Assembly: GCF_025561425.1 (NCBI RefSeq)
Contig: NZ_CP094824.1
Span: forward strand, 2,170,001 to 2,234,000
Direction of reading: 5' to 3'
Source of the DNA: Mammaliicoccus sciuri
GTDB lineage: Bacteria; Bacillota; Bacilli; Staphylococcales; Staphylococcaceae
Length of the DNA: 64,000 nt
This document shows, in pieces, positions 1-64,000 of the stretch (its first letter is position 1; each line of letters starts with the position of its first letter). The position numbers and the translations under genes were made by a program. The notes beneath the pieces were generated by a model. The model did no database searches. It had not been told where the DNA came from and saw nothing but the letters and a program-made list of their open reading frames with translations.

Positions 1-325
1 AAGGACATAGCTCTTTCACCACAAATTGTGACGTTTCTTTTCGGTATTCTCCATCGGGATGGAATTCTGTTCTTCTCTTATCTACATCTTCATAGTGAAC
101 ACCGACAATGATTGCCCTTTCTATTTCATCATTTGTTCTTAATTTCTCGTATGCGCGATGAATTTGACCAAATTGGAAAAAGTCCCTACCGTCAAACGTA
201 ATGATCACATGATGTTTATATAGATCTGTATAGTCTTTAGGTAAGTAAATTGAGATTGTCACTTCCCTTTTTAAAAATTTACTTTCGAGTTTAATTTGGT
301 CAACAAGACCTATTTTTTTATCCAT
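1..325 (-). CDS. Putative esterase (alpha/beta hydrolase), 3' end outside window
   Basis: Partial gene: the N-terminal 108 codons are in the window and the rest runs off the left edge. It starts at an ATG (323-325) preceded on the minus strand by GGGAGTG. The visible part reads as an N-terminal beta-sandwich-like stretch ('SIYLPKDYTDLYKHHVI', then 'FDGRDFFQFGQ' and 'IIVGVHYEDVDKRRTEF'). This is the opening typical of the esterase D / enterochelin-esterase-like family (PF00756 type, as B. subtilis BesA/YbbA): substrate ester, then a D-G-R/D-F oxyanion-side segment, then 'VGV...R..EF'. The catalytic Ser-Asp-His would lie beyond the window. No signal peptide, so probably cytosolic. It has its own promoter with a palindrome and a cre-like site. 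Family assignment fairly sure; substrate unknown. Confidence 0.7.
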   Translation of the reverse strand, partial: MDKKIGLVDQIKLESKFLKREVTISIYLPKDYTDLYKHHVIITFDGRDFFQFGQIHRAYEKLRTNDEIERAIIVGVHYEDVDKRRTEFHPDGEYRKETSQFVVKELCP

Positions 326-340
326 AAAGAACACTCCCAA

Positions 341-394
341 CTGTACATATAATATTATTGTACAGTAGAGAGCGTATATTTGAAAGCGTTTGAT
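341..394 (-). promoter_or_regulatory. Promoter of the esterase gene with palindrome and cre-like site
   Basis: On the minus strand, -35 TTTCAA (380-385), a 17-nt spacer and -10 TACAAT (357-362). A 25-bp palindrome with perfect arms CTGTACA / TGTACAG (341-347 and 359-365) covers the -10. A cre-like sequence (381-394, 11 of 14 matches, AACGCTTTCA half intact) overlaps the -35. Both positions suit repression: an unknown regulator at the palindrome and CcpA at the cre. Promoter read directly; regulators inferred. Confidence 0.55.
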
Positions 395-403
395 ATTGTT
401 TAA

Positions 404-1966
404 TTATTTATCATCTAAGTTAAACTCTTTTAAACGTTTAGGATAATCTTCATGCCAGAATTTTGCTGTTGGCACTTCATCTGGGCCTGGTTTAAAAATT
501 GCATAATAACCAGATCCTTTTTGTTTTTTCTGAATTTCAAAGTCTCGTAATGCTCTTAAGGCCGGTTTATGGAGTATCCAAATTGCAATGATATTTAACC
601 ATGCCATCATACCTACACCTAAGTCACCCATCGCCCATGCAACATCAGCTGTTTTAACACATCCGTATATTGTGGCACCGATGAGGATTAACCGTACTAA
701 TATAATCCATATCTTCTGTTTATCGGACGGTATGATATAACTTACGTTAGTCTCTGCAATATAATAGTACGCCAGTATCGTTGTAAATGCGAAGAAGAAT
801 AATGCTATGGCAATAAAGTAAGAACCGAAACCTGAGTACACTGGATCAAACGTGTAGTTATCTCCAGAAAATGCTTTGTCAATCCCTGCTTGAACATACA
901 TCGCTGTACCTGATACGTCTTTACTACCATCTGGGCCTTGTACATAAATACCATTGTCATGAATTAAATGAGGTGAACCATCTTTATTTGTTCCACCGTC
1001 TGTTGTATTAAATGTACCTGACATTAAAATCATTAATGCTGTAGCTGTACATACTAATAAAGTATCTACATAAACTGAGAATGCTTGTACAAGTCCTTGT
1101 TTAGCTGGATGTGATACTTCTGCAGCGGCAGCAGCATGTGGTCCAGTACCTTGACCTGCTTCGTTTGAATAAAGTCCACGTTTAACACCAATTTCAATCA
1201 TCGCACCGAATATACCACCAAATGCAGCTTCAACACCAAATGCAGATTTGAAAATTAAACCAATTAAAGCTGGAACTTCTTGAATATTTAATATAATGAT
1301 AACAACTGCTAAACCTATGTAAACAATAGCCATAAAAGGTACAACGGCTGTCGCAACATTTGCAATTGCTTTAATACCACCGAAAATGATAAGTACTAAT
1401 AATACAGCTAATACTATAGCAATAATCCAAGGATTTAATCCAAATGCATTTTTCATTGAAGAAGCAATGGCATTTGATTGAACACCTGGAAGTAATAGAC
1501 CTACAGATAGTACTGTTACAAGTGCAAATATAATTGCATATATTTTACCAGCTTTACCTTTTATACCTGATTCTATGTAGTATGCTGGTCCACCACGATA
1601 TTGACCATTAATTTCTCTTTTATAAATTTGACCAAGTGTTGATTCGATAAATGCCGAACTCGCACCTAGAAACGCTGTAGCCCACATCCAGAATACTGCA
1701 CCAGGACCACCGATAAAGATTGCTGTTGAAACACCAACAATATTACCTGTACCAACACGACCTGCTAATGATACTGCGATTGCTTGGAAAGAAGAAATAC
1801 CCGTTGGTGATTTTTCCCCTTGAAACATTAATCGTATCATTTCTTTAAAGTGCCTGACTTGGAAGAACCTCATCATAAATGAAAATAAAACACCAGTCAG
1901 TAAAAGACCATATACTAACGCTTTACTCCATACAATCTCATTCGCAAAGCTAACAATAGATTCCAT
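404..1966 (-). CDS. Sodium:alanine/glycine symporter (AGCS family, AlsT-like)
   Basis: Polytopic inner-membrane symporter that takes up small neutral amino acids such as alanine, glycine or glutamine with Na+. Start placed at the ATG at 1964-1966 because AGGGGAG lies 7 nt upstream; the open frame extends 32 codons further upstream but those codons cover the promoter. 520 aa, the usual size. AGCS hallmarks are visible: 'AGRVGTGNIVGV' near the first third, 'GGPGAVFWMW', and 'GLYSNEAGQGTGPHAAAAA', the Na+-motive signature region. About eleven hydrophobic segments. An insertion near residues 310-350 (DGGTNKDGSPHLIHDNG) is a soluble loop common in Gram-positive members. Monocistronic, with its own promoter and a cre site upstream. 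Family certain; exact substrate not. Confidence 0.93.
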   Translation of the reverse strand: MESIVSFANEIVWSKALVYGLLLTGVLFSFMMRFFQVRHFKEMIRLMFQGEKSPTGISSFQAIAVSLAGRVGTGNIVGVSTAIFIGGPGAVFWMWATAFLGASSAFIESTLGQIYKREINGQYRGGPAYYIESGIKGKAGKIYAIIFALVTVLSVGLLLPGVQSNAIASSMKNAFGLNPWIIAIVLAVLLVLIIFGGIKAIANVATAVVPFMAIVYIGLAVVIIILNIQEVPALIGLIFKSAFGVEAAFGGIFGAMIEIGVKRGLYSNEAGQGTGPHAAAAAEVSHPAKQGLVQAFSVYVDTLLVCTATALMILMSGTFNTTDGGTNKDGSPHLIHDNGIYVQGPDGSKDVSGTAMYVQAGIDKAFSGDNYTFDPVYSGFGSYFIAIALFFFAFTTILAYYYIAETNVSYIIPSDKQKIWIILVRLILIGATIYGCVKTADVAWAMGDLGVGMMAWLNIIAIWILHKPALRALRDFEIQKKQKGSGYYAIFKPGPDEVPTAKFWHEDYPKRLKEFNLDDK

Positions 1967-2038
1967 AATTAATCTCCCCTTTGTTGTAAGCCTTAAGATA
2001 ACCCCATGTTCAGAAAATTTCGAAATTACCTTGTTATG

Positions 2039-2109
2039 ATTATACCATGTATAAATACACAATCAATATTTTTTTGAAATGAACATAACATTAATTGTAA
2101 GCGCTTACT
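2039..2109 (-). promoter_or_regulatory. Promoter and cre site upstream of the AGCS symporter
   Basis: Minus strand: -35 TTGATT (2061-2066), 16-nt spacer, -10 TATAAT (2039-2044). A cre candidate TGTAAGCGCTTACT (2096-2109) matches the CcpA consensus TGWAANCGNTNWCA at 13 of 14 positions and contains a perfect 12-bp palindrome. It lies about 30 bp upstream of the -35, so CcpA could repress or activate. The rest of the 1967-2335 gap holds only this promoter and the divergent one. Confidence 0.65.
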
Positions 2110-2270
2110 ATATTGTTAAAAAGCTTTCTCGAAATAATAAGTGTAAAATCTTACAGACGCTTATATTCACAATTACTTAATAATTATTCTAATCCGTACA
2201 ACTTAAAATAATATATAAAAATATAAACTTTCAAACAATACACGAATTCTAGAAACTATTTTATTTATCA

Positions 2271-2330
2271 TTGTTAATTCTGTAATTTCGCTTATAATAT
2301 AAAAGTATGAGAAAGTTTGATAAGGAGGAA
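2271..2330 (+). promoter_or_regulatory. Promoter and RBS of the AI-2E family permease
   Basis: -35 TTGTTA (2271-2276), 16-nt spacer, -10 TATAAT (2293-2298), followed by a strong AAGGAGGAA (2322-2330) placed 5 nt before a TTG start codon. Confidence 0.65.
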
Positions 2331-2335
2331 TTCTA

Positions 2336-3448
2336 TTGTTAAATAAAGCATGGTTTCGTACAGGAATAGCTATTCTCCTTACGTTTCTAATTATTAAAAT
2401 ATTTATGGAAATCAATGAAATATTTTATCCGATTATCATTATCGTAAAATCCATATTACTACCATTATTATTAGGTGGATTCTTATTCTATATTTGTTTA
2501 CCTTTTCAGAAGATGTTAGAAAAAAGGAAAGTACCAAGATGGGGAAGTATTTCGATTATCATCGTAGCTTTAATACTAATTGTTGTATTATTTATCTCTA
2601 TCATTGCTCCTGTATTAACAAATCAAATTAATAATTTAATCAAGAACATTCCATATATCCAACGTGAAATTCAGCATGTTGTTGATTATGCATTACAACA
2701 AAGAGATCGATTACCAGATAATATATCGCAAAAGATTAATGATTCAATCGAAAGTATAAGCGGTATCGTAACAGATATGTTAACAAACCTATTTAGTTAT
2801 ATATCATCATTTGTTTCAACAATGTTCTTATTAATCTTAGTGCCTTTCTTCTTAATATATATGTTAAAAGATCACGAAAGATTTATACCGTTTATTGCGA
2901 GACCATTTAAAGGACGTACGAAATGGTTTGTCGTGAATTTAAGTAAAGACATTAATCAAACTTTACAATCATATATACAAGGTCAAGTTACAGTCAGTGT
3001 TATATTAGGTGTCTTATTGTACCTTGGTTATACATTTGTAGGGTTAGATTATGCATTACTTTTAGCGTTATTAGCTCTGATTACAAATATGATTCCTTTC
3101 TTAGGACCATGGTTAGCATTTATACCAGCAGCAACAATCGCGCTTATACAAGATCCTATGATGCTCGTTTGGGTAAGTATTATCACTTTAATTTGTCAGC
3201 AACTCGAAGGTAACGTAATAACACCAAACATTATGGGTAAATCATTAAACATTCACCCACTTACAATCATTACTGTAATATTAGCTGCAGGTAATTTAGG
3301 CGGTTTCGTAGCTATCTTAATAGCTGTACCAACATACGCAGTACTTAAGACAATCGTTCGAAATGTATACACACATAGACAATCTATTAGTTCAAGTGCG
3401 AACCGTACAGTTGAAGACGACCCAATACATGATAATAACTTAAAATAA
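2336..3448 (+). CDS. AI-2E family (PerM/YtvI-type) membrane transporter
   Basis: Integral membrane protein of the AI-2E exporter / PerM family (PF01594). Members have been linked to export of AI-2-like or other small solutes and to Na+/H+ exchange, so the substrate cannot be named. 370 aa, the usual length. Two N-terminal hydrophobic segments, a third near residues 75-98 (IIIVALILIVVLFISIIAPV), a long amphipathic extracytoplasmic stretch (about 100-150, 'NLIKNIPYIQREIQHVV'), then the conserved C-terminal membrane block with 'ITNMIPFLGPWLAFIPA' and 'QQLEGNVITPNIMGKSLNIHP', both hallmarks of the family. Starts at TTG with an ideal SD. Monocistronic: own promoter and a strong terminator directly after the stop. 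Confidence 0.88.
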   Translation: MLNKAWFRTGIAILLTFLIIKIFMEINEIFYPIIIIVKSILLPLLLGGFLFYICLPFQKMLEKRKVPRWGSISIIIVALILIVVLFISIIAPVLTNQINNLIKNIPYIQREIQHVVDYALQQRDRLPDNISQKINDSIESISGIVTDMLTNLFSYISSFVSTMFLLILVPFFLIYMLKDHERFIPFIARPFKGRTKWFVVNLSKDINQTLQSYIQGQVTVSVILGVLLYLGYTFVGLDYALLLALLALITNMIPFLGPWLAFIPAATIALIQDPMMLVWVSIITLICQQLEGNVITPNIMGKSLNIHPLTIITVILAAGNLGGFVAILIAVPTYAVLKTIVRNVYTHRQSISSSANRTVEDDPIHDNNLK

Positions 3449-3451
3449 CAA

Positions 3452-3485
3452 AAAACTGAAACCAATGCGGTTTCAGTTTTTTGTT
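3452..3485 (+). terminator. Intrinsic terminator after the AI-2E permease gene
   Basis: Perfect 12-bp stem AAAACTGAAACC / GGTTTCAGTTTT with a 5-nt loop, followed by T residues, 3 nt after the stop codon. Confidence 0.9.
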
Positions 3486-3550
3486 TGGTGTGGAAGATGT
3501 TATTGTGAGCGCCTTAGTTACACTTCCGCCGACTTTTGTTACTACATATA

Positions 3551-3585
3551 CAAAAAAACCAACAAAATCATAAATTTTGTTGGTT
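3551..3585 (-). terminator. Intrinsic terminator after fabI
   Basis: Minus strand: AACCAACAAAAT / ATTTTGTTGGTT, perfect 12-bp stem (arms 3557-3568 and 3574-3585), 5-nt loop, then a run of seven T. Lies 8 nt past the fabI stop. Confidence 0.9.
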
Positions 3586-3592
3586 CACTATA

Positions 3593-4366
3593 TTATCTTA
3601 CAACGTGGTAACCTGAGTCTACGTGAATATTCTCACCTGTTACACCGCTTGAGTAGTCACTTAATAAATAAGCTGCTGTTTTACCTACTTCGATAATATC
3701 TACATTACGTTTCAATGGTGAGCGTTCTTCAATTTCTTTAAGGATAGCATTGAATCCACCTACACCTTTTGCACTTAATGTACGGATTGGACCTGCAGAG
3801 ATTGCATTTACTCGAATGTTATCTTCGCCTAAGTCACGTGCTAAATATTTAACGTTTGCTTCTAAGCTTGCTTTAGCCACACCCATTACATTATAGTTAG
3901 GAACTGCAAATTCTCCGCCTAAATAAGTAGTAGCAACGATGCTTCCACCTTCTGGCATTAATTTTTTAGCTTCTCTTGCAACGATTGTTAATGAATAAGA
4001 ACTAATATCTTGTGTTAATAAGAATCCTTCACGAGATGTATCTGTAAATCTTCCTCTTAAGTCTTCCATGTTAGCAAAAGCGATTGAATGGTAAACACCA
4101 TCAATATGACCAAATTTTTCTCCAATTTGTTCAAAAGCATTTACAACGTGATCGTCTTTTTGAACATCACACTCATAGATGTGTTGTTCACTTTGATTTT
4201 TTAATTCTTCAAATAATTTAACAAGTTGATCTTTACTACGTTCTTTTCTGTATGTGAATACTAAGTTAGCACCTAGTTCGTCTAACACTTTAGCTACACC
4301 AAAGCCAATACTTCTTTTGTTTGCAATACCCATGATTACATATGTTTTACCTTCTAAATTAAACAT
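3593..4366 (-). CDS. fabI: Enoyl-[acyl-carrier-protein] reductase FabI
   Basis: Last step of each type II fatty-acid elongation cycle: reduces trans-2-enoyl-ACP with NAD(P)H; target of triclosan and related FabI inhibitors. 257 aa SDR-fold protein, normal length. The dinucleotide-binding N-terminus (residues 11-27, 'IMGIANKRSIGFGVAK') is the FabI-type variant, and the catalytic Tyr148, Tyr158 and Lys165 ('TTYLGGEFAVPNYNVMGVAK') correspond to Y147/Y157/K164 of S. aureus FabI. Nearly colinear with S. aureus FabI along its length. Single gene with its own promoter and terminator; separate from the fabHF pair in this window. ATG start, SD AAAGGAG 8 nt upstream. Confidence 0.98.
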   Translation of the reverse strand: MFNLEGKTYVIMGIANKRSIGFGVAKVLDELGANLVFTYRKERSKDQLVKLFEELKNQSEQHIYECDVQKDDHVVNAFEQIGEKFGHIDGVYHSIAFANMEDLRGRFTDTSREGFLLTQDISSYSLTIVAREAKKLMPEGGSIVATTYLGGEFAVPNYNVMGVAKASLEANVKYLARDLGEDNIRVNAISAGPIRTLSAKGVGGFNAILKEIEERSPLKRNVDIIEVGKTAAYLLSDYSSGVTGENIHVDSGYHVVR

Positions 4367-4413
4367 TCACTATACTCCTTTAATATGTATATTATACTAA
4401 ACATTCACTCGTT

Positions 4414-4442
4414 ATAATAACACTGGTCAGACCACCTGACAA
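4414..4442 (-). promoter_or_regulatory. fabI promoter
   Basis: Minus strand: -35 TTGTCA (4437-4442), 17-nt spacer, -10 TATTAT (4414-4419). A small palindrome GTCAG-N5-CTGAC (4426-4440) sits at the -35/spacer border. A half FapR-like TTAGTA (4395-4400) lies just downstream of the -10, but the other half is poor, so FapR control is not claimed. Confidence 0.6.
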
Positions 4443-4474
4443 GCATTATACTTCTATTTTATATTGAATAAAAA

Positions 4475-4510
4475 GTAAAAATGAGGTCTATAGTACAACC
4501 TCATTTTTAC
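4475..4510 (-). terminator. Intrinsic terminator after cpaA
   Basis: Stem GTAAAAATGAGGT / ACCTCATTTTTAC (13 bp, 4475-4487 and 4498-4510), 10-nt loop, then CTTTTTATT on the minus strand, 8 nt past the cpaA stop. Confidence 0.85.
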
Positions 4511-4518
4511 AAAGTTTA

Positions 4519-6360
4519 TTAAATAAATTCCATATCTTGTTTTAATTGTGAAACATATTCTTTTGATCCTGTCACAATCAACTTATCTCCGTATTGTAAT
4601 TCAGTATCACCATGAGGTACGATTGAATCTTTTCCTCTAATAATACGTACGAAGATTACGTCCCCAGCAAATGGAAATGATTTTAACAGAACATTATGGT
4701 AGCTAAGGTTCTTCATCTCTATTTCATATAGAGAAGTTTCCACGTTACTTAATAAGTTCAGCATGTTTGGAGATTCAATTAATCCTTTAAGTAAAATTTT
4801 ATTACTTAAGAAACTACTAAAGAATTCAATGTTCTTACCTTCAAATGCTTCATCTTCACTACCATTTTCTTGTTTACAAATAATTCTTTTAACGCCATGA
4901 TCATGTGCCATTAAAGCGACTTGTTTATTGATATGATCATCGTTTGCTGAACATACAATGATATCTGAATCAAATAAGCCTAATTCTAATAACTCATCTT
5001 CAATATAATCATCCAACTCATATGTTTGAATGCTTTCATCTAACTTTCTATTATCTGAAAGGTCTTTTCTAAAGAACATTGAAGTTTGATAAATGTGAGA
5101 ATGAATACTTTGAGCAACTGGAATCGATAATTGGTTCTTACCAATAAAGCTCACTTTTACAATTCTCTTAGTTTCTTCAGGCATTGGGAACATCTTCTTA
5201 AATACAATCGGTACAAAGACACACGTGATAACCGCACTTAGAATAAGTATGCCAGATATTTCTGAGCTGATTGTTCCAAGTTCTTCCGCGATTTTTGCTG
5301 CTGCGATTACAAGTGACAATGTTGACGTTAATAGGAATGCCGAAGATATTGTCGTTTTACGGTCATACCATTTACCTATTAATGCAACTGGAATTAACTT
5401 AGAAATTAAGAAGGCAATAAACAGTAAAGGTATGATAATGAGTAAACCTGGCTCTTGCACTAGTGATGGTATGTTTAAATTCACACCTACCATAATGAAG
5501 AATATCGGAATAAAGAAACCATATCCAAATGAGTCTAATTTCTCTACCATATCTTGGTCAGGTCCTAATAACGATACGATAACACCTGCTAAGAAGGCCC
5601 CTAATATATTTTCAGCACCCACACCTTCAGCTAAACCAACAAGTAGAATAATAAGTGCAAATACAGCACGAATACCTATTTGAGTCGTACCTGAAGTTAA
5701 TTTTTTTAAGAATGGTGATTTTTTAAATAAACCACCCATAATATAAAAGATAAAACTAAAGACGATTAGAATACCTATAAGCCATAATGGTGAATCACCT
5801 TTAGCATTTATTGTTCCGTAAACTGTTAACAGTAACATTGTTGCTAAATCTGCTACAACTGCAACTAACAAGATAAATTGTCCGATGCTTGTATGCATAA
5901 TATTCATTTCTTTTATTGTTGGTACAACTACACCTAAACTAATTGTCGAAATGATGATGACCATCAATAATACGTCGTCTATTAAACCAGTCCATTTAAA
6001 TATAAAGGCTAATAAAATAGATAAAACCATAATTAATGAAAATACGACAGCCGTTAAATATAAATTACTTGGAATATTATTTCCTTCTTGATCATCTGAA
6101 GTTTGTTTCGTCTTAAACGCGTTAAAATCAATTTCTAAACCACTTAAGAACATTAAAAATATAAAACCTAACGTCGACAAGATAGATAACCATGCATCTT
6201 CTTTTACTAATCCAAATAAAGAGTCACCTATGATTATCCCCATTAAGATTTCAGCAACGACAACAGGTAAGAAAGAAATTTTCAACCTATTTACAAGTAT
6301 AGGTGTTAAAAATGCAGCAATAACAACAATAACGAGAGATGTAAAACTAGAATGCTCCAT
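4519..6360 (-). CDS. cpaA: K+(Na+)/H+ antiporter of the CPA2 family with RCK domains, CpaA
   Basis: Membrane antiporter exchanging monovalent cations for protons. 613 aa. The first ~395 residues form the Na+/H+-exchanger membrane domain (about 12 hydrophobic segments; 'FLSGLEIDFNAF' and 'AFLAGVIVSLLGPD' are typical). The rest is cytosolic: a degenerate RCK_N-like Rossmann part (about 400-510) and a C-terminal RCK_C/TrkA-C domain (about 530-613, ending 'GDTELQYGDKLIVTGSKEYV'). In S. aureus the protein in the same place between fabI and mgtE is CpaA, whose RCK_C domain binds c-di-AMP; the name is given on that synteny and architecture. Ten bp downstream of its ATG on the map lies the mgtE stop, so it is probably the last gene of the mgtE operon. 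SD AAGGAG. Confidence 0.88.
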   Translation of the reverse strand: MEHSSFTSLVIVVIAAFLTPILVNRLKISFLPVVVAEILMGIIIGDSLFGLVKEDAWLSILSTLGFIFLMFLSGLEIDFNAFKTKQTSDDQEGNNIPSNLYLTAVVFSLIMVLSILLAFIFKWTGLIDDVLLMVIIISTISLGVVVPTIKEMNIMHTSIGQFILLVAVVADLATMLLLTVYGTINAKGDSPLWLIGILIVFSFIFYIMGGLFKKSPFLKKLTSGTTQIGIRAVFALIILLVGLAEGVGAENILGAFLAGVIVSLLGPDQDMVEKLDSFGYGFFIPIFFIMVGVNLNIPSLVQEPGLLIIIPLLFIAFLISKLIPVALIGKWYDRKTTISSAFLLTSTLSLVIAAAKIAEELGTISSEISGILILSAVITCVFVPIVFKKMFPMPEETKRIVKVSFIGKNQLSIPVAQSIHSHIYQTSMFFRKDLSDNRKLDESIQTYELDDYIEDELLELGLFDSDIIVCSANDDHINKQVALMAHDHGVKRIICKQENGSEDEAFEGKNIEFFSSFLSNKILLKGLIESPNMLNLLSNVETSLYEIEMKNLSYHNVLLKSFPFAGDVIFVRIIRGKDSIVPHGDTELQYGDKLIVTGSKEYVSQLKQDMEFI

Positions 6361-6370
6361 ATTATTCTCC

Positions 6371-7753
6371 TTATATTAGATAAGACATAAATGCTGTTGC
6401 TAAACCAAAGTAGATCAACATACTGACAATGTCGTTTATTGTCGTAATGAATGGTCCACTTGCAACTGCAGGGTCAATATTCATTTTATTCATAAACATC
6501 GGTATAATTGCACCCATTAAAGTACCTACAGTCATCGCAATTGTTAAACTAACTGAAACGATGAGTGCCAATACAGGTTCGCGATATAATAAGACAATTA
6601 TAATAAATAAACTTATTGCACAGAAGAAACCAGTCATTAATCCTGAACCTGATTCACGAAGTGCGAGCTTAAATTTGCTTTGTTCATTTATTTCACCTGT
6701 TGAAATATTACGTACAGATACGGCAAGAGATTGTGTACCTGAGTTACCACTCATACCACTAATGATAGGTATAAATGCTGCAAGAAGTGCAACTTGTGAA
6801 AGTGTATCTTCAAATTGGCCTAATATGGATGCTGTAATCATACCTAAAACCGTTAATATTAATAACCAAGGTAACCGTTTCATAGCTGTTTGGAAGACAG
6901 AATCATTTGTAGAGTCGATGTCAGATACACCGGCTAATTTAGAGTAGTCTTCACTTGCTTCTTCATCCATAACGTCCAAGATATCATCGATTGTAATGAT
7001 ACCTAGTAAATGATCTTGATAGTCTATTACAGGTAACGCAATCAAGTCATAATCACGCATTGTTTGTGCTACGTCTTCTTGGTCATCAGCTACATTAGAA
7101 CTGATAACACGTTCACTCATAATTTCTTCAATATATGCATCATTTTCTGCAACGATTAAGTCTCTTAATGAGATAACGCCTGCTAACTTTTTATTTTCGT
7201 CTACAACGAAAATAACGTATATTGTTTCCGCTTCAGGTGCTTGTTCTTTAACATAGAACATCGCTTCTTTAACAGACATTGTTGAATATACTGAAATAAA
7301 CTCAGTGGTCATAATACCACCGGCAGTGTCTTCTTCATAATGAAGTAATGCTTTAATTTCTCTAGCATCTTCACGATTCATGAGTGTGAGTAAAGTGGCT
7401 ATTTTACTTTTAGATAATACATTCAAAATATCAACTGCGTTATCGTATGACATGTCACTTAACATTTGACTTGCATAATTAGCATTCATATTTTGAAAAA
7501 TTTCTTCATATTCTTCATCATCTAACTCAGTCGTTTCAAAGAAGTCAGCTACTTCTAACGGAGAAAGGAATTGATATATTTTTTGTTTAAGCTCATTATC
7601 ACATATTTCAAAGTATTCACCTTGGTCATATGTATGCATATTTAAAAATTCTTCTCTAAATTGGTCTATTTCATCATTTGCTAATAATTCGTCTAACTTT
7701 TCTTTATCAAAAGCTTCGTCTTCGATGTAAATTTCATTATTTTCATTAACCAA
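6371..7753 (-). CDS. mgtE: Magnesium transporter MgtE
   Basis: Mg2+-selective channel/transporter. 460 aa with the standard order: N-terminal superhelical MgtE-N domain (about 10-125), two CBS domains (about 130-250, 'GGIMTTEFISVYSTMSVKEA' and 'IALPVIDYQDHLLGIITIDD') that sense intracellular Mg2+, a plug helix, and a C-terminal five-helix pore domain beginning near 'RLPWLLILTVLG', with 'SGMSGNSGTQSLA' as the family signature. Start placed at a TTG (7751-7753): AGGAGGTG lies 6 nt before it. An upstream in-frame TTG at 7778-7780 would put this SD inside the coding sequence. Follows the pseudouridine synthase gene by 31 bp and precedes cpaA by 10 bp, so it sits in an operon. No M-box riboswitch visible upstream. 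Confidence 0.95.
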   Translation of the reverse strand: MVNENNEIYIEDEAFDKEKLDELLANDEIDQFREEFLNMHTYDQGEYFEICDNELKQKIYQFLSPLEVADFFETTELDDEEYEEIFQNMNANYASQMLSDMSYDNAVDILNVLSKSKIATLLTLMNREDAREIKALLHYEEDTAGGIMTTEFISVYSTMSVKEAMFYVKEQAPEAETIYVIFVVDENKKLAGVISLRDLIVAENDAYIEEIMSERVISSNVADDQEDVAQTMRDYDLIALPVIDYQDHLLGIITIDDILDVMDEEASEDYSKLAGVSDIDSTNDSVFQTAMKRLPWLLILTVLGMITASILGQFEDTLSQVALLAAFIPIISGMSGNSGTQSLAVSVRNISTGEINEQSKFKLALRESGSGLMTGFFCAISLFIIIVLLYREPVLALIVSVSLTIAMTVGTLMGAIIPMFMNKMNIDPAVASGPFITTINDIVSMLIYFGLATAFMSYLI

Positions 7754-7784
7754 CTTTGCCACCTCCTCATAAAAATACAATTTA

Positions 7785-8645
7785 TTATATCATACCTACA
7801 CCGCATAGGTTATAGTGCATTTCATCAACAATATGCAATTGTTTCAAAGTAATAGGATGTTCAAATTCTATATGATAGCACTGCAGTAATTGATGCTCAT
7901 ATTGACCATCTTCAAATCCATATAAACTATCCCCTATAATAGGATATCCAATATGTGCGAGATGCACTCTTATTTGATGTGTTCTACCTGTAAACAACTG
8001 TAATTTAAGCATGCTATTTTCAGCATCACCATCTAAATATTCATATTCTGTAAGTGCAAACTTACCTTCTTCAGAAACTTCTCTTTCTATAATAGAATGT
8101 TTAGCACGTGCGATTGGTGCTTTAATAACACCTTTCTTCGGTTCAACAGCCCCGTGAACAAGTGCAACATAGTATTTACTAATTGTTGTATTTGAAACCA
8201 TATGATGTAATAATTGATGCTTCGCAAATATAACTATACCACTTGTACCGCGATCTAAACGTGTCACAATATGTGGAATCGTTCGCTCACCATTCATTAT
8301 CATATGGCTTAACACCGCTTCAACTAAACTATGATGAGGATGTTCTCTAGAAGGTGCAGTATTCATCATGGCAGGTTTAGAAACGATAATAAACCATTCA
8401 TCTTCAAATAAAATTTTTAAATCAAATGTAAATGGTTCTAAATTATGACTAGGAGTTTCATTTGGTAAATGAACATCAATTTCATCACCTTCATGAATTT
8501 CTTTTCTAACGGTAACGTGTTTTTTGTTCACTAATAAAGCGCCATTCTGCTTAATGGCGCTTAAACTCTTTTTAGAAATGCCTTTATCATATAAGAATGT
8601 CTTCAAAGTCATTGAAGAAGTTGCTCTATATTGTAATACTTTCAT
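7785..8645 (-). CDS. RluA/RluD-family RNA pseudouridine synthase (YjbO-like)
   Basis: Converts specific uridines of structured RNA (probably rRNA) to pseudouridine. 286 aa: N-terminal S4-type RNA-binding segment (residues ~12-70, 'FLYDKGISKKSLSAIKQNG') and the RluA catalytic domain with 'HIVTRLDRGTSGIVIFAKH', in which Asp131 of R-L-D is the nucleophile, and 'LFTGRTHQIRVHLAHIGYP', a second family signature. ATG start with GAGGA upstream. It lies 2 bp after the nadK stop, the same neighbourhood as B. subtilis yjbN-yjbO and the S. aureus locus. The exact RNA target cannot be deduced. Confidence 0.93.
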   Translation of the reverse strand: MKVLQYRATSSMTLKTFLYDKGISKKSLSAIKQNGALLVNKKHVTVRKEIHEGDEIDVHLPNETPSHNLEPFTFDLKILFEDEWFIIVSKPAMMNTAPSREHPHHSLVEAVLSHMIMNGERTIPHIVTRLDRGTSGIVIFAKHQLLHHMVSNTTISKYYVALVHGAVEPKKGVIKAPIARAKHSIIEREVSEEGKFALTEYEYLDGDAENSMLKLQLFTGRTHQIRVHLAHIGYPIIGDSLYGFEDGQYEHQLLQCYHIEFEHPITLKQLHIVDEMHYNLCGVGMI

Positions 8646-8647
8646 AT

Positions 8648-9451
8648 TTAATCCTCATTCGAAATAAATGAATCATGCACTCTTTTCCAGAAAGGAAATG
8701 GTCTAAATCTCGCAAAGCGGACTTTTTCATTTGCTACTCTATATTGAATCGATTCAATATTTTTATGTTTAACATTTACATGATCAATCGTAACTTGTAA
8801 TGTATCGCTATTTACAGGATGTATATGACAAACGTGATGTTTAGGTAGTACAAGCGGAGAACCGACTGTTCTAAAGACACGGTTATTAATAGAAGCTATT
8901 TCAGCTATTTGCATAGCTTCTAGTGATGGATGTATAAGTGCTCCACCTAAAGCTTTATTATAAGCTGTTGAACCAGATGGTGTTGATACACATAAACCAT
9001 CACCTCTAAATCTTTCAAACTGCTCGCCTCTTAATACTAGATCTACGACTAGTGTTGCACCATTATCTGTTTTAATTGTCGCTTCATTTAAAGCTAAATA
9101 TCTCGTTTCATATCCGCCTTTTTTATAACGAATAATCACTTCTAATAATGGATATTCTATAACTTGATAAGTTGAATTGTTAATTTCAATAATGAGTTTT
9201 TCAACTTCATGTGGCAACCAATCAGCATAGAAACCTAAATGCCCAGTATGTACACCTACGAAACTGACATCACCTAACATATGACTATATTGGTGAAATG
9301 CTTGTAATAAAGTACCATCTCCACCAACAGAAATTACGATATCGGGTGATTCTTTGTCTTCAACCATATTAAAGTCATTCATATGATTTTTCATCTTATA
9401 CATTAAAGCATTCGATTTTGAATCACCTTTTGATAATATATTATACTTCAA
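8648..9451 (-). CDS. nadK: NAD kinase
   Basis: ATP-dependent phosphorylation of NAD to NADP in the cytosol. 267 aa from the TTG start chosen here (9449-9451, beginning 'MKYNILSKG'), which lines up with the S. aureus protein start and has AGGGGTG 5 nt upstream; a GTG three codons earlier is open but would overlap the SD. Key motifs: GGDGT at residues 43-47 (phosphate-binding and catalytic Asp45), 'LALNEATI' with the conserved Asn-Glu, and '[16 protein letters not shown]'. The gene sits 11 bp after relQ, with the pseudouridine synthase directly downstream. Confidence 0.96.
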
Positions 9452-9462
9452 AGCATTCACCC

Positions 9463-10098
9463 CTAATCGTGTTTATGTTTATTACTTTTCTGTCTGGAAT
9501 AATATTTCTGTGCTTCTTGAATTTCTTCACGTATTTCAGACATTTCTTCATCTAATAAAAATGCTGCCTCAGCTGCTCTCTCTAGTCTATTTCTTATTTC
9601 AGGAGGATAATCACCATCGTACTTATATCTTAAAGTGTGTTCAATCGTCGCCCAGAAATTCATCGCTAATGTTCTAATTTGAATTTCTGCCAAAATATTT
9701 GTTTGACCATGTAACGTTTCAATTGGATAACTAATAATGACATGATACGAGCGATATCCACTTTCTTTTGTATATTCGATATAATTTCGTTCTTCTACAA
9801 CTTCAAAATCTTGTCGTTGTCTTAATAGTTCTACAACGATATCTATATCATCAACAAACTGACACATCATTCTTAAACCTGCAATATCATACATTTCCTC
9901 TCTTAATCGATCAAAAGGAATATTACGTTGATTTGCTTTATCTATAATACTTGAGATAGGTTTAACACGACCTGTAACAAACTCAATTGGCGAAGGTTTA
10001 TCTAAAGATTCATATTGCTTACGTAACCCCTTCAATTTAATCTTTAATTCGTCAATTGCTTGCTTATATGGTGCCAAAAATTCTTCCCATTGATTCAT
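9463..10098 (-). CDS. relQ: Small alarmone synthetase RelQ (GTP pyrophosphokinase, YjbM)
   Basis: Makes (p)ppGpp from ATP and GTP/GDP; a stand-alone synthetase without hydrolase or regulatory domains, usually induced by cell-wall stress. 211 aa from the ATG at 10096-10098 ('[13 protein letters not shown]'), chosen because GGAGTG lies 6 nt before it; earlier in-frame GTG/ATG codons overlap that SD. RelA_SpoT synthetase motifs: '[15 protein letters not shown]', '[14 protein letters not shown]', '[17 protein letters not shown]'. The C-terminal ~40 residues form the charged helix of the tetramerising family. Its SD lies inside the 3' end of the upstream UPF0738 gene, indicating translational coupling. 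Confidence 0.96.
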
Positions 10099-10103
10099 AA
10101 CCA

Positions 10104-10460
10104 TCACTCCGCTTTGTTTAATTCAAATGCTTCCTCTACCGAAGCTACAAACGCTTTACCATAGTTGTGATTATCTGCGATGTTATCTAATAAAAATTCC
10201 ATTTCTTCTTTAAATGAAGTTAATACTAAATGATCATTGACGATGACCTCTTTGTCGAAGTGTTCATGAATCATTGACCATGTTTCCTCTACAAATAATA
10301 AATAATGGTATTGTTCACCACTATCAAGCATATATACAAATGCATGATTATCGCTATCTACAATCATATGCTCTGCTGGTTCTAATCCCTCAGTTGGTTG
10401 GTCTGTATAACATTTGATTTGATTATCATTTATTTTAATTTCATTTACATAAATACGCAT
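10104..10460 (-). CDS. UPF0738 family protein (YjbL-like)
   Basis: Conserved 118-aa protein of unknown function, acidic (many Asp/Glu), no membrane segments or signal peptide. It begins 'MRIYVNEIKINDNQIKC' and has 'EGLEPAEHMIVDSDNHAFVYM' in the middle. Its place between relQ and a CYTH gene matches B. subtilis yjbL, between yjbK (CYTH) and yjbM (relQ). First gene of the minus-strand operon with relQ, nadK, the pseudouridine synthase, mgtE and cpaA. ATG start with GGAGGAACAAC upstream. Function not known; a link to (p)ppGpp or polyphosphate metabolism would only be guilt by association. Confidence 0.85.
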   Translation of the reverse strand: MRIYVNEIKINDNQIKCYTDQPTEGLEPAEHMIVDSDNHAFVYMLDSGEQYHYLLFVEETWSMIHEHFDKEVIVNDHLVLTSFKEEMEFLLDNIADNHNYGKAFVASVEEAFELNKAE

Positions 10461-10595
10461 TGTTGTTCCTCCTTATTCCAATCTATTTTAACACATTTTA
10501 ATTTAAACATTCATATCATCAAGTCAATTTTGTATAATTACTTGTTTATCCGTAAATCTTCTATAATAATAGTGTAAAAGGAAGTGTATATCAAA

Positions 10596-11174
10596 ATGGG
10601 ACAAGAACTCGAAATTGAATTCAAGAATATGCTCACGCTTGAAGATTATGAATTAATCAAACAATATTATTTTAAACAAAGTGAGCCTTTTAAACAAACA
10701 AATTACTATATAGATACAAATAATCATGATATTATGTCACAAAAAATGGCACTACGAATACGTGAAAAGAATCATAATTATGAAATGACATTAAAAGTCC
10801 CACAAGAAGTTGGTCTTCTAGAATATAACGAAATCGTTGAGGAAGTTCCTAAACAAGGTGAACGATTAGACAAACAATATCTTCCAGAAAACATTACTGA
10901 AATATTAAATAAGTTCAATATTCCATTGAATGACCTAAGACAACTTGGTGATTTAACGACTTATAGATTAGAAAAAGATATAGGCACTGGACTTTTAGTA
11001 TTAGATCATAGTATTTATTTAGGTATTGAAGATTACGAATTAGAATTCGAAGTTAAAGACTATGCTAAAGGCGAAATTGCTTTTAATAAAATTTTGAATG
11101 ACATGAATATAAAAAGAAATATTCCAAATAATAAAGTGGTGCGCTTTTTCAATGCAGATCGCAAAAGAACATGA
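10596..11174 (+). CDS. CYTH domain protein (YjbK-like, triphosphate tunnel metalloenzyme)
   Basis: 192 aa, one CYTH domain. The N-terminal E-x-E-x-K signature is present as 'ELEIEFK', followed by 'YYIDTNNHDI', 'ALRIREKNHNYEMTLKVP' and, near the end, 'YELEFEVKDY': alternating charged residues that line the triphosphate tunnel. Family members cleave inorganic triphosphate or thiamine triphosphate, or bind nucleotides; which applies here is unknown. ATG at 10596-10598 chosen over an upstream GTG (10584) that forms part of the SD (GGAAGTG). A TATAAT lies at 10562-10567. Divergent from the relQ operon and upstream of the truncated haemoglobin gene, as in Bacillus. Confidence 0.88.
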   Translation: MGQELEIEFKNMLTLEDYELIKQYYFKQSEPFKQTNYYIDTNNHDIMSQKMALRIREKNHNYEMTLKVPQEVGLLEYNEIVEEVPKQGERLDKQYLPENITEILNKFNIPLNDLRQLGDLTTYRLEKDIGTGLLVLDHSIYLGIEDYELEFEVKDYAKGEIAFNKILNDMNIKRNIPNNKVVRFFNADRKRT

Positions 11175-11269
11175 ATTTACTTTCGTTACAAGTCGAAATA
11201 CTTTTAAAAATTTAAGAACATGTTATATTAATATTATCGATAATGAAATAAGCAAGAAAAGGTGAAATT

Positions 11270-11629
11270 ATGACCCCATATGAAGTAATCGACCCCCAAG
11301 ATTTGTACGACATGATTGATCACTTTTATTATCTCGTTGAACGCGATAATCGTATTAATCATCTTTTCCCTGGTGACTTTGCAGAAACGAGTCGTAAACA
11401 GAAACAGTTTTTAACTCAGTTTTTGGGTGGTCCAGCATTATATACAGAAGAACATGGTCATCCGATGTTACGACAACGTCATTTACCTTTCAGAATTACG
11501 AATAAAGAAAGAGATGCTTGGCTAGAGAATATGCTTGAAGCCCTTACCCAATCTCGATTAAATAAAGATATACAAGAATATTTATATGAAAGACTCAAGC
11601 TAACTGCAAACCACATGGTTAACGCTTAA
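11270..11629 (+). CDS. Group II truncated haemoglobin (YjbI/GlbO-like)
   Basis: 119-aa haem protein of the trHbO group; reported roles include O2/NO/H2O2 chemistry and protection against thiol stress. The 2-on-2 globin features are visible: Tyr20/Tyr21 in the B helix, 'LFPGDF' in the CE region, 'QFLGGPALYTEEHGHP' before the E/F region, and the proximal His71 in 'RQRHLPFRI', followed by Trp84, typical of group II. SD AAAAGGTG upstream of the ATG. It is followed 20 bp later by spxH, and this yjbI-yjbH pairing is conserved in Bacillales. In B. subtilis YjbI has been linked to YjbH function. Confidence 0.94.
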   Translation: MTPYEVIDPQDLYDMIDHFYYLVERDNRINHLFPGDFAETSRKQKQFLTQFLGGPALYTEEHGHPMLRQRHLPFRITNKERDAWLENMLEALTQSRLNKDIQEYLYERLKLTANHMVNA

Positions 11630-11649
11630 TATAGTTGAAGGTGGATAAT

Positions 11650-12444
11650 ATGGCCGAAGAATTAAGAATAATCCATGCTAATGAACAAAATAATATAGAT
11701 TTAACACCTGTAAGCAAAATCGAAATTTATTCATTTTTCGATCCATTTTGCGAAGATTGTTTTAATCTATCAGCTACATTAGCAAAGTTAAAAATTGAAT
11801 ATCAAAAATATGTTAAAATTCGTCAGATTTTGAACCCATCTCTAAAAGTTTTGACTAAATGTCAGGCTCAAAGCACATGTGAATTTGATAATGTAGCTTT
11901 AGCATTTAAAGCAGCAGAATTACAAGGACATAATAGAGCGAGCAGATTTCTAAACTTAATTCAGAATGAAATTATACCTCATGAAAAAATCATTACAACT
12001 GAGTTAATTAGAAAATGTGCGTACAAATCTGGAATTGATTTATCTGTATTTATTAAAGACTTAAAAGAGCAGTCATTGACTGAAAGTTTACAAACAGATT
12101 TGCACATTGCGCGTGAAATGGATATCAATATGACACCATCACTTGTGTTCTTTAATGAAGATGTACATTCTGAAGGACTTAAAGTAGAAGGTTTATACCC
12201 ATATCATATTTATACGTATATCATTCAAGAACTTATTGGAACTGAAGTTGAGAAACAACTCCCTCCAAAATTACTTGACTATATACAGTCGCAATCCATT
12301 ATTTCTGAACAAGAAATTGCGACAATATATGAATGGCCAGAGAAAATCGTTAAACGCGAATTAAAAAAATTACAACTCCAAAATTATATAGAACAACAAG
12401 ATTCTGTACACGGAGATTTTTGGAAATTCAAGAAAAGTAAATAA
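11650..12444 (+). CDS. spxH: SpxH (YjbH), ClpXP adaptor for Spx degradation
   Basis: Cytosolic DsbA-like protein that binds the redox regulator Spx and delivers it to ClpXP. 264 aa. Start at ATG 11650-11652 with AAGGTGG 5 nt upstream; a TTG at 11635 in the same frame would lie before that SD. A DsbA/thioredoxin-like N-terminal half with C34-x-x-C37 in 'FDPFCEDCF', then 'QILNPSLKVLTKCQAQST' and 'SLVFFNEDVHSEGLKVEGLYPY', which are almost identical in S. aureus YjbH. The client spxA is in the same window, 4 kb away. Second gene after the truncated haemoglobin and followed by a terminator. Confidence 0.95.
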   Translation: MAEELRIIHANEQNNIDLTPVSKIEIYSFFDPFCEDCFNLSATLAKLKIEYQKYVKIRQILNPSLKVLTKCQAQSTCEFDNVALAFKAAELQGHNRASRFLNLIQNEIIPHEKIITTELIRKCAYKSGIDLSVFIKDLKEQSLTESLQTDLHIAREMDINMTPSLVFFNEDVHSEGLKVEGLYPYHIYTYIIQELIGTEVEKQLPPKLLDYIQSQSIISEQEIATIYEWPEKIVKRELKKLQLQNYIEQQDSVHGDFWKFKKSK

Positions 12445-12479
12445 TAAGTATAGGATCCGTATCCTTGCTTAAATTAAAT

Positions 12480-12527
12480 AACATCTCATTTCACTTGTTC
12501 ATTCAATTAGAAATGAGATGTTATTTT
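12480..12527 (+). terminator. Intrinsic terminator after spxH
   Basis: 13-bp perfect stem AACATCTCATTTC / GAAATGAGATGTT (12480-12492 and 12510-12522), 17-nt loop, followed by ATTTTTTA. Confidence 0.8.
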
Positions 12528-12553
12528 TTATATTTTAGATTAAAGGTATAAAT

Positions 12554-12653
12554 AAAAAACACCGTGTCTGATTACACGGTGCTTAAACAAAGGGGATGGG
12601 AGAAATTTTTCACTTCAAACAAAGGGGTATGTTTGTTATGTGATTAATTTCAT
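12554..12653 (-). ncRNA. rsaE: Small regulatory RNA RsaE (RoxS)
   Basis: About 100-nt trans-acting sRNA in the pepF-spxH intergenic region. On the minus strand it starts ATGAAATTAATCACATAAC, contains two C-rich seed copies, 'CATACCCCTTTGTTTG' and 'CATCCCCTTTGTTTA', and ends in a rho-independent terminator (CACCGTGT / ACACGGTG, then TTTTTT). This layout agrees with S. aureus RsaE and B. subtilis RoxS, which base-pair through the CCCUUU-type motifs with ribosome-binding sites of central-carbon and one-carbon metabolism mRNAs. The pepF-adjacent location also fits S. aureus as I recall it. Identified from memory of the RsaE sequence, not from a search. Confidence 0.9.
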
Positions 12654-12659
12654 GTATGT

Positions 12660-12689
12660 AATATAACATGGTCTGTACACTAAATTCAA
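12660..12689 (-). promoter_or_regulatory. Promoter of rsaE
   Basis: Minus strand: -35 TTGAAT (12684-12689), 18-nt spacer, -10 TATATT (12660-12665), with the RNA start placed 7 nt further at about 12653. The promoter lies between the end of pepF (12752) and the RNA, so rsaE is an independent unit that could also receive pepF read-through. In relatives this promoter answers to SrrAB/ResD; I see no clear operator here. Confidence 0.6.
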
Positions 12690-12751
12690 CAAAAAACATC
12701 GTTTTTTTTAATTTGTCACACAGTTGTCATATTGGAAACGTCTACATACAT

Positions 12752-14557
12752 TTATTTCTCTTTTACAAGCTTTTCAAAGGCATTGAGTTTCTGTTCAAAT
12801 ACTTCCATTGCCTCTTCTATTGGTTGTTTAGATGTCATATCTACACCAGCTTTTTTCAATACTTCAATCGGATAATCTGAGCTACCTGCTTTTAAGAATT
12901 CATTAATATATCTCTCAACTGCTGGTTCCCCTTCTTCTAATATTTGTTTGCTCAATGCTTGTGCCGCACTATAACCTGTAGCATATTGATAAACATAGAA
13001 ATTATAATAGAAATGAGGTATACGTGACCATTCTTTGGCAATGTTCTCATCTGTCACAACAGCATCTCCGAAATATTTTTTATTAAGTTCTGCATACTCA
13101 GAATTTAAACGATCAGCAGTTAATGGTTCACCATCTTCTACAATTTTATGAATAAGATATTCAAACTCAGCGAACATTGTTTGTCTAAATAATGTTGCTC
13201 TAAATCTTTCTAACTCTTGGTTTAATAAATATTTACGCTTTTCAGGATCTTCTAAGTTCTTATCCATATATTCACTTAATAACGCTTCGTTAGTTGTTGA
13301 AGCAACTTCCGCTACAAAGATTGAATAATCACTTTCATTTGATTGTTGATGTTTTCTACTGAAATAACTATGTGCAGAATGTCCAAATTCATGAATTAAC
13401 GTAAACAAGTCAGAAATAGAGTCTGTCCAGTTAAGTAAAATAAATGGATTTGTTAAGTGAGCGCCTGAAGAATAACCACCAGAGCGTTTACCTTTATTCT
13501 CATAAACATCTACCCATCTATTATTTAAACCTTCTTCAACTACATCTATGTACGTTTGACCCATAGGTTGTAACGCTTTAACCATCCAGTCTTTAGCTTC
13601 TTCATATGGCATCTCAAATGAAGAGTTTTTAACGAGTGGTGTATACATATCATACATATGCATTTCATCTAAACCGAGTAACTCTTTTCTTAAAGCAGTA
13701 TAACGATGTAACAATGGTAAATGCTTATGTACAGTCGCAATTAAATTATCGTACACTTCTTCTGGAATAAAGTTATTTGATAATGCTTGTTCACGTGCTG
13801 AGTTGTACTTGCGAACTTTTGAACTAAATATTGCAGTCTTAACTTTCCCACTTAACGTTGCTGTTAATGTATTGTTATGACTTCCATAAGCTTCATATAC
13901 ATTATCATAAGCAGATTTTCTTAACACACGGTCTTCAGATTCTAACAATTTAGTATATGTACCTTGTGTCAGTTCGTGTTCATTTCCATCTTTATCAACT
14001 GCTGGTTTAAATGTTAAGTCAGCATTATTGAACATACCAAATACATTGCTAGGTGTTTGTAATGCTTCCCCCGCTTCAGCTAAAATCTTTTCTTCTTTAT
14101 CACTTAATATATGAGGTCTTTTCTTATTAAGTTTCTCAATATCAAATTGATATCTTTTTAAATCATCGTTTGATTCAACAAATTCATTTAATGTTGCTTC
14201 ATCAATAGACATTAATTCAGGTAAAATAAAGCTCCATGCACTCGCAAATTTATTAGCAAGTGTTGCTGCCTTCCCTTCATATCCAGCGTATTTATCATTT
14301 GCTGTGTCTTGATCATGTTTCAAATGAGCATAAACATAAACTTTACCTAATTTCTCATCAATTTCACTATCAAGTAATAACGCTTTATACAATGTTTCTG
14401 CACTATCTTTCAAGCGACCTTTGAATTGTTCTTCTTTACCTAAATAGCCTTCTAACTCTTTAAAAGCTTCTTCATATGCTTCGTCAGAAGAAAAGATAGT
14501 TGTTAAGTCCCATGTATATTGTTCTTGTTGTTCTTCCCTTGTAATTAACTTCGCCAT
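12752..14557 (-). CDS. pepF: Oligoendopeptidase F
   Basis: Cytosolic zinc metallopeptidase (M3B) that trims peptides of roughly 7-17 residues; likely recycles peptides imported by Opp or released by proteolysis. 601 aa, normal length. Zinc site HEFGH at residues 389-393 ('FTLIHEFGHSAHSYFS'), with the conserved downstream Glu in 'EVASTTNEALLSEYM'; the M3 C-terminal catalytic domain continues to 'RIPHFYYNFYVYQYATGYSAA'. N-terminal helical M3 domain intact. ATG start with AAGGAGG 8 nt upstream. Follows coiA by 41 bp on the same strand. No terminator seen directly after it; the first strong one is that of rsaE, 170 bp on. Confidence 0.97.
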   Translation of the reverse strand: MAKLITREEQQEQYTWDLTTIFSSDEAYEEAFKELEGYLGKEEQFKGRLKDSAETLYKALLLDSEIDEKLGKVYVYAHLKHDQDTANDKYAGYEGKAATLANKFASAWSFILPELMSIDEATLNEFVESNDDLKRYQFDIEKLNKKRPHILSDKEEKILAEAGEALQTPSNVFGMFNNADLTFKPAVDKDGNEHELTQGTYTKLLESEDRVLRKSAYDNVYEAYGSHNNTLTATLSGKVKTAIFSSKVRKYNSAREQALSNNFIPEEVYDNLIATVHKHLPLLHRYTALRKELLGLDEMHMYDMYTPLVKNSSFEMPYEEAKDWMVKALQPMGQTYIDVVEEGLNNRWVDVYENKGKRSGGYSSGAHLTNPFILLNWTDSISDLFTLIHEFGHSAHSYFSRKHQQSNESDYSIFVAEVASTTNEALLSEYMDKNLEDPEKRKYLLNQELERFRATLFRQTMFAEFEYLIHKIVEDGEPLTADRLNSEYAELNKKYFGDAVVTDENIAKEWSRIPHFYYNFYVYQYATGYSAAQALSKQILEEGEPAVERYINEFLKAGSSDYPIEVLKKAGVDMTSKQPIEEAMEVFEQKLNAFEKLVKEK

Positions 14558-14598
14558 CTTAATAGCCTCCTTAATATTTCATATTTATAATTTTCTCA

Positions 14599-15588
14599 TT
14601 AATTAGTCCATTTTGCACGTGAAATAGCCTTTCGTTTTACAATTGAAATATATGAGTAAAAGGCGTTTAAAAGGATTTCTTTCTTAGAATAATGACAATC
14701 ATAAAATGATCTAAATTCTATGAACTGATAAAATTTCCCAAAAGTAAATGTCTTATTTTTCATTTCTAAAAATAAGTATGTTTGCCATGTAATACTATGT
14801 GTTAAAAAATATATTTGTTCTGGTACAATAATGCCAATAATCGGTTGTCTCTTCTTATGTATTAAGCGTGCATTATATAATAACGATAGCGTCGGTTCTA
14901 ATACATTCTTCTGTTTTCTACATTTAGTTAAATATTCTTGATAAGCTCTATCCGTTAACGCTAAATTTGGTATTTGCTTTAACGGGTAATCTTCTAATAA
15001 ATGATCCCATTGAATTTCCCTTCTATAACCGATAAATCTATGTTTATCAATTGATTGTAAACATTCATATCTTATTAACAATTGTTCTTCAGGATTATAA
15101 GTTATAAGTGTTCTTTCTCTATGATTAATGAGTGATGATTCAAAATAACTGAGTGTTAATATACCATTCTGATATTTAATTTCTTTACCAATCCAAATTA
15201 CTTTCATATTCATTACTCGAAATCCTTCACTTCTATCCATTAATAAATCAAAGCTTATAGGTGAATATTGAAATTCGACAACAAGATTTTTATTAATCAA
15301 TATGTCAGGAATTTGTTCAATCTCTGAAATATAATATTCCATATCTATGTTAACTTTCCCATTTAAGCTTGCATAAATATGATGCTTAGATGATATGTGA
15401 TCAAGAGATTCTTTCTTATAACTATTTCTTAAACAATAACTATCTACTTTATGAGCAAAGTGTGCAACAGTATGTTTCCCTTTCTTGATAATAAGTTCAT
15501 GTAAACAATCCGGGCACCTATAAATTTCATTTGCCTTAGCGTGTTGTGCATATATTAACTGATTATGTTGATTAAGTCCCATTAACAT
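14599..15588 (-). CDS. coiA: Competence protein CoiA family
   Basis: 329-aa protein of the CoiA family, required for recombination steps of transformation in Bacillus/Streptococcus. N-terminal zinc-ribbon-like part with 'YRCPDCLHELIIKKGKHTVAHFAHK', then a nuclease-like PD-(D/E)xK core with 'QIPDILINKNLVVEFQYSPIS' (Asp and E-x-Q as candidate metal ligands). The C-terminal half is helical and less conserved. ATG at 15586-15588; its SD AGAGGTG lies inside the 3' arm of the mecA terminator hairpin and the T-tract forms the SD-ATG spacer, so initiation may be hindered when the hairpin forms. Neighbours mecA and pepF match the Bacillales order. Confidence 0.9.
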   Translation of the reverse strand: MLMGLNQHNQLIYAQHAKANEIYRCPDCLHELIIKKGKHTVAHFAHKVDSYCLRNSYKKESLDHISSKHHIYASLNGKVNIDMEYYISEIEQIPDILINKNLVVEFQYSPISFDLLMDRSEGFRVMNMKVIWIGKEIKYQNGILTLSYFESSLINHRERTLITYNPEEQLLIRYECLQSIDKHRFIGYRREIQWDHLLEDYPLKQIPNLALTDRAYQEYLTKCRKQKNVLEPTLSLLYNARLIHKKRQPIIGIIVPEQIYFLTHSITWQTYLFLEMKNKTFTFGKFYQFIEFRSFYDCHYSKKEILLNAFYSYISIVKRKAISRAKWTN

Positions 15589-15629
15589 AAAAAAACACCT
15601 CTTTACTATATAAAACGTAAAGAGGTGTT
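15589..15629 (-). terminator. mecA terminator overlapping the coiA ribosome-binding site
   Basis: Minus strand: AACACCTCTTTAC / GTAAAGAGGTGTT, perfect 13-bp stem (15617-15629 and 15594-15606), 10-nt loop, then seven T directly abutting the coiA ATG. The 3' arm carries the coiA Shine-Dalgarno AGAGGTG. The element can therefore end mecA transcripts and hide the coiA SD in read-through RNA. Confidence 0.85.
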
Positions 15630-15641
15630 AAAATTACTTAT

Positions 15642-16331
15642 TTAATTTTTAGGTTCAAAATATCTTCTCACTTGACCCATAACATTATAACTCATGACAA
15701 CTTTCGCATAATCATCTAGATATAATTTAGACACTTGAGTTGGATTAGCATATTCAAGTAATTGTCCGTAGAAGTCATTAATAATGTCTTCACTATCTAT
15801 TTGATCAAATTGTACATAATAATAATATTTGTTATCTAACATGTATAATAAGTCTGTAAATACAATATCTTTATGTTCATTATAATGTGCATATTCAATA
15901 ATATCTTCTAAATCTTCGAATCTTACAAGTAAGCCTATGTCTTTAGGGACAAAATGTTTTTCAGCTTCTTTCTCTTCATTCAAGAGATCTCCGATATTCT
16001 GATCAGAATCGAGTGCTTGAGATAAGAAATCATTGACTTGATACTCTAATTGTTCATTAGATTCTTCGTCAGTCATATTTAACAGTTCGTCACCTTTAGA
16101 TTTAGAAACGGTTACTTCAACACCCTTTTCAAATGCATGCACTTGGATCCACAATGGTCCTTCAACGACAAATTCTTCCTCATCATTGATTTCATCCATC
16201 ATAGACCAGAAAAATTCTTCGCCACGTTTACGATTTGTCCATAAATCTTCACGTTTGAAACCTCTTGCTTCGATATCTTGATAAGTTATAAATAATTTTA
16301 CCGTTGTTTCATCAATTCGTTCTATTCTCAT
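15642..16331 (-). CDS. mecA: Adaptor protein MecA
   Basis: Adaptor that targets substrates to ClpC(P) and assists ClpC assembly; unrelated to the methicillin-resistance gene of the same name. 229 aa, close to the family norm. The N-terminal substrate-binding domain begins 'MRIERIDETTVKLFITYQDIEARGF', then an acidic linker (about 90-125), and the C-terminal ClpC-binding domain carries 'VRFEDLEDIIEYAH' and ends 'VMSYNVMGQVRRYF'. ATG with AAGGGAG upstream; a TATAAT lies on the minus strand near 16370-16380. Downstream is coiA behind a terminator, upstream spxA behind its own terminator. Confidence 0.95.
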   Translation of the reverse strand: MRIERIDETTVKLFITYQDIEARGFKREDLWTNRKRGEEFFWSMMDEINDEEEFVVEGPLWIQVHAFEKGVEVTVSKSKGDELLNMTDEESNEQLEYQVNDFLSQALDSDQNIGDLLNEEKEAEKHFVPKDIGLLVRFEDLEDIIEYAHYNEHKDIVFTDLLYMLDNKYYYYVQFDQIDSEDIINDFYGQLLEYANPTQVSKLYLDDYAKVVMSYNVMGQVRRYFEPKN

Positions 16332-16427
16332 AATGTCACACTCCCTTACTCTAGGAATAGTACATTCATTGTATTATAAACAAGTACATTTTAACAGTAA
16401 TTTGTTCGAACTATTCACATTTAATTT

Positions 16428-16460
16428 TTTATACAAAAATAACCCCTGTAAACAGGAGCT
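16428..16460 (-). terminator. Probable terminator after spxA
   Basis: Minus strand: CTCCTG-TTTA-CAGGGG (one G-T pair) followed by TTATTTTTG. The stem is short but well placed, 22 nt after the spxA stop. Confidence 0.6.
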
Positions 16461-16482
16461 ATAATGTTAATATTAGACTAAA

Positions 16483-16878
16483 TTAGTCAACCATACGTTG
16501 TGCTTCCATTAATTGGAATGTACGCACTTTTCTTGGTAAGAAACGACGAATTTCATCTTCGTTATAACCAACTTGTAAACGTTTATCATCTAAAATAATA
16601 GGTCGACGTAATAAACCTGGGTTGTCTTGTATAATTGTATATAATTCTTGTAGAGGTAATGCATCGATATCTACATTTAATTTTTGATATGTTTTAGAAC
16701 GAGTTGAAATAATTTCGTCTGTTCCATCTTCTGTCATCTTTAAGATTGATTTAATTTCATCTAATGTTAAGTGTTCTGAAAAAATATTACGCTCCGTATA
16801 CGGAATGTCATGTTCTTGTAACCATGCTTTCGCTTTACGGCAAGATGTGCAACTTGGTGAAGTAAATAATGTTACCAT
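16483..16878 (-). CDS. spxA: Global redox regulator Spx (SpxA)
   Basis: Arsenate-reductase-fold regulator that binds the alpha C-terminal domain of RNA polymerase and switches on thiol-stress genes; its level is set by SpxH/ClpXP. 131 aa, the exact family length when started at the ATG at 16876-16878 (AGGAG upstream). The CxxC redox switch is C10-T-S-C13 in '[18 protein letters not shown]'; '[15 protein letters not shown]' carries the Arg/Ser positions typical of Spx, and the C-terminus is '[15 protein letters not shown]'-like ('[15 protein letters not shown]'). Monocistronic between mecA and the divergent trpS. Confidence 0.98.
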
Positions 16879-18208
<1,330 letters not shown>

Positions 18209-18212
18209 TTAT

Positions 18213-18244
18213 AAAAAGAGATGGTCTTGACCATCTCTTTTTTA
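18213..18244 (+). terminator. Intrinsic terminator after trpS
   Basis: AAAAAGAGATGGT / ACCATCTCTTTTT, 13-bp stem with a 4-nt loop CTTG and further T residues. Confidence 0.92.
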
Positions 18245-18270
18245 TGCTAGATTATGTTTGATTATTATAA

Positions 18271-18339
18271 CGCACGATATCTATCAGTCTTCGTGCGTGC
18301 TCACCCCTTTTTTGTACCTTAGCGCACGATATCTCTCAG
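18271..18339. repeat. Type A hairpin repeats, unit 1 and 5' part of unit 2
   Basis: Unit: arms CGCACGA / TCGTGCG around a 13-nt loop TATCTCTCAGTCT, then about 25 bp of spacer containing GCTCACCCC. Unit 1 is 18271-18297. Unit 2 begins at 18323 and is cut in its loop by the IS3 element after CAG (18337-18339, the target duplication). Spacing between units is 51-52 bp once both IS are removed. Confidence 0.85.
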
Positions 18340-18376
18340 TGAACATAACCCTGTCAAGTAGACACTAAAAAAGTAA

Positions 18377-19276
18377 TCAATATGTTGGCTGTGCTTTTAT
18401 AAGCGCAGCCATTTTTAATGAAATTCTTTTAGAATTATAAAATTTTATATATTCATTTATTTGCTTTGTGGCGTGTTTTATATCATTGAATGTTTGAGAT
18501 TTGTCTTTGAATACCTCTGATTTGAGTAACCCCCAAAAGCCTTCCATAGGACCATTATCAATACATCTACCTACACGAGACATGCTTTGCTTCATAGAAG
18601 CATTTTTAATCATCTCTCTAAATAGAACACTCGTATATTGGAATCCTCTGTCGCTATGAAATATAATGCCTTCGGTATTTCTTTTAATTATGGCTTTGTT
18701 AAAGGTATCGTATACAAGCTTATTATTGTTTTGAGATGAGACTACATGGCTGATGACTTTCTTAGCACCTAAATCATAAATAGCGCTTAAATACACTTTA
18801 GATCCATTTTTCAATTTAAATTCTGTCACATCTGTTAACCAGACCTTATTAACTTTACTTGTTGTAAATTTTCTGTTTAGGATATTTTGAGAAGTGATTT
18901 CTGGCTTACTAAGTTTATATTGCCTTCTCTTTTTTCTAATGACAGCTTTTAATACATACTTCTTCATAATTCTATATACGCGTTTATGATTAACCTGGAA
19001 TTTAGTATATAATCTCAGATAAATATAAATTCTTCGATATCCATATATGCCATCATGTTCATGATAAATCCTGAAAATCTCATCTTTTAATTCGTTATTG
19101 AATCTTTCAGATTCTGAAACCTCTCTGTTTTTCCATTTATAATAACTTGCTCTCGATATTTCAAGTGCGGCGCATATCCATTTGATTGGATACTTATCTT
19201 TTAATGCTTCGATTGTCTTGTATGCTGCTATTTGCTTGATTTTCGATTCATCAACTGCCTCTCTATCTCTTCCTGC
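18377..19276 (-). CDS. IS3-family transposase, OrfB part (made as OrfAB by -1 frameshift)
   Basis: Catalytic half of the transposase. The frame is open from 19309 to the stop at 18377; it has no good start of its own, and the natural product is OrfAB, joined at 19276 (about 517 aa in total). The N-terminal part has the HTH_21-like segment 'IYHEHDGIYGYRRIYIYL'. The rve integrase domain has the DDE triad: Asp in 'WLTDVTEF', Asp in 'FHSDRGFQYTS', and Glu in 'GPMEGFWGLLKSE', with 35 residues between the second Asp and the Glu as in IS3 enzymes. Reading only from the first internal ATG (18967) would lose about a third of the protein. Confidence 0.9.
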   Translation of the reverse strand, partial: AGRDREAVDESKIKQIAAYKTIEALKDKYPIKWICAALEISRASYYKWKNREVSESERFNNELKDEIFRIYHEHDGIYGYRRIYIYLRLYTKFQVNHKRVYRIMKKYVLKAVIRKKRRQYKLSKPEITSQNILNRKFTTSKVNKVWLTDVTEFKLKNGSKVYLSAIYDLGAKKVISHVVSSQNNNKLVYDTFNKAIIKRNTEGIIFHSDRGFQYTSVLFREMIKNASMKQSMSRVGRCIDNGPMEGFWGLLKSEVFKDKSQTFNDIKHATKQINEYIKFYNSKRISLKMAALIKAQPTY

Positions 19277-19929
19277 TTTTTTAATACCCCATTCTCCATT
19301 TGGAGAAATTTATTTCTTTGTTCAAGTGCTTTTATTTTTAATTCAAGTTCTTCTTCTCTAGTTAAAGCTTCAACTGGTTTTCCTTTCCCTCTACCATCTA
19401 CTAAACCAATATCACCATGTTTTTCATACTTTTTTACCCAATTATAGACTTGTGAATAGTTAACTTGGTACTTTTCAGCTGTCTTATTAAAGTCTCTATT
19501 ATTTTCAATACAATATTTAGCTATTTCAATTCTCTCTTCAAATGTTGTTTTTCTAGTATTCATAGTGTCTACCTCCAGATATGGAAAATAAGATTTATTT
19601 TCCTTTCCTTCAGTATACTTTACCACCCAATTTTTTAAAGTAGCATGATGTGAAATATTGTAATAGGCTGCTAGATCTGAATACGTCTTATTAGTCTCTA
19701 GATATTCTTTAACAACTTTTTCTTTAAATTCGCGTGTATAGATTTTATTTCGATTCTTATTTATAAGTGCTGTTATACCATGTTGCTTATACACTTTATA
19801 TTTAAATCGAATCACACTATCACTAATATCTAAATTTAACTTATCAATTATATTTTGAAAGGAATAACCCTTTTCATGCAAATCGAAGATTTCCTGATAC
19901 AGTTTAACAGGTAGTCTAGTTTTATACAT
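19228..19929 (-). CDS. IS3-family transposase, OrfA (DNA-binding)
   Basis: 233-aa DNA-binding subunit with three helix-turn-helix-like segments: 'EIFDLHEKGYSFQNIIDKLNL', 'TYSDLAAYYNISHHATLKNWV' and 'DFNKTAEKYQVNYSQVYNWV', then a C-terminal leucine-zipper-like helix (about 190-230, 'LELKIKALEQRNKFLQMENG'), the usual dimerisation element of IS3 OrfA. Near its end the codons TTA AAA AAG contain the A6G slippery heptamer (19276-19282) in the canonical register for a -1 shift into orfB. Expression is from inside the element; ATG start shortly after the right end. Confidence 0.9.
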   Translation of the reverse strand: MYKTRLPVKLYQEIFDLHEKGYSFQNIIDKLNLDISDSVIRFKYKVYKQHGITALINKNRNKIYTREFKEKVVKEYLETNKTYSDLAAYYNISHHATLKNWVVKYTEGKENKSYFPYLEVDTMNTRKTTFEERIEIAKYCIENNRDFNKTAEKYQVNYSQVYNWVKKYEKHGDIGLVDGRGKGKPVEALTREEELELKIKALEQRNKFLQMENGVLKKQEEIERQLMNRKSSK

Positions 19930-19988
19930 AAAAATACCCCCTATAGAGTTTTAGTTTTTTTAATGTCTACTCTATAGGGAATAATACA

Positions 19989-20037
19989 CAGTCTTCGTGC
20001 GTTTCACCCCTATTTTGTACCTTAGCGCACGATATCT
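19989..20037. repeat. Type A hairpin repeats, 3' part of unit 2 and 5' part of unit 3
   Basis: Contains the second arm TCGTGCG of unit 2 (19995-20001), a spacer, and the first arm CGCACGA of unit 3 (20026-20032). Unit 3 is cut by IS256 copy 1 after CGATATCT (20030-20037). Confidence 0.85.
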
Positions 20038-21447
20038 GAATATGTCCATATAATTGTGTAATAAAAAAAGAGCCACATATAGCTCACTTTGGTACAATGT
20101 AATCGACTAAGAAAAAATTGTAGAGGTGACTATATATGACTCAATTAAATGTTAACTTAGATTATGAAGAATTGGCAAGTGCTATTTTTGGAAGTGATAT
20201 GAATGCGTCTATGAAAACAATAGCTATGACTGTCATAAATGCATACATGGAAATGGAAAGAGACAAGTATGTTAATGCTGGATATAAACAAAAGAATTCA
20301 GGAAGAAACGCACAACTTAATGGCTATTATGAGCGTGATTTCCTGATGCCTATTGGCAATCTGACATTAAAAGTTCCAAGAACACGTGACGGTGAATTTA
20401 CAACTGAAGTATTTAATCAATATTCGCGTTCTGACCAATCGCTTATTTTAGCGATGACAGAAGCATACATTAATGGTGTTTCAACTAGAAATGTTAATAA
20501 AATTGTGGAATCCCTAACGGGAAAATCTGTGTCTAAATCAACTGTTTCAGGCGTAATAAAAAACCTAGATCCTGAAATTAAAGAATGGGCTGGTAGACCT
20601 ATTGTTAGTCATCAGTATAAGTATGTATTTGTTGATGCTATGCACATTAAGGTAAGAGAGAATAATAAAATTGTTTCTAAAGGTGTTTATATCACTATGG
20701 GTATCAACGAAAATAGAAAACGCGACATTATTGGCTTTAAAATTTCTAATCAAGAGTCAGAATTAGCTTGGTCAGAGTTTTTTGAAGACTTAAGAATGCG
20801 TGGTTTAACAACACCTGAACTTATTATCTCTGATGCGCATTCTGGACTTATTAAATCTATTAAGTCACAGTTTATTGATTCATCTTGGCAACGTTGTACA
20901 TTCCATTTTCTTAAAAATATTGTAGAGAGATTTCCTAAAAAGAACTCTAAAGAAGCTAGAATGTTACTTAAATCAATATTCCAAGCACCAACATATCGTC
21001 ACGCTGTTCAGCTCAAAGATGAATTCATTGCACAATATGAAAGTAATCCTAAGTATGTGGAAGCTATTAAAATATTGGATGAAGGCTTCGAAGATGCCTC
21101 ACAATTCTATAGATTTCCTGCTCAACATCATAAAAATCTAAGAACTACTAATTCAGTTGAAAATATTAATATGCAACTCAGAAAACGAGAAAAAATAGTT
21201 AAAACATTCCCTAATCTAGATTCAGCTTTTAGATTAATTGGCGCAGTACTTATGGATATTCAAGAAAGATTTGATAAGTCTAACAGACCATTTATCGCTT
21301 AATTAAGCTACTTATTTTTTAAAAAATAAGTAGTGATCAAACAACTATATCTGTTTAAACTTCAAAACAAATATAGTTGTTCGATTCATTAAAAAACCAA
21401 AGGTTGATTACATTCTAAAGATATTACACAAACATATGGACTTGACT
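20038..21447 (+). mobile_element. IS256-family element, copy 1
   Basis: 1410-bp element. Its ends form an imperfect ~25-bp inverted repeat sharing GTCCATAT and TTGTGTAAT. Perfect 8-bp target duplication CGATATCT (20030-20037 and 21448-21455). One transposase gene. After the stop there is a perfect stem CTACTTATTTTTT / AAAAAATAAGTAG and a second hairpin (AACAACTATAT / ATATAGTTGTT), both within the element. Nearly identical to the copies at 34808-36217 and 57406-58815. Confidence 0.97.
20136..21302 (+). CDS. IS256-family (mutator-type) transposase, copy 1
   Basis: 388-aa DDE transposase of the IS256/MULE-like family. The catalytic residues are Asp in 'VFVDAMHIKVREN', Asp in 'IISDAHSGL' and Glu in 'TTNSVENINMQLRKRE', with the C/D-x-x-H-type motif 'WQRCTFHFLKN' typical of this family. 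N-terminal DNA-binding region 'TKSVSKSTVSGV'-like ('GKSVSKSTVSGVIKN'). ATG start with AGAGGTG upstream. Full length; same protein as copy 2, and one residue (Thr for Ala in 'KGVYITMG') different from copy 3. Nothing suggests inactivation. Confidence 0.97.
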   Translation: MTQLNVNLDYEELASAIFGSDMNASMKTIAMTVINAYMEMERDKYVNAGYKQKNSGRNAQLNGYYERDFLMPIGNLTLKVPRTRDGEFTTEVFNQYSRSDQSLILAMTEAYINGVSTRNVNKIVESLTGKSVSKSTVSGVIKNLDPEIKEWAGRPIVSHQYKYVFVDAMHIKVRENNKIVSKGVYITMGINENRKRDIIGFKISNQESELAWSEFFEDLRMRGLTTPELIISDAHSGLIKSIKSQFIDSSWQRCTFHFLKNIVERFPKKNSKEARMLLKSIFQAPTYRHAVQLKDEFIAQYESNPKYVEAIKILDEGFEDASQFYRFPAQHHKNLRTTNSVENINMQLRKREKIVKTFPNLDSAFRLIGAVLMDIQERFDKSNRPFIA

Positions 21448-21522
21448 CGATATCTCTCAGTCTTCGTGCGTGCTCACCCCTATTTCACCCTATAACGCAC
21501 GATATCTCTCAGTCTTCGTGCG
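21448..21522. repeat. Type A hairpin repeats, 3' part of unit 3 and unit 4
   Basis: Starts with the target duplication CGATATCT, then completes unit 3 (second arm 21464-21470). Unit 4 is intact at 21496-21522 (CGCACGA, 13-nt loop, TCGTGCG). The array ends before the oppA terminator. Confidence 0.85.
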
Positions 21523-21550
21523 TGCTCACCCACTAATTTTATCTCCAATA

Positions 21551-21594
21551 TAAAAAGCAGTAGAAACTCATATTTAAGTGAATTTCTACTGCTT
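21551..21594 (-). terminator. Intrinsic terminator after the third oppA gene
   Basis: AAGCAGTAGAAA / TTTCTACTGCTT, 12-bp stem (21555-21566 and 21583-21594), 16-nt loop, then TTTTATATT on the minus strand. Confidence 0.8.
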
Positions 21595-21603
21595 CTTTAA
21601 TGT

Positions 21604-23226
21604 CTATTTTTCAATATAAGCTTCTTTTAATGTAGAAACGCCTCCGAATTGGTGGTTTACTATATTTTTAACGTTAGGTTTTTGAAGTTGTGCTACTCCG
21701 ACTTGATAAAGTGGTACAATACCTGCTTCATTTAATAACATACCTTCAGCTCTTTGTAATTCTGAAAGTCGTTTATCAGGGTCACTTGCTAATGATGAGT
21801 CTGCTGCTTTAATAATACTGTCATATTCTTTATTAGACCAGCCAGTATTATTATGAGAACCGTCTGTTACATAAAGTTCTAAGAATGTCATTGGATCTGG
21901 ATAATCTGGAATCCAGTTTTCTAGTGACATTTCATATTTACCTTTTGATACGAGATCAAGTTTTTGTTTAAATGGTTGTTGTTTAATTTTAATCGTAACA
22001 CCATCTAAATTCTTCTCTAATTGTTCTTTAAAGTATTCAGCATCTCGTTTAGCTGTATCTTTATCATAAGTCATCAGCTCAATTGTAAATTTGTCTTTAC
22101 CTAATGCTTTTTTAGCTTTTTCATAATGTTCTTTTGCTTCTTTAACATTATATTGGTTCGTATTTTTCACACCGTCTTGATACTCTTTACCTTTACTATC
22201 TTTAACAAAATCTTTTGGTACAAAGTTATCTGTTGGAATAGAACCGTTATTTAAGTTATTTTTCACGTATGCTTCTTTATCAATTGCTTTAGCAAATGCT
22301 AATCTAAAGTCTTCATTCTTGAATTCAGGTACTGTATCTTCATTTAATTTGAAGTAATACGTTACAGTATCTAATTCTGTATGAAATGCTTTGTCATCTT
22401 TATATTTCTTAACTTGTTCTGCTGGTAAATCTACAATATCTAATTTATTCGTTTCATATAAATTTACAGCTGTTGAAGCTTCTTTAACGACTTTATAATT
22501 TACTTTGTTTAATTTAACTTTATCTTTATCCCAGTAATCATCATTTTTTTCTAACGTAACTTTATCGTCTGTTTTCCATTCAGTCATTTTAAATGGTCCA
22601 TTATATAAAGTTGTTTTAACAGTTGTACCATACTTGTCACCTTGTTTTTTAACGAATTTTTCATTTTGTGGCATAAATGTACCGAATGACAATAATTCTT
22701 TATAGTATGGTAATGATTTCGTTAGTTCAAATTCTAATGTGTGATCATCTACTGCTTTAACACCAAGTTCTTCAGGCTTTTTATCTCCTGAATTAATTTC
22801 TTCTGCATTTTTAATATCGTATAAGATATATGCATATTCAGATGCAGTATCTGGATCTACAACTTTTCTCCAAGCAAAGACAAAATCATGTGCCGTTACC
22901 GGATCGCCATTTGACCATTTTGCATTATCTCTTAATTTAATCGTCCACTTCTTACCATCGTTCGTAATTTTCGGATCACCTTTTGCTACTGCTGGTATTG
23001 CTTTATCATCTTTATCTAATGTGTAGAGACCTTCCATTGTTTGGAAGAACATATCAAATGATAAACCATCTGTTGCCATAGCTGAATCCATCGTGGGGAT
23101 ATCACCATTGATTTGTAAATCTAATGTTTCATCACTCTTACCTTTACTACCGCCACCCGATGAACATGCACTCAATACGAGTACAGCTGCTAACATCATT
23201 GTTAATACTTTAAATATTTTCGACAT
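21604..23226 (-). CDS. Oligopeptide ABC transporter substrate-binding lipoprotein (OppA paralogue 3)
   Basis: Extracellular peptide-binding lipoprotein (SBP_bac_5, cluster C). 540 aa from the ATG at 23224-23226, preferred because AGGGG lies 9 nt before it; an ATG three codons upstream sits too close to that SD. Type II signal peptide with lipobox L-S-A-C ('AAVLVLSACSSGG'), so lipid-anchored on the outer face of the membrane. SBP_bac_5 features: 'DIPTMDSAMATDGLSF', 'WTIKLRDNAKWSNGDPVTAHDF' and 'WIPDYPDPMTFLELY'. Closely related to the two OppA genes upstream. Only 35 bp (44 bp by the chosen starts) follow paralogue 2, so the two are co-transcribed. Presumably works with OppBCDF, with its own peptide preference. 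Confidence 0.93.
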   Translation of the reverse strand: MSKIFKVLTMMLAAVLVLSACSSGGGSKGKSDETLDLQINGDIPTMDSAMATDGLSFDMFFQTMEGLYTLDKDDKAIPAVAKGDPKITNDGKKWTIKLRDNAKWSNGDPVTAHDFVFAWRKVVDPDTASEYAYILYDIKNAEEINSGDKKPEELGVKAVDDHTLEFELTKSLPYYKELLSFGTFMPQNEKFVKKQGDKYGTTVKTTLYNGPFKMTEWKTDDKVTLEKNDDYWDKDKVKLNKVNYKVVKEASTAVNLYETNKLDIVDLPAEQVKKYKDDKAFHTELDTVTYYFKLNEDTVPEFKNEDFRLAFAKAIDKEAYVKNNLNNGSIPTDNFVPKDFVKDSKGKEYQDGVKNTNQYNVKEAKEHYEKAKKALGKDKFTIELMTYDKDTAKRDAEYFKEQLEKNLDGVTIKIKQQPFKQKLDLVSKGKYEMSLENWIPDYPDPMTFLELYVTDGSHNNTGWSNKEYDSIIKAADSSLASDPDKRLSELQRAEGMLLNEAGIVPLYQVGVAQLQKPNVKNIVNHQFGGVSTLKEAYIEK

Positions 23227-23270
23227 GTAACTCATCCCCTAAGTTTATATTTAGTTAAACTACCGATTTG

Positions 23271-24911
23271 TTACTTTTGAACATAAGCGTGTTTTAAATC
23301 TGTATCTCCACCAAACTTATGTCTTTCAATATCTTTCACATAACTTTGCGTTAATCTTGCATTACCTTGTTGATAAATAGGCACAATAACCGCTTCATCT
23401 AACAATAACGATTCAGCATCTTGCATAACTTCAACACGCTCTTGTTCTTTATCTAACAATTTATCTCCCACATCGTTAATTTTGCTATCATATTCTTTGT
23501 TTTTCCAACCTGTTTCATTCATTACATTATCGCTTGTAAATAATTCTAAGAATGTCATAGCATCTGGGTAATCAGGACCCCATCTACCGAATGAAATTTG
23601 ATAATCCATGTTTGATTCTAGTTTTAATTTTTGCTTATAAGGCTGTTGTTTTACTTTAATTGTTACACCTGGTAAGTTTTGCTCAATTTGCTCTTTAAAG
23701 TATTCAGCATCTTTTTTAGCGTTATCTTGGTCATAAGTTAATAATTCAAAAGTAAATTCATCTTTACCAAGTTCTTTCTTAGCAGCTTCTAAATGTTTCT
23801 TAGCTTCTGCTTTATTGAATTTATTATCTGTTTTAACACCTTTAGTATAGTCTTCTCCTTTAGTATCCTTTACAAATTCTGTAGGTACTAATGAGTTTGC
23901 TGCTTTAGAACCATTGTTTAAATTACTCTTAACATATTGCTCTCTATCAATTGATTGTGCGATTGCCATTCTTAAATCTTTATTTTTGAATTCAGGTACA
24001 TCTTTTTGATTCATTCTCATAAAGTAAACTCTTGATTCAAGTTCTGTGTTATAAGCTTTATCTTTTTCATATTTCTTAACATTTTCAGCTGGGATAAGCG
24101 CTTCATCTACATCCCCTGCGTTATACATATTTAGAGCTGTTTGAGGCTCTTTAACAACTTTAAAATTCACACTATCTAGTTTCACATTACCTTTATCCCA
24201 ATATTCTTTGTTCTTAGTTAAAGTATAATTATCTTCTGTTTTCCAGTCAGATAACGTAAATGGTCCATTGTATAGTGTATCTTCAGCCGTTGTACCGTAT
24301 TTATCGCCTTTTTCTTTTACGAATTTTTCATTTTGCGGTAAAAATGAACCGAATGACAATAATTCTTGGTAATAAGGTAATTCACGATTAAGTTTAATTT
24401 CTAATGTCTTATCATCAATCGCTTTAACACCTAATTCTTCAGGTTTCTTGTCACCTTTGTTAATATCTTCGGCATTTTCAATATCAAACATAATAAATGC
24501 ATATTCAGAAGCAGTCTTTGGATCAACTAATTTACGCCAAGCATATACGAAGTCATGCGCAGTAACTTCATCTCCGTTCGACCACTTTGCATCTCTTAAT
24601 TCAATCGTCCAAGTCAAACCGTCTTTAGACTTTTTAGGATCACCCTTTGCAATGCCCGGAATCGCTTTGTCATTTTTGTCTAACTTATACAACCCTTCCA
24701 TCGTATTATTTAAAGCATCAAAAGACACAGCATCTGTTGCTAAAGATGAATCCATTGATGGAATATCCGAAATAGAAATTAATCGTAACTTTTTGCCATC
24801 CCCTGCAGAACCGTCACTTTTATCCTTTCCGTTTCCACCACTACATGCCGATAAAAGTAAAATTATCGACAGAAAAACTAAAAAACTCCACCTTGCATGT
24901 TTGTTTTTCAT
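23271..24911 (-). CDS. Oligopeptide ABC transporter substrate-binding lipoprotein (OppA paralogue 2)
   Basis: Second of three tandem OppA-type lipoproteins, 546 aa from the ATG at 24909-24911 (AAGGGG 8 nt upstream; another ATG two codons earlier is too close to it). Lipobox L-S-A-C in 'FLSIILLLSACSGG'. The fold signature is the same as in its neighbours ('DIPSMDSSLATDAVSF', 'AKWSNGDEVTAHDFVYAW', 'WGPDYPDAMTFLELF'). One residue is missing relative to the paralogues in 'WTIELRDAKWSNG' (no Asn before Ala-Lys). It has its own promoter and a CodY-like box, so this OppA pair can be expressed apart from oppBCDF. Ligand specificity cannot be read from sequence. Confidence 0.93.
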   Translation of the reverse strand: MKNKHARWSFLVFLSIILLLSACSGGNGKDKSDGSAGDGKKLRLISISDIPSMDSSLATDAVSFDALNNTMEGLYKLDKNDKAIPGIAKGDPKKSKDGLTWTIELRDAKWSNGDEVTAHDFVYAWRKLVDPKTASEYAFIMFDIENAEDINKGDKKPEELGVKAIDDKTLEIKLNRELPYYQELLSFGSFLPQNEKFVKEKGDKYGTTAEDTLYNGPFTLSDWKTEDNYTLTKNKEYWDKGNVKLDSVNFKVVKEPQTALNMYNAGDVDEALIPAENVKKYEKDKAYNTELESRVYFMRMNQKDVPEFKNKDLRMAIAQSIDREQYVKSNLNNGSKAANSLVPTEFVKDTKGEDYTKGVKTDNKFNKAEAKKHLEAAKKELGKDEFTFELLTYDQDNAKKDAEYFKEQIEQNLPGVTIKVKQQPYKQKLKLESNMDYQISFGRWGPDYPDAMTFLELFTSDNVMNETGWKNKEYDSKINDVGDKLLDKEQERVEVMQDAESLLLDEAVIVPIYQQGNARLTQSYVKDIERHKFGGDTDLKHAYVQK

Positions 24912-24928
24912 AAACATTTCCCCTTATT

Positions 24929-24995
24929 CAATTTTTGAAAATTCAGTCATTTCTGAACTTTCTTCAATTATAATGTTAATTTGTTTATGTCGCAA
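24929..24995 (-). promoter_or_regulatory. Promoter of the oppA2-oppA3 unit with CodY-like box
   Basis: Minus strand: -35 TTGCGA (24990-24995), 17-nt spacer, -10 TATAAT (24967-24972). A CodY-like box, 12 of 15 matches with a perfect GAAAATT half (24929-24943, CAATTTTTGAAAATT on plus), lies between the promoter and the start codon, where binding would block elongation. Confidence 0.6.
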
Positions 24996-25020
24996 CCTAA
25001 GTAATCAAGAAATACAATTT

Positions 25021-25224
25021 TTAGGATTTAGTATAGATTTCGTAAGAATAATTATTAAATATTATAAAATAAACCCTACAAATTTTGAATTTGTAAGGTT
25101 TATTCTCAGATTTAGATTTGGATTGTTTAATATTACTACCTTTTTCATCTTTATTATTACTACACGCTGACATAATAAGCATCAATGAGACAACTATCAT
25201 AAATATGACTTTGTATTTTTTCAT
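25021..25224 (-). CDS. Small putative lipoprotein, possibly a truncated remnant
   Basis: 67-aa frame with a convincing type II signal peptide ('MKKYKVIFMIVVSLMLIMSAC', lipobox L/I-M-S-A-C) and a strong SD (AGGAGG), followed by a short Lys/Ser/Asn-rich tail that recalls the linker after the lipobox of OppA proteins. From about codon 40 the reading frame runs straight through an intrinsic terminator hairpin (25068-25104), so most transcripts would end inside the frame. In another frame a TAA lies at the start of the hairpin; a frameshift from a once slightly shorter lipoprotein is one explanation, a decayed oppA copy another. Lies between oppA1 and oppA2. Whether it is made is uncertain. Confidence 0.45.
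   Translation of the reverse strand: MKKYKVIFMIVVSLMLIMSACSNNKDEKGSNIKQSKSKSENKPYKFKICRVYFIIFNNYSYEIYTKS
25068..25104 (-). terminator. Intrinsic terminator inside the small lipoprotein frame
   Basis: Minus strand: AATAAACCTTACAAAT / ATTTGTAGGGTTTATT (16-bp stem with one G-T pair), 5-nt loop, then TTATAATATTT. Confidence 0.7.
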
Positions 25225-25270
25225 TTTTAATGCGCCTCCTCATTATTGTGTCAAACATCGCGAATATATA

Positions 25271-25304
25271 AAGAAAAGCAATCAATGTTTCCATTGATTG
25301 CTTT
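25271..25304 (-). terminator. Intrinsic terminator after oppA1
   Basis: AAAGCAATCAATG / CATTGATTGCTTT, perfect 13-bp stem (25275-25287 and 25292-25304), 4-nt loop, then TCTTTATATA on the minus strand; 9 nt past the oppA1 stop. Confidence 0.8.
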
Positions 25305-25313
25305 CATTCACTT

Positions 25314-26984
25314 TTATTTAGCTCCAGCGATTTCTACTTCTTTAAGTGAGTAGTCACCACCGAATTTATGTGGTTGCCAGTTTTTAACGTATGGTTGACG
25401 TAAACGTGCAACACCTTGTTGGTAAAGTGGCCCAATTGAAGCTGAGTCTAAGAATTTAGTTTCAGCATCTTGTAATAATTTAGTACGTTTAGCACTATTT
25501 TCCTCTTTTAACATTTCATCAGAATTAGCTTCTTCTAATGCTTTATCATACTCATCATTTGAATATCCAGTTTGGTTATGTGGACTATTTGACTTAAATA
25601 AATCTAAGAATGTAGTTGAGTCTGGATAGTCAGGACCCCAACCAGCAAATGAAATGTCATAATCGCCTTTAGATTCTAATGCTAATTTTTGTTTGAACGG
25701 TTGTTGTTTAATTTTTAAAGTTACACCTGGTAAGTTTTTCTCAACTTGTTCTTTAACGAACTCAGCTGCTTTTTTAGATTCATCAGCATCATAAGTTAAT
25801 AACTCTATGTTGAATTTATCTTTACCAGTTGCTTTTTTAGCTTTTTCTAATAATTTCTTAGCTTCTTCTTTGTCATAGCCTAATGGAGATTTAACGCCAT
25901 CGATGTAGTCTTTACCATCTTTGTCTTTAACGAAATCTTTAACCATTAATTTATCTGAAGGAACAGAACCATTGTTTAATAATGATTTAACATATTTGTC
26001 TTTATCAATAGATTTTGCGAATGCTTTTCTTAAATCTTCATTTGCTAAATCTTTATTCTTAGTTTTGTTAATTCTAAAGAAATAGTTAGAAGAGTTTAAT
26101 TGAGTAGAGAAGTCTTCTCTATCTTTGTATTTTGTAACGTTTGAAGCATCTAATCCAACAGAATCTAATTTACCAGTTTGGTACATGTTAATAGCTGTTT
26201 GTACTTCTTTTACAACTTTATAGTTAACTTCTTTAAGTTTAACTTTGTCTTTATCCCAATATTCTTTGTTTGGTACAAGCTTCCAGTTATCTTCAGTTTT
26301 CCATTCTTTCATCATGAATGGACCGTTTGATAATGTAGCATCAGCAGTAGTCCCGAATTTCTTACCTTGCTTCTCAACGAATTTTTCGTTTTGAGGCATG
26401 AATGAACCGAAAGCAAATAGACTTTGCATCCAAGGAACGTCTTTAACTAATTTAACTTCTAAAGTATGATCATCAATTGCTTTAACGCCTAATTCTTCAG
26501 GTTTTTTCTTACCTGCAGTGATGTCTTTAGCATTCTCGATGTTTTCAAACATGTATGCATATTCAGCTGCTGTGTCTGGATCTACAGTTCTTTGCCAAGC
26601 ATAAACGAAGTCATGCGCTGTAACTGGGTCACCATTTGACCATTTTGCATTGTCTCTTAATTTGATAGTCCAAGTTTTACCGTCTGCAGATTTTTCAGGA
26701 TCTGCTTTTGCAACACCTGGTGCAGGATTATCATCTTTATCTAATACATATAATCCTTCTAAAGTTTGGTTAAACGTAAAGAATGATACTTGGTCTGTTG
26801 CTAAAGATGAATCCATAGTTGGAATATCTGATGATGAAGATAAGTTTAAGACGTTTTCAGATTTTTCGCTCTTAACGCCGCCTTTACCACCTTCGTCACT
26901 TTTAGAACCGCCACCACTACATGCTGCTAACGTTAAAACAGCTGCAACGAGTATTGACAATAATACCGAAATCTTCTTCCTCAT
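25314..26984 (-). CDS. oppA: Oligopeptide ABC transporter substrate-binding lipoprotein OppA (paralogue 1)
   Basis: Peptide-binding lipoprotein of the Opp importer, 556 aa. Signal peptide with lipobox L-A-A-C ('VLTLAACSGGG'), then a Gly/Ser/Lys linker and the SBP_bac_5 domain ('DIPTMDSSLATDQVSFF', 'WTIKLRDNAKWSNGDPVTAHDF', 'WGPDYPDSTTFLDLF'). It follows oppF by 186 bp, matching the oppBCDFA order of the staphylococcal Opp3 locus, the main nutritional peptide importer. Own promoter plus CodY-like box in the oppF-oppA gap, so it can be made in excess over the permease, as usual for binding proteins. ATG with AAGGGGG upstream. Followed by a strong terminator. Confidence 0.95.
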   Translation of the reverse strand: MRKKISVLLSILVAAVLTLAACSGGGSKSDEGGKGGVKSEKSENVLNLSSSSDIPTMDSSLATDQVSFFTFNQTLEGLYVLDKDDNPAPGVAKADPEKSADGKTWTIKLRDNAKWSNGDPVTAHDFVYAWQRTVDPDTAAEYAYMFENIENAKDITAGKKKPEELGVKAIDDHTLEVKLVKDVPWMQSLFAFGSFMPQNEKFVEKQGKKFGTTADATLSNGPFMMKEWKTEDNWKLVPNKEYWDKDKVKLKEVNYKVVKEVQTAINMYQTGKLDSVGLDASNVTKYKDREDFSTQLNSSNYFFRINKTKNKDLANEDLRKAFAKSIDKDKYVKSLLNNGSVPSDKLMVKDFVKDKDGKDYIDGVKSPLGYDKEEAKKLLEKAKKATGKDKFNIELLTYDADESKKAAEFVKEQVEKNLPGVTLKIKQQPFKQKLALESKGDYDISFAGWGPDYPDSTTFLDLFKSNSPHNQTGYSNDEYDKALEEANSDEMLKEENSAKRTKLLQDAETKFLDSASIGPLYQQGVARLRQPYVKNWQPHKFGGDYSLKEVEIAGAK

Positions 26985-27037
26985 ATAGCTTTTCCCCCTT
27001 GTTTTCTTTCTCCTGAGTAATCAGAAGAGTTATTATA

Positions 27038-27094
27038 ATTATATTTTAAAAATGTATGAAAAACAATAGTAATCCACACAATTTTCAAACAATT
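27038..27094 (-). promoter_or_regulatory. oppA1 promoter with CodY-like box
   Basis: Minus strand: -35 TTGTTT (27061-27066), 17-nt spacer, -10 TATAAT (27038-27043). AATTGTTTGAAAATT (27080-27094), 13 of 15 matches to the CodY consensus AATTTTCWGAAAATT, lies 13 bp upstream of the -35. Confidence 0.65.
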
Positions 27095-27170
27095 TAAAAT
27101 AATACAAAATAAAACCTTCAAAAACTTTATAAATGCAAATAATGAATATAATATTATTTTTAATATAAAG

Positions 27171-28136
27171 TTAAGCTTCTGTTAAATCAAAGTCTTTATT
27201 ATAGTTGGCCTTCTTCTCAGCAAATTCTTTTTCAGAACAATATACAAAGTGATCCGGACCTACTTCTCTTAATTCTAGTTTGTCGTCGTCTTTATAGTTA
27301 TGTACATCTGGATTATATGAAGATCTTGTTCTTGTTCGTTCAGAATCAGGATCTGGTAATGGAATGGCTGATAACAATGATTTAGTATATTCATGTTGAG
27401 GATGCTTATAAATTTGGTCAGATGGTCCAAGTTCAACCAATTTACCAAAGTACATTACACCGATTCTATCTGAAATATATTTAACCATTGATAAATCATG
27501 CGCAATGAATAAGAACGTAATGCCTTTTTCATCTTGTAGCTTTTGCATTAAGTTAACAACTTGTGCTTGAATCGAAACATCAAGTGCAGAGATTGGTTCA
27601 TCTGCAATAATGAATTCTGGTTCAACAGCTAACGCACGCGCAATTCCTAACCTTTGTCTTTGTCCACCAGAGAACTCATGTGGATATCTATTAGCATGCT
27701 CTTTATTTAAACCAACTGTTTCAAGTAATTCGTAAACACGTTTTTTTCTTTCTTCTTTACTTGAAACGAGTTTGTGAACATCTAAACCTTCAGCAATAAT
27801 ATCCATAACTTTAAGACGTGGATTTAACGATGCATATGGATCTTGGAAAATCATTTGCATACGACGATTAAATCGTAATAAGTCTTTACGCTTTTTGATA
27901 TTTTGTATATCAACGTTATCAAAGATGACTTTCCCGTCAGTTGCATCATATAATTTAATAAGTGTGCGTCCCGTTGTCGATTTACCACAACCAGACTCAC
28001 CAACTAAACCTAATGTTTCACCTTTAAATATTTGAAATGAGATATCATCTACCGCTCTTACCTCATTTTTCTTACCTACGTTGAAATATTGCTTTAAATT
28101 TTGAACATCAATCAGTACTTCTTTTTTATCAGCCAT
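27171..28136 (-). CDS. oppF: Oligopeptide ABC transporter ATP-binding protein OppF
   Basis: One of the two ATPases that power peptide import; cytosolic, docks on OppB/OppC. 321 aa. Walker A 'GLVGESGCGKSTTGR', ABC signature 'FSGGQRQRLGIARALA', Walker B 'FIIADEPISALDVSIQ' and switch His in 'FLFIAHDLSMVKYISD'. The C-terminal Oligo_HPY extension follows 'VELGPSDQIYKHPQHEYT'; it contains a single Cys, so the C-terminal cysteine cluster of some OppD/F proteins is absent. ATG overlaps the oppD stop (TAATG), indicating coupled translation. Confidence 0.96.
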   Translation of the reverse strand: MADKKEVLIDVQNLKQYFNVGKKNEVRAVDDISFQIFKGETLGLVGESGCGKSTTGRTLIKLYDATDGKVIFDNVDIQNIKKRKDLLRFNRRMQMIFQDPYASLNPRLKVMDIIAEGLDVHKLVSSKEERKKRVYELLETVGLNKEHANRYPHEFSGGQRQRLGIARALAVEPEFIIADEPISALDVSIQAQVVNLMQKLQDEKGITFLFIAHDLSMVKYISDRIGVMYFGKLVELGPSDQIYKHPQHEYTKSLLSAIPLPDPDSERTRTRSSYNPDVHNYKDDDKLELREVGPDHFVYCSEKEFAEKKANYNKDFDLTEA

Positions 28137-29209
28137 TAGAACGTCACCCTTTCTACACGTTTTGGCTTGTCAAATTGATCTGGTGTTGCTTTTTGTTTTA
28201 ATTTAACAGCTTCTGGTAATTCTACTTTAGGTGCTCTTTCATCTAACAACCATGACTTCACAAAGTGTGTAGGTGAAATTTGGAACCAAGGTGGCTCTTC
28301 CTTAAAGTCAATATCTAAGGCATATTCACTTCGTCTAGCAAAAGCATCTCCAACAGGTGGCTTGATTAAATCTGGTGGTGTACCAGGGATGGCCAAAAGC
28401 TCTGTATCATGAGATGTTTCTAAACTTGGCATAGATGATAGTAAGCCCCATGTGTATGGATGTTTAGGATTATAGAAAATTTCATCAACAGAACCTGTTT
28501 CTACAATTTGTCCACCATACATAACTGCTACTCTATCTGCCACGTTCGCTACTACACCTAAGTCATGTGTAATAAAGATAATAGAAGTATCTATTTTGTG
28601 TTGTAATTCTTTCATCAATTCTAAGATTTGTGCTTGAATCGTTACGTCTAATGCTGTTGTAGGTTCATCCGCAATCAAGATTTTAGGGTCACAAGCTAAT
28701 GCTGTCGCAATAACAATCCTTTGTCTTTGACCACCAGAAAATTGGTGAGGATAGTTATTAAATCTTTCTTTTGCTTTTGGTAAACCTACTAAATTTAAAA
28801 TATCTAATGCGCGCTTTTTCGCATCTTGTTTAGATAATTTTTGATGCTTAATAAGCGGTTCCATGACTTGCTTCCCAATTTTCATTGTTGGATTGAGTGA
28901 AGTCATAGGATCTTGGAATATCATACCAATCTCTTTACCACGAATCTTCTGCATTTCTTTTTCGCTTAATTTTGCAATATCTTTCCCGTCAAACAAGATA
29001 GAACCGTCTTTAATTCGACCTACTTTTTTCGGCAATAAGCGTGTTAAAGCTTTAGTCGTAACAGATTTACCTGAACCTGATTCACCAACTATTGCAAGTG
29101 TTTCCCCTTTATCTAAATAAAAGTCTACACCTCTTACTGCTTGTACTTCCCCCGCGTCAATGTCGAAGGAAACATGTAAGTTATTTACTTCTAATATTCT
29201 CTTAGCCAT
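28136..29209 (-). CDS. oppD: Oligopeptide ABC transporter ATP-binding protein OppD
   Basis: Second ATPase of the Opp importer, 357 aa. Walker A 'AIVGESGSGKSVTTKAL', Q-loop 'GMIFQDPMTSLNP', signature 'FSGGQRQRIVIATALA', Walker B 'ILIADEPTTALDVTIQ' and His in 'SIIFITHDLGVVANVAD'. The C-terminal Oligo_HPY region ('HPYTWGLLSSMP', then 'LLAIPGTPPDLIKPPVGDAFA') is intact; the Cys usually found after this region in many OppD proteins is not seen. Starts 15 bp after oppC with AAGGAGG; its stop overlaps the oppF start. Part of the oppBCDF operon. Confidence 0.96.
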   Translation of the reverse strand: MAKRILEVNNLHVSFDIDAGEVQAVRGVDFYLDKGETLAIVGESGSGKSVTTKALTRLLPKKVGRIKDGSILFDGKDIAKLSEKEMQKIRGKEIGMIFQDPMTSLNPTMKIGKQVMEPLIKHQKLSKQDAKKRALDILNLVGLPKAKERFNNYPHQFSGGQRQRIVIATALACDPKILIADEPTTALDVTIQAQILELMKELQHKIDTSIIFITHDLGVVANVADRVAVMYGGQIVETGSVDEIFYNPKHPYTWGLLSSMPSLETSHDTELLAIPGTPPDLIKPPVGDAFARRSEYALDIDFKEEPPWFQISPTHFVKSWLLDERAPKVELPEAVKLKQKATPDQFDKPKRVERVTF

Positions 29210-29223
29210 AATTAATTTCCTCC

Positions 29224-30294
29224 TTATTTACGCATTTTAGGGTCAAACGCATCTCTTAAACCATCACTGAATAAGTAGAAGAATAAGATTAATAAACTTA
29301 ATACTGTTGCTGGTACGAATAACTCATGTGGGTAAATCAGCAACATTTTTCTACCTGTATCAACTAATGAACCTAGTGATGCTTGTGGTGCAGGAATACC
29401 TAATCCAATGAAGCTTAAGAATGCTTCGAAGAAAATTGCACTTGGAACTGTAAACATTGACGTTACAATAATTGGGCCAAGTGTATTCGGTAAAATATGT
29501 TTAAAGATTAATTTAAAGTTAGAAACCCCTAATGTTCTTGATGCCATTACGAATTCTTGTTCTTTAATTTTCAAGAATTGTCCACGTACAATACGACTCA
29601 TACCGAGCCAACCTGTTACGGACATGGCTAAAATAATTGTCCATATAGATGGATCAAATAGTAATACGAATAAAATTACGACAATTAAGTTTGGAATAGA
29701 AGAAAGTATTTCTACAATACGTTGTAAAATGTCATCTATTCTTCCCCCAAAGTAACCTGATACAGCACCGTAAATGACACCTATAAAGATATCTAGAGCT
29801 GCCGCTACAACACCGATGAATAAGGATACTTGTGTACCTCTCCAAGTACGTGTCCATAAGTCACGACCAAGTTCATCTGTACCGAACCAGTAATTTTCTT
29901 GAACGTTTTGACTTTCATATAAGTCAAATCCATCTTTATCTGTACCATCAAATGGTAAGAACGGAACTTTATCTAATACTGGAATTTTCGGTGGTAAGTT
30001 CGCATGTGTAACGTTTTGATCACTAAATTTATGATCGTTCATTAATGGACCTACTAAAGAAATTACTGTCAGTAAGATAAGGAATATTAAACCAATAATC
30101 GCTAGTCTATTCCCTACAAGTTGCTTCCAAGCATCTTGCCAGAATGTACGACTTTTTCTTTCGAATTTTTCTTCTACTACTTTATCTCTTCCATGTAATA
30201 CGAAGCTTTCTGCTGACATACCTTGTGTTGAGTGTGTAACAGAGGCGTTATCATAACCGCTATTATTTAACTTGTTATCATCATTATTAGCCAT
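29224..30294 (-). CDS. oppC: Oligopeptide ABC transporter permease OppC
   Basis: Membrane permease, forms the translocation channel with OppB. 356 aa. An unusually long N-terminal cytosolic stretch (about 55 residues, Asn/Ser-rich, 'NNDDNKLNNSGYDNASVTH') precedes the OppC_N first membrane helix (about 63-85), then a large external loop ('FGTDELGRDLWTRTWRG' marks its end) and the BPD_transp_1 domain with the EAA motif 'VMASRTLGVSNFKLIFKHILPNTLGPI' region and 'FLSFIGLGIPAPQASLGSL'. ATG overlaps the oppB stop (TAATG). SD AAGGAGG inside the oppB 3' end. Confidence 0.95.
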   Translation of the reverse strand: MANNDDNKLNNSGYDNASVTHSTQGMSAESFVLHGRDKVVEEKFERKSRTFWQDAWKQLVGNRLAIIGLIFLILLTVISLVGPLMNDHKFSDQNVTHANLPPKIPVLDKVPFLPFDGTDKDGFDLYESQNVQENYWFGTDELGRDLWTRTWRGTQVSLFIGVVAAALDIFIGVIYGAVSGYFGGRIDDILQRIVEILSSIPNLIVVILFVLLFDPSIWTIILAMSVTGWLGMSRIVRGQFLKIKEQEFVMASRTLGVSNFKLIFKHILPNTLGPIIVTSMFTVPSAIFFEAFLSFIGLGIPAPQASLGSLVDTGRKMLLIYPHELFVPATVLSLLILFFYLFSDGLRDAFDPKMRK

Positions 30295-31220
30295 TATTTT
30301 TTACCTCCTTCAACACGGATTCTTGGATCTACTAACCCATATAGTACATCAACTAAAAAGATTGAAATAATAAATAAGAAACTAAATAGCAATGTTAAAG
30401 CCATAATGACTGGATAGTCATTTGTTTGTATTGATCGAACGAATTGGTCACCTAGACCAGGAACGCCGAATATGTTTTCAATTGTCAAAGTACCTGTTAA
30501 GATACCTGCTAACATTGGCACAATAATCGTAATGATAGGAATTAACCCATTACGTACTGCATGTCCAAAGATAACACGTGCACTTGACATCCCCTTAGCT
30601 CTTGCTAATTCTATGTAATCAGAACTTAGGACCTCAATCATTTCAGAACGAATATAACGAGCAATTGTTGCTGTTACACCTGCTGCTAACGCAATTGATG
30701 GTAATACAGCAGCCATAAATCCATTCCAACCTGCTACAGGGAATATTTGCCATTCAACAGCAAATACATATTGTAGTAGTACAGCTAGAACGAATGATGG
30801 AACTGAAATAAATATTACCGATAGGAAGGTGGCCCCATAGTCTACTATTGTGTTTTGCCTGATTGCAGCAACTATACCTAATAATAAACCAGTAATAGTT
30901 CCTAAAATCATAGCATATGTACCCATTTCTACAGATGGTCCTAGCCTAGGTTTAATTAAGCTCCAAACCTCTCTGTTATCGTATTGGAATGAAATACCAA
31001 AATCACCTTTTGCGACACTTTTTAAATAGTTCGCGTATTGTACTGGTACAGGATCATTCAAACCATACTTTTCATTTATAATAACCTTCTGCTCTTCTGA
31101 TAATTTCTCATCGTTGTACGGTGAACCCGGTAACAATTTCATTAAGAAAAATGTTATCGTCATAATTAAAAACAATGATATGAACATATAAATAATACGT
31201 TTCAAAGTATATCTAACCAT
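30294..31220 (-). CDS. oppB: Oligopeptide ABC transporter permease OppB
   Basis: First gene of the opp operon, membrane permease of 308 aa. It begins with the typical 'LKRIIYMFISLFLIMTITFFLM' helix, then an external loop and the BPD_transp_1 domain with the EAA loop 'ARAKGMSSARVIFGHAVRNGL' and 'TIENIFGVPGLGDQFVRSIQ', family signatures of dipeptide/oligopeptide permeases. Six hydrophobic segments. ATG with TTGGAGG upstream. The 380-bp upstream region carries the operon promoter framed by CodY-like boxes, in line with CodY repression of opp in low-GC Gram-positives. Confidence 0.95.
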   Translation of the reverse strand: MVRYTLKRIIYMFISLFLIMTITFFLMKLLPGSPYNDEKLSEEQKVIINEKYGLNDPVPVQYANYLKSVAKGDFGISFQYDNREVWSLIKPRLGPSVEMGTYAMILGTITGLLLGIVAAIRQNTIVDYGATFLSVIFISVPSFVLAVLLQYVFAVEWQIFPVAGWNGFMAAVLPSIALAAGVTATIARYIRSEMIEVLSSDYIELARAKGMSSARVIFGHAVRNGLIPIITIIVPMLAGILTGTLTIENIFGVPGLGDQFVRSIQTNDYPVIMALTLLFSFLFIISIFLVDVLYGLVDPRIRVEGGKK

Positions 31221-31261
31221 TGTTTTGCCTCCAATCCCCTTATCAAATTCATATTTCTTTT

Positions 31262-31333
31262 AATATTCAGAAATATTTATTTACATTATACAGAATTTAT
31301 ACAATGTAAATCAACACGAATATTCAGAATTTT
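31262..31333 (-). promoter_or_regulatory. oppBCDF promoter with two CodY-like boxes
   Basis: Minus strand: -35 TTGATT (31309-31314), 18-nt spacer, -10 TATAAT (31285-31290). CodY-like boxes AATATTCAGAAATAT (31262-31276, just after the -10) and AATATTCAGAATTTT (31319-31333, just upstream of the -35) each match the 15-bp consensus at 12 positions and contain the core TTCAGAA. A third weaker one, AATTTTCAGTCATTT, is at 31454-31468. The rest of 31221-31601 is AT-rich with only a -10 (TATAAT, 31563-31568) for the next gene. Confidence 0.65.
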
Positions 31334-31601
31334 GAATATGAAACTAATCAAAAAAGCCAATTAATTTATTACGATAAAGCGACAACGCGATATCGATATA
31401 CACTTTATTAGCATAAATATACAACAATTGTTTACTTATTACCTATTTTTTCTAATTTTCAGTCATTTACTATGTAGTAGCATACAATAATTATACATAA
31501 GTAAAATTACACTTATTTTTTTATTAAGTTCCACAAAACATAAATATTTTTTTCTAATCTGTTATAATACACTTAAATCTAATGATAAGAGGTAGGTAAT
31601 A

Positions 31602-31973
31602 ATGAAATTTTGGGGTATTTTTACTATAGGTTATATTAGCCTTTTCGCTGTCCTTTGTCTTATCTTTTTAAAAGACCTAGATCAAGCAGCTAATATATAC
31701 TTTTACATCATGACAATTGCTTTTGCGGCAAGTTGGATTGTTGCGATGAAACAAGATGGCGTTGGAGAAGTTTCTAGACAAGCAGTTCGCAAGTTTAATT
31801 TTCATATGAAGTCTAAAGCGTCACAAGATTATTTAAAAGACGATGAAATCATGAATCCAAATATGAAAGAAATACATTTAAAAGAAAGAACAATACATAA
31901 CTGGGTATTACCTTTTGTCGTATTAAGTACATTATTTTTTATTATCTCAATCTTTCTAGGGTTTATCGTTTAA
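31602..31973 (+). CDS. Small membrane protein, DUF3899-like
   Basis: 123-aa integral membrane protein of unknown function. Hydrophobic segments at about 4-23, 31-49 and 99-121; between them a basic cytosolic loop ('QAVRKFNFHMKSKASQDYLKDDEIMNPNMKE' region, cut here at its key part FNFHMKSKAS). The layout and its place between opp and fabF recall the DUF3899 proteins of staphylococci, an assignment made from memory. ATG with AAGAGGTAGG upstream, -10 TATAAT at 31563-31568. Monocistronic; shares a bidirectional terminator with fabF. Confidence 0.7.
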   Translation: MKFWGIFTIGYISLFAVLCLIFLKDLDQAANIYFYIMTIAFAASWIVAMKQDGVGEVSRQAVRKFNFHMKSKASQDYLKDDEIMNPNMKEIHLKERTIHNWVLPFVVLSTLFFIISIFLGFIV

Positions 31974-31987
31974 TATTTTTCATAAAT

Positions 31988-32030
31988 AAAAAGCAGAAAC
32001 ACCAACTTTTCATTGGTATTTCTGCTTTTT
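31988..32030. terminator. Bidirectional terminator between the DUF3899-like gene and fabF
   Basis: Arms AAAAAGCAGAAACACCAA / TTGGTATTTCTGCTTTTT (18 bp, one mismatch), loop CTTTTCA. T-runs on both strands; it lies 15 nt after the plus-strand stop and 6 nt after the fabF stop. Confidence 0.88.
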
Positions 32031-32036
32031 TATGAT

Positions 32037-33281
32037 CTATTTTTGATATTTTTTGAAGACTAATACTGCATTATGTCCACCAAAGCCTAAGCTGTTACTC
32101 ATAGCGTACTCAATATCTAATTTAGCCGCTTCATTAGGCGTATAGTCTAAATCGATTTCTGGATCTGGTGTGTTGGCATTAATTGTCGGAGCGACAATAC
32201 TATTTTCAATTGATAAAGCCGTTAAGATTGATTCAACTGCACCAGTTGCACCAAGTAAATGACCCATCATAGATTTAGTTGAACTTACTTTTAAGTTCTT
32301 AGCTGCATCACCGAAAGTAGATTTAATAGCTAATACTTCATATAAATCACCAATTGGCGTACTTGTTCCGTGTGCATTTAAATATTGGATATCTTCTGGT
32401 TTAATACCTGCATCTTTAATAGCTGCTTGCATTGCACGAGCTCCGCCTTCTCCATTTGGAGATGGTGCTGTTATATGGAATGCATCCCCAGTTGATCCAT
32501 AACCTACAACCTCAGCATAAATATGTGCACCACGTGCTTCAGCTGATTCTAATGATTCTAATACGACTACACCAGCACCTTCACCCATGATGAAGCCATC
32601 TCTTCCTTCTTGGAAAGGACGACACGCTGTATTTTTGTCAGGATTTGTAGATAATGCTTTATTCGCACTGAAACCTGCAATAGCCATTTCTGTTATAGGT
32701 GCCTCTGTACCACCAGCTAACATAACATCAGCATCACCACGTTGGATGATTTTAAATGCATCACCTATAGAGTTTGTACCTGTTGCACAAGCAGTAACTG
32801 TACAACCATTTGGGCCTTTAGCGCCTAAATCTATAGATACTTGACCAGTTGCCATATCTGGAATCATCATTGGTACGAAGAAAGGACTTACACGTTTTGG
32901 ACCACGTTTTAAAAGCATATTGTGTGAGTATTCGAATGTTTCCATACCACCAATACCTGAACCAATCCAAACACCTACACGATGACTATTTTCATCTGTA
33001 ATTTCATATTTAGAATCTTTTAACGCTTCACGCGCAGCAACAATTGCGTATTGCGTGAATCTGTCCATTTTACGAGCATCTTTTTTAGGAATATGATTTT
33101 CAATATTGAAATCTTTCAATTCACCCGCTAATTTAGCTGGAAATTCAGAAACATCAATCCTTGTTACTTCGTCTATGCCGTTTTTACCGTTAATTGCATT
33201 TTCCCAAGTAGTAGGCACATCATTTCCTAAAGGGTTTAATGTACCTAAACCAGTCATTACAACACGTTTTTTCTCTGTCAT
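32037..33281 (-). CDS. fabF: 3-oxoacyl-[acyl-carrier-protein] synthase II FabF
   Basis: Elongating condensing enzyme of type II fatty acid synthesis: adds malonyl-ACP units to acyl-ACP. 414 aa. Catalytic triad Cys165 ('[13 protein letters not shown]'), His in '[11 protein letters not shown]' and His in '[15 protein letters not shown]', with the Gly-rich C-terminal '[14 protein letters not shown]'. Thiolase-fold, normal length. ATG with TAGGAGG upstream. Lies 14 bp downstream of fabH in one operon, so it shares the FapR-controlled promoter; target of platensimycin/cerulenin-type inhibitors in relatives. Confidence 0.98.
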
Positions 33282-33295
33282 TATCCAATTACCTC

Positions 33296-34237
33296 CTATT
33301 TACCCCAGCGTAACGTTATGGCACCCCAAGTCAGGCCGCCACCAAATCCAACTAGGACTATTGTATCGTTATCTTTTATTTTACCTTGTTCTAATTCATA
33401 TGCAATACTTAAGGGTATTGATGCTGCAGATGTATTCCCGTATCTATCTACAGTTACACTCATCTTCTCTTTAGTAATACCTAATCTTTCACGAGCAGAT
33501 TCCATAATTCTGATATTAGCTTGATGTGGTACAAACATATCGATGTCATCTGATTGTAGACCTGCTTTTTCTACTGCTTTAGTTGAAGCTTCACCCATAA
33601 TTCTAACTGCAAACTTAAAGACTTCTCGTCCATTCATTTGGATTGTATTAGCATCCATATCTTGATACAGGTGTGGTCCACCATTACCATCTGAACCAAG
33701 CTCAACACTTAGAATACCTTTACTTTCTGATACTTCGCCAATGATTGCTGCGCCAGCACCATCACCAAATAATATAGCTGTACTTCTGTCATTCATATCT
33801 GTAATTTTCGTTAGTTTATCAGCACCAACTACTAATACATTTTTATAAAGACCAGATTGTACAAATTGTTGTGCAGTTACTATACCATAAATAAAACCAG
33901 TACATGCAGCAAGTTGATCCATAGATGGAACTTTATTTAAACCTAATCGTTTCTGTAACGTAGTTGCTACAGTTGGAAATGGTTTATCCCCTGTTGAAGT
34001 TGCTACGATGATCATTTCGATTTCTTCTTTATCCATACCAGAATCTTCAATCGCTCTTACCGCAGCTTCGTACGCTAAATCACTTGTATCTTCAGTATCA
34101 TCAGCAAAACGTCTTTCTTTAATACCTGTCATTTTTGTAATCCATTCATCTGATGTATCTAAATAACTTTCAAAATGTTCATTTTTTACCACGCGTTTAG
34201 GCGCATATGCACCAAAACCTTTTATACCAATATCCAT
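33296..34237 (-). CDS. fabH: 3-oxoacyl-[acyl-carrier-protein] synthase III FabH
   Basis: Starts each fatty-acid chain by condensing an acyl-CoA primer (branched-chain in staphylococci) with malonyl-ACP. 313 aa, family length. Active-site Cys112 ('[12 protein letters not shown]'), His in '[11 protein letters not shown]' and Asn in '[11 protein letters not shown]'; C-terminal '[12 protein letters not shown]' loop. ATG with AGAAGGTG upstream. First gene of the fabHF operon, with a FapR box in its leader. Confidence 0.98.
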
Positions 34238-34265
34238 TATATTGACACCTTCTTATAATCTGTTG

Positions 34266-34282
34266 TTATTATCAGGTACTAA
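34266..34282 (-). promoter_or_regulatory. FapR operator of fabHF
   Basis: Minus strand TTAGTACCTGATAATAA, one mismatch from the 17-bp FapR consensus TTAGTACCTGATACTAA, 29 bp upstream of the fabH start. FapR represses fab genes until malonyl-CoA binds it. The overlapping -10 is probably GATAAT within the box; no convincing -35. Confidence 0.88.
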
Positions 34283-34423
34283 TTTAACATACTTATACCA
34301 TTATACACAAGCACAGACTCACTTTTAAAAATATTTAAATCGTTTTCATCATATAAGGTATACAATTTATAAAAAGTTAATTATAATGAATGATATGACA
34401 TTAACAGTTACGGAGGATAAAAA

Positions 34424-34627
34424 ATGCAATACATCTTAACTTTTATATGGGCATTCTTATTATCACAAATGATAAACTTTGTTTTACATAGTTTAGGCGG
34501 TTCAGATGAAGCGCTAAATTTTGTTAGTCCAACTATTTATGCAATCATTTTTACAGTTATTATTATTCTTTTAGATGCATTAGTTGGTAAATCTTCTTCG
34601 GACAAACAAAGTACACAACATTCATAA
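34424..34627 (+). CDS. Small membrane protein, DUF2929/YjzD-like
   Basis: 67-aa protein with two hydrophobic helices (about 3-22 and 36-56) and a polar C-terminal tail. 'YILTFIWAFLLSQMINFVLHS' resembles the start of YjzD-type (DUF2929) proteins, which lie beside fabH in Bacillus as well. Function unknown. Excellent SD (CGGAGG) 7 nt before the ATG. Divergent from fabH and ended by a strong terminator, after which the type B repeat array begins. Too short for confident homology by eye, but coding signals and synteny are good. Confidence 0.78.
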   Translation: MQYILTFIWAFLLSQMINFVLHSLGGSDEALNFVSPTIYAIIFTVIIILLDALVGKSSSDKQSTQHS

Positions 34628-34659
34628 AAAAATCCCGTCAATTATATGGCGGGATTTTT
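34627..34659 (+). terminator. Intrinsic terminator after the DUF2929-like gene
   Basis: AAAAATCCCGTCA / TGGCGGGATTTTT stem (one T-G pair) with a 6-nt loop, then TTTTTC. Its 29-bp core (34627-34655) differs at only three positions from the clpB terminator at 36631-36659. Confidence 0.9.
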
Positions 34660-34712
34660 CTTTGTGATTAACTTTATTATTTCTGGCTTATATTCATGGT
34701 TTGTACGGGGGC

Positions 34713-34807
34713 GTTGTGAACACTTCTTACCAAACTTGTTCATAACGGGGGCGTTGTGAACACTTCTTGCCAAACTTGTTCATAACGGGGCGTTGTGAAC
34801 ACTTCTC
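34713..34807. repeat. Type B hairpin array, sub-type B1 (two units and half of a third)
   Basis: Unit: GTTGTGAACA / TGTTCATAAC arms (one G-T pair) around a 14-nt loop CTTCTTGCCAAACT, then GGGGGC; period about 40 bp. Units at 34713-34746, 34753-34786 and 34792 onward; the third is cut in its loop by IS256 copy 2 and finishes at 36243. The 34660-34712 stretch holds nothing recognisable. Confidence 0.85.
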
Positions 34808-36217
34808 AGTCAAGTCCATATGTTTGTGTAATATCTTTAGAATGTAATCAACCTTTGGTTTTTTAATGAATCAAACAACTATATTTGTTTTGAAGTTTAA
34901 ACAGATATAGTTGTTTGATCACTACTTATTTTTTAAAAAATAAGTAGCTTAATTAAGCGATAAATGGTCTGTTAGACTTATCAAATCTTTCTTGAATATC
35001 CATAAGTACTGCGCCAATTAATCTAAAAGCTGAATCTAGATTAGGGAATGTTTTAACTATTTTTTCTCGTTTTCTGAGTTGCATATTAATATTTTCAACT
35101 GAATTAGTAGTTCTTAGATTTTTATGATGTTGAGCAGGAAATCTATAGAATTGTGAGGCATCTTCGAAGCCTTCATCCAATATTTTAATAGCTTCCACAT
35201 ACTTAGGATTACTTTCATATTGTGCAATGAATTCATCTTTGAGCTGAACAGCGTGACGATATGTTGGTGCTTGGAATATTGATTTAAGTAACATTCTAGC
35301 TTCTTTAGAGTTCTTTTTAGGAAATCTCTCTACAATATTTTTAAGAAAATGGAATGTACAACGTTGCCAAGATGAATCAATAAACTGTGACTTAATAGAT
35401 TTAATAAGTCCAGAATGCGCATCAGAGATAATAAGTTCAGGTGTTGTTAAACCACGCATTCTTAAGTCTTCAAAAAACTCTGACCAAGCTAATTCTGACT
35501 CTTGATTAGAAATTTTAAAGCCAATAATGTCGCGTTTTCTATTTTCGTTGATACCCATAGTGATATAAACACCTTTAGAAACAATTTTATTATTCTCTCT
35601 TACCTTAATGTGCATAGCATCAACAAATACATACTTATACTGATGACTAACAATAGGTCTACCAGCCCATTCTTTAATTTCAGGATCTAGGTTTTTTATT
35701 ACGCCTGAAACAGTTGATTTAGACACAGATTTTCCCGTTAGGGATTCCACAATTTTATTAACATTTCTAGTTGAAACACCATTAATGTATGCTTCTGTCA
35801 TCGCTAAAATAAGCGATTGGTCAGAACGCGAATATTGATTAAATACTTCAGTTGTAAATTCACCGTCACGTGTTCTTGGAACTTTTAATGTCAGATTGCC
35901 AATAGGCATCAGGAAATCACGCTCATAATAGCCATTAAGTTGTGCGTTTCTTCCTGAATTCTTTTGTTTATATCCAGCATTAACATACTTGTCTCTTTCC
36001 ATTTCCATGTATGCATTTATGACAGTCATAGCTATTGTTTTCATAGACGCATTCATATCACTTCCAAAAATAGCACTTGCCAATTCTTCATAATCTAAGT
36101 TAACATTTAATTGAGTCATATATAGTCACCTCTACAATTTTTTCTTAGTCGATTACATTGTACCAAAGTGAGCTATATGTGGCTCTTTTTTTATTACACA
36201 ATTATATGGACATATTC
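34808..36217 (-). mobile_element. IS256-family element, copy 2
   Basis: 1410 bp, opposite orientation to copies 1 and 3. Perfect 8-bp target duplication CACTTCTC (34800-34807 and 36218-36225). Differs from copy 1 by a single base that I noticed, in the 3' hairpin loop region. The duplication lies at the arm/loop border of a type B1 hairpin. Confidence 0.97.
34953..36119 (-). CDS. IS256-family transposase, copy 2
   Basis: 388 aa, same protein sequence as copy 1, with DDE residues in 'VFVDAMHIK', 'IISDAHSGL' and 'NSVENINMQL'. Intact start, SD and stop. Its inverted orientation relative to copies 1 and 3 offers substrates for homologous inversion of the opp-fab segment (with copy 1) or of the clpB-addAB-sps segment (with copy 3). 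Confidence 0.97.
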   Translation of the reverse strand: MTQLNVNLDYEELASAIFGSDMNASMKTIAMTVINAYMEMERDKYVNAGYKQKNSGRNAQLNGYYERDFLMPIGNLTLKVPRTRDGEFTTEVFNQYSRSDQSLILAMTEAYINGVSTRNVNKIVESLTGKSVSKSTVSGVIKNLDPEIKEWAGRPIVSHQYKYVFVDAMHIKVRENNKIVSKGVYITMGINENRKRDIIGFKISNQESELAWSEFFEDLRMRGLTTPELIISDAHSGLIKSIKSQFIDSSWQRCTFHFLKNIVERFPKKNSKEARMLLKSIFQAPTYRHAVQLKDEFIAQYESNPKYVEAIKILDEGFEDASQFYRFPAQHHKNLRTTNSVENINMQLRKREKIVKTFPNLDSAFRLIGAVLMDIQERFDKSNRPFIA

Positions 36218-36600
36218 CACTTCTCGCCAAACTTGTTCATAACAGGGGCGTTAATTACAAAACTCGGCCGAAGTGTTACTATGGACATCCTTATTTACAA
36301 AACTTGGACGAAGTGTTACTAAGGACCCCCCTTAATTACAAAACTCAGCCAAAGTGTTACTATGGACATCCTTATTTACAAAACTCGGTCGAATTGTTAC
36401 TAAGGATACCCATAATTACAAAACTCGGCCGAAGTGTTACTATGGACCGCTATAATTACAAAACTCATCTGAAGTGTTACTAACTCACTCAGTATTTGCA
36501 CTTCTAACCAAACCTGCTAATAACAACCCCAGTATTTGCACCTCTAACCGAAACTGCTAATAACGACCCCAGTATTTGCACGTCTCACCTAACTTGCTAA
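36218..36600. repeat. Type B hairpin array, end of B1, six B2 units and three B3 units
   Basis: After the rest of the third B1 unit (to 36243) come six B2 units of about 40 bp (starting near 36255, 36294, 36335, 36375, 36415, 36455), each 'TTACAAAACTCGGCCGAAGTGTTACTA'-like in outline: TTACAAAACT, a CGGCCG-type centre, AAGTGTTAC. Alternate units end in ATGGACATCC or AAGGACCCC-type spacers. Three B3 units follow (36493, 36533, 36573): TATTTGCA, loop CCTCTAACCGAAAC-like, TGCTAATAAC. The B1 and B3 loops both carry CTTCT-N2-CCAAAC; B2 matches their reverse complement. Confidence 0.8.
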
Positions 36601-36630
36601 TTACTTCCTTGCTACCTTATACACAACACC

Positions 36631-36659
36631 AAAAAATCCCGCCAATTACATGACGGGAT
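36631..36659 (-). terminator. Intrinsic terminator after clpB
   Basis: Minus strand: ATCCCGTCA / TGGCGGGAT stem (one G-T pair), short loop, then TTTTTTGG. It lies 7 nt past the clpB stop and is almost the same sequence as the terminator at the other side of the array. Confidence 0.88.
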
Positions 36660-36665
36660 ACTTTA

Positions 36666-39263
36666 TTATGCATTTACTTCAAATTTAACTTCACCATCTA
36701 CTAAGTGTACGTTTACTATTGTACCTTCTTTTAATTCTTGACCGATCATTAATCTTGCTAATGGTGTTTCAATTTGTCTTTGTACAAATCGTTTCAATGG
36801 TCTTGCACCAAATTGTGGTTCATATGCTTCTTCAGCTATCCACTCTTTCACATCTTGGTCTACACTCACTTTGATGTGCTGGTCTACTAATCGAATGTTT
36901 AAGTTTGTAATAATATGATCTACGATATGACTCATATCTTTAATAGATAATGGTTTGAATAATACGATATCGTCCATTCTGTTTAATATTTCTGGTTTAA
37001 AGTAAGCATGCAAGCTGTCGTCTACTTGTTTTTTAGTTGATTCTTCAATTTCACCATTTTCAGTAACACCATCTAATAAATATTGTGATCCAATGTTACT
37101 TGTCATAATGATAATTGTATTTTTAAAATCAACACTGCGACCTTTTGCATCTGTTAATCTACCTTCATCTAATAATTGAAGTAATACATTAAACACATCA
37201 TTATGTGCTTTTTCAATTTCATCTAATAAAATAACTGAATATGGTTGTCTTCTAACCGCTTCTGTTAATTGGCCACCTTCTTCATAACCTACATAACCTG
37301 GAGGTGCACCAATCAAACGTGCTACAGAGTGTTTTTCCATATATTCACTCATATCAATTCTGATCATATGTTTTTCAGAATCAAATAATGTTGCTGCTAA
37401 TGTCTTAGCTAATTCAGTTTTACCAACACCAGTAGGTCCTAAGAATAAGAAACTACCAATTGGTCTATTAGGATCTTTAATACCTGCTCGTGCTCTTACA
37501 ACAGCATCTGACACTAAATCTACTGCTTCATCTTGACCTACAACTCTTTCATGTAGAATGTCTGAAAGTTTAAGTAATTTTTCTCTTTCAGTTTCAACAA
37601 GTCTTGATACTGGGATACCTGTCCATTGACTGACGATATAACCAATTTCTTCATCTGTTACAACTTCTCTAATAAGTCGGTCATGATCAGATCCTGTTTC
37701 TTCAGCAAATGCTTCTTCTAATTCTTTTAATTCTGCTTCTATTTGTGGAATCTTGCCGTGTTTAAGTTCTGCTGCTTTAGCTAAATCATATTGATTTTCT
37801 GCATTTTCAAGTGCTTGTTTACATTCATCTAATTCTGCTCTTTTATCTTGTAATGATTTGATTTGTTCTTTCTCTTGTTCAACTTTACTTTGTAATTGTT
37901 GTTGTTTTTCTTTTTCATCGGCTAATTCTTTTTGTAATTCTTCCAAACGAATTTGACTGCTTTGATCAGATTCTGATTTAAGTGCATTTTCTTCAATTTC
38001 TAACTGCATGACACGTCTATTTACAGCATCTAACTCAGTTGGATTAGAACCCATTTCTGTACGTATTGTTGCACAAGCTTGGTCTACTAAATCTATCGCT
38101 TTGTCTGGTAAGAATCTATCTGTAATATATCTATCTGATAATTCAGTTGCTGCCACTAATGCTCTATCTTGAATACGAACACCATGGTGTACTTCATATC
38201 TTTCTTTCAAACCTCTTAAAATTGAAATAGTATCTTCTAAGTCAGGTTCTTTAACGTTTACTTTTTGGAAACGTCTTTCTAATGCTGAGTCTTTTTCAAT
38301 GTATTGACGATATTCATTTAAAGTTGTTGCACCGATACAGTGTAACTCACCTCTTGCTAACATTGGTTTAAGCATGTTACCTGCATCCATTGCACCGTCT
38401 GTTTTACCTGCGCCAACTAACATATGAATTTCATCAATGAATAATAAAATTCTTCCTTCAGATTCTTTAACTTCTTTTAAGACTGCTTTTAATCTTTCTT
38501 CAAATTCACCGCGGAATTTGGCACCAGCTACTAGTGCTGATAAATCTAATTCAAAAATTATTTTATCTAATAGTGATTCAGGAACATCTCTTTTAACAAT
38601 TCGTTGAGCAAGTCCTTCTACAATGGCTGTTTTACCAACACCAGGCTCACCTATTAATACTGGGTTATTTTTAATTTTTCTACTTAATATACGAATCGTA
38701 TTACGAATTTCCTCATCTCTACCGATTACAGGATCCATTTTCCCTTTTCGAACTTCTTCGACTAAATCTCTACCGTATTTAGATAATGCTTCATATTGTA
38801 CTTCAGGATTTTGTGATGTCACACGATTCCCTCCTCTTATTTTATTAATAATTTCATTAACGACTTCTTTTTTATTGCCTACAATATCGATTGTTGTTTG
38901 GTCAACCTCGATAGCTGCTTTTAAGATATGCTCCATAGACATATAGTCATCTTGCATTTCTTCTTTAATTTTAGCTGCTTTATTAAATAATTCATTAAGC
39001 TTTGGCGAAATATATTGTCCATATTGGACGTTATCACCTTTAACTACAGAATATTGTTTTAACTTTTGTTCATATTTATCTTTTAAAATTTCTGTATCAA
39101 TATTTGCTCTTTCAAGCGTTCTTTTATAAATACTTTCATCTTCATTTAATGCTGCTAGTAATACAGCTTCTATTTCAATATTTTGTAGTTGATATGATTG
39201 TGATAATTGTTGTGCTTGTTCAATTGCACTTTGTACGGAATATGTCATCTGATTAATATCCAA
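36666..39263 (-). CDS. clpB: Chaperone ClpB (AAA+ disaggregase)
   Basis: Hexameric ATPase that rescues aggregated proteins with DnaK. 865 aa from the TTG at 39261-39263 ('[16 protein letters not shown]'), which has AGAGGTG 6 nt upstream and matches the S. aureus start; a GTG three codons upstream overlaps the SD. Architecture: N-domain (1-~145), AAA1 with '[16 protein letters not shown]', the coiled-coil M-domain (about 405-520, '[20 protein letters not shown]'), AAA2 with '[14 protein letters not shown]' and '[11 protein letters not shown]', and the C-terminal D2-small domain '[18 protein letters not shown]'. No ClpP-loop IGF/L motif expected or seen. Monocistronic under CtsR. Confidence 0.98.
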
Positions 39264-39298
39264 ATGTATCACCTCTTTAAATTTTCAACGGTCAATAG

Positions 39299-39352
39299 TT
39301 TGACTATCTTTGACCTTAATTTGATTATATACCTTTTGACCTTCTTTGACAA
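39299..39352 (-). promoter_or_regulatory. clpB promoter with two CtsR operators
   Basis: Minus strand: -35 TTGTCA (39347-39352), 17-nt spacer, -10 TATAAT (39324-39329). Two tandem-heptad CtsR boxes: TGTCAAA-GAA-GGTCAAA (39335-39351) over the -35/spacer and GGTCAAA-GAT-AGTCAAA (39299-39315) just downstream of the start point. Both fit RGTCAAA-N3-RGTCAAA, so heat-shock control by CtsR is near certain. No CIRCE element seen. Confidence 0.93.
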
Positions 39353-39433
39353 ATATAAAGCACCAAAATTACAAAGCTTTTTTATGACATTTTATGGTAA
39401 ACTATAAGTGAAATCATAAGGGGAAGTGATCTT

Positions 39434-40126
39434 TTGCAAACTACATATACAGAAGCAACTTCAATTATTGAGTATATTATTCAACATGGTCAACGACACC
39501 ATTTTAATGCCCACCATTATATATACCATACTGGAGACTTATGTAATCATATTTATGTAATTGTAGAGGGAAAAGTCATTACACATCGCGTAATGGAAGA
39601 CGGGAAAGAATTTAATACTAAACTATTAGGCAGACATAGTATTTTCGGTTCGACAACATTATTTTGTGGCAGAAAGACACATAGCCTTTCAGCAAGAGTA
39701 AAAGAAGCAGCTGTCGTATTTAGTATTCCTAAAGTACAATTCGAAGAAGCCATTTTAAATGATGAAGTGCTTAAATATGAGTGGTTACTGTGGGTACAAA
39801 ATGAAAACGAAAAAAATGAATATCAAATTAGAGATGTCTATACACTAGGGAAAACAGGTGCATTCTATTCAATATTGATTAAATTAGCAAATACTTATGG
39901 CATACAAGATGATAATAGCATTTTGATCAATGTAGATTTAACCAATCATGAATTAGCCAATTTTTGTAATGTAACAAGAGAAAGTGTTAACCGTATGTTG
40001 AGTAATTTAAAGAAAGAGAAAATCATCTCCATCAATCATAAAAAAATCACCATACACGACTTAGATTATTTAAAGAAAGCCATCAATTGCGAAAATTGTC
40101 CTTTATCCATATGTAGGATAGAATAA
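39434..40126 (+). CDS. fnr: Crp/Fnr-family regulator, Bacillus-type Fnr with C-terminal Fe-S cysteines
   Basis: Oxygen-responsive transcription regulator. 230 aa: cyclic-nucleotide-binding-like beta-barrel (about 15-115, 'VIVEGKVITHRVMEDGKEF'), dimerisation helix, and a winged HTH ('LTNHELANFCNVTRESVNRMLSNLKKEKII'; core TRESVNRMLSNL). The C-terminus carries C219-x2-C222-x4-C227 ('CENCPLSIC') three residues before the end, the same spacing and distance from the end as the three Cys that bind the [4Fe-4S] cluster in B. subtilis FNR; Asp134 in 'QIRDVYTLGK' is placed to be the fourth ligand (Asp141 there). This differs from ArcR-type staphylococcal proteins. TTG start with AAGGGGAAGTG upstream. 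Divergent from clpB; targets not visible. Confidence 0.85.
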   Translation: MQTTYTEATSIIEYIIQHGQRHHFNAHHYIYHTGDLCNHIYVIVEGKVITHRVMEDGKEFNTKLLGRHSIFGSTTLFCGRKTHSLSARVKEAAVVFSIPKVQFEEAILNDEVLKYEWLLWVQNENEKNEYQIRDVYTLGKTGAFYSILIKLANTYGIQDDNSILINVDLTNHELANFCNVTRESVNRMLSNLKKEKIISINHKKITIHDLDYLKKAINCENCPLSICRIE

Positions 40127-40142
40127 GACAATTATAAACAAC

Positions 40143-40189
40143 AAAAGCAGTAGAGCTGCATGTTCTAAACATGATGCTCTACTGCTTTT
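40143..40189. terminator. Bidirectional terminator between fnr and sufT
   Basis: AAAAGCAGTAGAGC / GCTCTACTGCTTTT, 14-bp perfect outer stem (40143-40156 and 40176-40189) with an inner CATGTT/AACATG stem, T-runs on both strands. Confidence 0.9.
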
Positions 40190-40198
40190 TGATTACTT

Positions 40199-40507
40199 TT
40201 AGCTTACACCTAATGCAATTTTAGCGTAACGTGACATTTTGTCTTTGCCCCATGGTGGATTCCAGACAATGTTAACTTCTGTTTCTTTAATTTCAGGTAA
40301 TTCTGCTAATGCAGTTTTAACCTGATCTATAATTTGTGGCCCCATTGGACAACCCATAGAAGTTAAAGTCATTTCTACTGTGCATAATCCTTCGTCGTCT
40401 AAGTCAACATTATATACAAGACCTAAGTTAACTATGTCTATTCCTAGTTCTGGGTCAATTACATTCTCAAGTGCACCGATAATACTATCTTTCATTGCTT
40501 CTTCCAT
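40199..40507 (-). CDS. sufT: SufT-type (MIP18/DUF59) iron-sulfur cluster assembly factor
   Basis: 102-aa MIP18/PaaD-like protein; in S. aureus the equivalent small protein SufT helps mature Fe-S proteins when demand is high. 'VIDPELGIDIVNLGLVYNV' is the family signature and Cys53 lies in 'LTSMGCPMGPQI', the conserved metal-binding position; 'VNIVWNPPWGKDKMS' closes the domain. ATG with GAGGTG upstream. Single gene, convergent with fnr, whose own function depends on an Fe-S cluster if the reading above is right. Name given by family and neighbourhood. Confidence 0.88.
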   Translation of the reverse strand: MEEAMKDSIIGALENVIDPELGIDIVNLGLVYNVDLDDEGLCTVEMTLTSMGCPMGPQIIDQVKTALAELPEIKETEVNIVWNPPWGKDKMSRYAKIALGVS

Positions 40508-40626
40508 ATTTTCACCTCATTCTAAAAGTTACTATATATAATATATCAAATTTAAAGCATGGGTTAAAGAAAATGATATGATATTATTGTATGTATCATA
40601 AAGAAAAATGGTAAGGAGTTATCGAT

Positions 40627-41439
40627 ATGGAAAAACATTTAATTTGTTTAGATTTAGATGGCACATTATTAAATGATGAAAAGCGCATCTCACCTTTTAC
40701 TAAAAAAGTATTACAGTATTTAAAAAAATCCGGTCATGAAATTATGATTTCAACTGGTAGACCATATCGAGCAAGTGTGGATTATTACAATGCAATGAAT
40801 ATGAATACCCCGATTATTAATTTTAATGGTGCTTATATTCATCATCCAACAGATAATAGGTTCCCAACGAAACATGAGCAATTTGATACGCGTATCGCAT
40901 ACAAAATTTATAAAGATATTAGTCAACTTGATATTAAAAATATTATTGCTGAAGTTAAAGACCAAGTGTATATCAACAACTATGATCAATCACTATTTGA
41001 AGGTTTTAGCATGGGCAATCCTGAAATAAAATATGGAGAACTTGATCAATTACTACCTGAATCTCCTACGAGTTTATTAATTCAAGCAGAAGAAAGTGAG
41101 ATTCCACGTATTAAAAGACATTTAAATAAACACTATGCTGAATTTATAGAACATCGTCGTTGGGGTGCTCCTTTTCCTGTTATTGAAATTGTTAAAAAGG
41201 GTATTAACAAAGGTAAAGCGGTAAAATATGTCGCTGAATATTTAGATATAGATTTTGATAATATTATTGCTTTTGGTGATGAAGATAATGATTTTGAAAT
41301 GATTCAATTTGCCAATTATGGTATCGCAATGGGAAATGCTATTCCAGAACTTAAAGAAATTGCAACAGAAGTTACAGACACTAATAATAATGATGGTATC
41401 GGAAAATACTTAAACAAACATTTTGAATTAAATATGTAA
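40627..41439 (+). CDS. HAD-superfamily (Cof-type) phosphatase
   Basis: 270-aa cytosolic phosphatase of the Cof/YwpJ subfamily (type IIB HAD). Motif I 'LDLDGTLLNDEKRISPF' gives nucleophile Asp9 and acid Asp11; motif II 'MISTGRPY'; motif III Lys near 'KKGINKGKAVKYVAEYL'; motif IV 'AFGDEDNDFEMI'. The cap domain lies between about 80 and 190. Substrate is probably a sugar phosphate, pyridoxal phosphate or flavin precursor as in relatives; not determinable. SD AAGGAG upstream of the ATG. First of a likely three-gene unit with the DegV and cdr genes (gaps of 12 and 6 bp). Confidence 0.92.
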   Translation: MEKHLICLDLDGTLLNDEKRISPFTKKVLQYLKKSGHEIMISTGRPYRASVDYYNAMNMNTPIINFNGAYIHHPTDNRFPTKHEQFDTRIAYKIYKDISQLDIKNIIAEVKDQVYINNYDQSLFEGFSMGNPEIKYGELDQLLPESPTSLLIQAEESEIPRIKRHLNKHYAEFIEHRRWGAPFPVIEIVKKGINKGKAVKYVAEYLDIDFDNIIAFGDEDNDFEMIQFANYGIAMGNAIPELKEIATEVTDTNNNDGIGKYLNKHFELNM

Positions 41440-41451
41440 GGGGATTTTTAC

Positions 41452-42297
41452 ATGAAAATGATCGTGGATAGTGGTTCAGATTTAACGTTATCACAAATTG
41501 AAGAAAAAGGATTTTACTTCTTACCTTTCGGAATTGTCATTGATGATCAAAATAAAGTTGATCAATACGAAATCTCAAACGAAGAAGTATTAGCAGCAAT
41601 TAAAAACAATAAACATCCAAAGACGAATCAAGCTACTATGGAACAAATGACAAAAGTATTTACTGAAGTTGCAGAAAAGAAAGAACAAGCCATTTACCTA
41701 GCTTTTAGTAGTGCTTTAAGTGGGACATATCAAACGGCTTGCTTAGTTAAAGAACAAGTGAAAGAAACATACCCAGACCTTGATTTAACGATATATGACA
41801 CATTAAGTGCATCAATGGGATGCGGTAAATTGATTCTCGATGTACAAGATAAAATTGAACAGTCATATACATTTGAAGAGCTTGACGCTTATATTAAAGA
41901 GCGAATTGATAAAATTAGACACTTATTTACAGTTAAAGATTTAAACTATTTAGCTAGTGGTGGCAGACTTTCTAAAGGACAAGCATTCTTAGGTAATTTA
42001 TTAAATATTAAGCCACTCCTTCATGTTGAAGAAGGTAAACTTGTTCCGATTGAGAAATATCGTGGTTCTAAAAAATTATGGCATGCCATTATAGATAAGA
42101 TGAAAAAAGAAAATAGTGATTACTCTGATGACATTATTTATATGACACATGCTGATGATATTGAAGAAGCAGAAAAAATTAAAGCACTGATACAATCAAA
42201 TCTTTCACCTAAAGATGTTGTCATTTCAAATATCGGACCAGTTATATGTTCACACACTGGTAGTGGCACAGTCGCTATATTCTATTATAAGGAGTGA
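41452..42297 (+). CDS. DegV-family fatty-acid-binding protein (FakB-like)
   Basis: 281 aa, DegV/EDD fold. Members bind one fatty acid and, as FakB, present it to the kinase FakA for phosphorylation. 'VDSGSDLTLSQIEEKGFYFLP' at the start, 'PKTNQATMEQM' with the Thr/Ser that contacts the carboxylate, 'YLAFSSALSGTYQTA', and 'GPVICSHTGSGTVAIFY' near the end are the family signatures. SD AAGGGG. Which fatty acid, and whether it serves FakA or another partner, is unknown. Between the HAD phosphatase and cdr in a tight plus-strand unit. Confidence 0.92.
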   Translation: MKMIVDSGSDLTLSQIEEKGFYFLPFGIVIDDQNKVDQYEISNEEVLAAIKNNKHPKTNQATMEQMTKVFTEVAEKKEQAIYLAFSSALSGTYQTACLVKEQVKETYPDLDLTIYDTLSASMGCGKLILDVQDKIEQSYTFEELDAYIKERIDKIRHLFTVKDLNYLASGGRLSKGQAFLGNLLNIKPLLHVEEGKLVPIEKYRGSKKLWHAIIDKMKKENSDYSDDIIYMTHADDIEEAEKIKALIQSNLSPKDVVISNIGPVICSHTGSGTVAIFYYKE

Positions 42298-42303
42298 TGG
42301 TAA

Positions 42304-43635
42304 GTGGCTAAAATTATCGTAATCGGTGCAGTTGCTGGAGGCGCAACAGTTGCATCGCAAATTCGACGACTTGATCCGGATAGTGATATTACAGTTTATG
42401 AAAAAGATAGAGATATGAGCTTCGCAAACTGTGGCCTTCCCTATTATTTAGGAGAAGTCGTAGAAGATAGAGATATGATGTTATCAGCAACACCTGAACA
42501 ATTTAAAGACAAAAAGCATATTAAAGTCAAAACTTATCACGAAGCGATTGAATTAAATGATGCTAAAAAAACAATCACGATTAAAAACCATGAAACTGGT
42601 GAAATTTTTGAAGATGCATATGACAAACTTATTTTAAGTCCGGGTTGTCGTGCAAGACATTTAGGTTTTCAATCTGATCGCGTATTTACATTAAGAAACT
42701 TAGTAGATACTGACAAAATAGAAGACTTCATTCAAAAAGAAAATGTCCAGTCTGCATTAATTGTCGGTGCTGGTTATGTGAGTTTAGAAATTCTGGAGAA
42801 TTTATATAATAGAAATATCCAGACAACTTTGATACATCGTAGCGACCACATTAATAAGAGTATGGATAAAGATTTAAATAAAGTTATATTTGATGAGTTA
42901 GAAAAACGACATATTCCTTATAGATTAAATGAAGAAATTGCAGATATTTCAGGACGTGAAGTAACTTTTAAATCTGGGAAAACAGAGTCATATGATATAG
43001 TCATTACTGGTGTCGGAATTGAACCGAATAGTGATTGGTTAAAATCATCTTCACTTAAATTAAATGAAAAAGGCTATATCCCAGTAAATGAATATTTCGA
43101 AACAAATTTAGATGATGTATATGCATTAGGTGATGTGATCGAAACATTCTATAGACATACAAAGAAACCAACTAGTATCACTTTAGCTTGGGGTGCCCAT
43201 AGAGCTGCATCATTAATCGCTGAAAACATTACATCAAATTCATCAAGTTCTAAAACTACTTTCAAAGGTTTACTTGGTACAAATATTGTAAAAATGTTTG
43301 ATTATGCATTAGGTAGTGTTGGCGTTTCAGAAAGCGAACTCTCAAATTATGATTATGAAGTAGTTGAACAAACCCAAAAACAACATGCTGGCTATTATCC
43401 AAGTGCCGAACCACTTACATTACGTGTTTATTTTGATAAAGCATCACGCAAAATATTACGTGCATGTGCAGTCGGTAAAGATGGTGCTGATAAAAGGATT
43501 GATATCATAGCTACAGCAATAATAGGAGATTTAACTGTAGACGAACTACGTGATATCGAGATCGCTTATGCACCACCATTCTCTAGTCCAAAAGATATTG
43601 TTAATATGATTGGTTATAAAGCACAATCAAAATAA
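42304..43635 (+). CDS. cdr: Coenzyme A disulfide reductase
   Basis: FAD/NADPH enzyme that keeps coenzyme A, the main low-molecular-weight thiol with bacillithiol in staphylococci, in its reduced form. 443 aa. N-terminal FAD motif '[19 protein letters not shown]', single redox Cys43 in '[15 protein letters not shown]' (the hallmark that separates it from two-cysteine reductases), NADPH-binding '[17 protein letters not shown]', and a C-terminal dimerisation domain ending '[16 protein letters not shown]' with the conserved Tyr residues of S. aureus Cdr. GTG start with AAGGAG upstream overlapping the degV end. The type C repeat array follows directly. Confidence 0.96.
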
Positions 43636-43655
43636 AGTATGTGAATTATAATAGA

Positions 43656-43865
43656 GCGACCCGATAATTCCGTTTTCGGGTCGCTATTTTATTTTATCGG
43701 CCTGATAATCTCGTTTTCGGGTCGATAAATTTTTTTATCGGCCTGCAAATCTCATTTTCGGGTCGATAAATTTTTTTATCGGTCCATATTTCTCATTTCT
43801 GGACCGGTAAATTTTTTTATCGGTCCATATTTCTCGTTTCTGGACCGGTAATTTATTTTATCGGT
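43656..43865. repeat. Type C hairpin array, five units and a half
   Basis: Exact 41-bp period (5' arms at 43694, 43735, 43776, 43817, 43858). Unit 1: GCGACCCGA / TCGGGTCGC. Units 2 and 3: TTATCGGCCTG(A) / TCGGGTCGATAA, where two arm changes still pair as G-T. Units 4 and 5: TTATCGGTCCA / TGGACCGGTAA with one T-G pair and loop TATTTCTC(A/G)TTTC. The sixth keeps only the 5' arm. Each stem-loop is 35 bp and followed by a T-run on the plus strand, so the array could also end cdr transcripts. Confidence 0.9.
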
Positions 43866-43899
43866 CCAGAAACACACCCCTTACTACCTCTAACAATGA

Positions 43900-43929
43900 A
43901 AAAAGCTGGGACACGGATGTCCCAGCTTT
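43900..43929 (-). terminator. Intrinsic terminator after the GH13-like gene
   Basis: AAAGCTGGGACA / TGTCCCAGCTTT (12-bp perfect stem, 4-nt loop), then TTTTTTC on the minus strand; 6 nt past the stop. Confidence 0.9.
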
Positions 43930-43934
43930 ACATA

Positions 43935-45356
43935 TTATTGATTATTCTTTTGTCGTTTGCTTCTTCTTGATACTAAGAAGATAAATAATCCAAATAATAG
44001 GATTACTAGTACTGCTGCAACTAAATAACTATTATTCAGTCCTCTTTCATTAATAATTGCGTATAGTTCACTTTCTTCTCTATCCGTAATTAAGTCATAT
44101 CGATTATCTTTACCTTTAATATTATCTCCTAATATAAGGCCAGATAACATTTTATTTTTTTCAATAATCTTATCATCTAATGTGACTTTTTTAGACTTAC
44201 TGCTATCGTTAATATTCAAGATATAATCAATCGTATTTGTGTCATAATAAAACAAGTTTGTGCCTTTGTCATGCGGCAATACTTTCACTTTACCTTCATA
44301 CAATTCTTGATATTGTTTAAAGGTATCAGCAATTTTTTCTAAATATTTTATTACTTCTTTATCCGTTCTAAAGTTCTGTAGCTGATTGATTGTTTCGATT
44401 TTCGAACCGTTTACCGCTATTTCTGTACCATAGTTCATCATAACTGGACCTTTATATCCCCACATATATGTCATTAATTGTTTAATACGTGTTCCAGGGA
44501 ATTTGTTCTCATCTGCAGCATGTTTTGTTAAACGTTCTGTAAACCAAGTATCTGCAATGAGTACTTCACCTTTTTGATTATAAGCAGGAATTTCGGTATT
44601 TTCAGTTTTAAATGCATTTTGAATAGCGGTACGTGTATCATTTGTCGATAAATGTTTAAAGTTCTTAGCATTTATGCCGTCTTTATTAATGATACCGTAA
44701 GTATCCAATCCCTCAGGTAGAAACGCCTCAGCATCTATACCATCTTGAACGATATTCATCGAAACACCATCGATATGATATTTATCAACAAAATTTTTAA
44801 CTTTGGCTTTATAAATACCTTGATTCTCACTATTCTTCAAATCAATGAATTGTTCATTTTTAAAGTATGATTTTTGAATTTGATTTAAATCACGATTTGT
44901 AGATTGCTTAAAATCATCTGTATACGTAACTGGCATATCAACGATGATTTTCATATCTTTATTATGCACTTTTTCAATTAATGATTTGAATGCTTTTTCT
45001 CCACCCAGTACTTTGTCAATATCATCATAGTTTTTCACTTTATATCCTAAAAAATCTTTCTGATCATGTGAAAAGACAGGTGAAATATGTATCGTATTAA
45101 ATCCCATATCATGAATATAATCTAGCTTTGATTCAATCCCTTGGAAATCCCCTCCAAATGGTAAATCATTCGATTGATTATTATTTTTAATCATCTTATT
45201 GTTGTCGTTATTTCCATTCATAAAACGATCAACCACTAAACTATAAATTCTAGGGTATTTAACATCCTCGTATTCTTTCTCTTTCGCAAAAACATAGCTA
45301 CTAAAAAGTGGTGCGATTAATATAATCGATATGATTATTTTTGTCCATTTATTCAT
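43935..45356 (-). CDS. Membrane-anchored GH13 (alpha-amylase-like) protein with degenerate active site
   Basis: 473 aa. Sec signal peptide (1-24, cleavage probably after VFA), a GH13-like barrel (about 33-400: 'YSLVVDRFMNG', 'GGDFQGIESKLDYIHDMGFNTIHISPVF'), and a C-terminal membrane helix (about 441-460) followed by basic residues, so the domain is outside and tethered. The four GH13 motifs are altered: region I Asn-His is Thr144-Tyr145 ('VDMPVTYTDD'); region II is 'DGVSMNIVQ', with Ser199 for Arg and Asn201 for the nucleophile Asp; region III has Asp269 for the acid/base Glu ('VLIADTWF'); region IV NHD is E-N-K (283-285). Hydrolysis looks unlikely; a carbohydrate-binding or structural role is a guess. 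A cre site lies in the promoter. Confidence 0.85.
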   Translation of the reverse strand: MNKWTKIIISIILIAPLFSSYVFAKEKEYEDVKYPRIYSLVVDRFMNGNNDNNKMIKNNNQSNDLPFGGDFQGIESKLDYIHDMGFNTIHISPVFSHDQKDFLGYKVKNYDDIDKVLGGEKAFKSLIEKVHNKDMKIIVDMPVTYTDDFKQSTNRDLNQIQKSYFKNEQFIDLKNSENQGIYKAKVKNFVDKYHIDGVSMNIVQDGIDAEAFLPEGLDTYGIINKDGINAKNFKHLSTNDTRTAIQNAFKTENTEIPAYNQKGEVLIADTWFTERLTKHAADENKFPGTRIKQLMTYMWGYKGPVMMNYGTEIAVNGSKIETINQLQNFRTDKEVIKYLEKIADTFKQYQELYEGKVKVLPHDKGTNLFYYDTNTIDYILNINDSSKSKKVTLDDKIIEKNKMLSGLILGDNIKGKDNRYDLITDREESELYAIINERGLNNSYLVAAVLVILLFGLFIFLVSRRSKRQKNNQ

Positions 45357-45389
45357 TTATTCAACCCTCTTTATTACCCAATTAACTCT

Positions 45390-45409
45390 ATTATACTAAA
45401 ACGTTTACT
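45390..45409 (-). promoter_or_regulatory. Promoter -10 and cre-like site of the GH13-like gene
   Basis: Minus strand -10 TATAAT (45390-45395) preceded by a cre-like AGTAAACGTTTTAG (45396-45409, 11 of 14 matches with core GTAAACGTTTT). CcpA there would block RNA polymerase. No good -35 is seen. Confidence 0.5.
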
Positions 45410-45457
45410 TAACTGATAGAACTACATGAAATTGTCATAAATAAATTCAATAAAAAA

Positions 45458-45496
45458 ATCCATTCATGTCTTGTATATACAAAATCATGAATGGAT
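45458..45496 (-). terminator. Intrinsic terminator after the YisL-like gene
   Basis: ATCCATTCATG / CATGAATGGAT (11-bp stem, 45458-45468 and 45486-45496) with an inner TTGTA/TACAA stem, then TTTTTTTATT on the minus strand. Confidence 0.85.
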
Positions 45497-45509
45497 CTTA
45501 AAGTGGCTA

Positions 45510-45854
45510 TTAACCAAAGTGTAATACGCCCATTGGTAAATAACTACCTAATAAAATTGTTAATACCATTACAACAATTGTTGCAATGAATAAGCCTTGG
45601 CTGTTTTTATTCTTTTTCTTCTTAGCAATTGTCACTTCAATTAAACCAAGAACTGCAAGTCCAAGAATAAATTTAATACCATAAAGCATACCGTTAATTC
45701 CCATAGCTTGCATGAAAATAACAAAACCAGAAATTAAAGTAAATACCATGAATAATCTTAAGACCATATGCACTGGTTTATTTGTAACTTTCATGTAGAC
45801 AACGAAGAATAAGATAATCGTAACTAACCAGCTAAAAATATGGAAGTGTATCAT
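45510..45854 (-). CDS. UPF0344 (YisL-like) membrane protein
   Basis: 114-aa integral membrane protein of unknown function with four hydrophobic segments (about 4-20, 32-50, 56-77, 89-107). 'HIFSWLVTIILFFVVYM' at the start and 'GSYLPMGVLHFG' at the end are characteristic of the YisL/UPF0344 family. Start at the ATG 45852-45854, chosen because TTGGGGGGA lies 8 nt before it; an ATG eight codons upstream precedes that SD. In S. aureus a UPF0344 gene also lies near the FAH-family gene. Monocistronic with its own terminator. Confidence 0.88.
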   Translation of the reverse strand: MIHFHIFSWLVTIILFFVVYMKVTNKPVHMVLRLFMVFTLISGFVIFMQAMGINGMLYGIKFILGLAVLGLIEVTIAKKKKNKNSQGLFIATIVVMVLTILLGSYLPMGVLHFG

Positions 45855-46060
45855 ATTTAGTTCCCCCCAAATATTCATATTTCTTTTCCAATAGCATTAT
45901 AACATAGGAACAATTAGAATAAGCCCATTTTTGCAAAAGCAAATATTAAAGTTAACGCATAATTCACAATTTATTCAAATGTTCGTCCTACTAAAAAGAA
46001 TACCCCCTATTCCAAGTTTCTATCACTCGGTTTAGAAGGTACTCTTATATATTACTTTAA

Positions 46061-46966
46061 TTATTTTTCACTAATGAATGTTGTTAAAGTTCCGATACCA
46101 TCAATTGTAACTTTAATTTCATCACCTGGTTGTAAAAATTGTGGTGGGTTCATGCCTGCACCTACTCCAGCCAGTGTACCTGTAGCAATGATATCCCCTG
46201 GATGTAATGCTACATATTTAGAAATTTCAGCAATTAATTCATCGATTTTTAAGATCATTTCATTTGTATTACCATCTTGACGAATTTCATTGTTCACTTT
46301 AGTGACAATATTAACGTCTTCAGGTAATGGTAACTCATCTTTAGTTACGATATATGGACCCATTGGGCATGCACCTGTTAATGATTTAGAAAGGAATGCT
46401 TGATCGTGTTCCTTTTGAGCATTTCTATCTGTAATGTCATTGATGATTGTATAACCATATACATAATCTAAAGCTAATCCTCGTGGGATTTTCTCTCCAT
46501 GCTTACCGATTACAACGCCTAATTCACCTTCATAATCTAACTTGTCTGTTACATCTTTATGATTCGGAATTTCTGCGTTATCACCAGTTAAAGATGATGC
46601 TGCTTTAGTGAATACATATAATCTATTAACTTTATTATTTAATTCTTCAGCGTGTTTTTTGTAATTACGTCCGAAAGCAATTACATTATTTGTAGGTGTT
46701 ACAGGTGGTAAAAACTCGATATCCTCGAAGCTATATTTGTAATCGTCTTTCTCAGCAAATTCTTCTACTTTAACGATTGCTTTACGAACTGCTTCTTGGA
46801 AATCAACATTTATATTTAATTGTAAACCTTCTAATAATGTCTTAGGATTAAAACCTTCTTCTCCAAAGTCCGCAAATACTTTGCGTAAATCCCAAACCGC
46901 TTCTTCACGTTTTACTTTCACACCGTATGAAGTGATATCTTTATGTTTAAAAGTTAAAAATTTCAT
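46061..46966 (-). CDS. Fumarylacetoacetate hydrolase-family protein (YisK-like)
   Basis: 301 aa; FAH C-terminal-type domain (about 95-300) with a short N-terminal extension as in B. subtilis YisK, for which oxaloacetate decarboxylase activity has been described. Metal-site motifs: '[15 protein letters not shown]', '[19 protein letters not shown]' with Glu-x-Glu, '[20 protein letters not shown]', and '[15 protein letters not shown]'. Probable substrates are acylpyruvates or oxaloacetate, not fumarylacetoacetate, since no tyrosine-degradation genes are nearby. Not clearly in an operon with DUF418 upstream (76 bp away). SD AAGGAG, rather far (12 nt) from the ATG. Confidence 0.92.
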
Positions 46967-47042
46967 TCACTCTGTCAACTCCTTCTTATTCTTAATTTCG
47001 ATTATACCGAATTTTTAGATAAATCGCATGCTTTTCAATCGA

Positions 47043-48170
47043 TTATTTTAAATATGTTACTTTTCTCCATAATTTTTCCAATGGTCCTTGTTTAAATTTC
47101 ATTAAATACAGATAACTCACGATAAGTTGCACGAAATAAATAACGATACCTATGATATAAATAGTTAAGACAGGTAACTTACCATAGAAATTAAACCCAA
47201 CACCATAGAATATGATAATACAAATTACACTTTGCATAATATAAGTCGTTAAGCTTAGTTTTCCAATTGATTGTAATGGCGTTAAAATTTTTCGAGCTGT
47301 TTGCTCTTCACATAAGATCACAAAGAACATAATATAGCTCAATGCAACAATGGGACCACCAATCATCTGACTCATTAATTGTGATGTTACAGAACCTTCT
47401 AACACGATTTGAATCATTTTAATCGCTAAACCTAAAATTAGTACAACAACGCCTATCACCATATATAGATTTTTATGTTGTTTAATTTTGTTAAACCAAT
47501 TAATTTGATGAGCATAAATACCGAATAGCATAATCGGTAAAATAGAAAATGGTCCTACTAGAATGGCGTTAGCAATATTCATACCAAAATATTTCAAATT
47601 AAAGCCAATAATCGATACATAATCAGCACTTGATAATATATTATTAACTCTTTCTAATTCTTGTAATCCTACGAAGCTTTCTATTTGTGTGACATCTTTT
47701 AATAAAATCATTGGCAGTAAATATAACAGTACAAATATGCCGATTCCTATTGATAGTGCAACTAATGTAAATTGTGGTTTCAAGCGCACAAATATGATTG
47801 CAATTAAACCTAACAATGCATATGTTGATAAAATATCACCATAAAAAATAAACACGCCATGAATGATACCTAGCAATAATAAAAATAATAATCTTCTCGT
47901 AATCATTGGATAATAGTTTAATCCCTTATCCAAACTATTTTGATACATGATAGACAAACCATAACCAAATAGAAATGCAAATATTGGATAAAATGAAGCG
48001 ATTATAAATAATGAACTGATTTTAAACCATGCACCATCTTGATGTTGAAAAAACTCAAACGGATTGATGATTTGATATGGATATGCAAAGGTTAAAATAT
48101 TCATAAGTAATATACCTAGTAAACTAAACCCTCTTAATGCATCAATACTAAATATTCTTTGTTTTGCCAT
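47043..48170 (-). CDS. DUF418 (YeiB-like) membrane protein
   Basis: 375-aa polytopic membrane protein with about nine to ten hydrophobic segments. 'IFSIDALRGFSLLGILLMNI' at the N-terminus (the acyltransferase-3/YeiB-type signature with Asp-x-x-Arg-Gly) and a C-terminal DUF418 part ('LTPLQSIGKLSLTTYIMQSVI', 'GPLEKLWRKVTY'). Function unknown; relatives are suspected to move or transfer acyl groups. ATG overlaps the addA stop by one base (TAATG), so it is translated from the addBA mRNA. Confidence 0.9.
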   Translation of the reverse strand: MAKQRIFSIDALRGFSLLGILLMNILTFAYPYQIINPFEFFQHQDGAWFKISSLFIIASFYPIFAFLFGYGLSIMYQNSLDKGLNYYPMITRRLLFLLLLGIIHGVFIFYGDILSTYALLGLIAIIFVRLKPQFTLVALSIGIGIFVLLYLLPMILLKDVTQIESFVGLQELERVNNILSSADYVSIIGFNLKYFGMNIANAILVGPFSILPIMLFGIYAHQINWFNKIKQHKNLYMVIGVVVLILGLAIKMIQIVLEGSVTSQLMSQMIGGPIVALSYIMFFVILCEEQTARKILTPLQSIGKLSLTTYIMQSVICIIIFYGVGFNFYGKLPVLTIYIIGIVIYFVQLIVSYLYLMKFKQGPLEKLWRKVTYLK

Positions 48171-51100
48171 TAATGATTCTCCTTGATGTGTTTCGTTCCA
48201 TATTGAAAGAAGTATAAATAACCTTCAACTGGTTTCTTCAATATTGTTTCCAATGTATTTTGATAATAACGCATTTGAACGTCATATTTTTGTTTCATCG
48301 CTTCTGCTACTTCTTCTTTTGTTTTACCTCTACGAACGATAAATGCATCTGTTTTATAATCTATAAATGATACTTTATCTCCTTCAATAAAAATACAATC
48401 TATCATCCCTTGAATAATCGGTTTATTATCTTTTTCAGAAACATCGAAAGATAAACCTTGATCGATATCATCTTGACCAACTACAAAAGGTACCTCTCTC
48501 ATGACTTTGTCTGCATTGACTAACCTTTTATATAAATCGGACTTTGTAAACACTTCTATTAATGATAAATCTAAATCTTCCATAGCGTCATCAGGTAGTA
48601 TTTCTTTATCCATCAACTCGTGTACAAGATTTTGTAAATCTTCTACAGTTAATCCTCCTTGCTTTAGAGGAAGGTGTTGCATGACTGCATGCATCAAAGT
48701 ACCAATTTCGGCACTTTGTCTTTTTTGTTTAGTCATAAACTTAGGTCTGTCATAAGATTTAGTACCGAGCTGATATTGTCTCACAATTTGATAATCCGTA
48801 CCCGCTTCTTCAGTTTCTCGTTGACGTTTAATTTCAGAAACAGATTGTTTTGCTGCAATATTTAACAGTTGTTCATCCGGATATTTGTACACCATCTGAT
48901 TATAGGTTTCATCCTTTTTCTCAGAAGGTTTATATTTCATAAGTGTATCTAATGTTGGCTTTTCATATGAGGTATCTTGTTCTTCATCTTGTTCTTCCTC
49001 ACGTATGATATTGATATTAAAAGATTCACTTCGTTCAGACTTAAATGGCATTGAGTGTGATAGACCATTATCTTTCGATTTAGCAAGAACTGAAGAGATA
49101 AGATCAAATGGTGATTTCGCCTTCACTCTATATTCAGATTCAATCATTTCATCTTGATCTGCACTTACGAGACCAATTTTTTCGAGTGCTTTATCACCTT
49201 TAACACGACCAATAAGATATAATCCTTCTTTAGCTCTCGTTAATGCGACATATATCAATCTCATTTCTTCAGAAATCATTTCTGTTTCATTGATATTTTT
49301 AAATATAATAGATGCTAATGTTGGGAATGAGACTTCTTTTTCAATATTGAAATATGTTAAAGCTAATCCATATCGATTATTTAAGATAACATGCTCTCTC
49401 AATTCAGTACGGTTAAATTCACGTGTAATACCTGAATAAATAACAAATGGAAATTCCAGACCTTTACTACTATGAATCGTCATCATACGTACAACATCAT
49501 CATTCGGCCCTATAACACTTTCTTGTCCGAAATCTTGGCCACGATCAATTAATTCATCGATAAATCTAATAAATTGGAAGATACCTCTTAAACTAGATGC
49601 TTCAAATTGTATTGCTTTATTTAATAAGCCGTATAAGTTCTGTCTTCTTTGAACACCACCAGTAAGGCCACTAAAGTAAGAAATTAAGTAATAGTCATTA
49701 TATAATTTATCCAACAGTTGCCATACTGGAACAGACTTACTATATGCTTGATACATTTTCAATTGCGTTAAAAATTGATTAAGCTTTTCTACTAGCGCTG
49801 TATCTGCTTCTGGATTTGACATATATTTATAAATAGAATCTATATAGTAAATTTCTTGAGGCGCCTTATTTCTAATTTCAGCAAGCTCATCTTCTTTAAA
49901 CTGAAAAGCTATCGAACGCATAACTCCGACTAAATATTTATCTTGCAGTGGGTTATCTATCACACGTAAAAATGAAAGCATCAATCTAATTTCATTTTGT
50001 TCGAAGTAGCCTTTTTTCGATTCTACATAAAACGGAATATTCGCTTCTTTAAATTGTTGTTGCATGTGCATCGCATTACTATAACTTCTCTCAAGAATCA
50101 CGATATCTTTAAAAGTTGCTGGTCGATAACTTTGCGTTTTTCGATCAAATACGCGCTTGTTATCTAATATATATTGCACTTTATCTACAATAGCCTTTGC
50201 TTCAATAAGATTATTATCTTCTACTTCAAATGAATCTTGGACGATAATATCCATTTCTAGTGGCGTATGTTGTGAATCATAATCTGCACCGTAATACAAT
50301 TTAGATTCATCGTTATATTCAATTTCACCTACAACTTCATCCATCATATGTGAAAAGATAAAATTCGTATTATCGAGTACTTCTTTTCTAGATCTAAAGT
50401 TCTTAGATAAATCGATCACTTCACCTGATGCCATTTCCGGATCATTAAATCGTTTATATTTTTCTATAAATAATTCTGGCTCAGCTTGTCTAAATTTATA
50501 GATGGATTGTTTCACATCACCAACCATAAATAAGTTACCATTATGCTCTTCTCCACGTTTAATACAACTGATGATAGCCTCTTGTACTCTATTAGTATCT
50601 TGATATTCATCTACTAAAATTTCATCAAAGTAATCTCGATATTGCAATGCAATTTCTGAAGGATTACCATCATCATCTGTCAAAATTTCTAAAGCTAAAT
50701 GTTCATAATCAGAGAAATCAATAATTCTTTTTTGTTGTTTAAGTGATTGGAAATATTGAATGACATCTTTCGTGATATCCGCAATCACTTTCACTCTTGG
50801 TCCTATATCTTTCATATCTTGAATTAAATCTTCTCTACTTCTGCTGAGATAACCTTCAGTCAGTTCTTTTAAGTGGTCAATATAAGCTGTATGATAGTCT
50901 TTACCTAGTACCAGTAATTGCTCTGACCCTTCATTTTCAGACTTAATTTTCGCACTATTTGTCGGTAATTTCTTTGCTGCCATATCTATATGTATTTGAT
51001 CAAGTGGCTTACTACCTTCAAATACGCGCTCTAACCATATGCGTTCACCTTCTAAATACTTCACATGTTTATCGACTTCATTTAAATGCTGGTAGCAATC

Positions 51101-51808
51101 TATTGACTGATACAAAGCATTTTTAGCACTATCTAATTTACGATAAATAAGTTGGTCAAACATTTTAAAATAATTATGATTTTCATCAATTTGATCATAT
51201 GGTTGATCCAATTCATTTAACCACGCGAAAGGATCTGCATGTGCAATACTAAATCGATACAAACGGTTCAATAATGCTCTTAAAGGCTCGTCAGAACGGT
51301 CATTTGATAAATGCTCAACGATCTCTAAAAATGTCTGTTCATTCTTTTCATAATAGCTTTCTAACACATCATCTATCGCCTGTTCTAATAAGACAATACT
51401 CTCAACTTCATTTGCAGTTCTAAAGTTTGGGTCAATATCAATCGTGTCATAATGTGATTTAATTAATGTTAAACAAAAGCTATGAAGTGTAGAAATTTGA
51501 GCTTGATGAATTTTAATTCTTTGTGACTTTAAATGTTCATCTTCAGGATATTTAATGCTTTCTTTTTGAATTGCAGCATTGACCCTTGCTTTCATTTCTC
51601 TCGCACTTGCGTTAGTAAAGGTTACAACAAGCAGCCTATTGACGTCTTGTTTGTTACGCATAATTTTTTGAATTATACGTTCAACTAGCACAGCTGTCTT
51701 ACCGCTTCCCGCTGCTGCTGCAACAAGTATATCTTTACCTTCACTATATATCGCTTTCCATTGATCATCCGTCCACTGTGCATCTATCGGCTTTTCAGGC
51801 AATGTCAT
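48170..51808 (-). CDS. addA: ATP-dependent helicase/nuclease AddA (RexA)
   Basis: Subunit of AddAB, which processes double-strand breaks for RecA loading, the Gram-positive equivalent of RecBCD. 1212 aa. UvrD-type helicase with Walker A 'AAAAGSGKTAVLVERI' (AAGSGKT at 32-38), 'ILVDEYQDTN' (motif II), 'FMVGDVKQSIYKFRQAEP' (motif III), 'MTIHSSKGLEFPFVI' and 'LIYVALTRAKEGLYL' (motifs V/VI). The C-terminal RecB-like nuclease domain has 'IQGMIDCIFIEGDKVSFIDYKTD' with Asp/Asp-x-Lys of the PD-(D/E)xK site. Start codon overlaps the addB stop by four bases (ATGA). Same order in S. aureus (rexB-rexA). Confidence 0.98.
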   Translation of the reverse strand: MTLPEKPIDAQWTDDQWKAIYSEGKDILVAAAAGSGKTAVLVERIIQKIMRNKQDVNRLLVVTFTNASAREMKARVNAAIQKESIKYPEDEHLKSQRIKIHQAQISTLHSFCLTLIKSHYDTIDIDPNFRTANEVESIVLLEQAIDDVLESYYEKNEQTFLEIVEHLSNDRSDEPLRALLNRLYRFSIAHADPFAWLNELDQPYDQIDENHNYFKMFDQLIYRKLDSAKNALYQSIDCYQHLNEVDKHVKYLEGERIWLERVFEGSKPLDQIHIDMAAKKLPTNSAKIKSENEGSEQLLVLGKDYHTAYIDHLKELTEGYLSRSREDLIQDMKDIGPRVKVIADITKDVIQYFQSLKQQKRIIDFSDYEHLALEILTDDDGNPSEIALQYRDYFDEILVDEYQDTNRVQEAIISCIKRGEEHNGNLFMVGDVKQSIYKFRQAEPELFIEKYKRFNDPEMASGEVIDLSKNFRSRKEVLDNTNFIFSHMMDEVVGEIEYNDESKLYYGADYDSQHTPLEMDIIVQDSFEVEDNNLIEAKAIVDKVQYILDNKRVFDRKTQSYRPATFKDIVILERSYSNAMHMQQQFKEANIPFYVESKKGYFEQNEIRLMLSFLRVIDNPLQDKYLVGVMRSIAFQFKEDELAEIRNKAPQEIYYIDSIYKYMSNPEADTALVEKLNQFLTQLKMYQAYSKSVPVWQLLDKLYNDYYLISYFSGLTGGVQRRQNLYGLLNKAIQFEASSLRGIFQFIRFIDELIDRGQDFGQESVIGPNDDVVRMMTIHSSKGLEFPFVIYSGITREFNRTELREHVILNNRYGLALTYFNIEKEVSFPTLASIIFKNINETEMISEEMRLIYVALTRAKEGLYLIGRVKGDKALEKIGLVSADQDEMIESEYRVKAKSPFDLISSVLAKSKDNGLSHSMPFKSERSESFNINIIREEEQDEEQDTSYEKPTLDTLMKYKPSEKKDETYNQMVYKYPDEQLLNIAAKQSVSEIKRQRETEEAGTDYQIVRQYQLGTKSYDRPKFMTKQKRQSAEIGTLMHAVMQHLPLKQGGLTVEDLQNLVHELMDKEILPDDAMEDLDLSLIEVFTKSDLYKRLVNADKVMREVPFVVGQDDIDQGLSFDVSEKDNKPIIQGMIDCIFIEGDKVSFIDYKTDAFIVRRGKTKEEVAEAMKQKYDVQMRYYQNTLETILKKPVEGYLYFFQYGTKHIKENH

Positions 51809-54800
51809 TCTTCCGCCTCCTCTCTCAACATGTCGATGATTTCATCTTTCGTTAATGTATGTTCGATTTCTCTATATTGCTCTGTATCAGTTATAGGGTC
51901 AATGTGACAAACTGATTTAAATTCACAAAATTGACATGGTAACCGCTTTTGATAGCGCATAGGCGAAACTTCTGTATGCCCATCCATAATTTGTGTAGCT
52001 GTTTCAACAAAGTTTTCTCTATTTTTATTCATTAATTTGAAAAATAGTTCTTCATCTAAAGCTTTACTATAACTATTTAACTCACCATTTTTCTTTTTCG
52101 TGACAGGGATCATGTCAGATTTTAATTGGTCTATCAATTTATCATCAAGCGCATCGACTACTTCAGGATTTCTATTCACATAGCCGTCCATTTTGAATTT
52201 TTCAATAGTTTGTTGATAAATATCATCTACTTCTGGAATTTCTCCCCAACTTGTTGCTTTAATTTCAGGTTCATGCACATGGAAATACAATAACGCACCT
52301 GGTGATACGTTATCTTGTAGATTTAACAAAGCTTTATTTTGCAGTACGACATCTAAATACGTAAACATTTGCATTTGCATGCCATACATTACTTTAGTTA
52401 AATCTAAGCTTGTCACTGATGACTTATAGTCAATAATAGACACATAATCTTTATCTTTACCTTTATATACGTCCAATCTATCAATTTGACCTCTAATATT
52501 AATTGGAATTTTTCGTTTCGTTGCTAAAGGTGTCATTTTTAATTGATGTTTAGATGTTGCACCAAAGTTTAATTCAAATTGATAAGCTTTGAATTTTGAA
52601 TGACTTGTTTGATACTTCATTGCTTCTAATGTAGATTTTAAAATGTTTTGAATGCGTAATTTTAAATATCTATAATGTGCAGTACGATGTAGGACATCAA
52701 ATTGAATTTTAGGCAAACTTTCATCGATAGCTTCGTTTATAAGTTTTGTCATGGCTTTCGCTGATAACTTACTAAAGTCTCCATTTACTTCATCTGAAAT
52801 ATATTTCAATGTTTGATGGAATATATTACCGATATCGACACTTTGAATTTGATATTTTGTACGTTCGTTTAATTTTAAACCGTGTGACACGTAATGTTTA
52901 AATGGACATTGATTATATGTTTCAAACCTTGATACACTGGCATTTATTTTCTGACCATATAGTGATTCAGATACGTCTGTATTCAATTGGACTGTATCAT
53001 TTTTATACGTTAAAGCTGATGTTAAAAATTGAACAGTTTGGTCTAAATGATGAATATCTAATGAAGCATGATATGCATCTAACCATATATCATTAACAAT
53101 CTCATCATTCATCCAATCATTTAAATGTTCAAATATATGCATTTGACTTTGATGTTCATGTTCTAATAATTGGATAGGATTGTGCTCTATATTTGCTTTT
53201 AGTGATTGAACTTCAAGATTGGTAAATAGCGATTGTATTGTATTGATAAATGGACTCTTTTCTCTAATTTCTCCGCCATCGGACATTAAACTATATGTGA
53301 ATACAACTTCTTTCTTAGCGCGTGTCATCGCAATATAACATACAAACGCTTCGTCCATCTGTAAAATATCACTCGTCGGGCTTAATTCTAAACCACTCGA
53401 TGCTGCTAATTCTTTCTTCTCATCGTCTGTTAATAACAACATTTGATTAGATACTTTCGGTAATACACCATCATTCATACCAAGCAAGAATACAATTTCT
53501 TTATTATCCACTTTGGCTAAATCAATATTACCGACTGTTACTTCATCTAGTGTTTGTGGAATCATTGAGAATTCTAATTCATCCAATCCTCTATCCAATA
53601 TTTCAATGTATTCATTTAAAGAAAGCTTTACATCGCCTAACACTTCTACAATGTCATCAAATATACGAATTGTGCCTTCCCATACTTGGTCAATTTCTTC
53701 CGCTTCTTCAAATTGATGCTTTATTTCTAATTCATCGCGCATCGTCATTAAGTGGGTAGGTAAATCAAATTGTTCGATAACGCCGTATAATCGACTCGTA
53801 AAGTCTTCCACTGTTTGACTATCAGCTAAAGCTTCGTTCAACTTTTCAATTCGATTCACAACATAATCTTTCAAGTCGATGACACTTTGCACCGTTTTCC
53901 TATCTTCTTCTATAAATGTATCTTCTTCTTTTCTTAATGATTTTTTGCCGAGCTTTTCAAAAGATTCAACTGTGAAAAATTCTGGATTCGTCCATCTCTT
54001 ACCAGATATCCCTCTTTCAAATGCATAGTTTTCTAATATATCAATTAAATATGGCGCATTTGGGATATGGCTTGTTAAGATGCCTGTCTTCAACATGCGC
54101 ATGACAGGTTCAAATCTCCATCCAGTTTGAATGACTTCCAACATAGACCGTAAACATTCAATGAACGGATGATATGCCATTTTCTTTTTCGCGTCATGAT
54201 TATATGCAATATTAAAATGCGGTAATACCGTTTCAATCAACTGCTCATAACCTGGATCACGATAAAGTATCGCGATGTCTTTGTATGATAAATGCTCTTC
54301 TCTCGAACGTCTTAATATTTCTCTTGCAACGTATTGCACTTCATCTCTCATATTGGATGTTTCTATAATTTTTAAATCTTCACTATCAATGGTATTCGGT
54401 AGTAATGCATCAAATTGACTTTCCAAATGCTTTAATACTTTTTGATTATTGAATCGTTCCGTTGTCTTAAAGTGCGTATAGTTAATCTTAATTTGTAATG
54501 CATCCGCAATGTCTTCAACATGATTGAGAGATTCAGATGTTTTTCTAAATAAGCTAAATGGATCTTTGTCTCCATCTGTCGTTAAACCAATTGTTACCGA
54601 CTTACTATATTTAACTAAGGCTTCAATAACGCGATATTCAAGTGTTGAAAAGTTATGAAAACCATCTATATAAATATCTGCTTGTTTGATGTAGTCTGAG
54701 TTTGGTATTTTCTCAATTAATTTATACAAGACATCTTCTGCTTGTACATAGCGACCGTTTAATTGCTCTTCTAACGCTTTATAGATTGTTTCGATATCAC

Positions 54801-55275
54801 TAAGTTTATCTTTCATTCTTTTAGGAATGGCTTCGTTATGTTCAATATAATGTGATAAATCATCAGGACTTACATTATATTTCTTGAAGTCTTTAATCTC
54901 ATTCATCATTTTATGACTAAATCCATAATGTTGAATGGTAGACTGATATAAATTTAATTGTTTTTTATGCGTATGTAATAAGTGATATGTAAGCATTTCT
55001 AACGCTTCATCTGAAATTTGTTGTTCAACAAGACCGCCTTCATCACTTAAAACTCTCCAACTTAATCTTTCAAATCCGAATACTGAAGTACGTATACTTC
55101 CTTTTAAATTAGGATTTTTAACAAATGCTTGTTCATATTGGAAGGTATTTTGAGTTGGGGTCAAAAATATAATTGGGTCTCCTAATGGATCTTCAATCAT
55201 AGCTTCAGTCATTTGGTTAAGCATTTGATTCGTTTTCCCGGTCCCACTTCGTCCAATCCATACATTTAGTTGCAT
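51805..55275 (-). CDS. addB: ATP-dependent nuclease subunit AddB (RexB)
   Basis: Partner of AddA. 1156 aa. N-terminal Walker A 'GRSGTGKT' (8-15), helicase-like fold without full helicase motifs (in Bacillus it reads Chi), and a C-terminal nuclease domain with 'SIIDYKSS'. Iron-sulfur cluster cysteines are visible: one in 'YNQCPFKHYVSHGL' and three in 'CQFCEFKSVC' near the end (C-x2-C-x5-C), the AddB arrangement that staples the nuclease domain. First gene of addB-addA-DUF418. ATG with GGGAGG upstream. A terminator separates it from spsB. Confidence 0.97.
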   Translation of the reverse strand: MQLNVWIGRSGTGKTNQMLNQMTEAMIEDPLGDPIIFLTPTQNTFQYEQAFVKNPNLKGSIRTSVFGFERLSWRVLSDEGGLVEQQISDEALEMLTYHLLHTHKKQLNLYQSTIQHYGFSHKMMNEIKDFKKYNVSPDDLSHYIEHNEAIPKRMKDKLSDIETIYKALEEQLNGRYVQAEDVLYKLIEKIPNSDYIKQADIYIDGFHNFSTLEYRVIEALVKYSKSVTIGLTTDGDKDPFSLFRKTSESLNHVEDIADALQIKINYTHFKTTERFNNQKVLKHLESQFDALLPNTIDSEDLKIIETSNMRDEVQYVAREILRRSREEHLSYKDIAILYRDPGYEQLIETVLPHFNIAYNHDAKKKMAYHPFIECLRSMLEVIQTGWRFEPVMRMLKTGILTSHIPNAPYLIDILENYAFERGISGKRWTNPEFFTVESFEKLGKKSLRKEEDTFIEEDRKTVQSVIDLKDYVVNRIEKLNEALADSQTVEDFTSRLYGVIEQFDLPTHLMTMRDELEIKHQFEEAEEIDQVWEGTIRIFDDIVEVLGDVKLSLNEYIEILDRGLDELEFSMIPQTLDEVTVGNIDLAKVDNKEIVFLLGMNDGVLPKVSNQMLLLTDDEKKELAASSGLELSPTSDILQMDEAFVCYIAMTRAKKEVVFTYSLMSDGGEIREKSPFINTIQSLFTNLEVQSLKANIEHNPIQLLEHEHQSQMHIFEHLNDWMNDEIVNDIWLDAYHASLDIHHLDQTVQFLTSALTYKNDTVQLNTDVSESLYGQKINASVSRFETYNQCPFKHYVSHGLKLNERTKYQIQSVDIGNIFHQTLKYISDEVNGDFSKLSAKAMTKLINEAIDESLPKIQFDVLHRTAHYRYLKLRIQNILKSTLEAMKYQTSHSKFKAYQFELNFGATSKHQLKMTPLATKRKIPINIRGQIDRLDVYKGKDKDYVSIIDYKSSVTSLDLTKVMYGMQMQMFTYLDVVLQNKALLNLQDNVSPGALLYFHVHEPEIKATSWGEIPEVDDIYQQTIEKFKMDGYVNRNPEVVDALDDKLIDQLKSDMIPVTKKKNGELNSYSKALDEELFFKLMNKNRENFVETATQIMDGHTEVSPMRYQKRLPCQFCEFKSVCHIDPITDTEQYREIEHTLTKDEIIDMLREEAEE

Positions 55276-55326
55276 TTATTTCTACCTCCCTTACGTTCTC
55301 TTATTCATTTATTGTAACATAAAAAG

Positions 55327-55361
55327 AACACCTCACTTAATTTCAAAGTAAGGTGTTACAG
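55327..55361 (-). terminator. Intrinsic terminator after spsB
   Basis: Minus strand: AACACCTTACTT / AAGTGAGGTGTT, 12-bp stem with one G-T pair, followed by CTTTTTATG; 10-15 nt past the spsB stop. Confidence 0.8.
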
Positions 55362-55371
55362 AACTTTTATA

Positions 55372-55938
55372 TTAATTTGTAGATGGGTCAAAATTATAAT
55401 GGAATTGATTAATTGGCCAGAATCTTAATGCAACTTCACCAACAATAACATCTTTATCAATCAAACCAAATGAACGACCATCTTTACTGACTTCACGGTT
55501 ATCACCTAAGACTAAATATTCATCTTTAGGTATTTTATTAGCACCATTTGAATTCACTAAATCTTTGACTTCAAAGTTCTCTGTCAATAAATCACGAGAC
55601 TTATTCGCTTTGTTTGCTTTCAAGTATTCTTCAGGTACTTTTTTACCATTTACATATAATTGGTCTTTTTCATATTTTACTGTGTCTCCAGGTTTACCGA
55701 TAACACGTTTTACATAATCATCATTTGCGTTTGCGTGGAATACAATAACATCACCGTTATCAATATCTCCTACCTTATAACCAATTTTATTGACGATTAC
55801 TTTTTCACTATTTTTTAAAGTTGGGTACATGGAATCTCCAGAAACTGTATATGTTACAAATAAGAATTTCTGTATTAGTAACACACATACAACTGCTACT
55901 GCAATCGCCACAACCCATTCAAATATCTCTTTTTTCAA
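55372..55938 (-). CDS. spsB: Type I signal peptidase SpsB
   Basis: Removes Sec signal peptides at the outer face of the membrane. 188 aa from the TTG at 55936-55938 ('MKKEIFEWVVAIAV'), which has GAGGTGG upstream and restores the S. aureus numbering; further upstream in-frame codons lie before the SD. One N-terminal membrane helix (about 8-28), catalytic Ser36 in 'VSGDSMYPTL' and Lys77 in 'NDDYVKRVIGKPGD', and the C-terminal 'LVLGDNREVSKDGRSFG' box. 22 bp after spsA; the two tandem genes are related. Confidence 0.97.
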   Translation of the reverse strand: MKKEIFEWVVAIAVAVVCVLLIQKFLFVTYTVSGDSMYPTLKNSEKVIVNKIGYKVGDIDNGDVIVFHANANDDYVKRVIGKPGDTVKYEKDQLYVNGKKVPEEYLKANKANKSRDLLTENFEVKDLVNSNGANKIPKDEYLVLGDNREVSKDGRSFGLIDKDVIVGEVALRFWPINQFHYNFDPSTN

Positions 55939-55960
55939 AAGTGCCACCTCATTATTATTA

Positions 55961-56491
55961 TTATTTATCAAACTTCACATCTATTTGATTAAATGGATAA
56001 TATCTTAAATTCACAGTACCAACGATATCATCTTCATGTACAAATCCAATTTCTCTTGAGTCTCTGCTATTGCTACGATTGTCACCTAGTACTAGATATT
56101 CACCGTTAGGAATAACATCACTTTTAGAGCCTTGAATCGTTCTTGTACTGAAGTCATCAGTTTTTATATCATCATTTAAAAAACGCTCATTTACATGAGT
56201 ACCATTAATATACAGTTTGTTGTTTTTCATTTCAACTGTGTCGCCTGGTAACCCGATAACTCTTTTAATATAGTCAGCACTTTTATTCGCATGAAATACG
56301 ATAACATCACCATTATTAATTTGTCCAAAATTTTTAACAAGTTTATTAACAATTACTTTATCATTATCATGAAAAGTTGGTTTCATTGAGTCTCCGTCTA
56401 CAATATAACCGATGAATAAAAATGTTCTTACAACAAATAATAATACTAACGCAATAATAATTGCAATTATCCATTCGAATATTTTTTTCAT
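55961..56491 (-). CDS. spsA: Type I signal peptidase homologue SpsA (Ser-Lys dyad present)
   Basis: 176-aa paralogue of SpsB with one N-terminal membrane helix (about 6-28). In S. aureus the protein at this position, SpsA, lacks the catalytic residues and is thought inactive. Here both are present: Ser35 in 'VDGDSMKPTF' and Lys76 in 'SADYIKRVIGLPGD', plus the box 'LVLGDNRSNSRDSREIG'. So this organism may have two working type I signal peptidases. ATG overlaps the upstream stop (ATGA) and the gene lies directly before spsB. The SpsA name rests on synteny. Confidence 0.92.
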   Translation of the reverse strand: MKKIFEWIIAIIIALVLLFVVRTFLFIGYIVDGDSMKPTFHDNDKVIVNKLVKNFGQINNGDVIVFHANKSADYIKRVIGLPGDTVEMKNNKLYINGTHVNERFLNDDIKTDDFSTRTIQGSKSDVIPNGEYLVLGDNRSNSRDSREIGFVHEDDIVGTVNLRYYPFNQIDVKFDK

Positions 56492-57102
56492 TTTTGACTC
56501 CTATTTTTTAAGCGTTTATCAAAATATTTTTCTAAGCCTTTTTCAACTAGCCAGAGTACAAATATAATCACGACTACTATTATACTCTTTTTAGGACTTG
56601 CAAAAAAGGAATTTATATCGGCACCAATGAAACTTAACGTAAATATCATAATGGCTTTTGATAAAATTAACGCGATTAAATAGACTTGTTTACTAATATT
56701 CGAAAACGCACTAACCATATTAACTAAAGCACCCGGTGTAAATGGAAAGCATAACAAAATAAACAGTGGTCCAAAGCCATGTTCATCAATCCACTGAATA
56801 AATCTTTCAACTCTAGGCTGTTCAACAATCCTTTTCATAAAAGGCTTTTTAGAAATTAATCTAAAGATTAAGAAGACGATATAACTTCCCGAAACAGTAC
56901 CAGCCCATGTAATGATAAAACCTAGCAATAATCCATAAGCATTTACATTAGCAATAACAAATAGAATAATCGGCAAAAACGGTAAGAATGCCTCAATAAA
57001 AGGTAATAAAAATGCTATGAATATCCCGAACGATCTAAAAGTTTCAATTAATTCAGTAATGTTCTCTTCACTGAACCAATTCATTAAATCTTGTATTAAC
57101 AT
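56488..57102 (-). CDS. VTT-domain (TVP38/TMEM64/DedA-type) membrane protein
   Basis: 204-aa polytopic membrane protein of the SNARE-associated/VTT family; relatives include phospholipid scramblase or undecaprenyl-phosphate and phosphatidylethanolamine flippase-type DedA proteins. Start at the ATG 57100-57102 with GAAGGAAG 9 nt upstream; the open frame upstream of it covers the promoter (-10 TATAAT, 57132-57137). Family core: 'LLPFIEAFLPFLPIILFVIANV', 'WAGTVSGSYIVFLIFR' (G-x-x-x-G-x-Y) and 'PFTPGALVNMVSAFSNIS'. Translationally coupled to spsA. In S. aureus the same gene precedes spsA. Confidence 0.88.
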   Translation of the reverse strand: MLIQDLMNWFSEENITELIETFRSFGIFIAFLLPFIEAFLPFLPIILFVIANVNAYGLLLGFIITWAGTVSGSYIVFLIFRLISKKPFMKRIVEQPRVERFIQWIDEHGFGPLFILLCFPFTPGALVNMVSAFSNISKQVYLIALILSKAIMIFTLSFIGADINSFFASPKKSIIVVVIIFVLWLVEKGLEKYFDKRLKNRSQK

Positions 57103-57300
57103 GTAACGCAACTTCCTTCTTAAATTTAGATTAATTATACCGATAAATGTGTAAATAGAAAAGTAAATTGACATCATACAAAAGTCTTATCTTTGGGAAC
57201 GAGAAGGAATTTATAGGTTGGTAGGAGATAATGATTACTCAGTAGGAGGAATTTAGTTTATGGAGAAAATGAGATTATTGGTATGGAGAATCACTAGTTA

Positions 57301-57405
57301 TGGACCGGTAATTATTTTTATCGGTCCGTATTTCTCATTTCTGGACCGGTAATTTTTTTATCGGTCCATATTTCCCGTTTCTGGACCGGTAATTTATTTT
57401 ATCGG
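57301..57405. repeat. Type C hairpin array, second location
   Basis: Same 41-bp repeat as at 43.7 kb, in the same orientation on the plus strand: a 3' arm TGGACCGGTAA (57301-57311), then units TTATCGGTCC(G/A) / TGGACCGGTAA with loops TATTTCTCATTTC and TATTTCCCGTTTC, then TTATCGG, cut by IS256 copy 3. The last unit continues after the element at 58816. The stretch 57180-57300 holds nothing I recognise. Confidence 0.9.
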
Positions 57406-58815
57406 GAATATGTCCATATAATTGTGTAATAAAAAAAGAACCACATATAGCTCACTTTGGTACAATGTAATCGACTAAGAAAAAATTGTAGAGGTGACTA
57501 TATATGACTCAATTAAATGTTAACTTAGATTATGAAGAATTGGCAAGTGCTATTTTTGGAAGTGATATGAATGCGTCTATGAAAACAATAGCTATGACTG
57601 TCATAAATGCATACATGGAAATGGAAAGAGACAAGTATGTTAATGCTGGATATAAACAAAAGAATTCAGGAAGAAACGCACAACTTAATGGCTATTATGA
57701 GCGTGATTTCCTAATGCCTATTGGCAATCTGACATTAAAAGTTCCAAGAACACGTGACGGTGAATTTACAACTGAAGTATTTAATCAATATTCGCGTTCT
57801 GACCAATCGCTTATTTTAGCGATGACAGAAGCATACATTAATGGTGTTTCAACTAGAAATGTTAATAAAATTGTGGAATCCCTAACGGGAAAATCTGTGT
57901 CTAAATCAACTGTTTCAGGCGTAATAAAAAACCTAGATCCTGAAATTAAAGAATGGGCTGGTAGACCTATTGTTAGTCATCAGTATAAGTATGTATTTGT
58001 TGATGCTATGCACATTAAGGTAAGAGAGAATAATAAAATTGTTTCTAAAGGTGTTTATATCGCTATGGGTATCAACGAAAATAGAAAACGCGACATTATT
58101 GGCTTTAAAATTTCTAATCAAGAGTCAGAATTAGCTTGGTCAGAGTTTTTTGAAGACTTAAGAATGCGTGGTTTAACAACACCTGAACTTATTATCTCTG
58201 ATGCGCATTCTGGACTTATTAAATCTATTAAGTCACAGTTTATTGATTCATCTTGGCAACGTTGTACATTCCATTTTCTTAAAAATATTGTAGAGAGATT
58301 TCCTAAAAAGAACTCTAAAGAAGCTAGAATGTTACTTAAATCAATATTCCAAGCACCAACATATCGTCACGCTGTTCAGCTCAAAGATGAATTCATTGCA
58401 CAATATGAAAGTAATCCTAAGTATGTGGAAGCTATTAAAATATTGGATGAAGGCTTCGAAGATGCCTCACAATTCTATAGATTTCCTGCTCAACATCATA
58501 AAAATCTAAGAACTACTAATTCAGTTGAAAATATTAATATGCAACTCAGAAAACGAGAAAAAATAGTTAAAACATTCCCTAATCTAGATTCAGCTTTTAG
58601 ATTAATTGGCGCAGTACTTATGGATATTCAAGAAAGATTTGATAAGTCTAACAGACCATTTATCGCTTAATTAAGCTACTTATTTTTTAAAAAATAAGTA
58701 GTGATCAAACAACTATATCTGTTTAAACTTCAAAACAAATATAGTTGTTCGATTCATTAAAAAACCAAAGGTTGATTACATTCTAAAGATATTACACAAA
58801 CATATGGACTTGACT
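57406..58815 (+). mobile_element. IS256-family element, copy 3
   Basis: 1410 bp. Perfect 8-bp target duplication TTTATCGG (57398-57405 and 58816-58823), at the start of the 5' arm of a type C hairpin. Differs from copy 1 at a few positions noticed by eye (one in the left end, two in the gene, one of them an amino-acid change). It also removed the stop codon of the neighbouring NERD reading frame. Confidence 0.97.
57504..58670 (+). CDS. IS256-family transposase, copy 3
   Basis: 388 aa, full length with the DDE residues of the other copies ('VFVDAMHIK', 'IISDAHSGL', 'NSVENINMQL'). One substitution against copies 1 and 2: Ala instead of Thr in 'KGVYIAMGINEN', between the first and second catalytic Asp. 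Intact SD AGAGGTG and stop. Direct orientation relative to copy 1, inverted to copy 2. Confidence 0.97.
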   Translation: MTQLNVNLDYEELASAIFGSDMNASMKTIAMTVINAYMEMERDKYVNAGYKQKNSGRNAQLNGYYERDFLMPIGNLTLKVPRTRDGEFTTEVFNQYSRSDQSLILAMTEAYINGVSTRNVNKIVESLTGKSVSKSTVSGVIKNLDPEIKEWAGRPIVSHQYKYVFVDAMHIKVRENNKIVSKGVYIAMGINENRKRDIIGFKISNQESELAWSEFFEDLRMRGLTTPELIISDAHSGLIKSIKSQFIDSSWQRCTFHFLKNIVERFPKKNSKEARMLLKSIFQAPTYRHAVQLKDEFIAQYESNPKYVEAIKILDEGFEDASQFYRFPAQHHKNLRTTNSVENINMQLRKREKIVKTFPNLDSAFRLIGAVLMDIQERFDKSNRPFIA

Positions 58816-59720
58816 TTTATCGGTCCATATTTAGTACTTTTTCTATTACCGCTTCTAATAAAGTACTTATATAGGATTCTCTTTATGGAACTTCTGTAGA
58901 CCCCTGTCCACATTTCTGCTTCTTTTACTGAAAATGGTGTGCCTTTTAATAAATATAATTCTTCTAATGATTGAATAATAATATTCGCTCTATTCAATTC
59001 TTTCTTACAATGATGACATTTCAAATATTTTCGCTTATTAAATAATTCATCTACTCGAATCAACTTTCGACAGTTTGTACATCATACGCCTCTTTTTAAA
59101 TCTTTATAGTCTATATTCAAATTTGGTATTTGATTTGTATATAAAAATGGTTCGTGTAGGCTTTGTAGTTTGTGATATATCCATTTATTTTCTTCATATT
59201 TAAAGTTTTGTGATACCATATCTTTTATTTTATGTATCTCACTTTTTAAAATAATGTTCATTCGAGATCGTAAATCACCATGTAATGTGAATGTTGGATG
59301 TATAAAAACAACATAGCTTTCTACTTTGCGTTTTAATTTATATTTCTCAACGATTCTTTTTAACCCTTCTTGAGCGACTTCATATTGATTAATAAGATCT
59401 TTAGATACAAAACCTGTACTTCTAAATAGTTTGTGATTTTCAAAATAATAGTCACCTGTATAATTTTTAATTTCAAATTGAATAATGGCATCGTCAGTTA
59501 TGACTACAAAATCAAATTGAATATGGTTATAATTTTTAATCTGCAAATCATATAGCCACCATTCTGCCCCATAACTTTCAAGTATTTGAGCGAATGCTTT
59601 TTCACCTTCGTACCCTTGTTTTGTGACTTATTATTGTTCATCTACATTTTCAGGTAACACATCTATCCTATTTTGCAATGCATCAATATAAGCTAAAAAT
59701 AAATTTTTACGTATTTTCAT
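58776..59720 (-). pseudogene. NERD-domain (nuclease-related) protein, broken by in-frame stops and an IS
   Basis: One reading frame from the ATG at 59718-59720 to 58776, interrupted by TAA TAA at codons 30-31 (59628-59633) and a TGA at 59082-59084, with no frame change between segments. Codons 38 onward read as NERD: 'QGYEGEKAFAQILESYGAEWWL', 'FDFVVITDDAIIQFEIKNYTG' (Asp ... E-I-K, the nuclease-like core), 'YVVFIHPTFTL'. After the TGA comes a zinc ribbon 'CTNCRKLIRVDELFNKR' and 'KCHHCKKEL', then a helical tail. The last codons are in a type C repeat; without IS256 copy 3 the frame would stop at TAA right at the insertion point, so the final 'VKSICLCNIFRM' comes from the IS. Not a working gene unless the stops are sequencing errors. 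Confidence 0.8.
58816..58850. repeat. Type C repeat remainder after IS256 copy 3
   Basis: TTTATCGGTCCATATTT, the 5' arm and first loop bases of a type C unit, after which similarity ends inside the 3' end of the NERD pseudogene. Confidence 0.75.
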
Positions 59721-59762
59721 AAAATACCACTCATTTCTTCAAAAAATTCAAATCCAAAATAA

Positions 59763-59796
59763 AAAAAGTCCTCCAAATTAAATTTGGGGACTTTTT
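59763..59796 (-). terminator. Intrinsic terminator after pgi
   Basis: AAAAAGTCC-N-CAAAT / ATTTG-N-GGACTTTTT, about 16-bp stem with one mismatch or wobble, 3-nt loop, T-runs on both strands; 19 nt past the pgi stop. Confidence 0.88.
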
Positions 59797-59814
59797 CTAA
59801 AAATACGTTTCATA

Positions 59815-61152
59815 TTATAGTCTATCTTCTAATTCTTTTTTCAAGTCTTCGAATCCTGGTTTACCAAGTAATGCGAACATATTTTGTTTATATGCTTCAA
59901 CACCTGGTTGGTTAAATGGATTCACACCTAACATATAACCACTCATAGCACATGCTAATTCGAAGAAGTATACAACATAACCGAATGTATATGCATCTAA
60001 TTGAGGAACTTTAACAACTAAGTTTGGTACGCCACCATCTGTATGTGCTAATAATGTTCCTTGGAATGCTTTCGTATTAACGAAGTCAACTGTTTCAGCT
60101 GCTAAGAAGTTTAAACCGTCTAAATCGTCTTTGTCTTCTTCAATTGTAATATCATGTTTAGGATTTTCAACTTTTACAACTGTTTCAAATAAGAAACGAC
60201 GTCCTTCTTGTACATATTGACCAAGTGAATGTAAGTCAGAAGTAAAGTTAGCACTTGATGGATAAATACCTTTGAAGTCTTTACCTTCAGATTCACCGAA
60301 TAACTGTTTCCACCATTCACTGAAGTATTGTAAAGCTGGTTCGTAGTTGATTAACATCTCTGTTGAATATCCTTTTGCATATAAGATATTACGAATTGCT
60401 GCATATTGATATGCAATATTGTCATCAAGTTCTGAAGATGATAAATCTTCACGTGCAGCTGCAGCACCTTTCATCATATCTTGAATATCAATACCACTTG
60501 CTGCGATTGGTAATAATCCAACTGCTGTTAATACTGAATATCTACCACCGACATCATCTGGTACGACAAATGTTTCATATCCTTCACCAGTTGCTAAATC
60601 TTTTAAAGCACCTTTTTCTTTATCAGTTGTAGCAAAGATACGTTTTTTAGATTCTTCTTTACCGTATTTTTCTTCTAAAATTTTCTTGAATATTCTAAAT
60701 GCTACTGCAGGTTCAGTCGTTGTACCTGATTTAGAAATAACGTTAATAGAGAAATCTTTACCATCTATATACTCAATTAAATCATGTACATAAGATGAAG
60801 ATAAATGGTGTCCTACAAATATAATTTGAGGATTTTCACCTTTTTCATAATTAGCAAATGTAGAATTTAACATTTCAACTGCTGCACGAGCACCTAAATA
60901 TGAACCACCAATACCAATAACAAGTAATACTTCAGATTGTTCTTTGATACGTTTAGATGCAGCTAGAATTCTATCGAACTCTTCTTTGTCATAATCTTCA
61001 GGAAGGTCAACCCATCCTAAAAAGTCGCTACCTGCTCCAGTCTTTTCATGTATAACATGATGTATACTTTTTACTAGATCACGTGATTGTTCTAACTCAT
61101 GTTCACCAAAAAATGTTAAAGCTTTTTTATAATCAAATTGAATATGTGACAT
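59815..61152 (-). CDS. pgi: Glucose-6-phosphate isomerase
   Basis: Interconverts glucose-6-phosphate and fructose-6-phosphate in glycolysis. 445 aa, the short Gram-positive form. Family marks: '[18 protein letters not shown]' (SIS domain), '[19 protein letters not shown]', '[19 protein letters not shown]' (PGI signature 1), and the C-terminal '[21 protein letters not shown]' (signature 2 region with the catalytic Lys). ATG with AGGAGG upstream. Monocistronic, divergent from argG, terminator behind. Confidence 0.98.
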
Positions 61153-61251
61153 AATATCCTCCTATGTAATCTATATTTAATTTCAACAACGTCTTTATTT
61201 TACTCTAGTTTTCATAGGCTTTCAATCGAAATGCAACGATATACTTTTAAG

Positions 61252-61327
61252 TGCATAAATATTTAAAATAACTATTGAACATTCATTCTTAATATGATAT
61301 TGTATGTTTATCGATTAAATATACAAT
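61252..61327 (+). promoter_or_regulatory. argGH promoter with ARG-box-like site
   Basis: -35 TTGTAT (61300-61305), 16-nt spacer, -10 TACAAT (61322-61327). TGCATAAATATTTA (61252-61265) matches the ARG box core TGAATWWWWATTCA at 12 of 14 positions, 34 bp upstream of the -35. Repression by ArgR/AhrC in arginine is inferred. Confidence 0.5.
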
Positions 61328-61362
61328 ATATTAAATATTAATACAAAAGCGAGGTTTTTTTA

Positions 61363-62565
61363 ATGACTAATAAAGTTGTATTGGCATACTCAGGTGGATT
61401 AGATACGAGTGTTGCAGTGAAATGGCTAATTGAAAAAGGATATACAGTAATTGCATGTTGCCTAGATGTTGGTGAAGGTAAAGATTTAGAACTAATAAAA
61501 CAAAAAGCATATGATATGGGTGCAGAAAAATCATATGTAATAGACGCAACTAAAGAATTCAGTGAAGATTTTGTTGGATATGCAATTAAAGGGAATACAA
61601 TGTATGAAGGAAGTTATCCACTTGTTTCTGCATTAAGTAGACCACTTATCTCTAAGAAATTAGTTGAAATCGCGCAAGAAGAAGATGCGATTGCAATAGC
61701 ACATGGCTGCACTGGTAAAGGGAATGACCAAGTACGTTTTGAAGTAGCTATTAAAGCATTAGCACCTCATATTGAAGTATTAGCGCCAGTACGTGAATGG
61801 TCTTGGAGTCGTGAGGAAGAAATTGATTATGCTAAAAAACATAACATTCCAATTCCTATCAATTTAGATTCTCCATATTCAATTGACCAAAATTTATGGG
61901 GTCGTAGTAATGAGTGTGGTATTCTTGAAGATCCATTTGCGACACCACCAGAAGATGCATATGATTTAACGAAACCAATCGAAGAAACACCTGATACACC
62001 AGAAGAACTTGAAATTGTATTTGAAAAAGGTTTACCTATTTCAATCAATAATAAATCATATCCGTTAGATGAATTAATCTTACAACTTAATGAAATTGCT
62101 GGTTTACACGGTATCGGCAGAATCGATCACGTAGAAAACCGTTTAGTTGGTATTAAATCACGTGAAGTCTATGAAACACCAGGTGCAAAGGTTATAATGG
62201 AGGCACATAAAGCATTAGAAACGATTACTTTAACTAAAGACGTTGCACACTTTAAACCGATAATCGAAAAACAATTAGCTGAACAAATCTATAATGGATT
62301 ATGGTTCTCTCCATTAACAGATAGCTTAAAACAATTTATCGATTCTACACAAACTCAAGTAACAGGTACAGTACGTGTTAAACTATTTAAAGGAAATGTA
62401 ATCGTTAATGGACGTAAATCTCCATTTAGTTTATACAATGAAGCACTTGCTACGTATACTAAAGAAGACGCATTTAACCAAGAAGCAGCTGTAGGATTCA
62501 TTGAAATCTTCGGTTTACCTACTAAGGTTAAAGCATTATTAGAAACAGAGGGTGTTTTAAAATGA
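61363..62565 (+). CDS. argG: Argininosuccinate synthase
   Basis: Joins citrulline and aspartate with ATP to give argininosuccinate, the seventh step of arginine synthesis. 400 aa, family length. '[17 protein letters not shown]' (PP-loop, ATP pyrophosphatase SGGxDT), '[14 protein letters not shown]' (citrulline/aspartate binding) and '[13 protein letters not shown]', then '[16 protein letters not shown]'. SD GCGAGG upstream of the ATG. Overlaps argH by four bases (ATGA), so the two enzymes are made together. Confidence 0.99.
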
Positions 62566-63935
62566 CAAAAAAAGCATGGGGTGGAAGATTCGAGTCTAAC
62601 CCTGAATCGTGGGTAGATGCATTTAATGCATCTATCCATTTTGATAAAAATTTAATTAATCAAGATATTCAAGGTAGTATTGCACATGCAACAATGTTAG
62701 CGGAGCAAAATATCATCATGACAGAAGAAGCAAACCAAATTATTCAAGGTTTAAAAGATATCCAAGCCGACTATTATAACGGTAATCTTGAGCTTTCTGA
62801 ATCACTAGAAGATATTCATTTAAATATTGAACATGCTTTAATACAGAAGATTGGTCAAGTTGGCGGTAAATTGCATACTGGTAGAAGTAGAAACGACCAA
62901 GTTGCAACGGATATGCACCTTTATACAAAACAACATGTTCAAGAGATTCTCACACTTATAGAATCACTTCAAAAATCAATTCTTGTTATTGCTGATGAAC
63001 ATGTGCATACTATCATGCCCGGTTACACGCACTTACAAAGAGCGCAACCTATATCTTTCGCACATCATGTCATGACTTATTTCTGGATGTTAGAGCGTGA
63101 TAAATCGAGATTTAATGATAGTTTAAAAAGAATCGACATCAGTCCACTAGGTGCTGCAGCTTTAAGTGGTACAACGCACCCTATTGATAGACATCGTACA
63201 CAAGAACTTTTAAACTTTGCCAGTTTATATGAAAATAGTCTTGATGCAGTTAGTGACCGTGATTATATCGTAGAAACATTGCATAATATTTCATTAACGA
63301 TGGTTCACCTTTCAAGATTTGCTGAAGAAATTATTTTCTGGTCTACTGATGAAGCTAAATTTATTACGTTATCAGATAGTTTTTCTACTGGATCATCGAT
63401 TATGCCACAGAAGAAAAATCCTGATATGGCAGAATTGATTAGAGGAAAGGTTGGCAGAACAACGGGTCATTTAATGAGTATGCTCGTTACTTTAAAAGGG
63501 TTGCCACTAGCATATAATAAAGATATGCAAGAAGATAAAGAAGGTCTGTTCGATGCCATTCATACGATTAAAGGCTCATTGCGTATTTTCGAAGGTATGA
63601 TTTCTACTATGCAAGTGAATAAAGAGCGTTTAAATGAAACAGTGCATAAAGATTTTTCTAATGCTACTGAGCTAGCTGATTATTTAGTAGAACAAAATAT
63701 ACCTTTTAGAGAAGCACATGAGATCGTAGGTAAAATCGTCTTATGGTGTATTCAAAATGGTAAATATTTATTAGACGTGCCATTAGAACAATATCAATCT
63801 TATAACGAACGTATACAAGAAAATGTATATGATTACTTGAAACCTGAAAACTGTTTAAACCGTAGAAAAAATTATGGTTCAACAGGTCAAGAGTCCGTAC
63901 AACATCAAATTAATGTCGCTAAAGAACTCATATAA
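62562..63935 (+). CDS. argH: Argininosuccinate lyase
   Basis: Splits argininosuccinate into arginine and fumarate, the last step of arginine synthesis. 457 aa, fumarase/aspartase superfamily: '[18 protein letters not shown]' (region 1), '[17 protein letters not shown]' with the catalytic-region His, and '[16 protein letters not shown]', the lyase signature (region 3) with the catalytic Ser. Ends in an intact frame with a strong terminator. Start overlaps the argG stop. Together with argG it makes arginine from citrulline. Confidence 0.99.
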
Positions 63936-63938
63936 TCA

Positions 63939-63971
63939 AAAAAACACACCATTCAAAATGGTGTGTTTTTT
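63939..63971 (+). terminator. Intrinsic terminator after argH
   Basis: AAAAAACACACCATT / AATGGTGTGTTTTTT, 15-bp stem with a very short loop, T-run at the end; 4 nt after the stop. The last 29 bases of the window (63972-64000) show nothing identifiable. Confidence 0.9.
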
Positions 63972-64000
63972 ATTGGTCAAGGCTTATGCCCAACCTCTAT

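Follow-up and report, generated by a model that had tools for sequence, protein, structure and literature searches.

Intergenic tandem-repeat arrays as a probable common landing pad for an IS3-family and an IS256-family element with different target selectivity in Mammaliicoccus sciuri

REP elements are palindromic, extragenic sequences of 21-65 nt that are present in many copies in a genome, and they are spread by the REP-associated tyrosine transposase (RAYT). Some insertion sequences (ISs) use REP elements as targets. According to the part of a 2006 survey drawn on here (Tobes and Pareja 2006, PMC1525189), the IS3-family element ISPsy8 inserts in the REP of Pseudomonas syringae, and the IS3-family elements IS1397 and ISKpn1 insert in REP sequences from E. 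coli and Klebsiella. In the same part of the survey, the REP-targeting ISs belong to Gram-negative genomes, and the strict cases are confined to one repeat family each.

Here we analysed the insertion targets of two ISs in Mammaliicoccus sciuri, starting from a window of 64,000 nucleotides (contig NZ_CP094824.1, positions 2,170,001 to 2,234,000). Its trpS, with 99% identity, points to M. sciuri or a near relative as the source. An initial sequence-only reading had described four ISs with their target-site duplications (TSDs), and these are present as described, with the ends refined to the coordinates in Table 1. It had also placed all four inside hairpin repeat units. All four do break tandem-repeat units, and the summed arrays agree with its estimate of about 1 kb of the window, but the third IS256-family copy lies in a half-unit where no complete hairpin is available, because the 3' arm of the terminal type C half-unit is absent, as it also is in the uninterrupted array of strain NCTC 12103. 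Searches of the window with PF00872, PF00665, PF13751 and PF01797 returned nothing beyond the four ISs, an Rfam search of the window returned RsaE only, and plasmid searches with both ISs gave no match.

Table 1. Insertion sequences, broken repeat units and uninterrupted arrays (coordinates in the window)
Feature	Position	Strand	Details
Type A unit 1, intact	18271..18297	+	dyad CGCACGATATCT ... TCTTCGTGCG
Type A unit 2, left half	18323..18339	+	terminal TSD CAG, 18337-18339
IS3-family element (IS3A)	18340..19988	-	1649 bp, ends TG...CA, TSD CAG
Type A unit 2, right half	19989..20001	+	initial TSD CAG, 19989-19991
Type A unit 3, left part	20026..20037	+	contains TSD CGATATCT, 20030-20037
IS256-family copy 1	20038..21447	+	1410 bp, TSD CGATATCT
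TSD (21448-21455) and remainder of type A unit 3; type A unit 4, intact, at 21496-21522	21448..21522	+	
Type B1 units	34703..34807	+	TSD CACTTCTC at 34800-34807
IS256-family copy 2	34808..36217	-	TSD CACTTCTC
TSD (36218-36225), remainder of B1 unit; B2 units of period 40 and related ones follow	36218..36600	+	uninterrupted in NCTC 12103
Type C array without insertion, empty target	43655..43870	+	also in NCTC 12103
Type C units, period 40-41	57296..57405	+	TSD TTTATCGG at 57398-57405
IS256-family copy 3	57406..58815	+	TSD TTTATCGG
TSD and terminal half-unit of type C array	58816..58832	+	3' arm absent here and in NCTC 12103

IS3-family elements encode a DDE transposase with an integrase core downstream of a helix-turn-helix (HTH) ORF, have TG...CA ends, generate a short (3-bp) TSD and fuse OrfA and OrfB by a programmed frameshift. 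The element called IS3A here belongs to this family by its matches to PF00665 (rve, 5e-20) and to the HTH models PF13518/PF01527, and its OrfB piece scores 191.6 bits against NF033516 (transpos_IS3; cut-off 160), OrfA and OrfB being viewed as separate frames only. Its termini are TGAACA...AATACA, and an exact 3-bp TSD flanks 7 of its 17 copies, the others having unequal or partial ones. Members of the IS256 family have imperfect terminal inverted repeats and generate TSDs of 8-9 bp. The second element (hereafter the IS256 element) encodes a Mutator-type transposase (PF00872, 1.3e-109; NF033543 transpos_IS256, 361.8 bits, cut-off 150) and has the ends GAATATGTCCATATAATTGTGTAAT / AGTCAAGTCCATATGTTTGTGTAAT. 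Its 17 copies in the genome are 99.7-100% identical to each other, and 12 of them are flanked by an 8-bp TSD.

The arrays mostly have periods of 39-41 bp, that of type A being about 52 bp, and the families share the period of about 40 bp but not the sequence. In a control sample of 400 kb we found 17 arrays, 13 of which lie without ORF cover. As compared with REP elements, the array units are 39-52 nt long and the type A unit is palindromic, with the dyad CGCACGA/TCGTGCG, but a dyad stronger than in shuffled sequences (p 0.05) was found in only 13 of the 28 units tested, while 8 of the 28 fail even at 0.2; these 28 were taken from 38 units after near-duplicates had been removed by eye. With regard to a RAYT, PF01797 has 10 matches in the genome, which are multicopy and of IS200-like size.

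Genome-wide, IS3A is confined to the type A family. At least one flank lies within a type A unit in all 17 copies, and both flanks do so in 15. The cut falls in the loop of the unit, next to the axis; two positions are used, mirror images of each other, and the element may face either way. A pattern search gave 18 type A arrays in the genome, of which IS3A has entered 17, as a single copy in each. With up to 3 mismatches allowed, the type A loop pattern is matched at 14 further places in the genome. They include the unit broken by the IS256 element, and all of them except the one at 1529240 belong to arrays that bear IS3A. The evidence for IS3A is based on this unit motif and not on the array score used below, which is passed by only 4 of its 17 sites (7 at a threshold of 22), since short arrays with variable spacers, as in type A, score low. 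In two other species (G005 and G007), IS3A has relatives with 67-68% identity; of the 12 matches there, 8 had their ends read, and each of these 8 occupies the loop of a diverged GATATC/GTGCG unit.

NCTC 12103 has no match to IS3A or to the IS256 element, and the arrays that correspond to the IS-broken arrays of the window stand uninterrupted in it. The type A loop pattern has 41 matches there, in 18 clusters. Among the IS3A sites, 11 of 17 have both flanks on one uninterrupted NCTC 12103 array, one has only the left flank and one only the right flank there, and 4 have no counterpart among the 30 of the 41 NCTC loci that were compared. These empty arrays rule out the idea that the repeat units travel with the ISs, without any choice of target. 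That both repeats and ISs are multicopy is consistent with such carriage, but the same loci have uninterrupted arrays in this strain, in which neither of the two ISs was found, and TSDs made of unit sequence flank the ISs; its probability is practically negligible.

The sites of the IS256 element are strongly enriched in arrays. With an array score of at least 24, 13 of the 17 sites qualify, against 142 of 2,291 intergenic positions (6.2%) and 169 of 14,676 sampled positions (1.15%), with the background sample kept more than 120 bp away from the five ISs. The enrichment over the intergenic background (binomial 4e-13) persists at a threshold of 20 (15/17 against 14.7%; 3e-11). Chance is excluded as the cause of the IS-array association at genome scale, and the enrichment survives the correction for intergenic location that the sequence-only reading had called for. 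The target arrays represent many families of unrelated sequence. The positions within the units are non-random, with 3.86 bits at 26 sites against 1.35 (SD 0.29) at shifted positions. By eye, two copies have no array flank: one (L017) sits at the 3' end of a gene for a SarA-family regulator, and the other (L011) lies about 20 bp beyond an array. Four more copies (L010, L015, L019 and L021) have one non-array flank each, perhaps resulting from recombination between IS256 copies.

A similar habit is found in other species. In two of them (G001 and G002), IS256-like ends lie in arrays at 12 of the 14 paired sites, counted among 35 ends found; the left ends are 94-97% and the right ends 77-93% identical. 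The ends alone were seen in these two species, and not the transposase. Among their unpaired flanks, 2 of 4 left and 0 of 3 right ones score at least 24. End matches in G004 and G007 (L174, L175) were kept out of the counts; the stray end in G007 (L175) has a non-array flank. In another genus (G024), an IS256 relative with 57% identity adjoins a tandem hairpin repeat. A scan of genome contigs with the IS256 protein as the query returned no relatives.

Are the arrays simply the places where insertions are tolerated? The three other ISs compared in the same genome go mainly to sites outside arrays. Array insertions make up 13 of 26 for F1 (IS3 family), with the other 13 outside, 1 of 22 for F2 (IS3 family) and 0 of 11 for F3 (IS30 family). 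Of the 31 F1 matches in the genome, in groups by score, 28 were taken and 26 of these used (L216 and L220 are incomplete), and 22 of 25 and 11 of 14 rows were used for F2 and F3. The genome also carries IS6-like, IS1182-like and IS200-like copies and a group of three rve copies; the target analysis covers IS3A, the IS256 element, F1, F2 and F3. F2 and F3 show insertion-site preferences that are particular to each, and their distributions are evidence of tolerance, not of random insertion. Together with the F1 sites outside arrays, they rule out the earlier suggestion that the arrays are the sole tolerated sites. A related explanation is that both ISs insert at random and that selection leaves the survivors in harmless intergenic arrays. 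The arrays are mostly intergenic, as noted above for 13 of 17, but they account for only 6.2% of the intergenic positions while taking up 13 of 17 IS256 insertions, and F1, F2 and F3 have many non-array sites in the same genome. For IS3A, the precision of insertion refutes selection as the only cause: selection against gene damage cannot place all 17 copies at a single trinucleotide of a single repeat family, or at the mirror image of that trinucleotide. We therefore regard selection alone as very improbable.

The sequence-only reading had also proposed that both transposases prefer extruded hairpins. Such a general preference, in which any putatively extruded hairpin or cruciform is attacked, is consistent with the insertion of IS3A in the dyad loop, and also with the arm/loop border noted for the IS256 copies, since 7 of 12 intact IS256 TSDs in M. 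sciuri straddle an arm end (2-4 TSD bp within a perfect stem; 2.0 expected, P 0.001). Moreover, IS1272 is a staphylococcal IS that, in the part of its description drawn on here, chooses inverted repeats of differing sequence (PMC5678879). However, the arm-end geometry is a post hoc criterion, with a perfect-stem test that misses mismatched arms (L009, L025), and it was not replicated in G001 and G002 (3/14 against 2.7 expected); a fixed cut geometry was accordingly dropped as a rule for the IS256 element. Terminator-like hairpins, which number 78 in 400 kb, an abundance of the same order as that of the array units, are hit by none of the 17 IS256 insertions in M. sciuri and none of the 14 in G001 and G002. 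F2 hits them at 8 of its 22 sites, 4 of the 8 (L242, L256, L257 and L260) being on one shared IS200-borne site. In addition, the dyads of several arrays hit by the IS256 element do not exceed chance, copy 3 lies in a half-unit, and IS3A is restricted to type A units. A hairpin preference is partly right, in that IS3A inserts in the loop of a single hairpin family; it is rejected for the IS256 element, and as a general explanation it is improbable. Somewhat less improbable, though still unlikely, is that the IS256 transposase is brought to the arrays by a host protein attached to them. The shared period of about 40 bp among families of unlike sequence, and the use of many families in several species, point in this direction. 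Nevertheless, the protein is hypothetical, the unrelated sequences demand either a shape-specific binder or several proteins, and helical phasing is a guess.

The explanation that we consider quite probable is that the two transposases are both truly selective, each in its own way, and have a common landing pad, the intergenic tandem arrays, which predate the ISs. Site choice would then be made by the transposase and not by selection. IS3A would recognise the type A unit with its CGCACGA/TCGTGCG dyad and insert in the loop with a 3-bp TSD; it probably reads sequence plus dyad, and not hairpins in general, because only the type A family is hit. The IS256 transposase would select tandem arrays, often dyadic and of unrelated sequence, at non-random positions with an 8-bp TSD, and would pass over isolated terminator-like hairpins. 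What it reads is presumably the array architecture, either as DNA shape or structure or through an array-bound protein. More tentatively, a clade of IS256 elements, spread over several species of Mammaliicoccus and a related genus, may recognise array architecture (period about 40 bp, often dyadic) whatever the sequence. The fast-evolving arrays would then form a genome-wide pad shared with independently evolved, more sequence-specific IS3 elements, and would represent an undescribed repeat class with an unknown binder or structure.

Because the IS256 targets have architecture, not sequence, in common, the pair provides a testable contrast between bacterial transposition that is sequence-specific and bacterial transposition guided to its targets by shape or by a protein. 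Array targeting also suggests a way in which genomes of this kind could bear many ISs with little gene damage.

How do these elements compare with the described ones? A literature search of titles and abstract openings, with subscription journals outside its range, gave no IS256 preference for tandem arrays and no IS targets in Mammaliicoccus repeats; the consulted part of a paper on the S. sciuri mobilome (PMC8407400) makes no mention of such targeting. The repeats resemble the STAR elements of S. aureus and S. lugdunensis, which, in the part of the source drawn on here, are likewise intergenic direct repeats with strain-variable copy number (PMC3532100). Unlike STAR, they comprise many families, and no copy of the STAR motif TNTGTTGNGGCCC was found in 464 kb of this genome; identity with STAR elements is rejected. 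Among staphylococcal ISs, for which the sequence-only reading knew of no counterpart, IS1272 of S. aureus targets inverted repeats of differing sequence, but its mechanism is another one: as described in the consulted part of PMC5678879, it belongs to another IS family and replaces the inverted repeat without a TSD. Replacement of this kind is rejected here, as the unit halves are kept and TSDs of 8 or 3 bp flank 12 of 17 IS256 and 7 of 17 IS3A copies, respectively.

The closest parallels are in the survey of REP-targeting ISs (PMC1525189), again as far as its consulted part goes. ISPsy8 is an IS3-family element with a 3-bp TSD, and all of its 5 copies lie at the predicted hairpin symmetry axis of an extragenic repeat, in both orientations, which compares with 17 of 17 IS3A copies at type A units. 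IS3A differs in its Gram-positive coccus host, its type A repeat, its two mirrored cuts and its occupation of 17 of 18 arrays. By the type 1 REP-recogniser definition of Tobes and Pareja, the IS3A flanks lie in type A units on at least one side in 17 of 17 copies and on both sides in 15. ISRm5 of Sinorhizobium meliloti is an IS256-family element for which an association with extragenic REP was noted in 5 of 7 copies, but this association is of type 2, near REP and without broken REP halves at the ends, whereas the IS256 element here breaks units of many families with 8-bp TSDs. With 13 of 17 sites in arrays by score, spread over many families and positions, it works like a type 1 REP-recogniser, yet it is no type 1 case. 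To these Gram-negative examples, a relative of the staphylococci adds an IS3 element that fills 17 of the 18 arrays of its own repeat family, together with an IS256 element inserting in arrays of unrelated sequence.

The genome that holds the window (G000:C1:2170001–2234000) is complete (2.92 Mb). Its trpS gene and the trpS of Mammaliicoccus sciuri NCTC 12103 share 99% identity, and the long segments around the window are collinear with the same strain at 95–97% identity, which identifies the host, on sequence grounds, as M. sciuri itself or a very closely related organism. All four insertion sequences (IS) are real insertions and lie inside repeat units, as the sequence-only reading had stated.

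Insertions and a small RNA gene in the window (TSD, target duplication)
Feature	Window position	TSD	Context
IS3A (IS3 family)	18340–19988	CAG	interrupts a type A unit, array downstream of trpS
IS256 copy 1	20038–21447	CGATATCT	interrupts another unit of the same type A array as IS3A
IS256 copy 2	34808–36217	CACTTCTC	interrupts a B1 unit
IS256 copy 3	57406–58815	TTTATCGG	breaks the terminal half-unit of a type C array
RsaE (RoxS) small RNA, RF01820	12555–12653, − strand

In NCTC 12103, the three array loci are uninterrupted and differ in unit number. Neither element was found in a search of that genome, and identical queries recovered 17 copies of each in the genome of the window; the arrays are thus older than their insertions. 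At window 34703–36600 and 57296–58832, compared with loci L348 and L347, the two strains have different numbers and variants of units at the same locus, which could make the arrays usable as variable-number typing loci.

When all copies were mapped in this genome, both elements proved to be enriched in arrays. At least one flank lies in a type A unit (a CGCACGA/TCGTGCG dyad with its loop) in all 17 IS3A copies, and both flanks do so in 15. Oriented on the unit, the cut falls mostly between ...ATATCTCNCAG and CAGTCTTCG..., while a small number of flank halves (L041, plus the right-hand ones of L036 and L042) show the mirrored cut before CTN, and the element is inserted in both orientations (6 and 11 copies). 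An exact 3-bp TSD accompanies 7 of the 17 copies; many of the others resemble halves from two different units, a pattern that recombination between two insertions in a single array would produce. Both flanks match one uninterrupted NCTC 12103 array at 11 of the 17 sites, L050 matches on the left only and L048 on the right only, and four sites went unmatched in the comparison, which covered 30 of the 41 NCTC 12103 loci. In G005 and G007, two other species of the genus, IS3 relatives at 67–68% identity gave 12 matches, and all eight copies with ends read are inserted in the loop of a diverged GATATC/GTGCG unit.

A genome search with the type A loop pattern (up to three mismatches) gave 14 additional matches, including the unit that IS256 copy 1 interrupts; the reversed pattern, used as the control, gave one chance match. 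By position, all of the 14 except 1529240 fall in IS3A-bearing arrays. By this pattern search, which could miss degenerate units, 17 of the 18 type A arrays are occupied by IS3A, with one copy each. NCTC 12103 has 41 loop matches in 18 clusters, and with its array sizes a random draw of 17 of the 41 units would hit 17 different arrays with a P of about 1e-5, indicating either that a second insertion is resisted or that pairs are resolved. The occupancy likewise hints at one-per-array exclusion or the recombinational loss of second copies.

The 17 IS256 copies are 99.7–100% identical to each other, which points to a recent expansion, and they are flanked by repeats of many unrelated families. 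Arrays were scored by the best self-match of 30 bases at a 30–60 bp offset. The threshold of 24/30 is reached by 13 of the 17 IS256 sites, against a background of 169 of 14,676 sampled positions and 142 of 2,291 intergenic positions (binomial P 4e-13); at a threshold of 20, it is 15/17 versus 14.7% of intergenic positions. The shortness of type A arrays explains why just 4 of the 17 IS3A sites pass. By eye, at least one flank is an array in 15 of the 17 IS256 copies, the exceptions being L017, inserted at the 3′ end of a gene for a SarA-family regulator, and L011, which lies about 20 bp beyond an array; L015 and L021 have one non-array flank each. L010 and L019 have exchanged TSDs, a sign of recombination between IS256 copies, so one of the pair's original insertions lay outside arrays. 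The swapped TSDs TTTATATT/CTTCTTAC of the copies at G000:C1:131225–132634 and 2811201–2812610 are a sign of a large rearrangement through such recombination. Two inverted repeats, of 26 bp and about 50 bp (window example, 21308–21385), lie between the element's transposase gene and its right end and perhaps block read-through; 16 of the 17 copies have the pair, and L009 has the 26-bp one only.

IS256-like ends occur 17 and 18 times in two other Mammaliicoccus species, G001 and G002 (left ends 94–97% and right ends 77–93% identical). Their contigs break inside the element, and the sites were paired through the TSD. Tandem arrays, mostly unlike those of M. sciuri in sequence, hold 12 of the 14 paired sites (P 3e-13, with the M. 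sciuri intergenic rate as reference), and 2 of 7 unpaired flanks pass the array score. At an E-value cut-off of 1e-60, a search of 108 genomes from the family yielded just one further transposase, 57% identical and from another genus (G024); it too is flanked by a tandem hairpin repeat.

Are the arrays simply the only tolerated sites, as the sequence-only reading had offered as one option? Three other multicopy IS of the genome contradict this: array sites number 0/11 for F3 (IS30 family), 1/22 for F2 (IS3 family) and 13/26 for F1 (IS3 family). Since F2 and F3 each favour particular sites (terminators, AT-rich DNA), they show that insertion elsewhere is tolerated, and do not represent random insertion. 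F1 (1493 bp) is a third IS lineage on the same class of arrays, mostly AAGCCA/TGGCTT arrays; its array copies (e.g., L215, L224, L230, L236, L238, L239) mostly lie near the arms, with TSD GAG or GTC/GAC. F2 (1464 bp, 25 genome matches) often occupies hairpins that resemble rho-independent terminators, as 8 of the 22 full copies do (e.g., L242, L251, L253, L255, L275), four of these being one IS200-borne site; the site common to several copies is apparently within an IS200-like element.

The other option, that both transposases prefer extruded hairpins, is partly right for IS3A, which inserts in the loop of a single hairpin family (type A), and is not borne out for IS256, which was found at terminator-like hairpins in 0 of 17 sites in M. 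sciuri and 0 of 14 in G001/G002. A 400-kb sample contains 78 such hairpins, the same order as array units, and an IS choosing hairpins as such should therefore have hit some. The arm/loop border position read for IS256 recurs in M. sciuri, where a perfect stem takes in 2–4 bp of the TSD for 7 of the 12 intact TSDs, against an expected 2.0 (P 0.001); this stem-edge rule was derived post hoc from the same sites, and applied unchanged to G001/G002 it gave 3/14 versus 2.7 expected, and so is not general. Positions within units are non-random: over 26 sites, the information content of the symmetrised profile is 3.86 bits, versus 1.35 (SD 0.29) at shifted positions, the former raised by repeated position use in type C (three sites) and the AAGCCA family.

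A 400-kb random sample contained 17 arrays, of which 15 have a 39–41 bp period and 13 lack ORF cover; this extrapolates to about 125 in the genome. The families have the period in common, not the sequence. The best dyad has arms 14–27 bp apart in 34 of 38 consensus units; against shuffled units, 13 of the 28 tested were significant (p 0.05 or less) and 8 were not even at 0.2, so clear dyads are common, not universal. STAR elements were rejected as their identity (no STAR motif in 464 kb), and one guess is that the arrays bind a protein.

IS256 target choice probably follows array architecture, neither sequence nor single hairpins, and would do so through DNA shape or structure under supercoiling or, with similar weight, through tethering to a putative array-bound protein. 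For IS3A, the most likely mechanism is recognition of the type A dyad by the transposase, with the cut made in the loop, much as ISPsy8 inserts at the axis of its REP (PMC1525189); by the published definition, IS3A qualifies as a type 1 REP-recogniser, in a new host group. The open-access literature, covered mostly by titles and the beginnings of abstracts, yielded no earlier report of such IS targeting. The sequence-only reading knew of no staphylococcal counterpart; IS1272 of S. aureus, the sole further case from staphylococci that was found, works by a different mechanism (PMC5678879). ISRm5, also of the IS256 family, is described as type 2, with 5/7 copies REP-associated (PMC1525189); the IS256 element goes beyond this description in that the repeat units themselves are cut and many repeat families are used.
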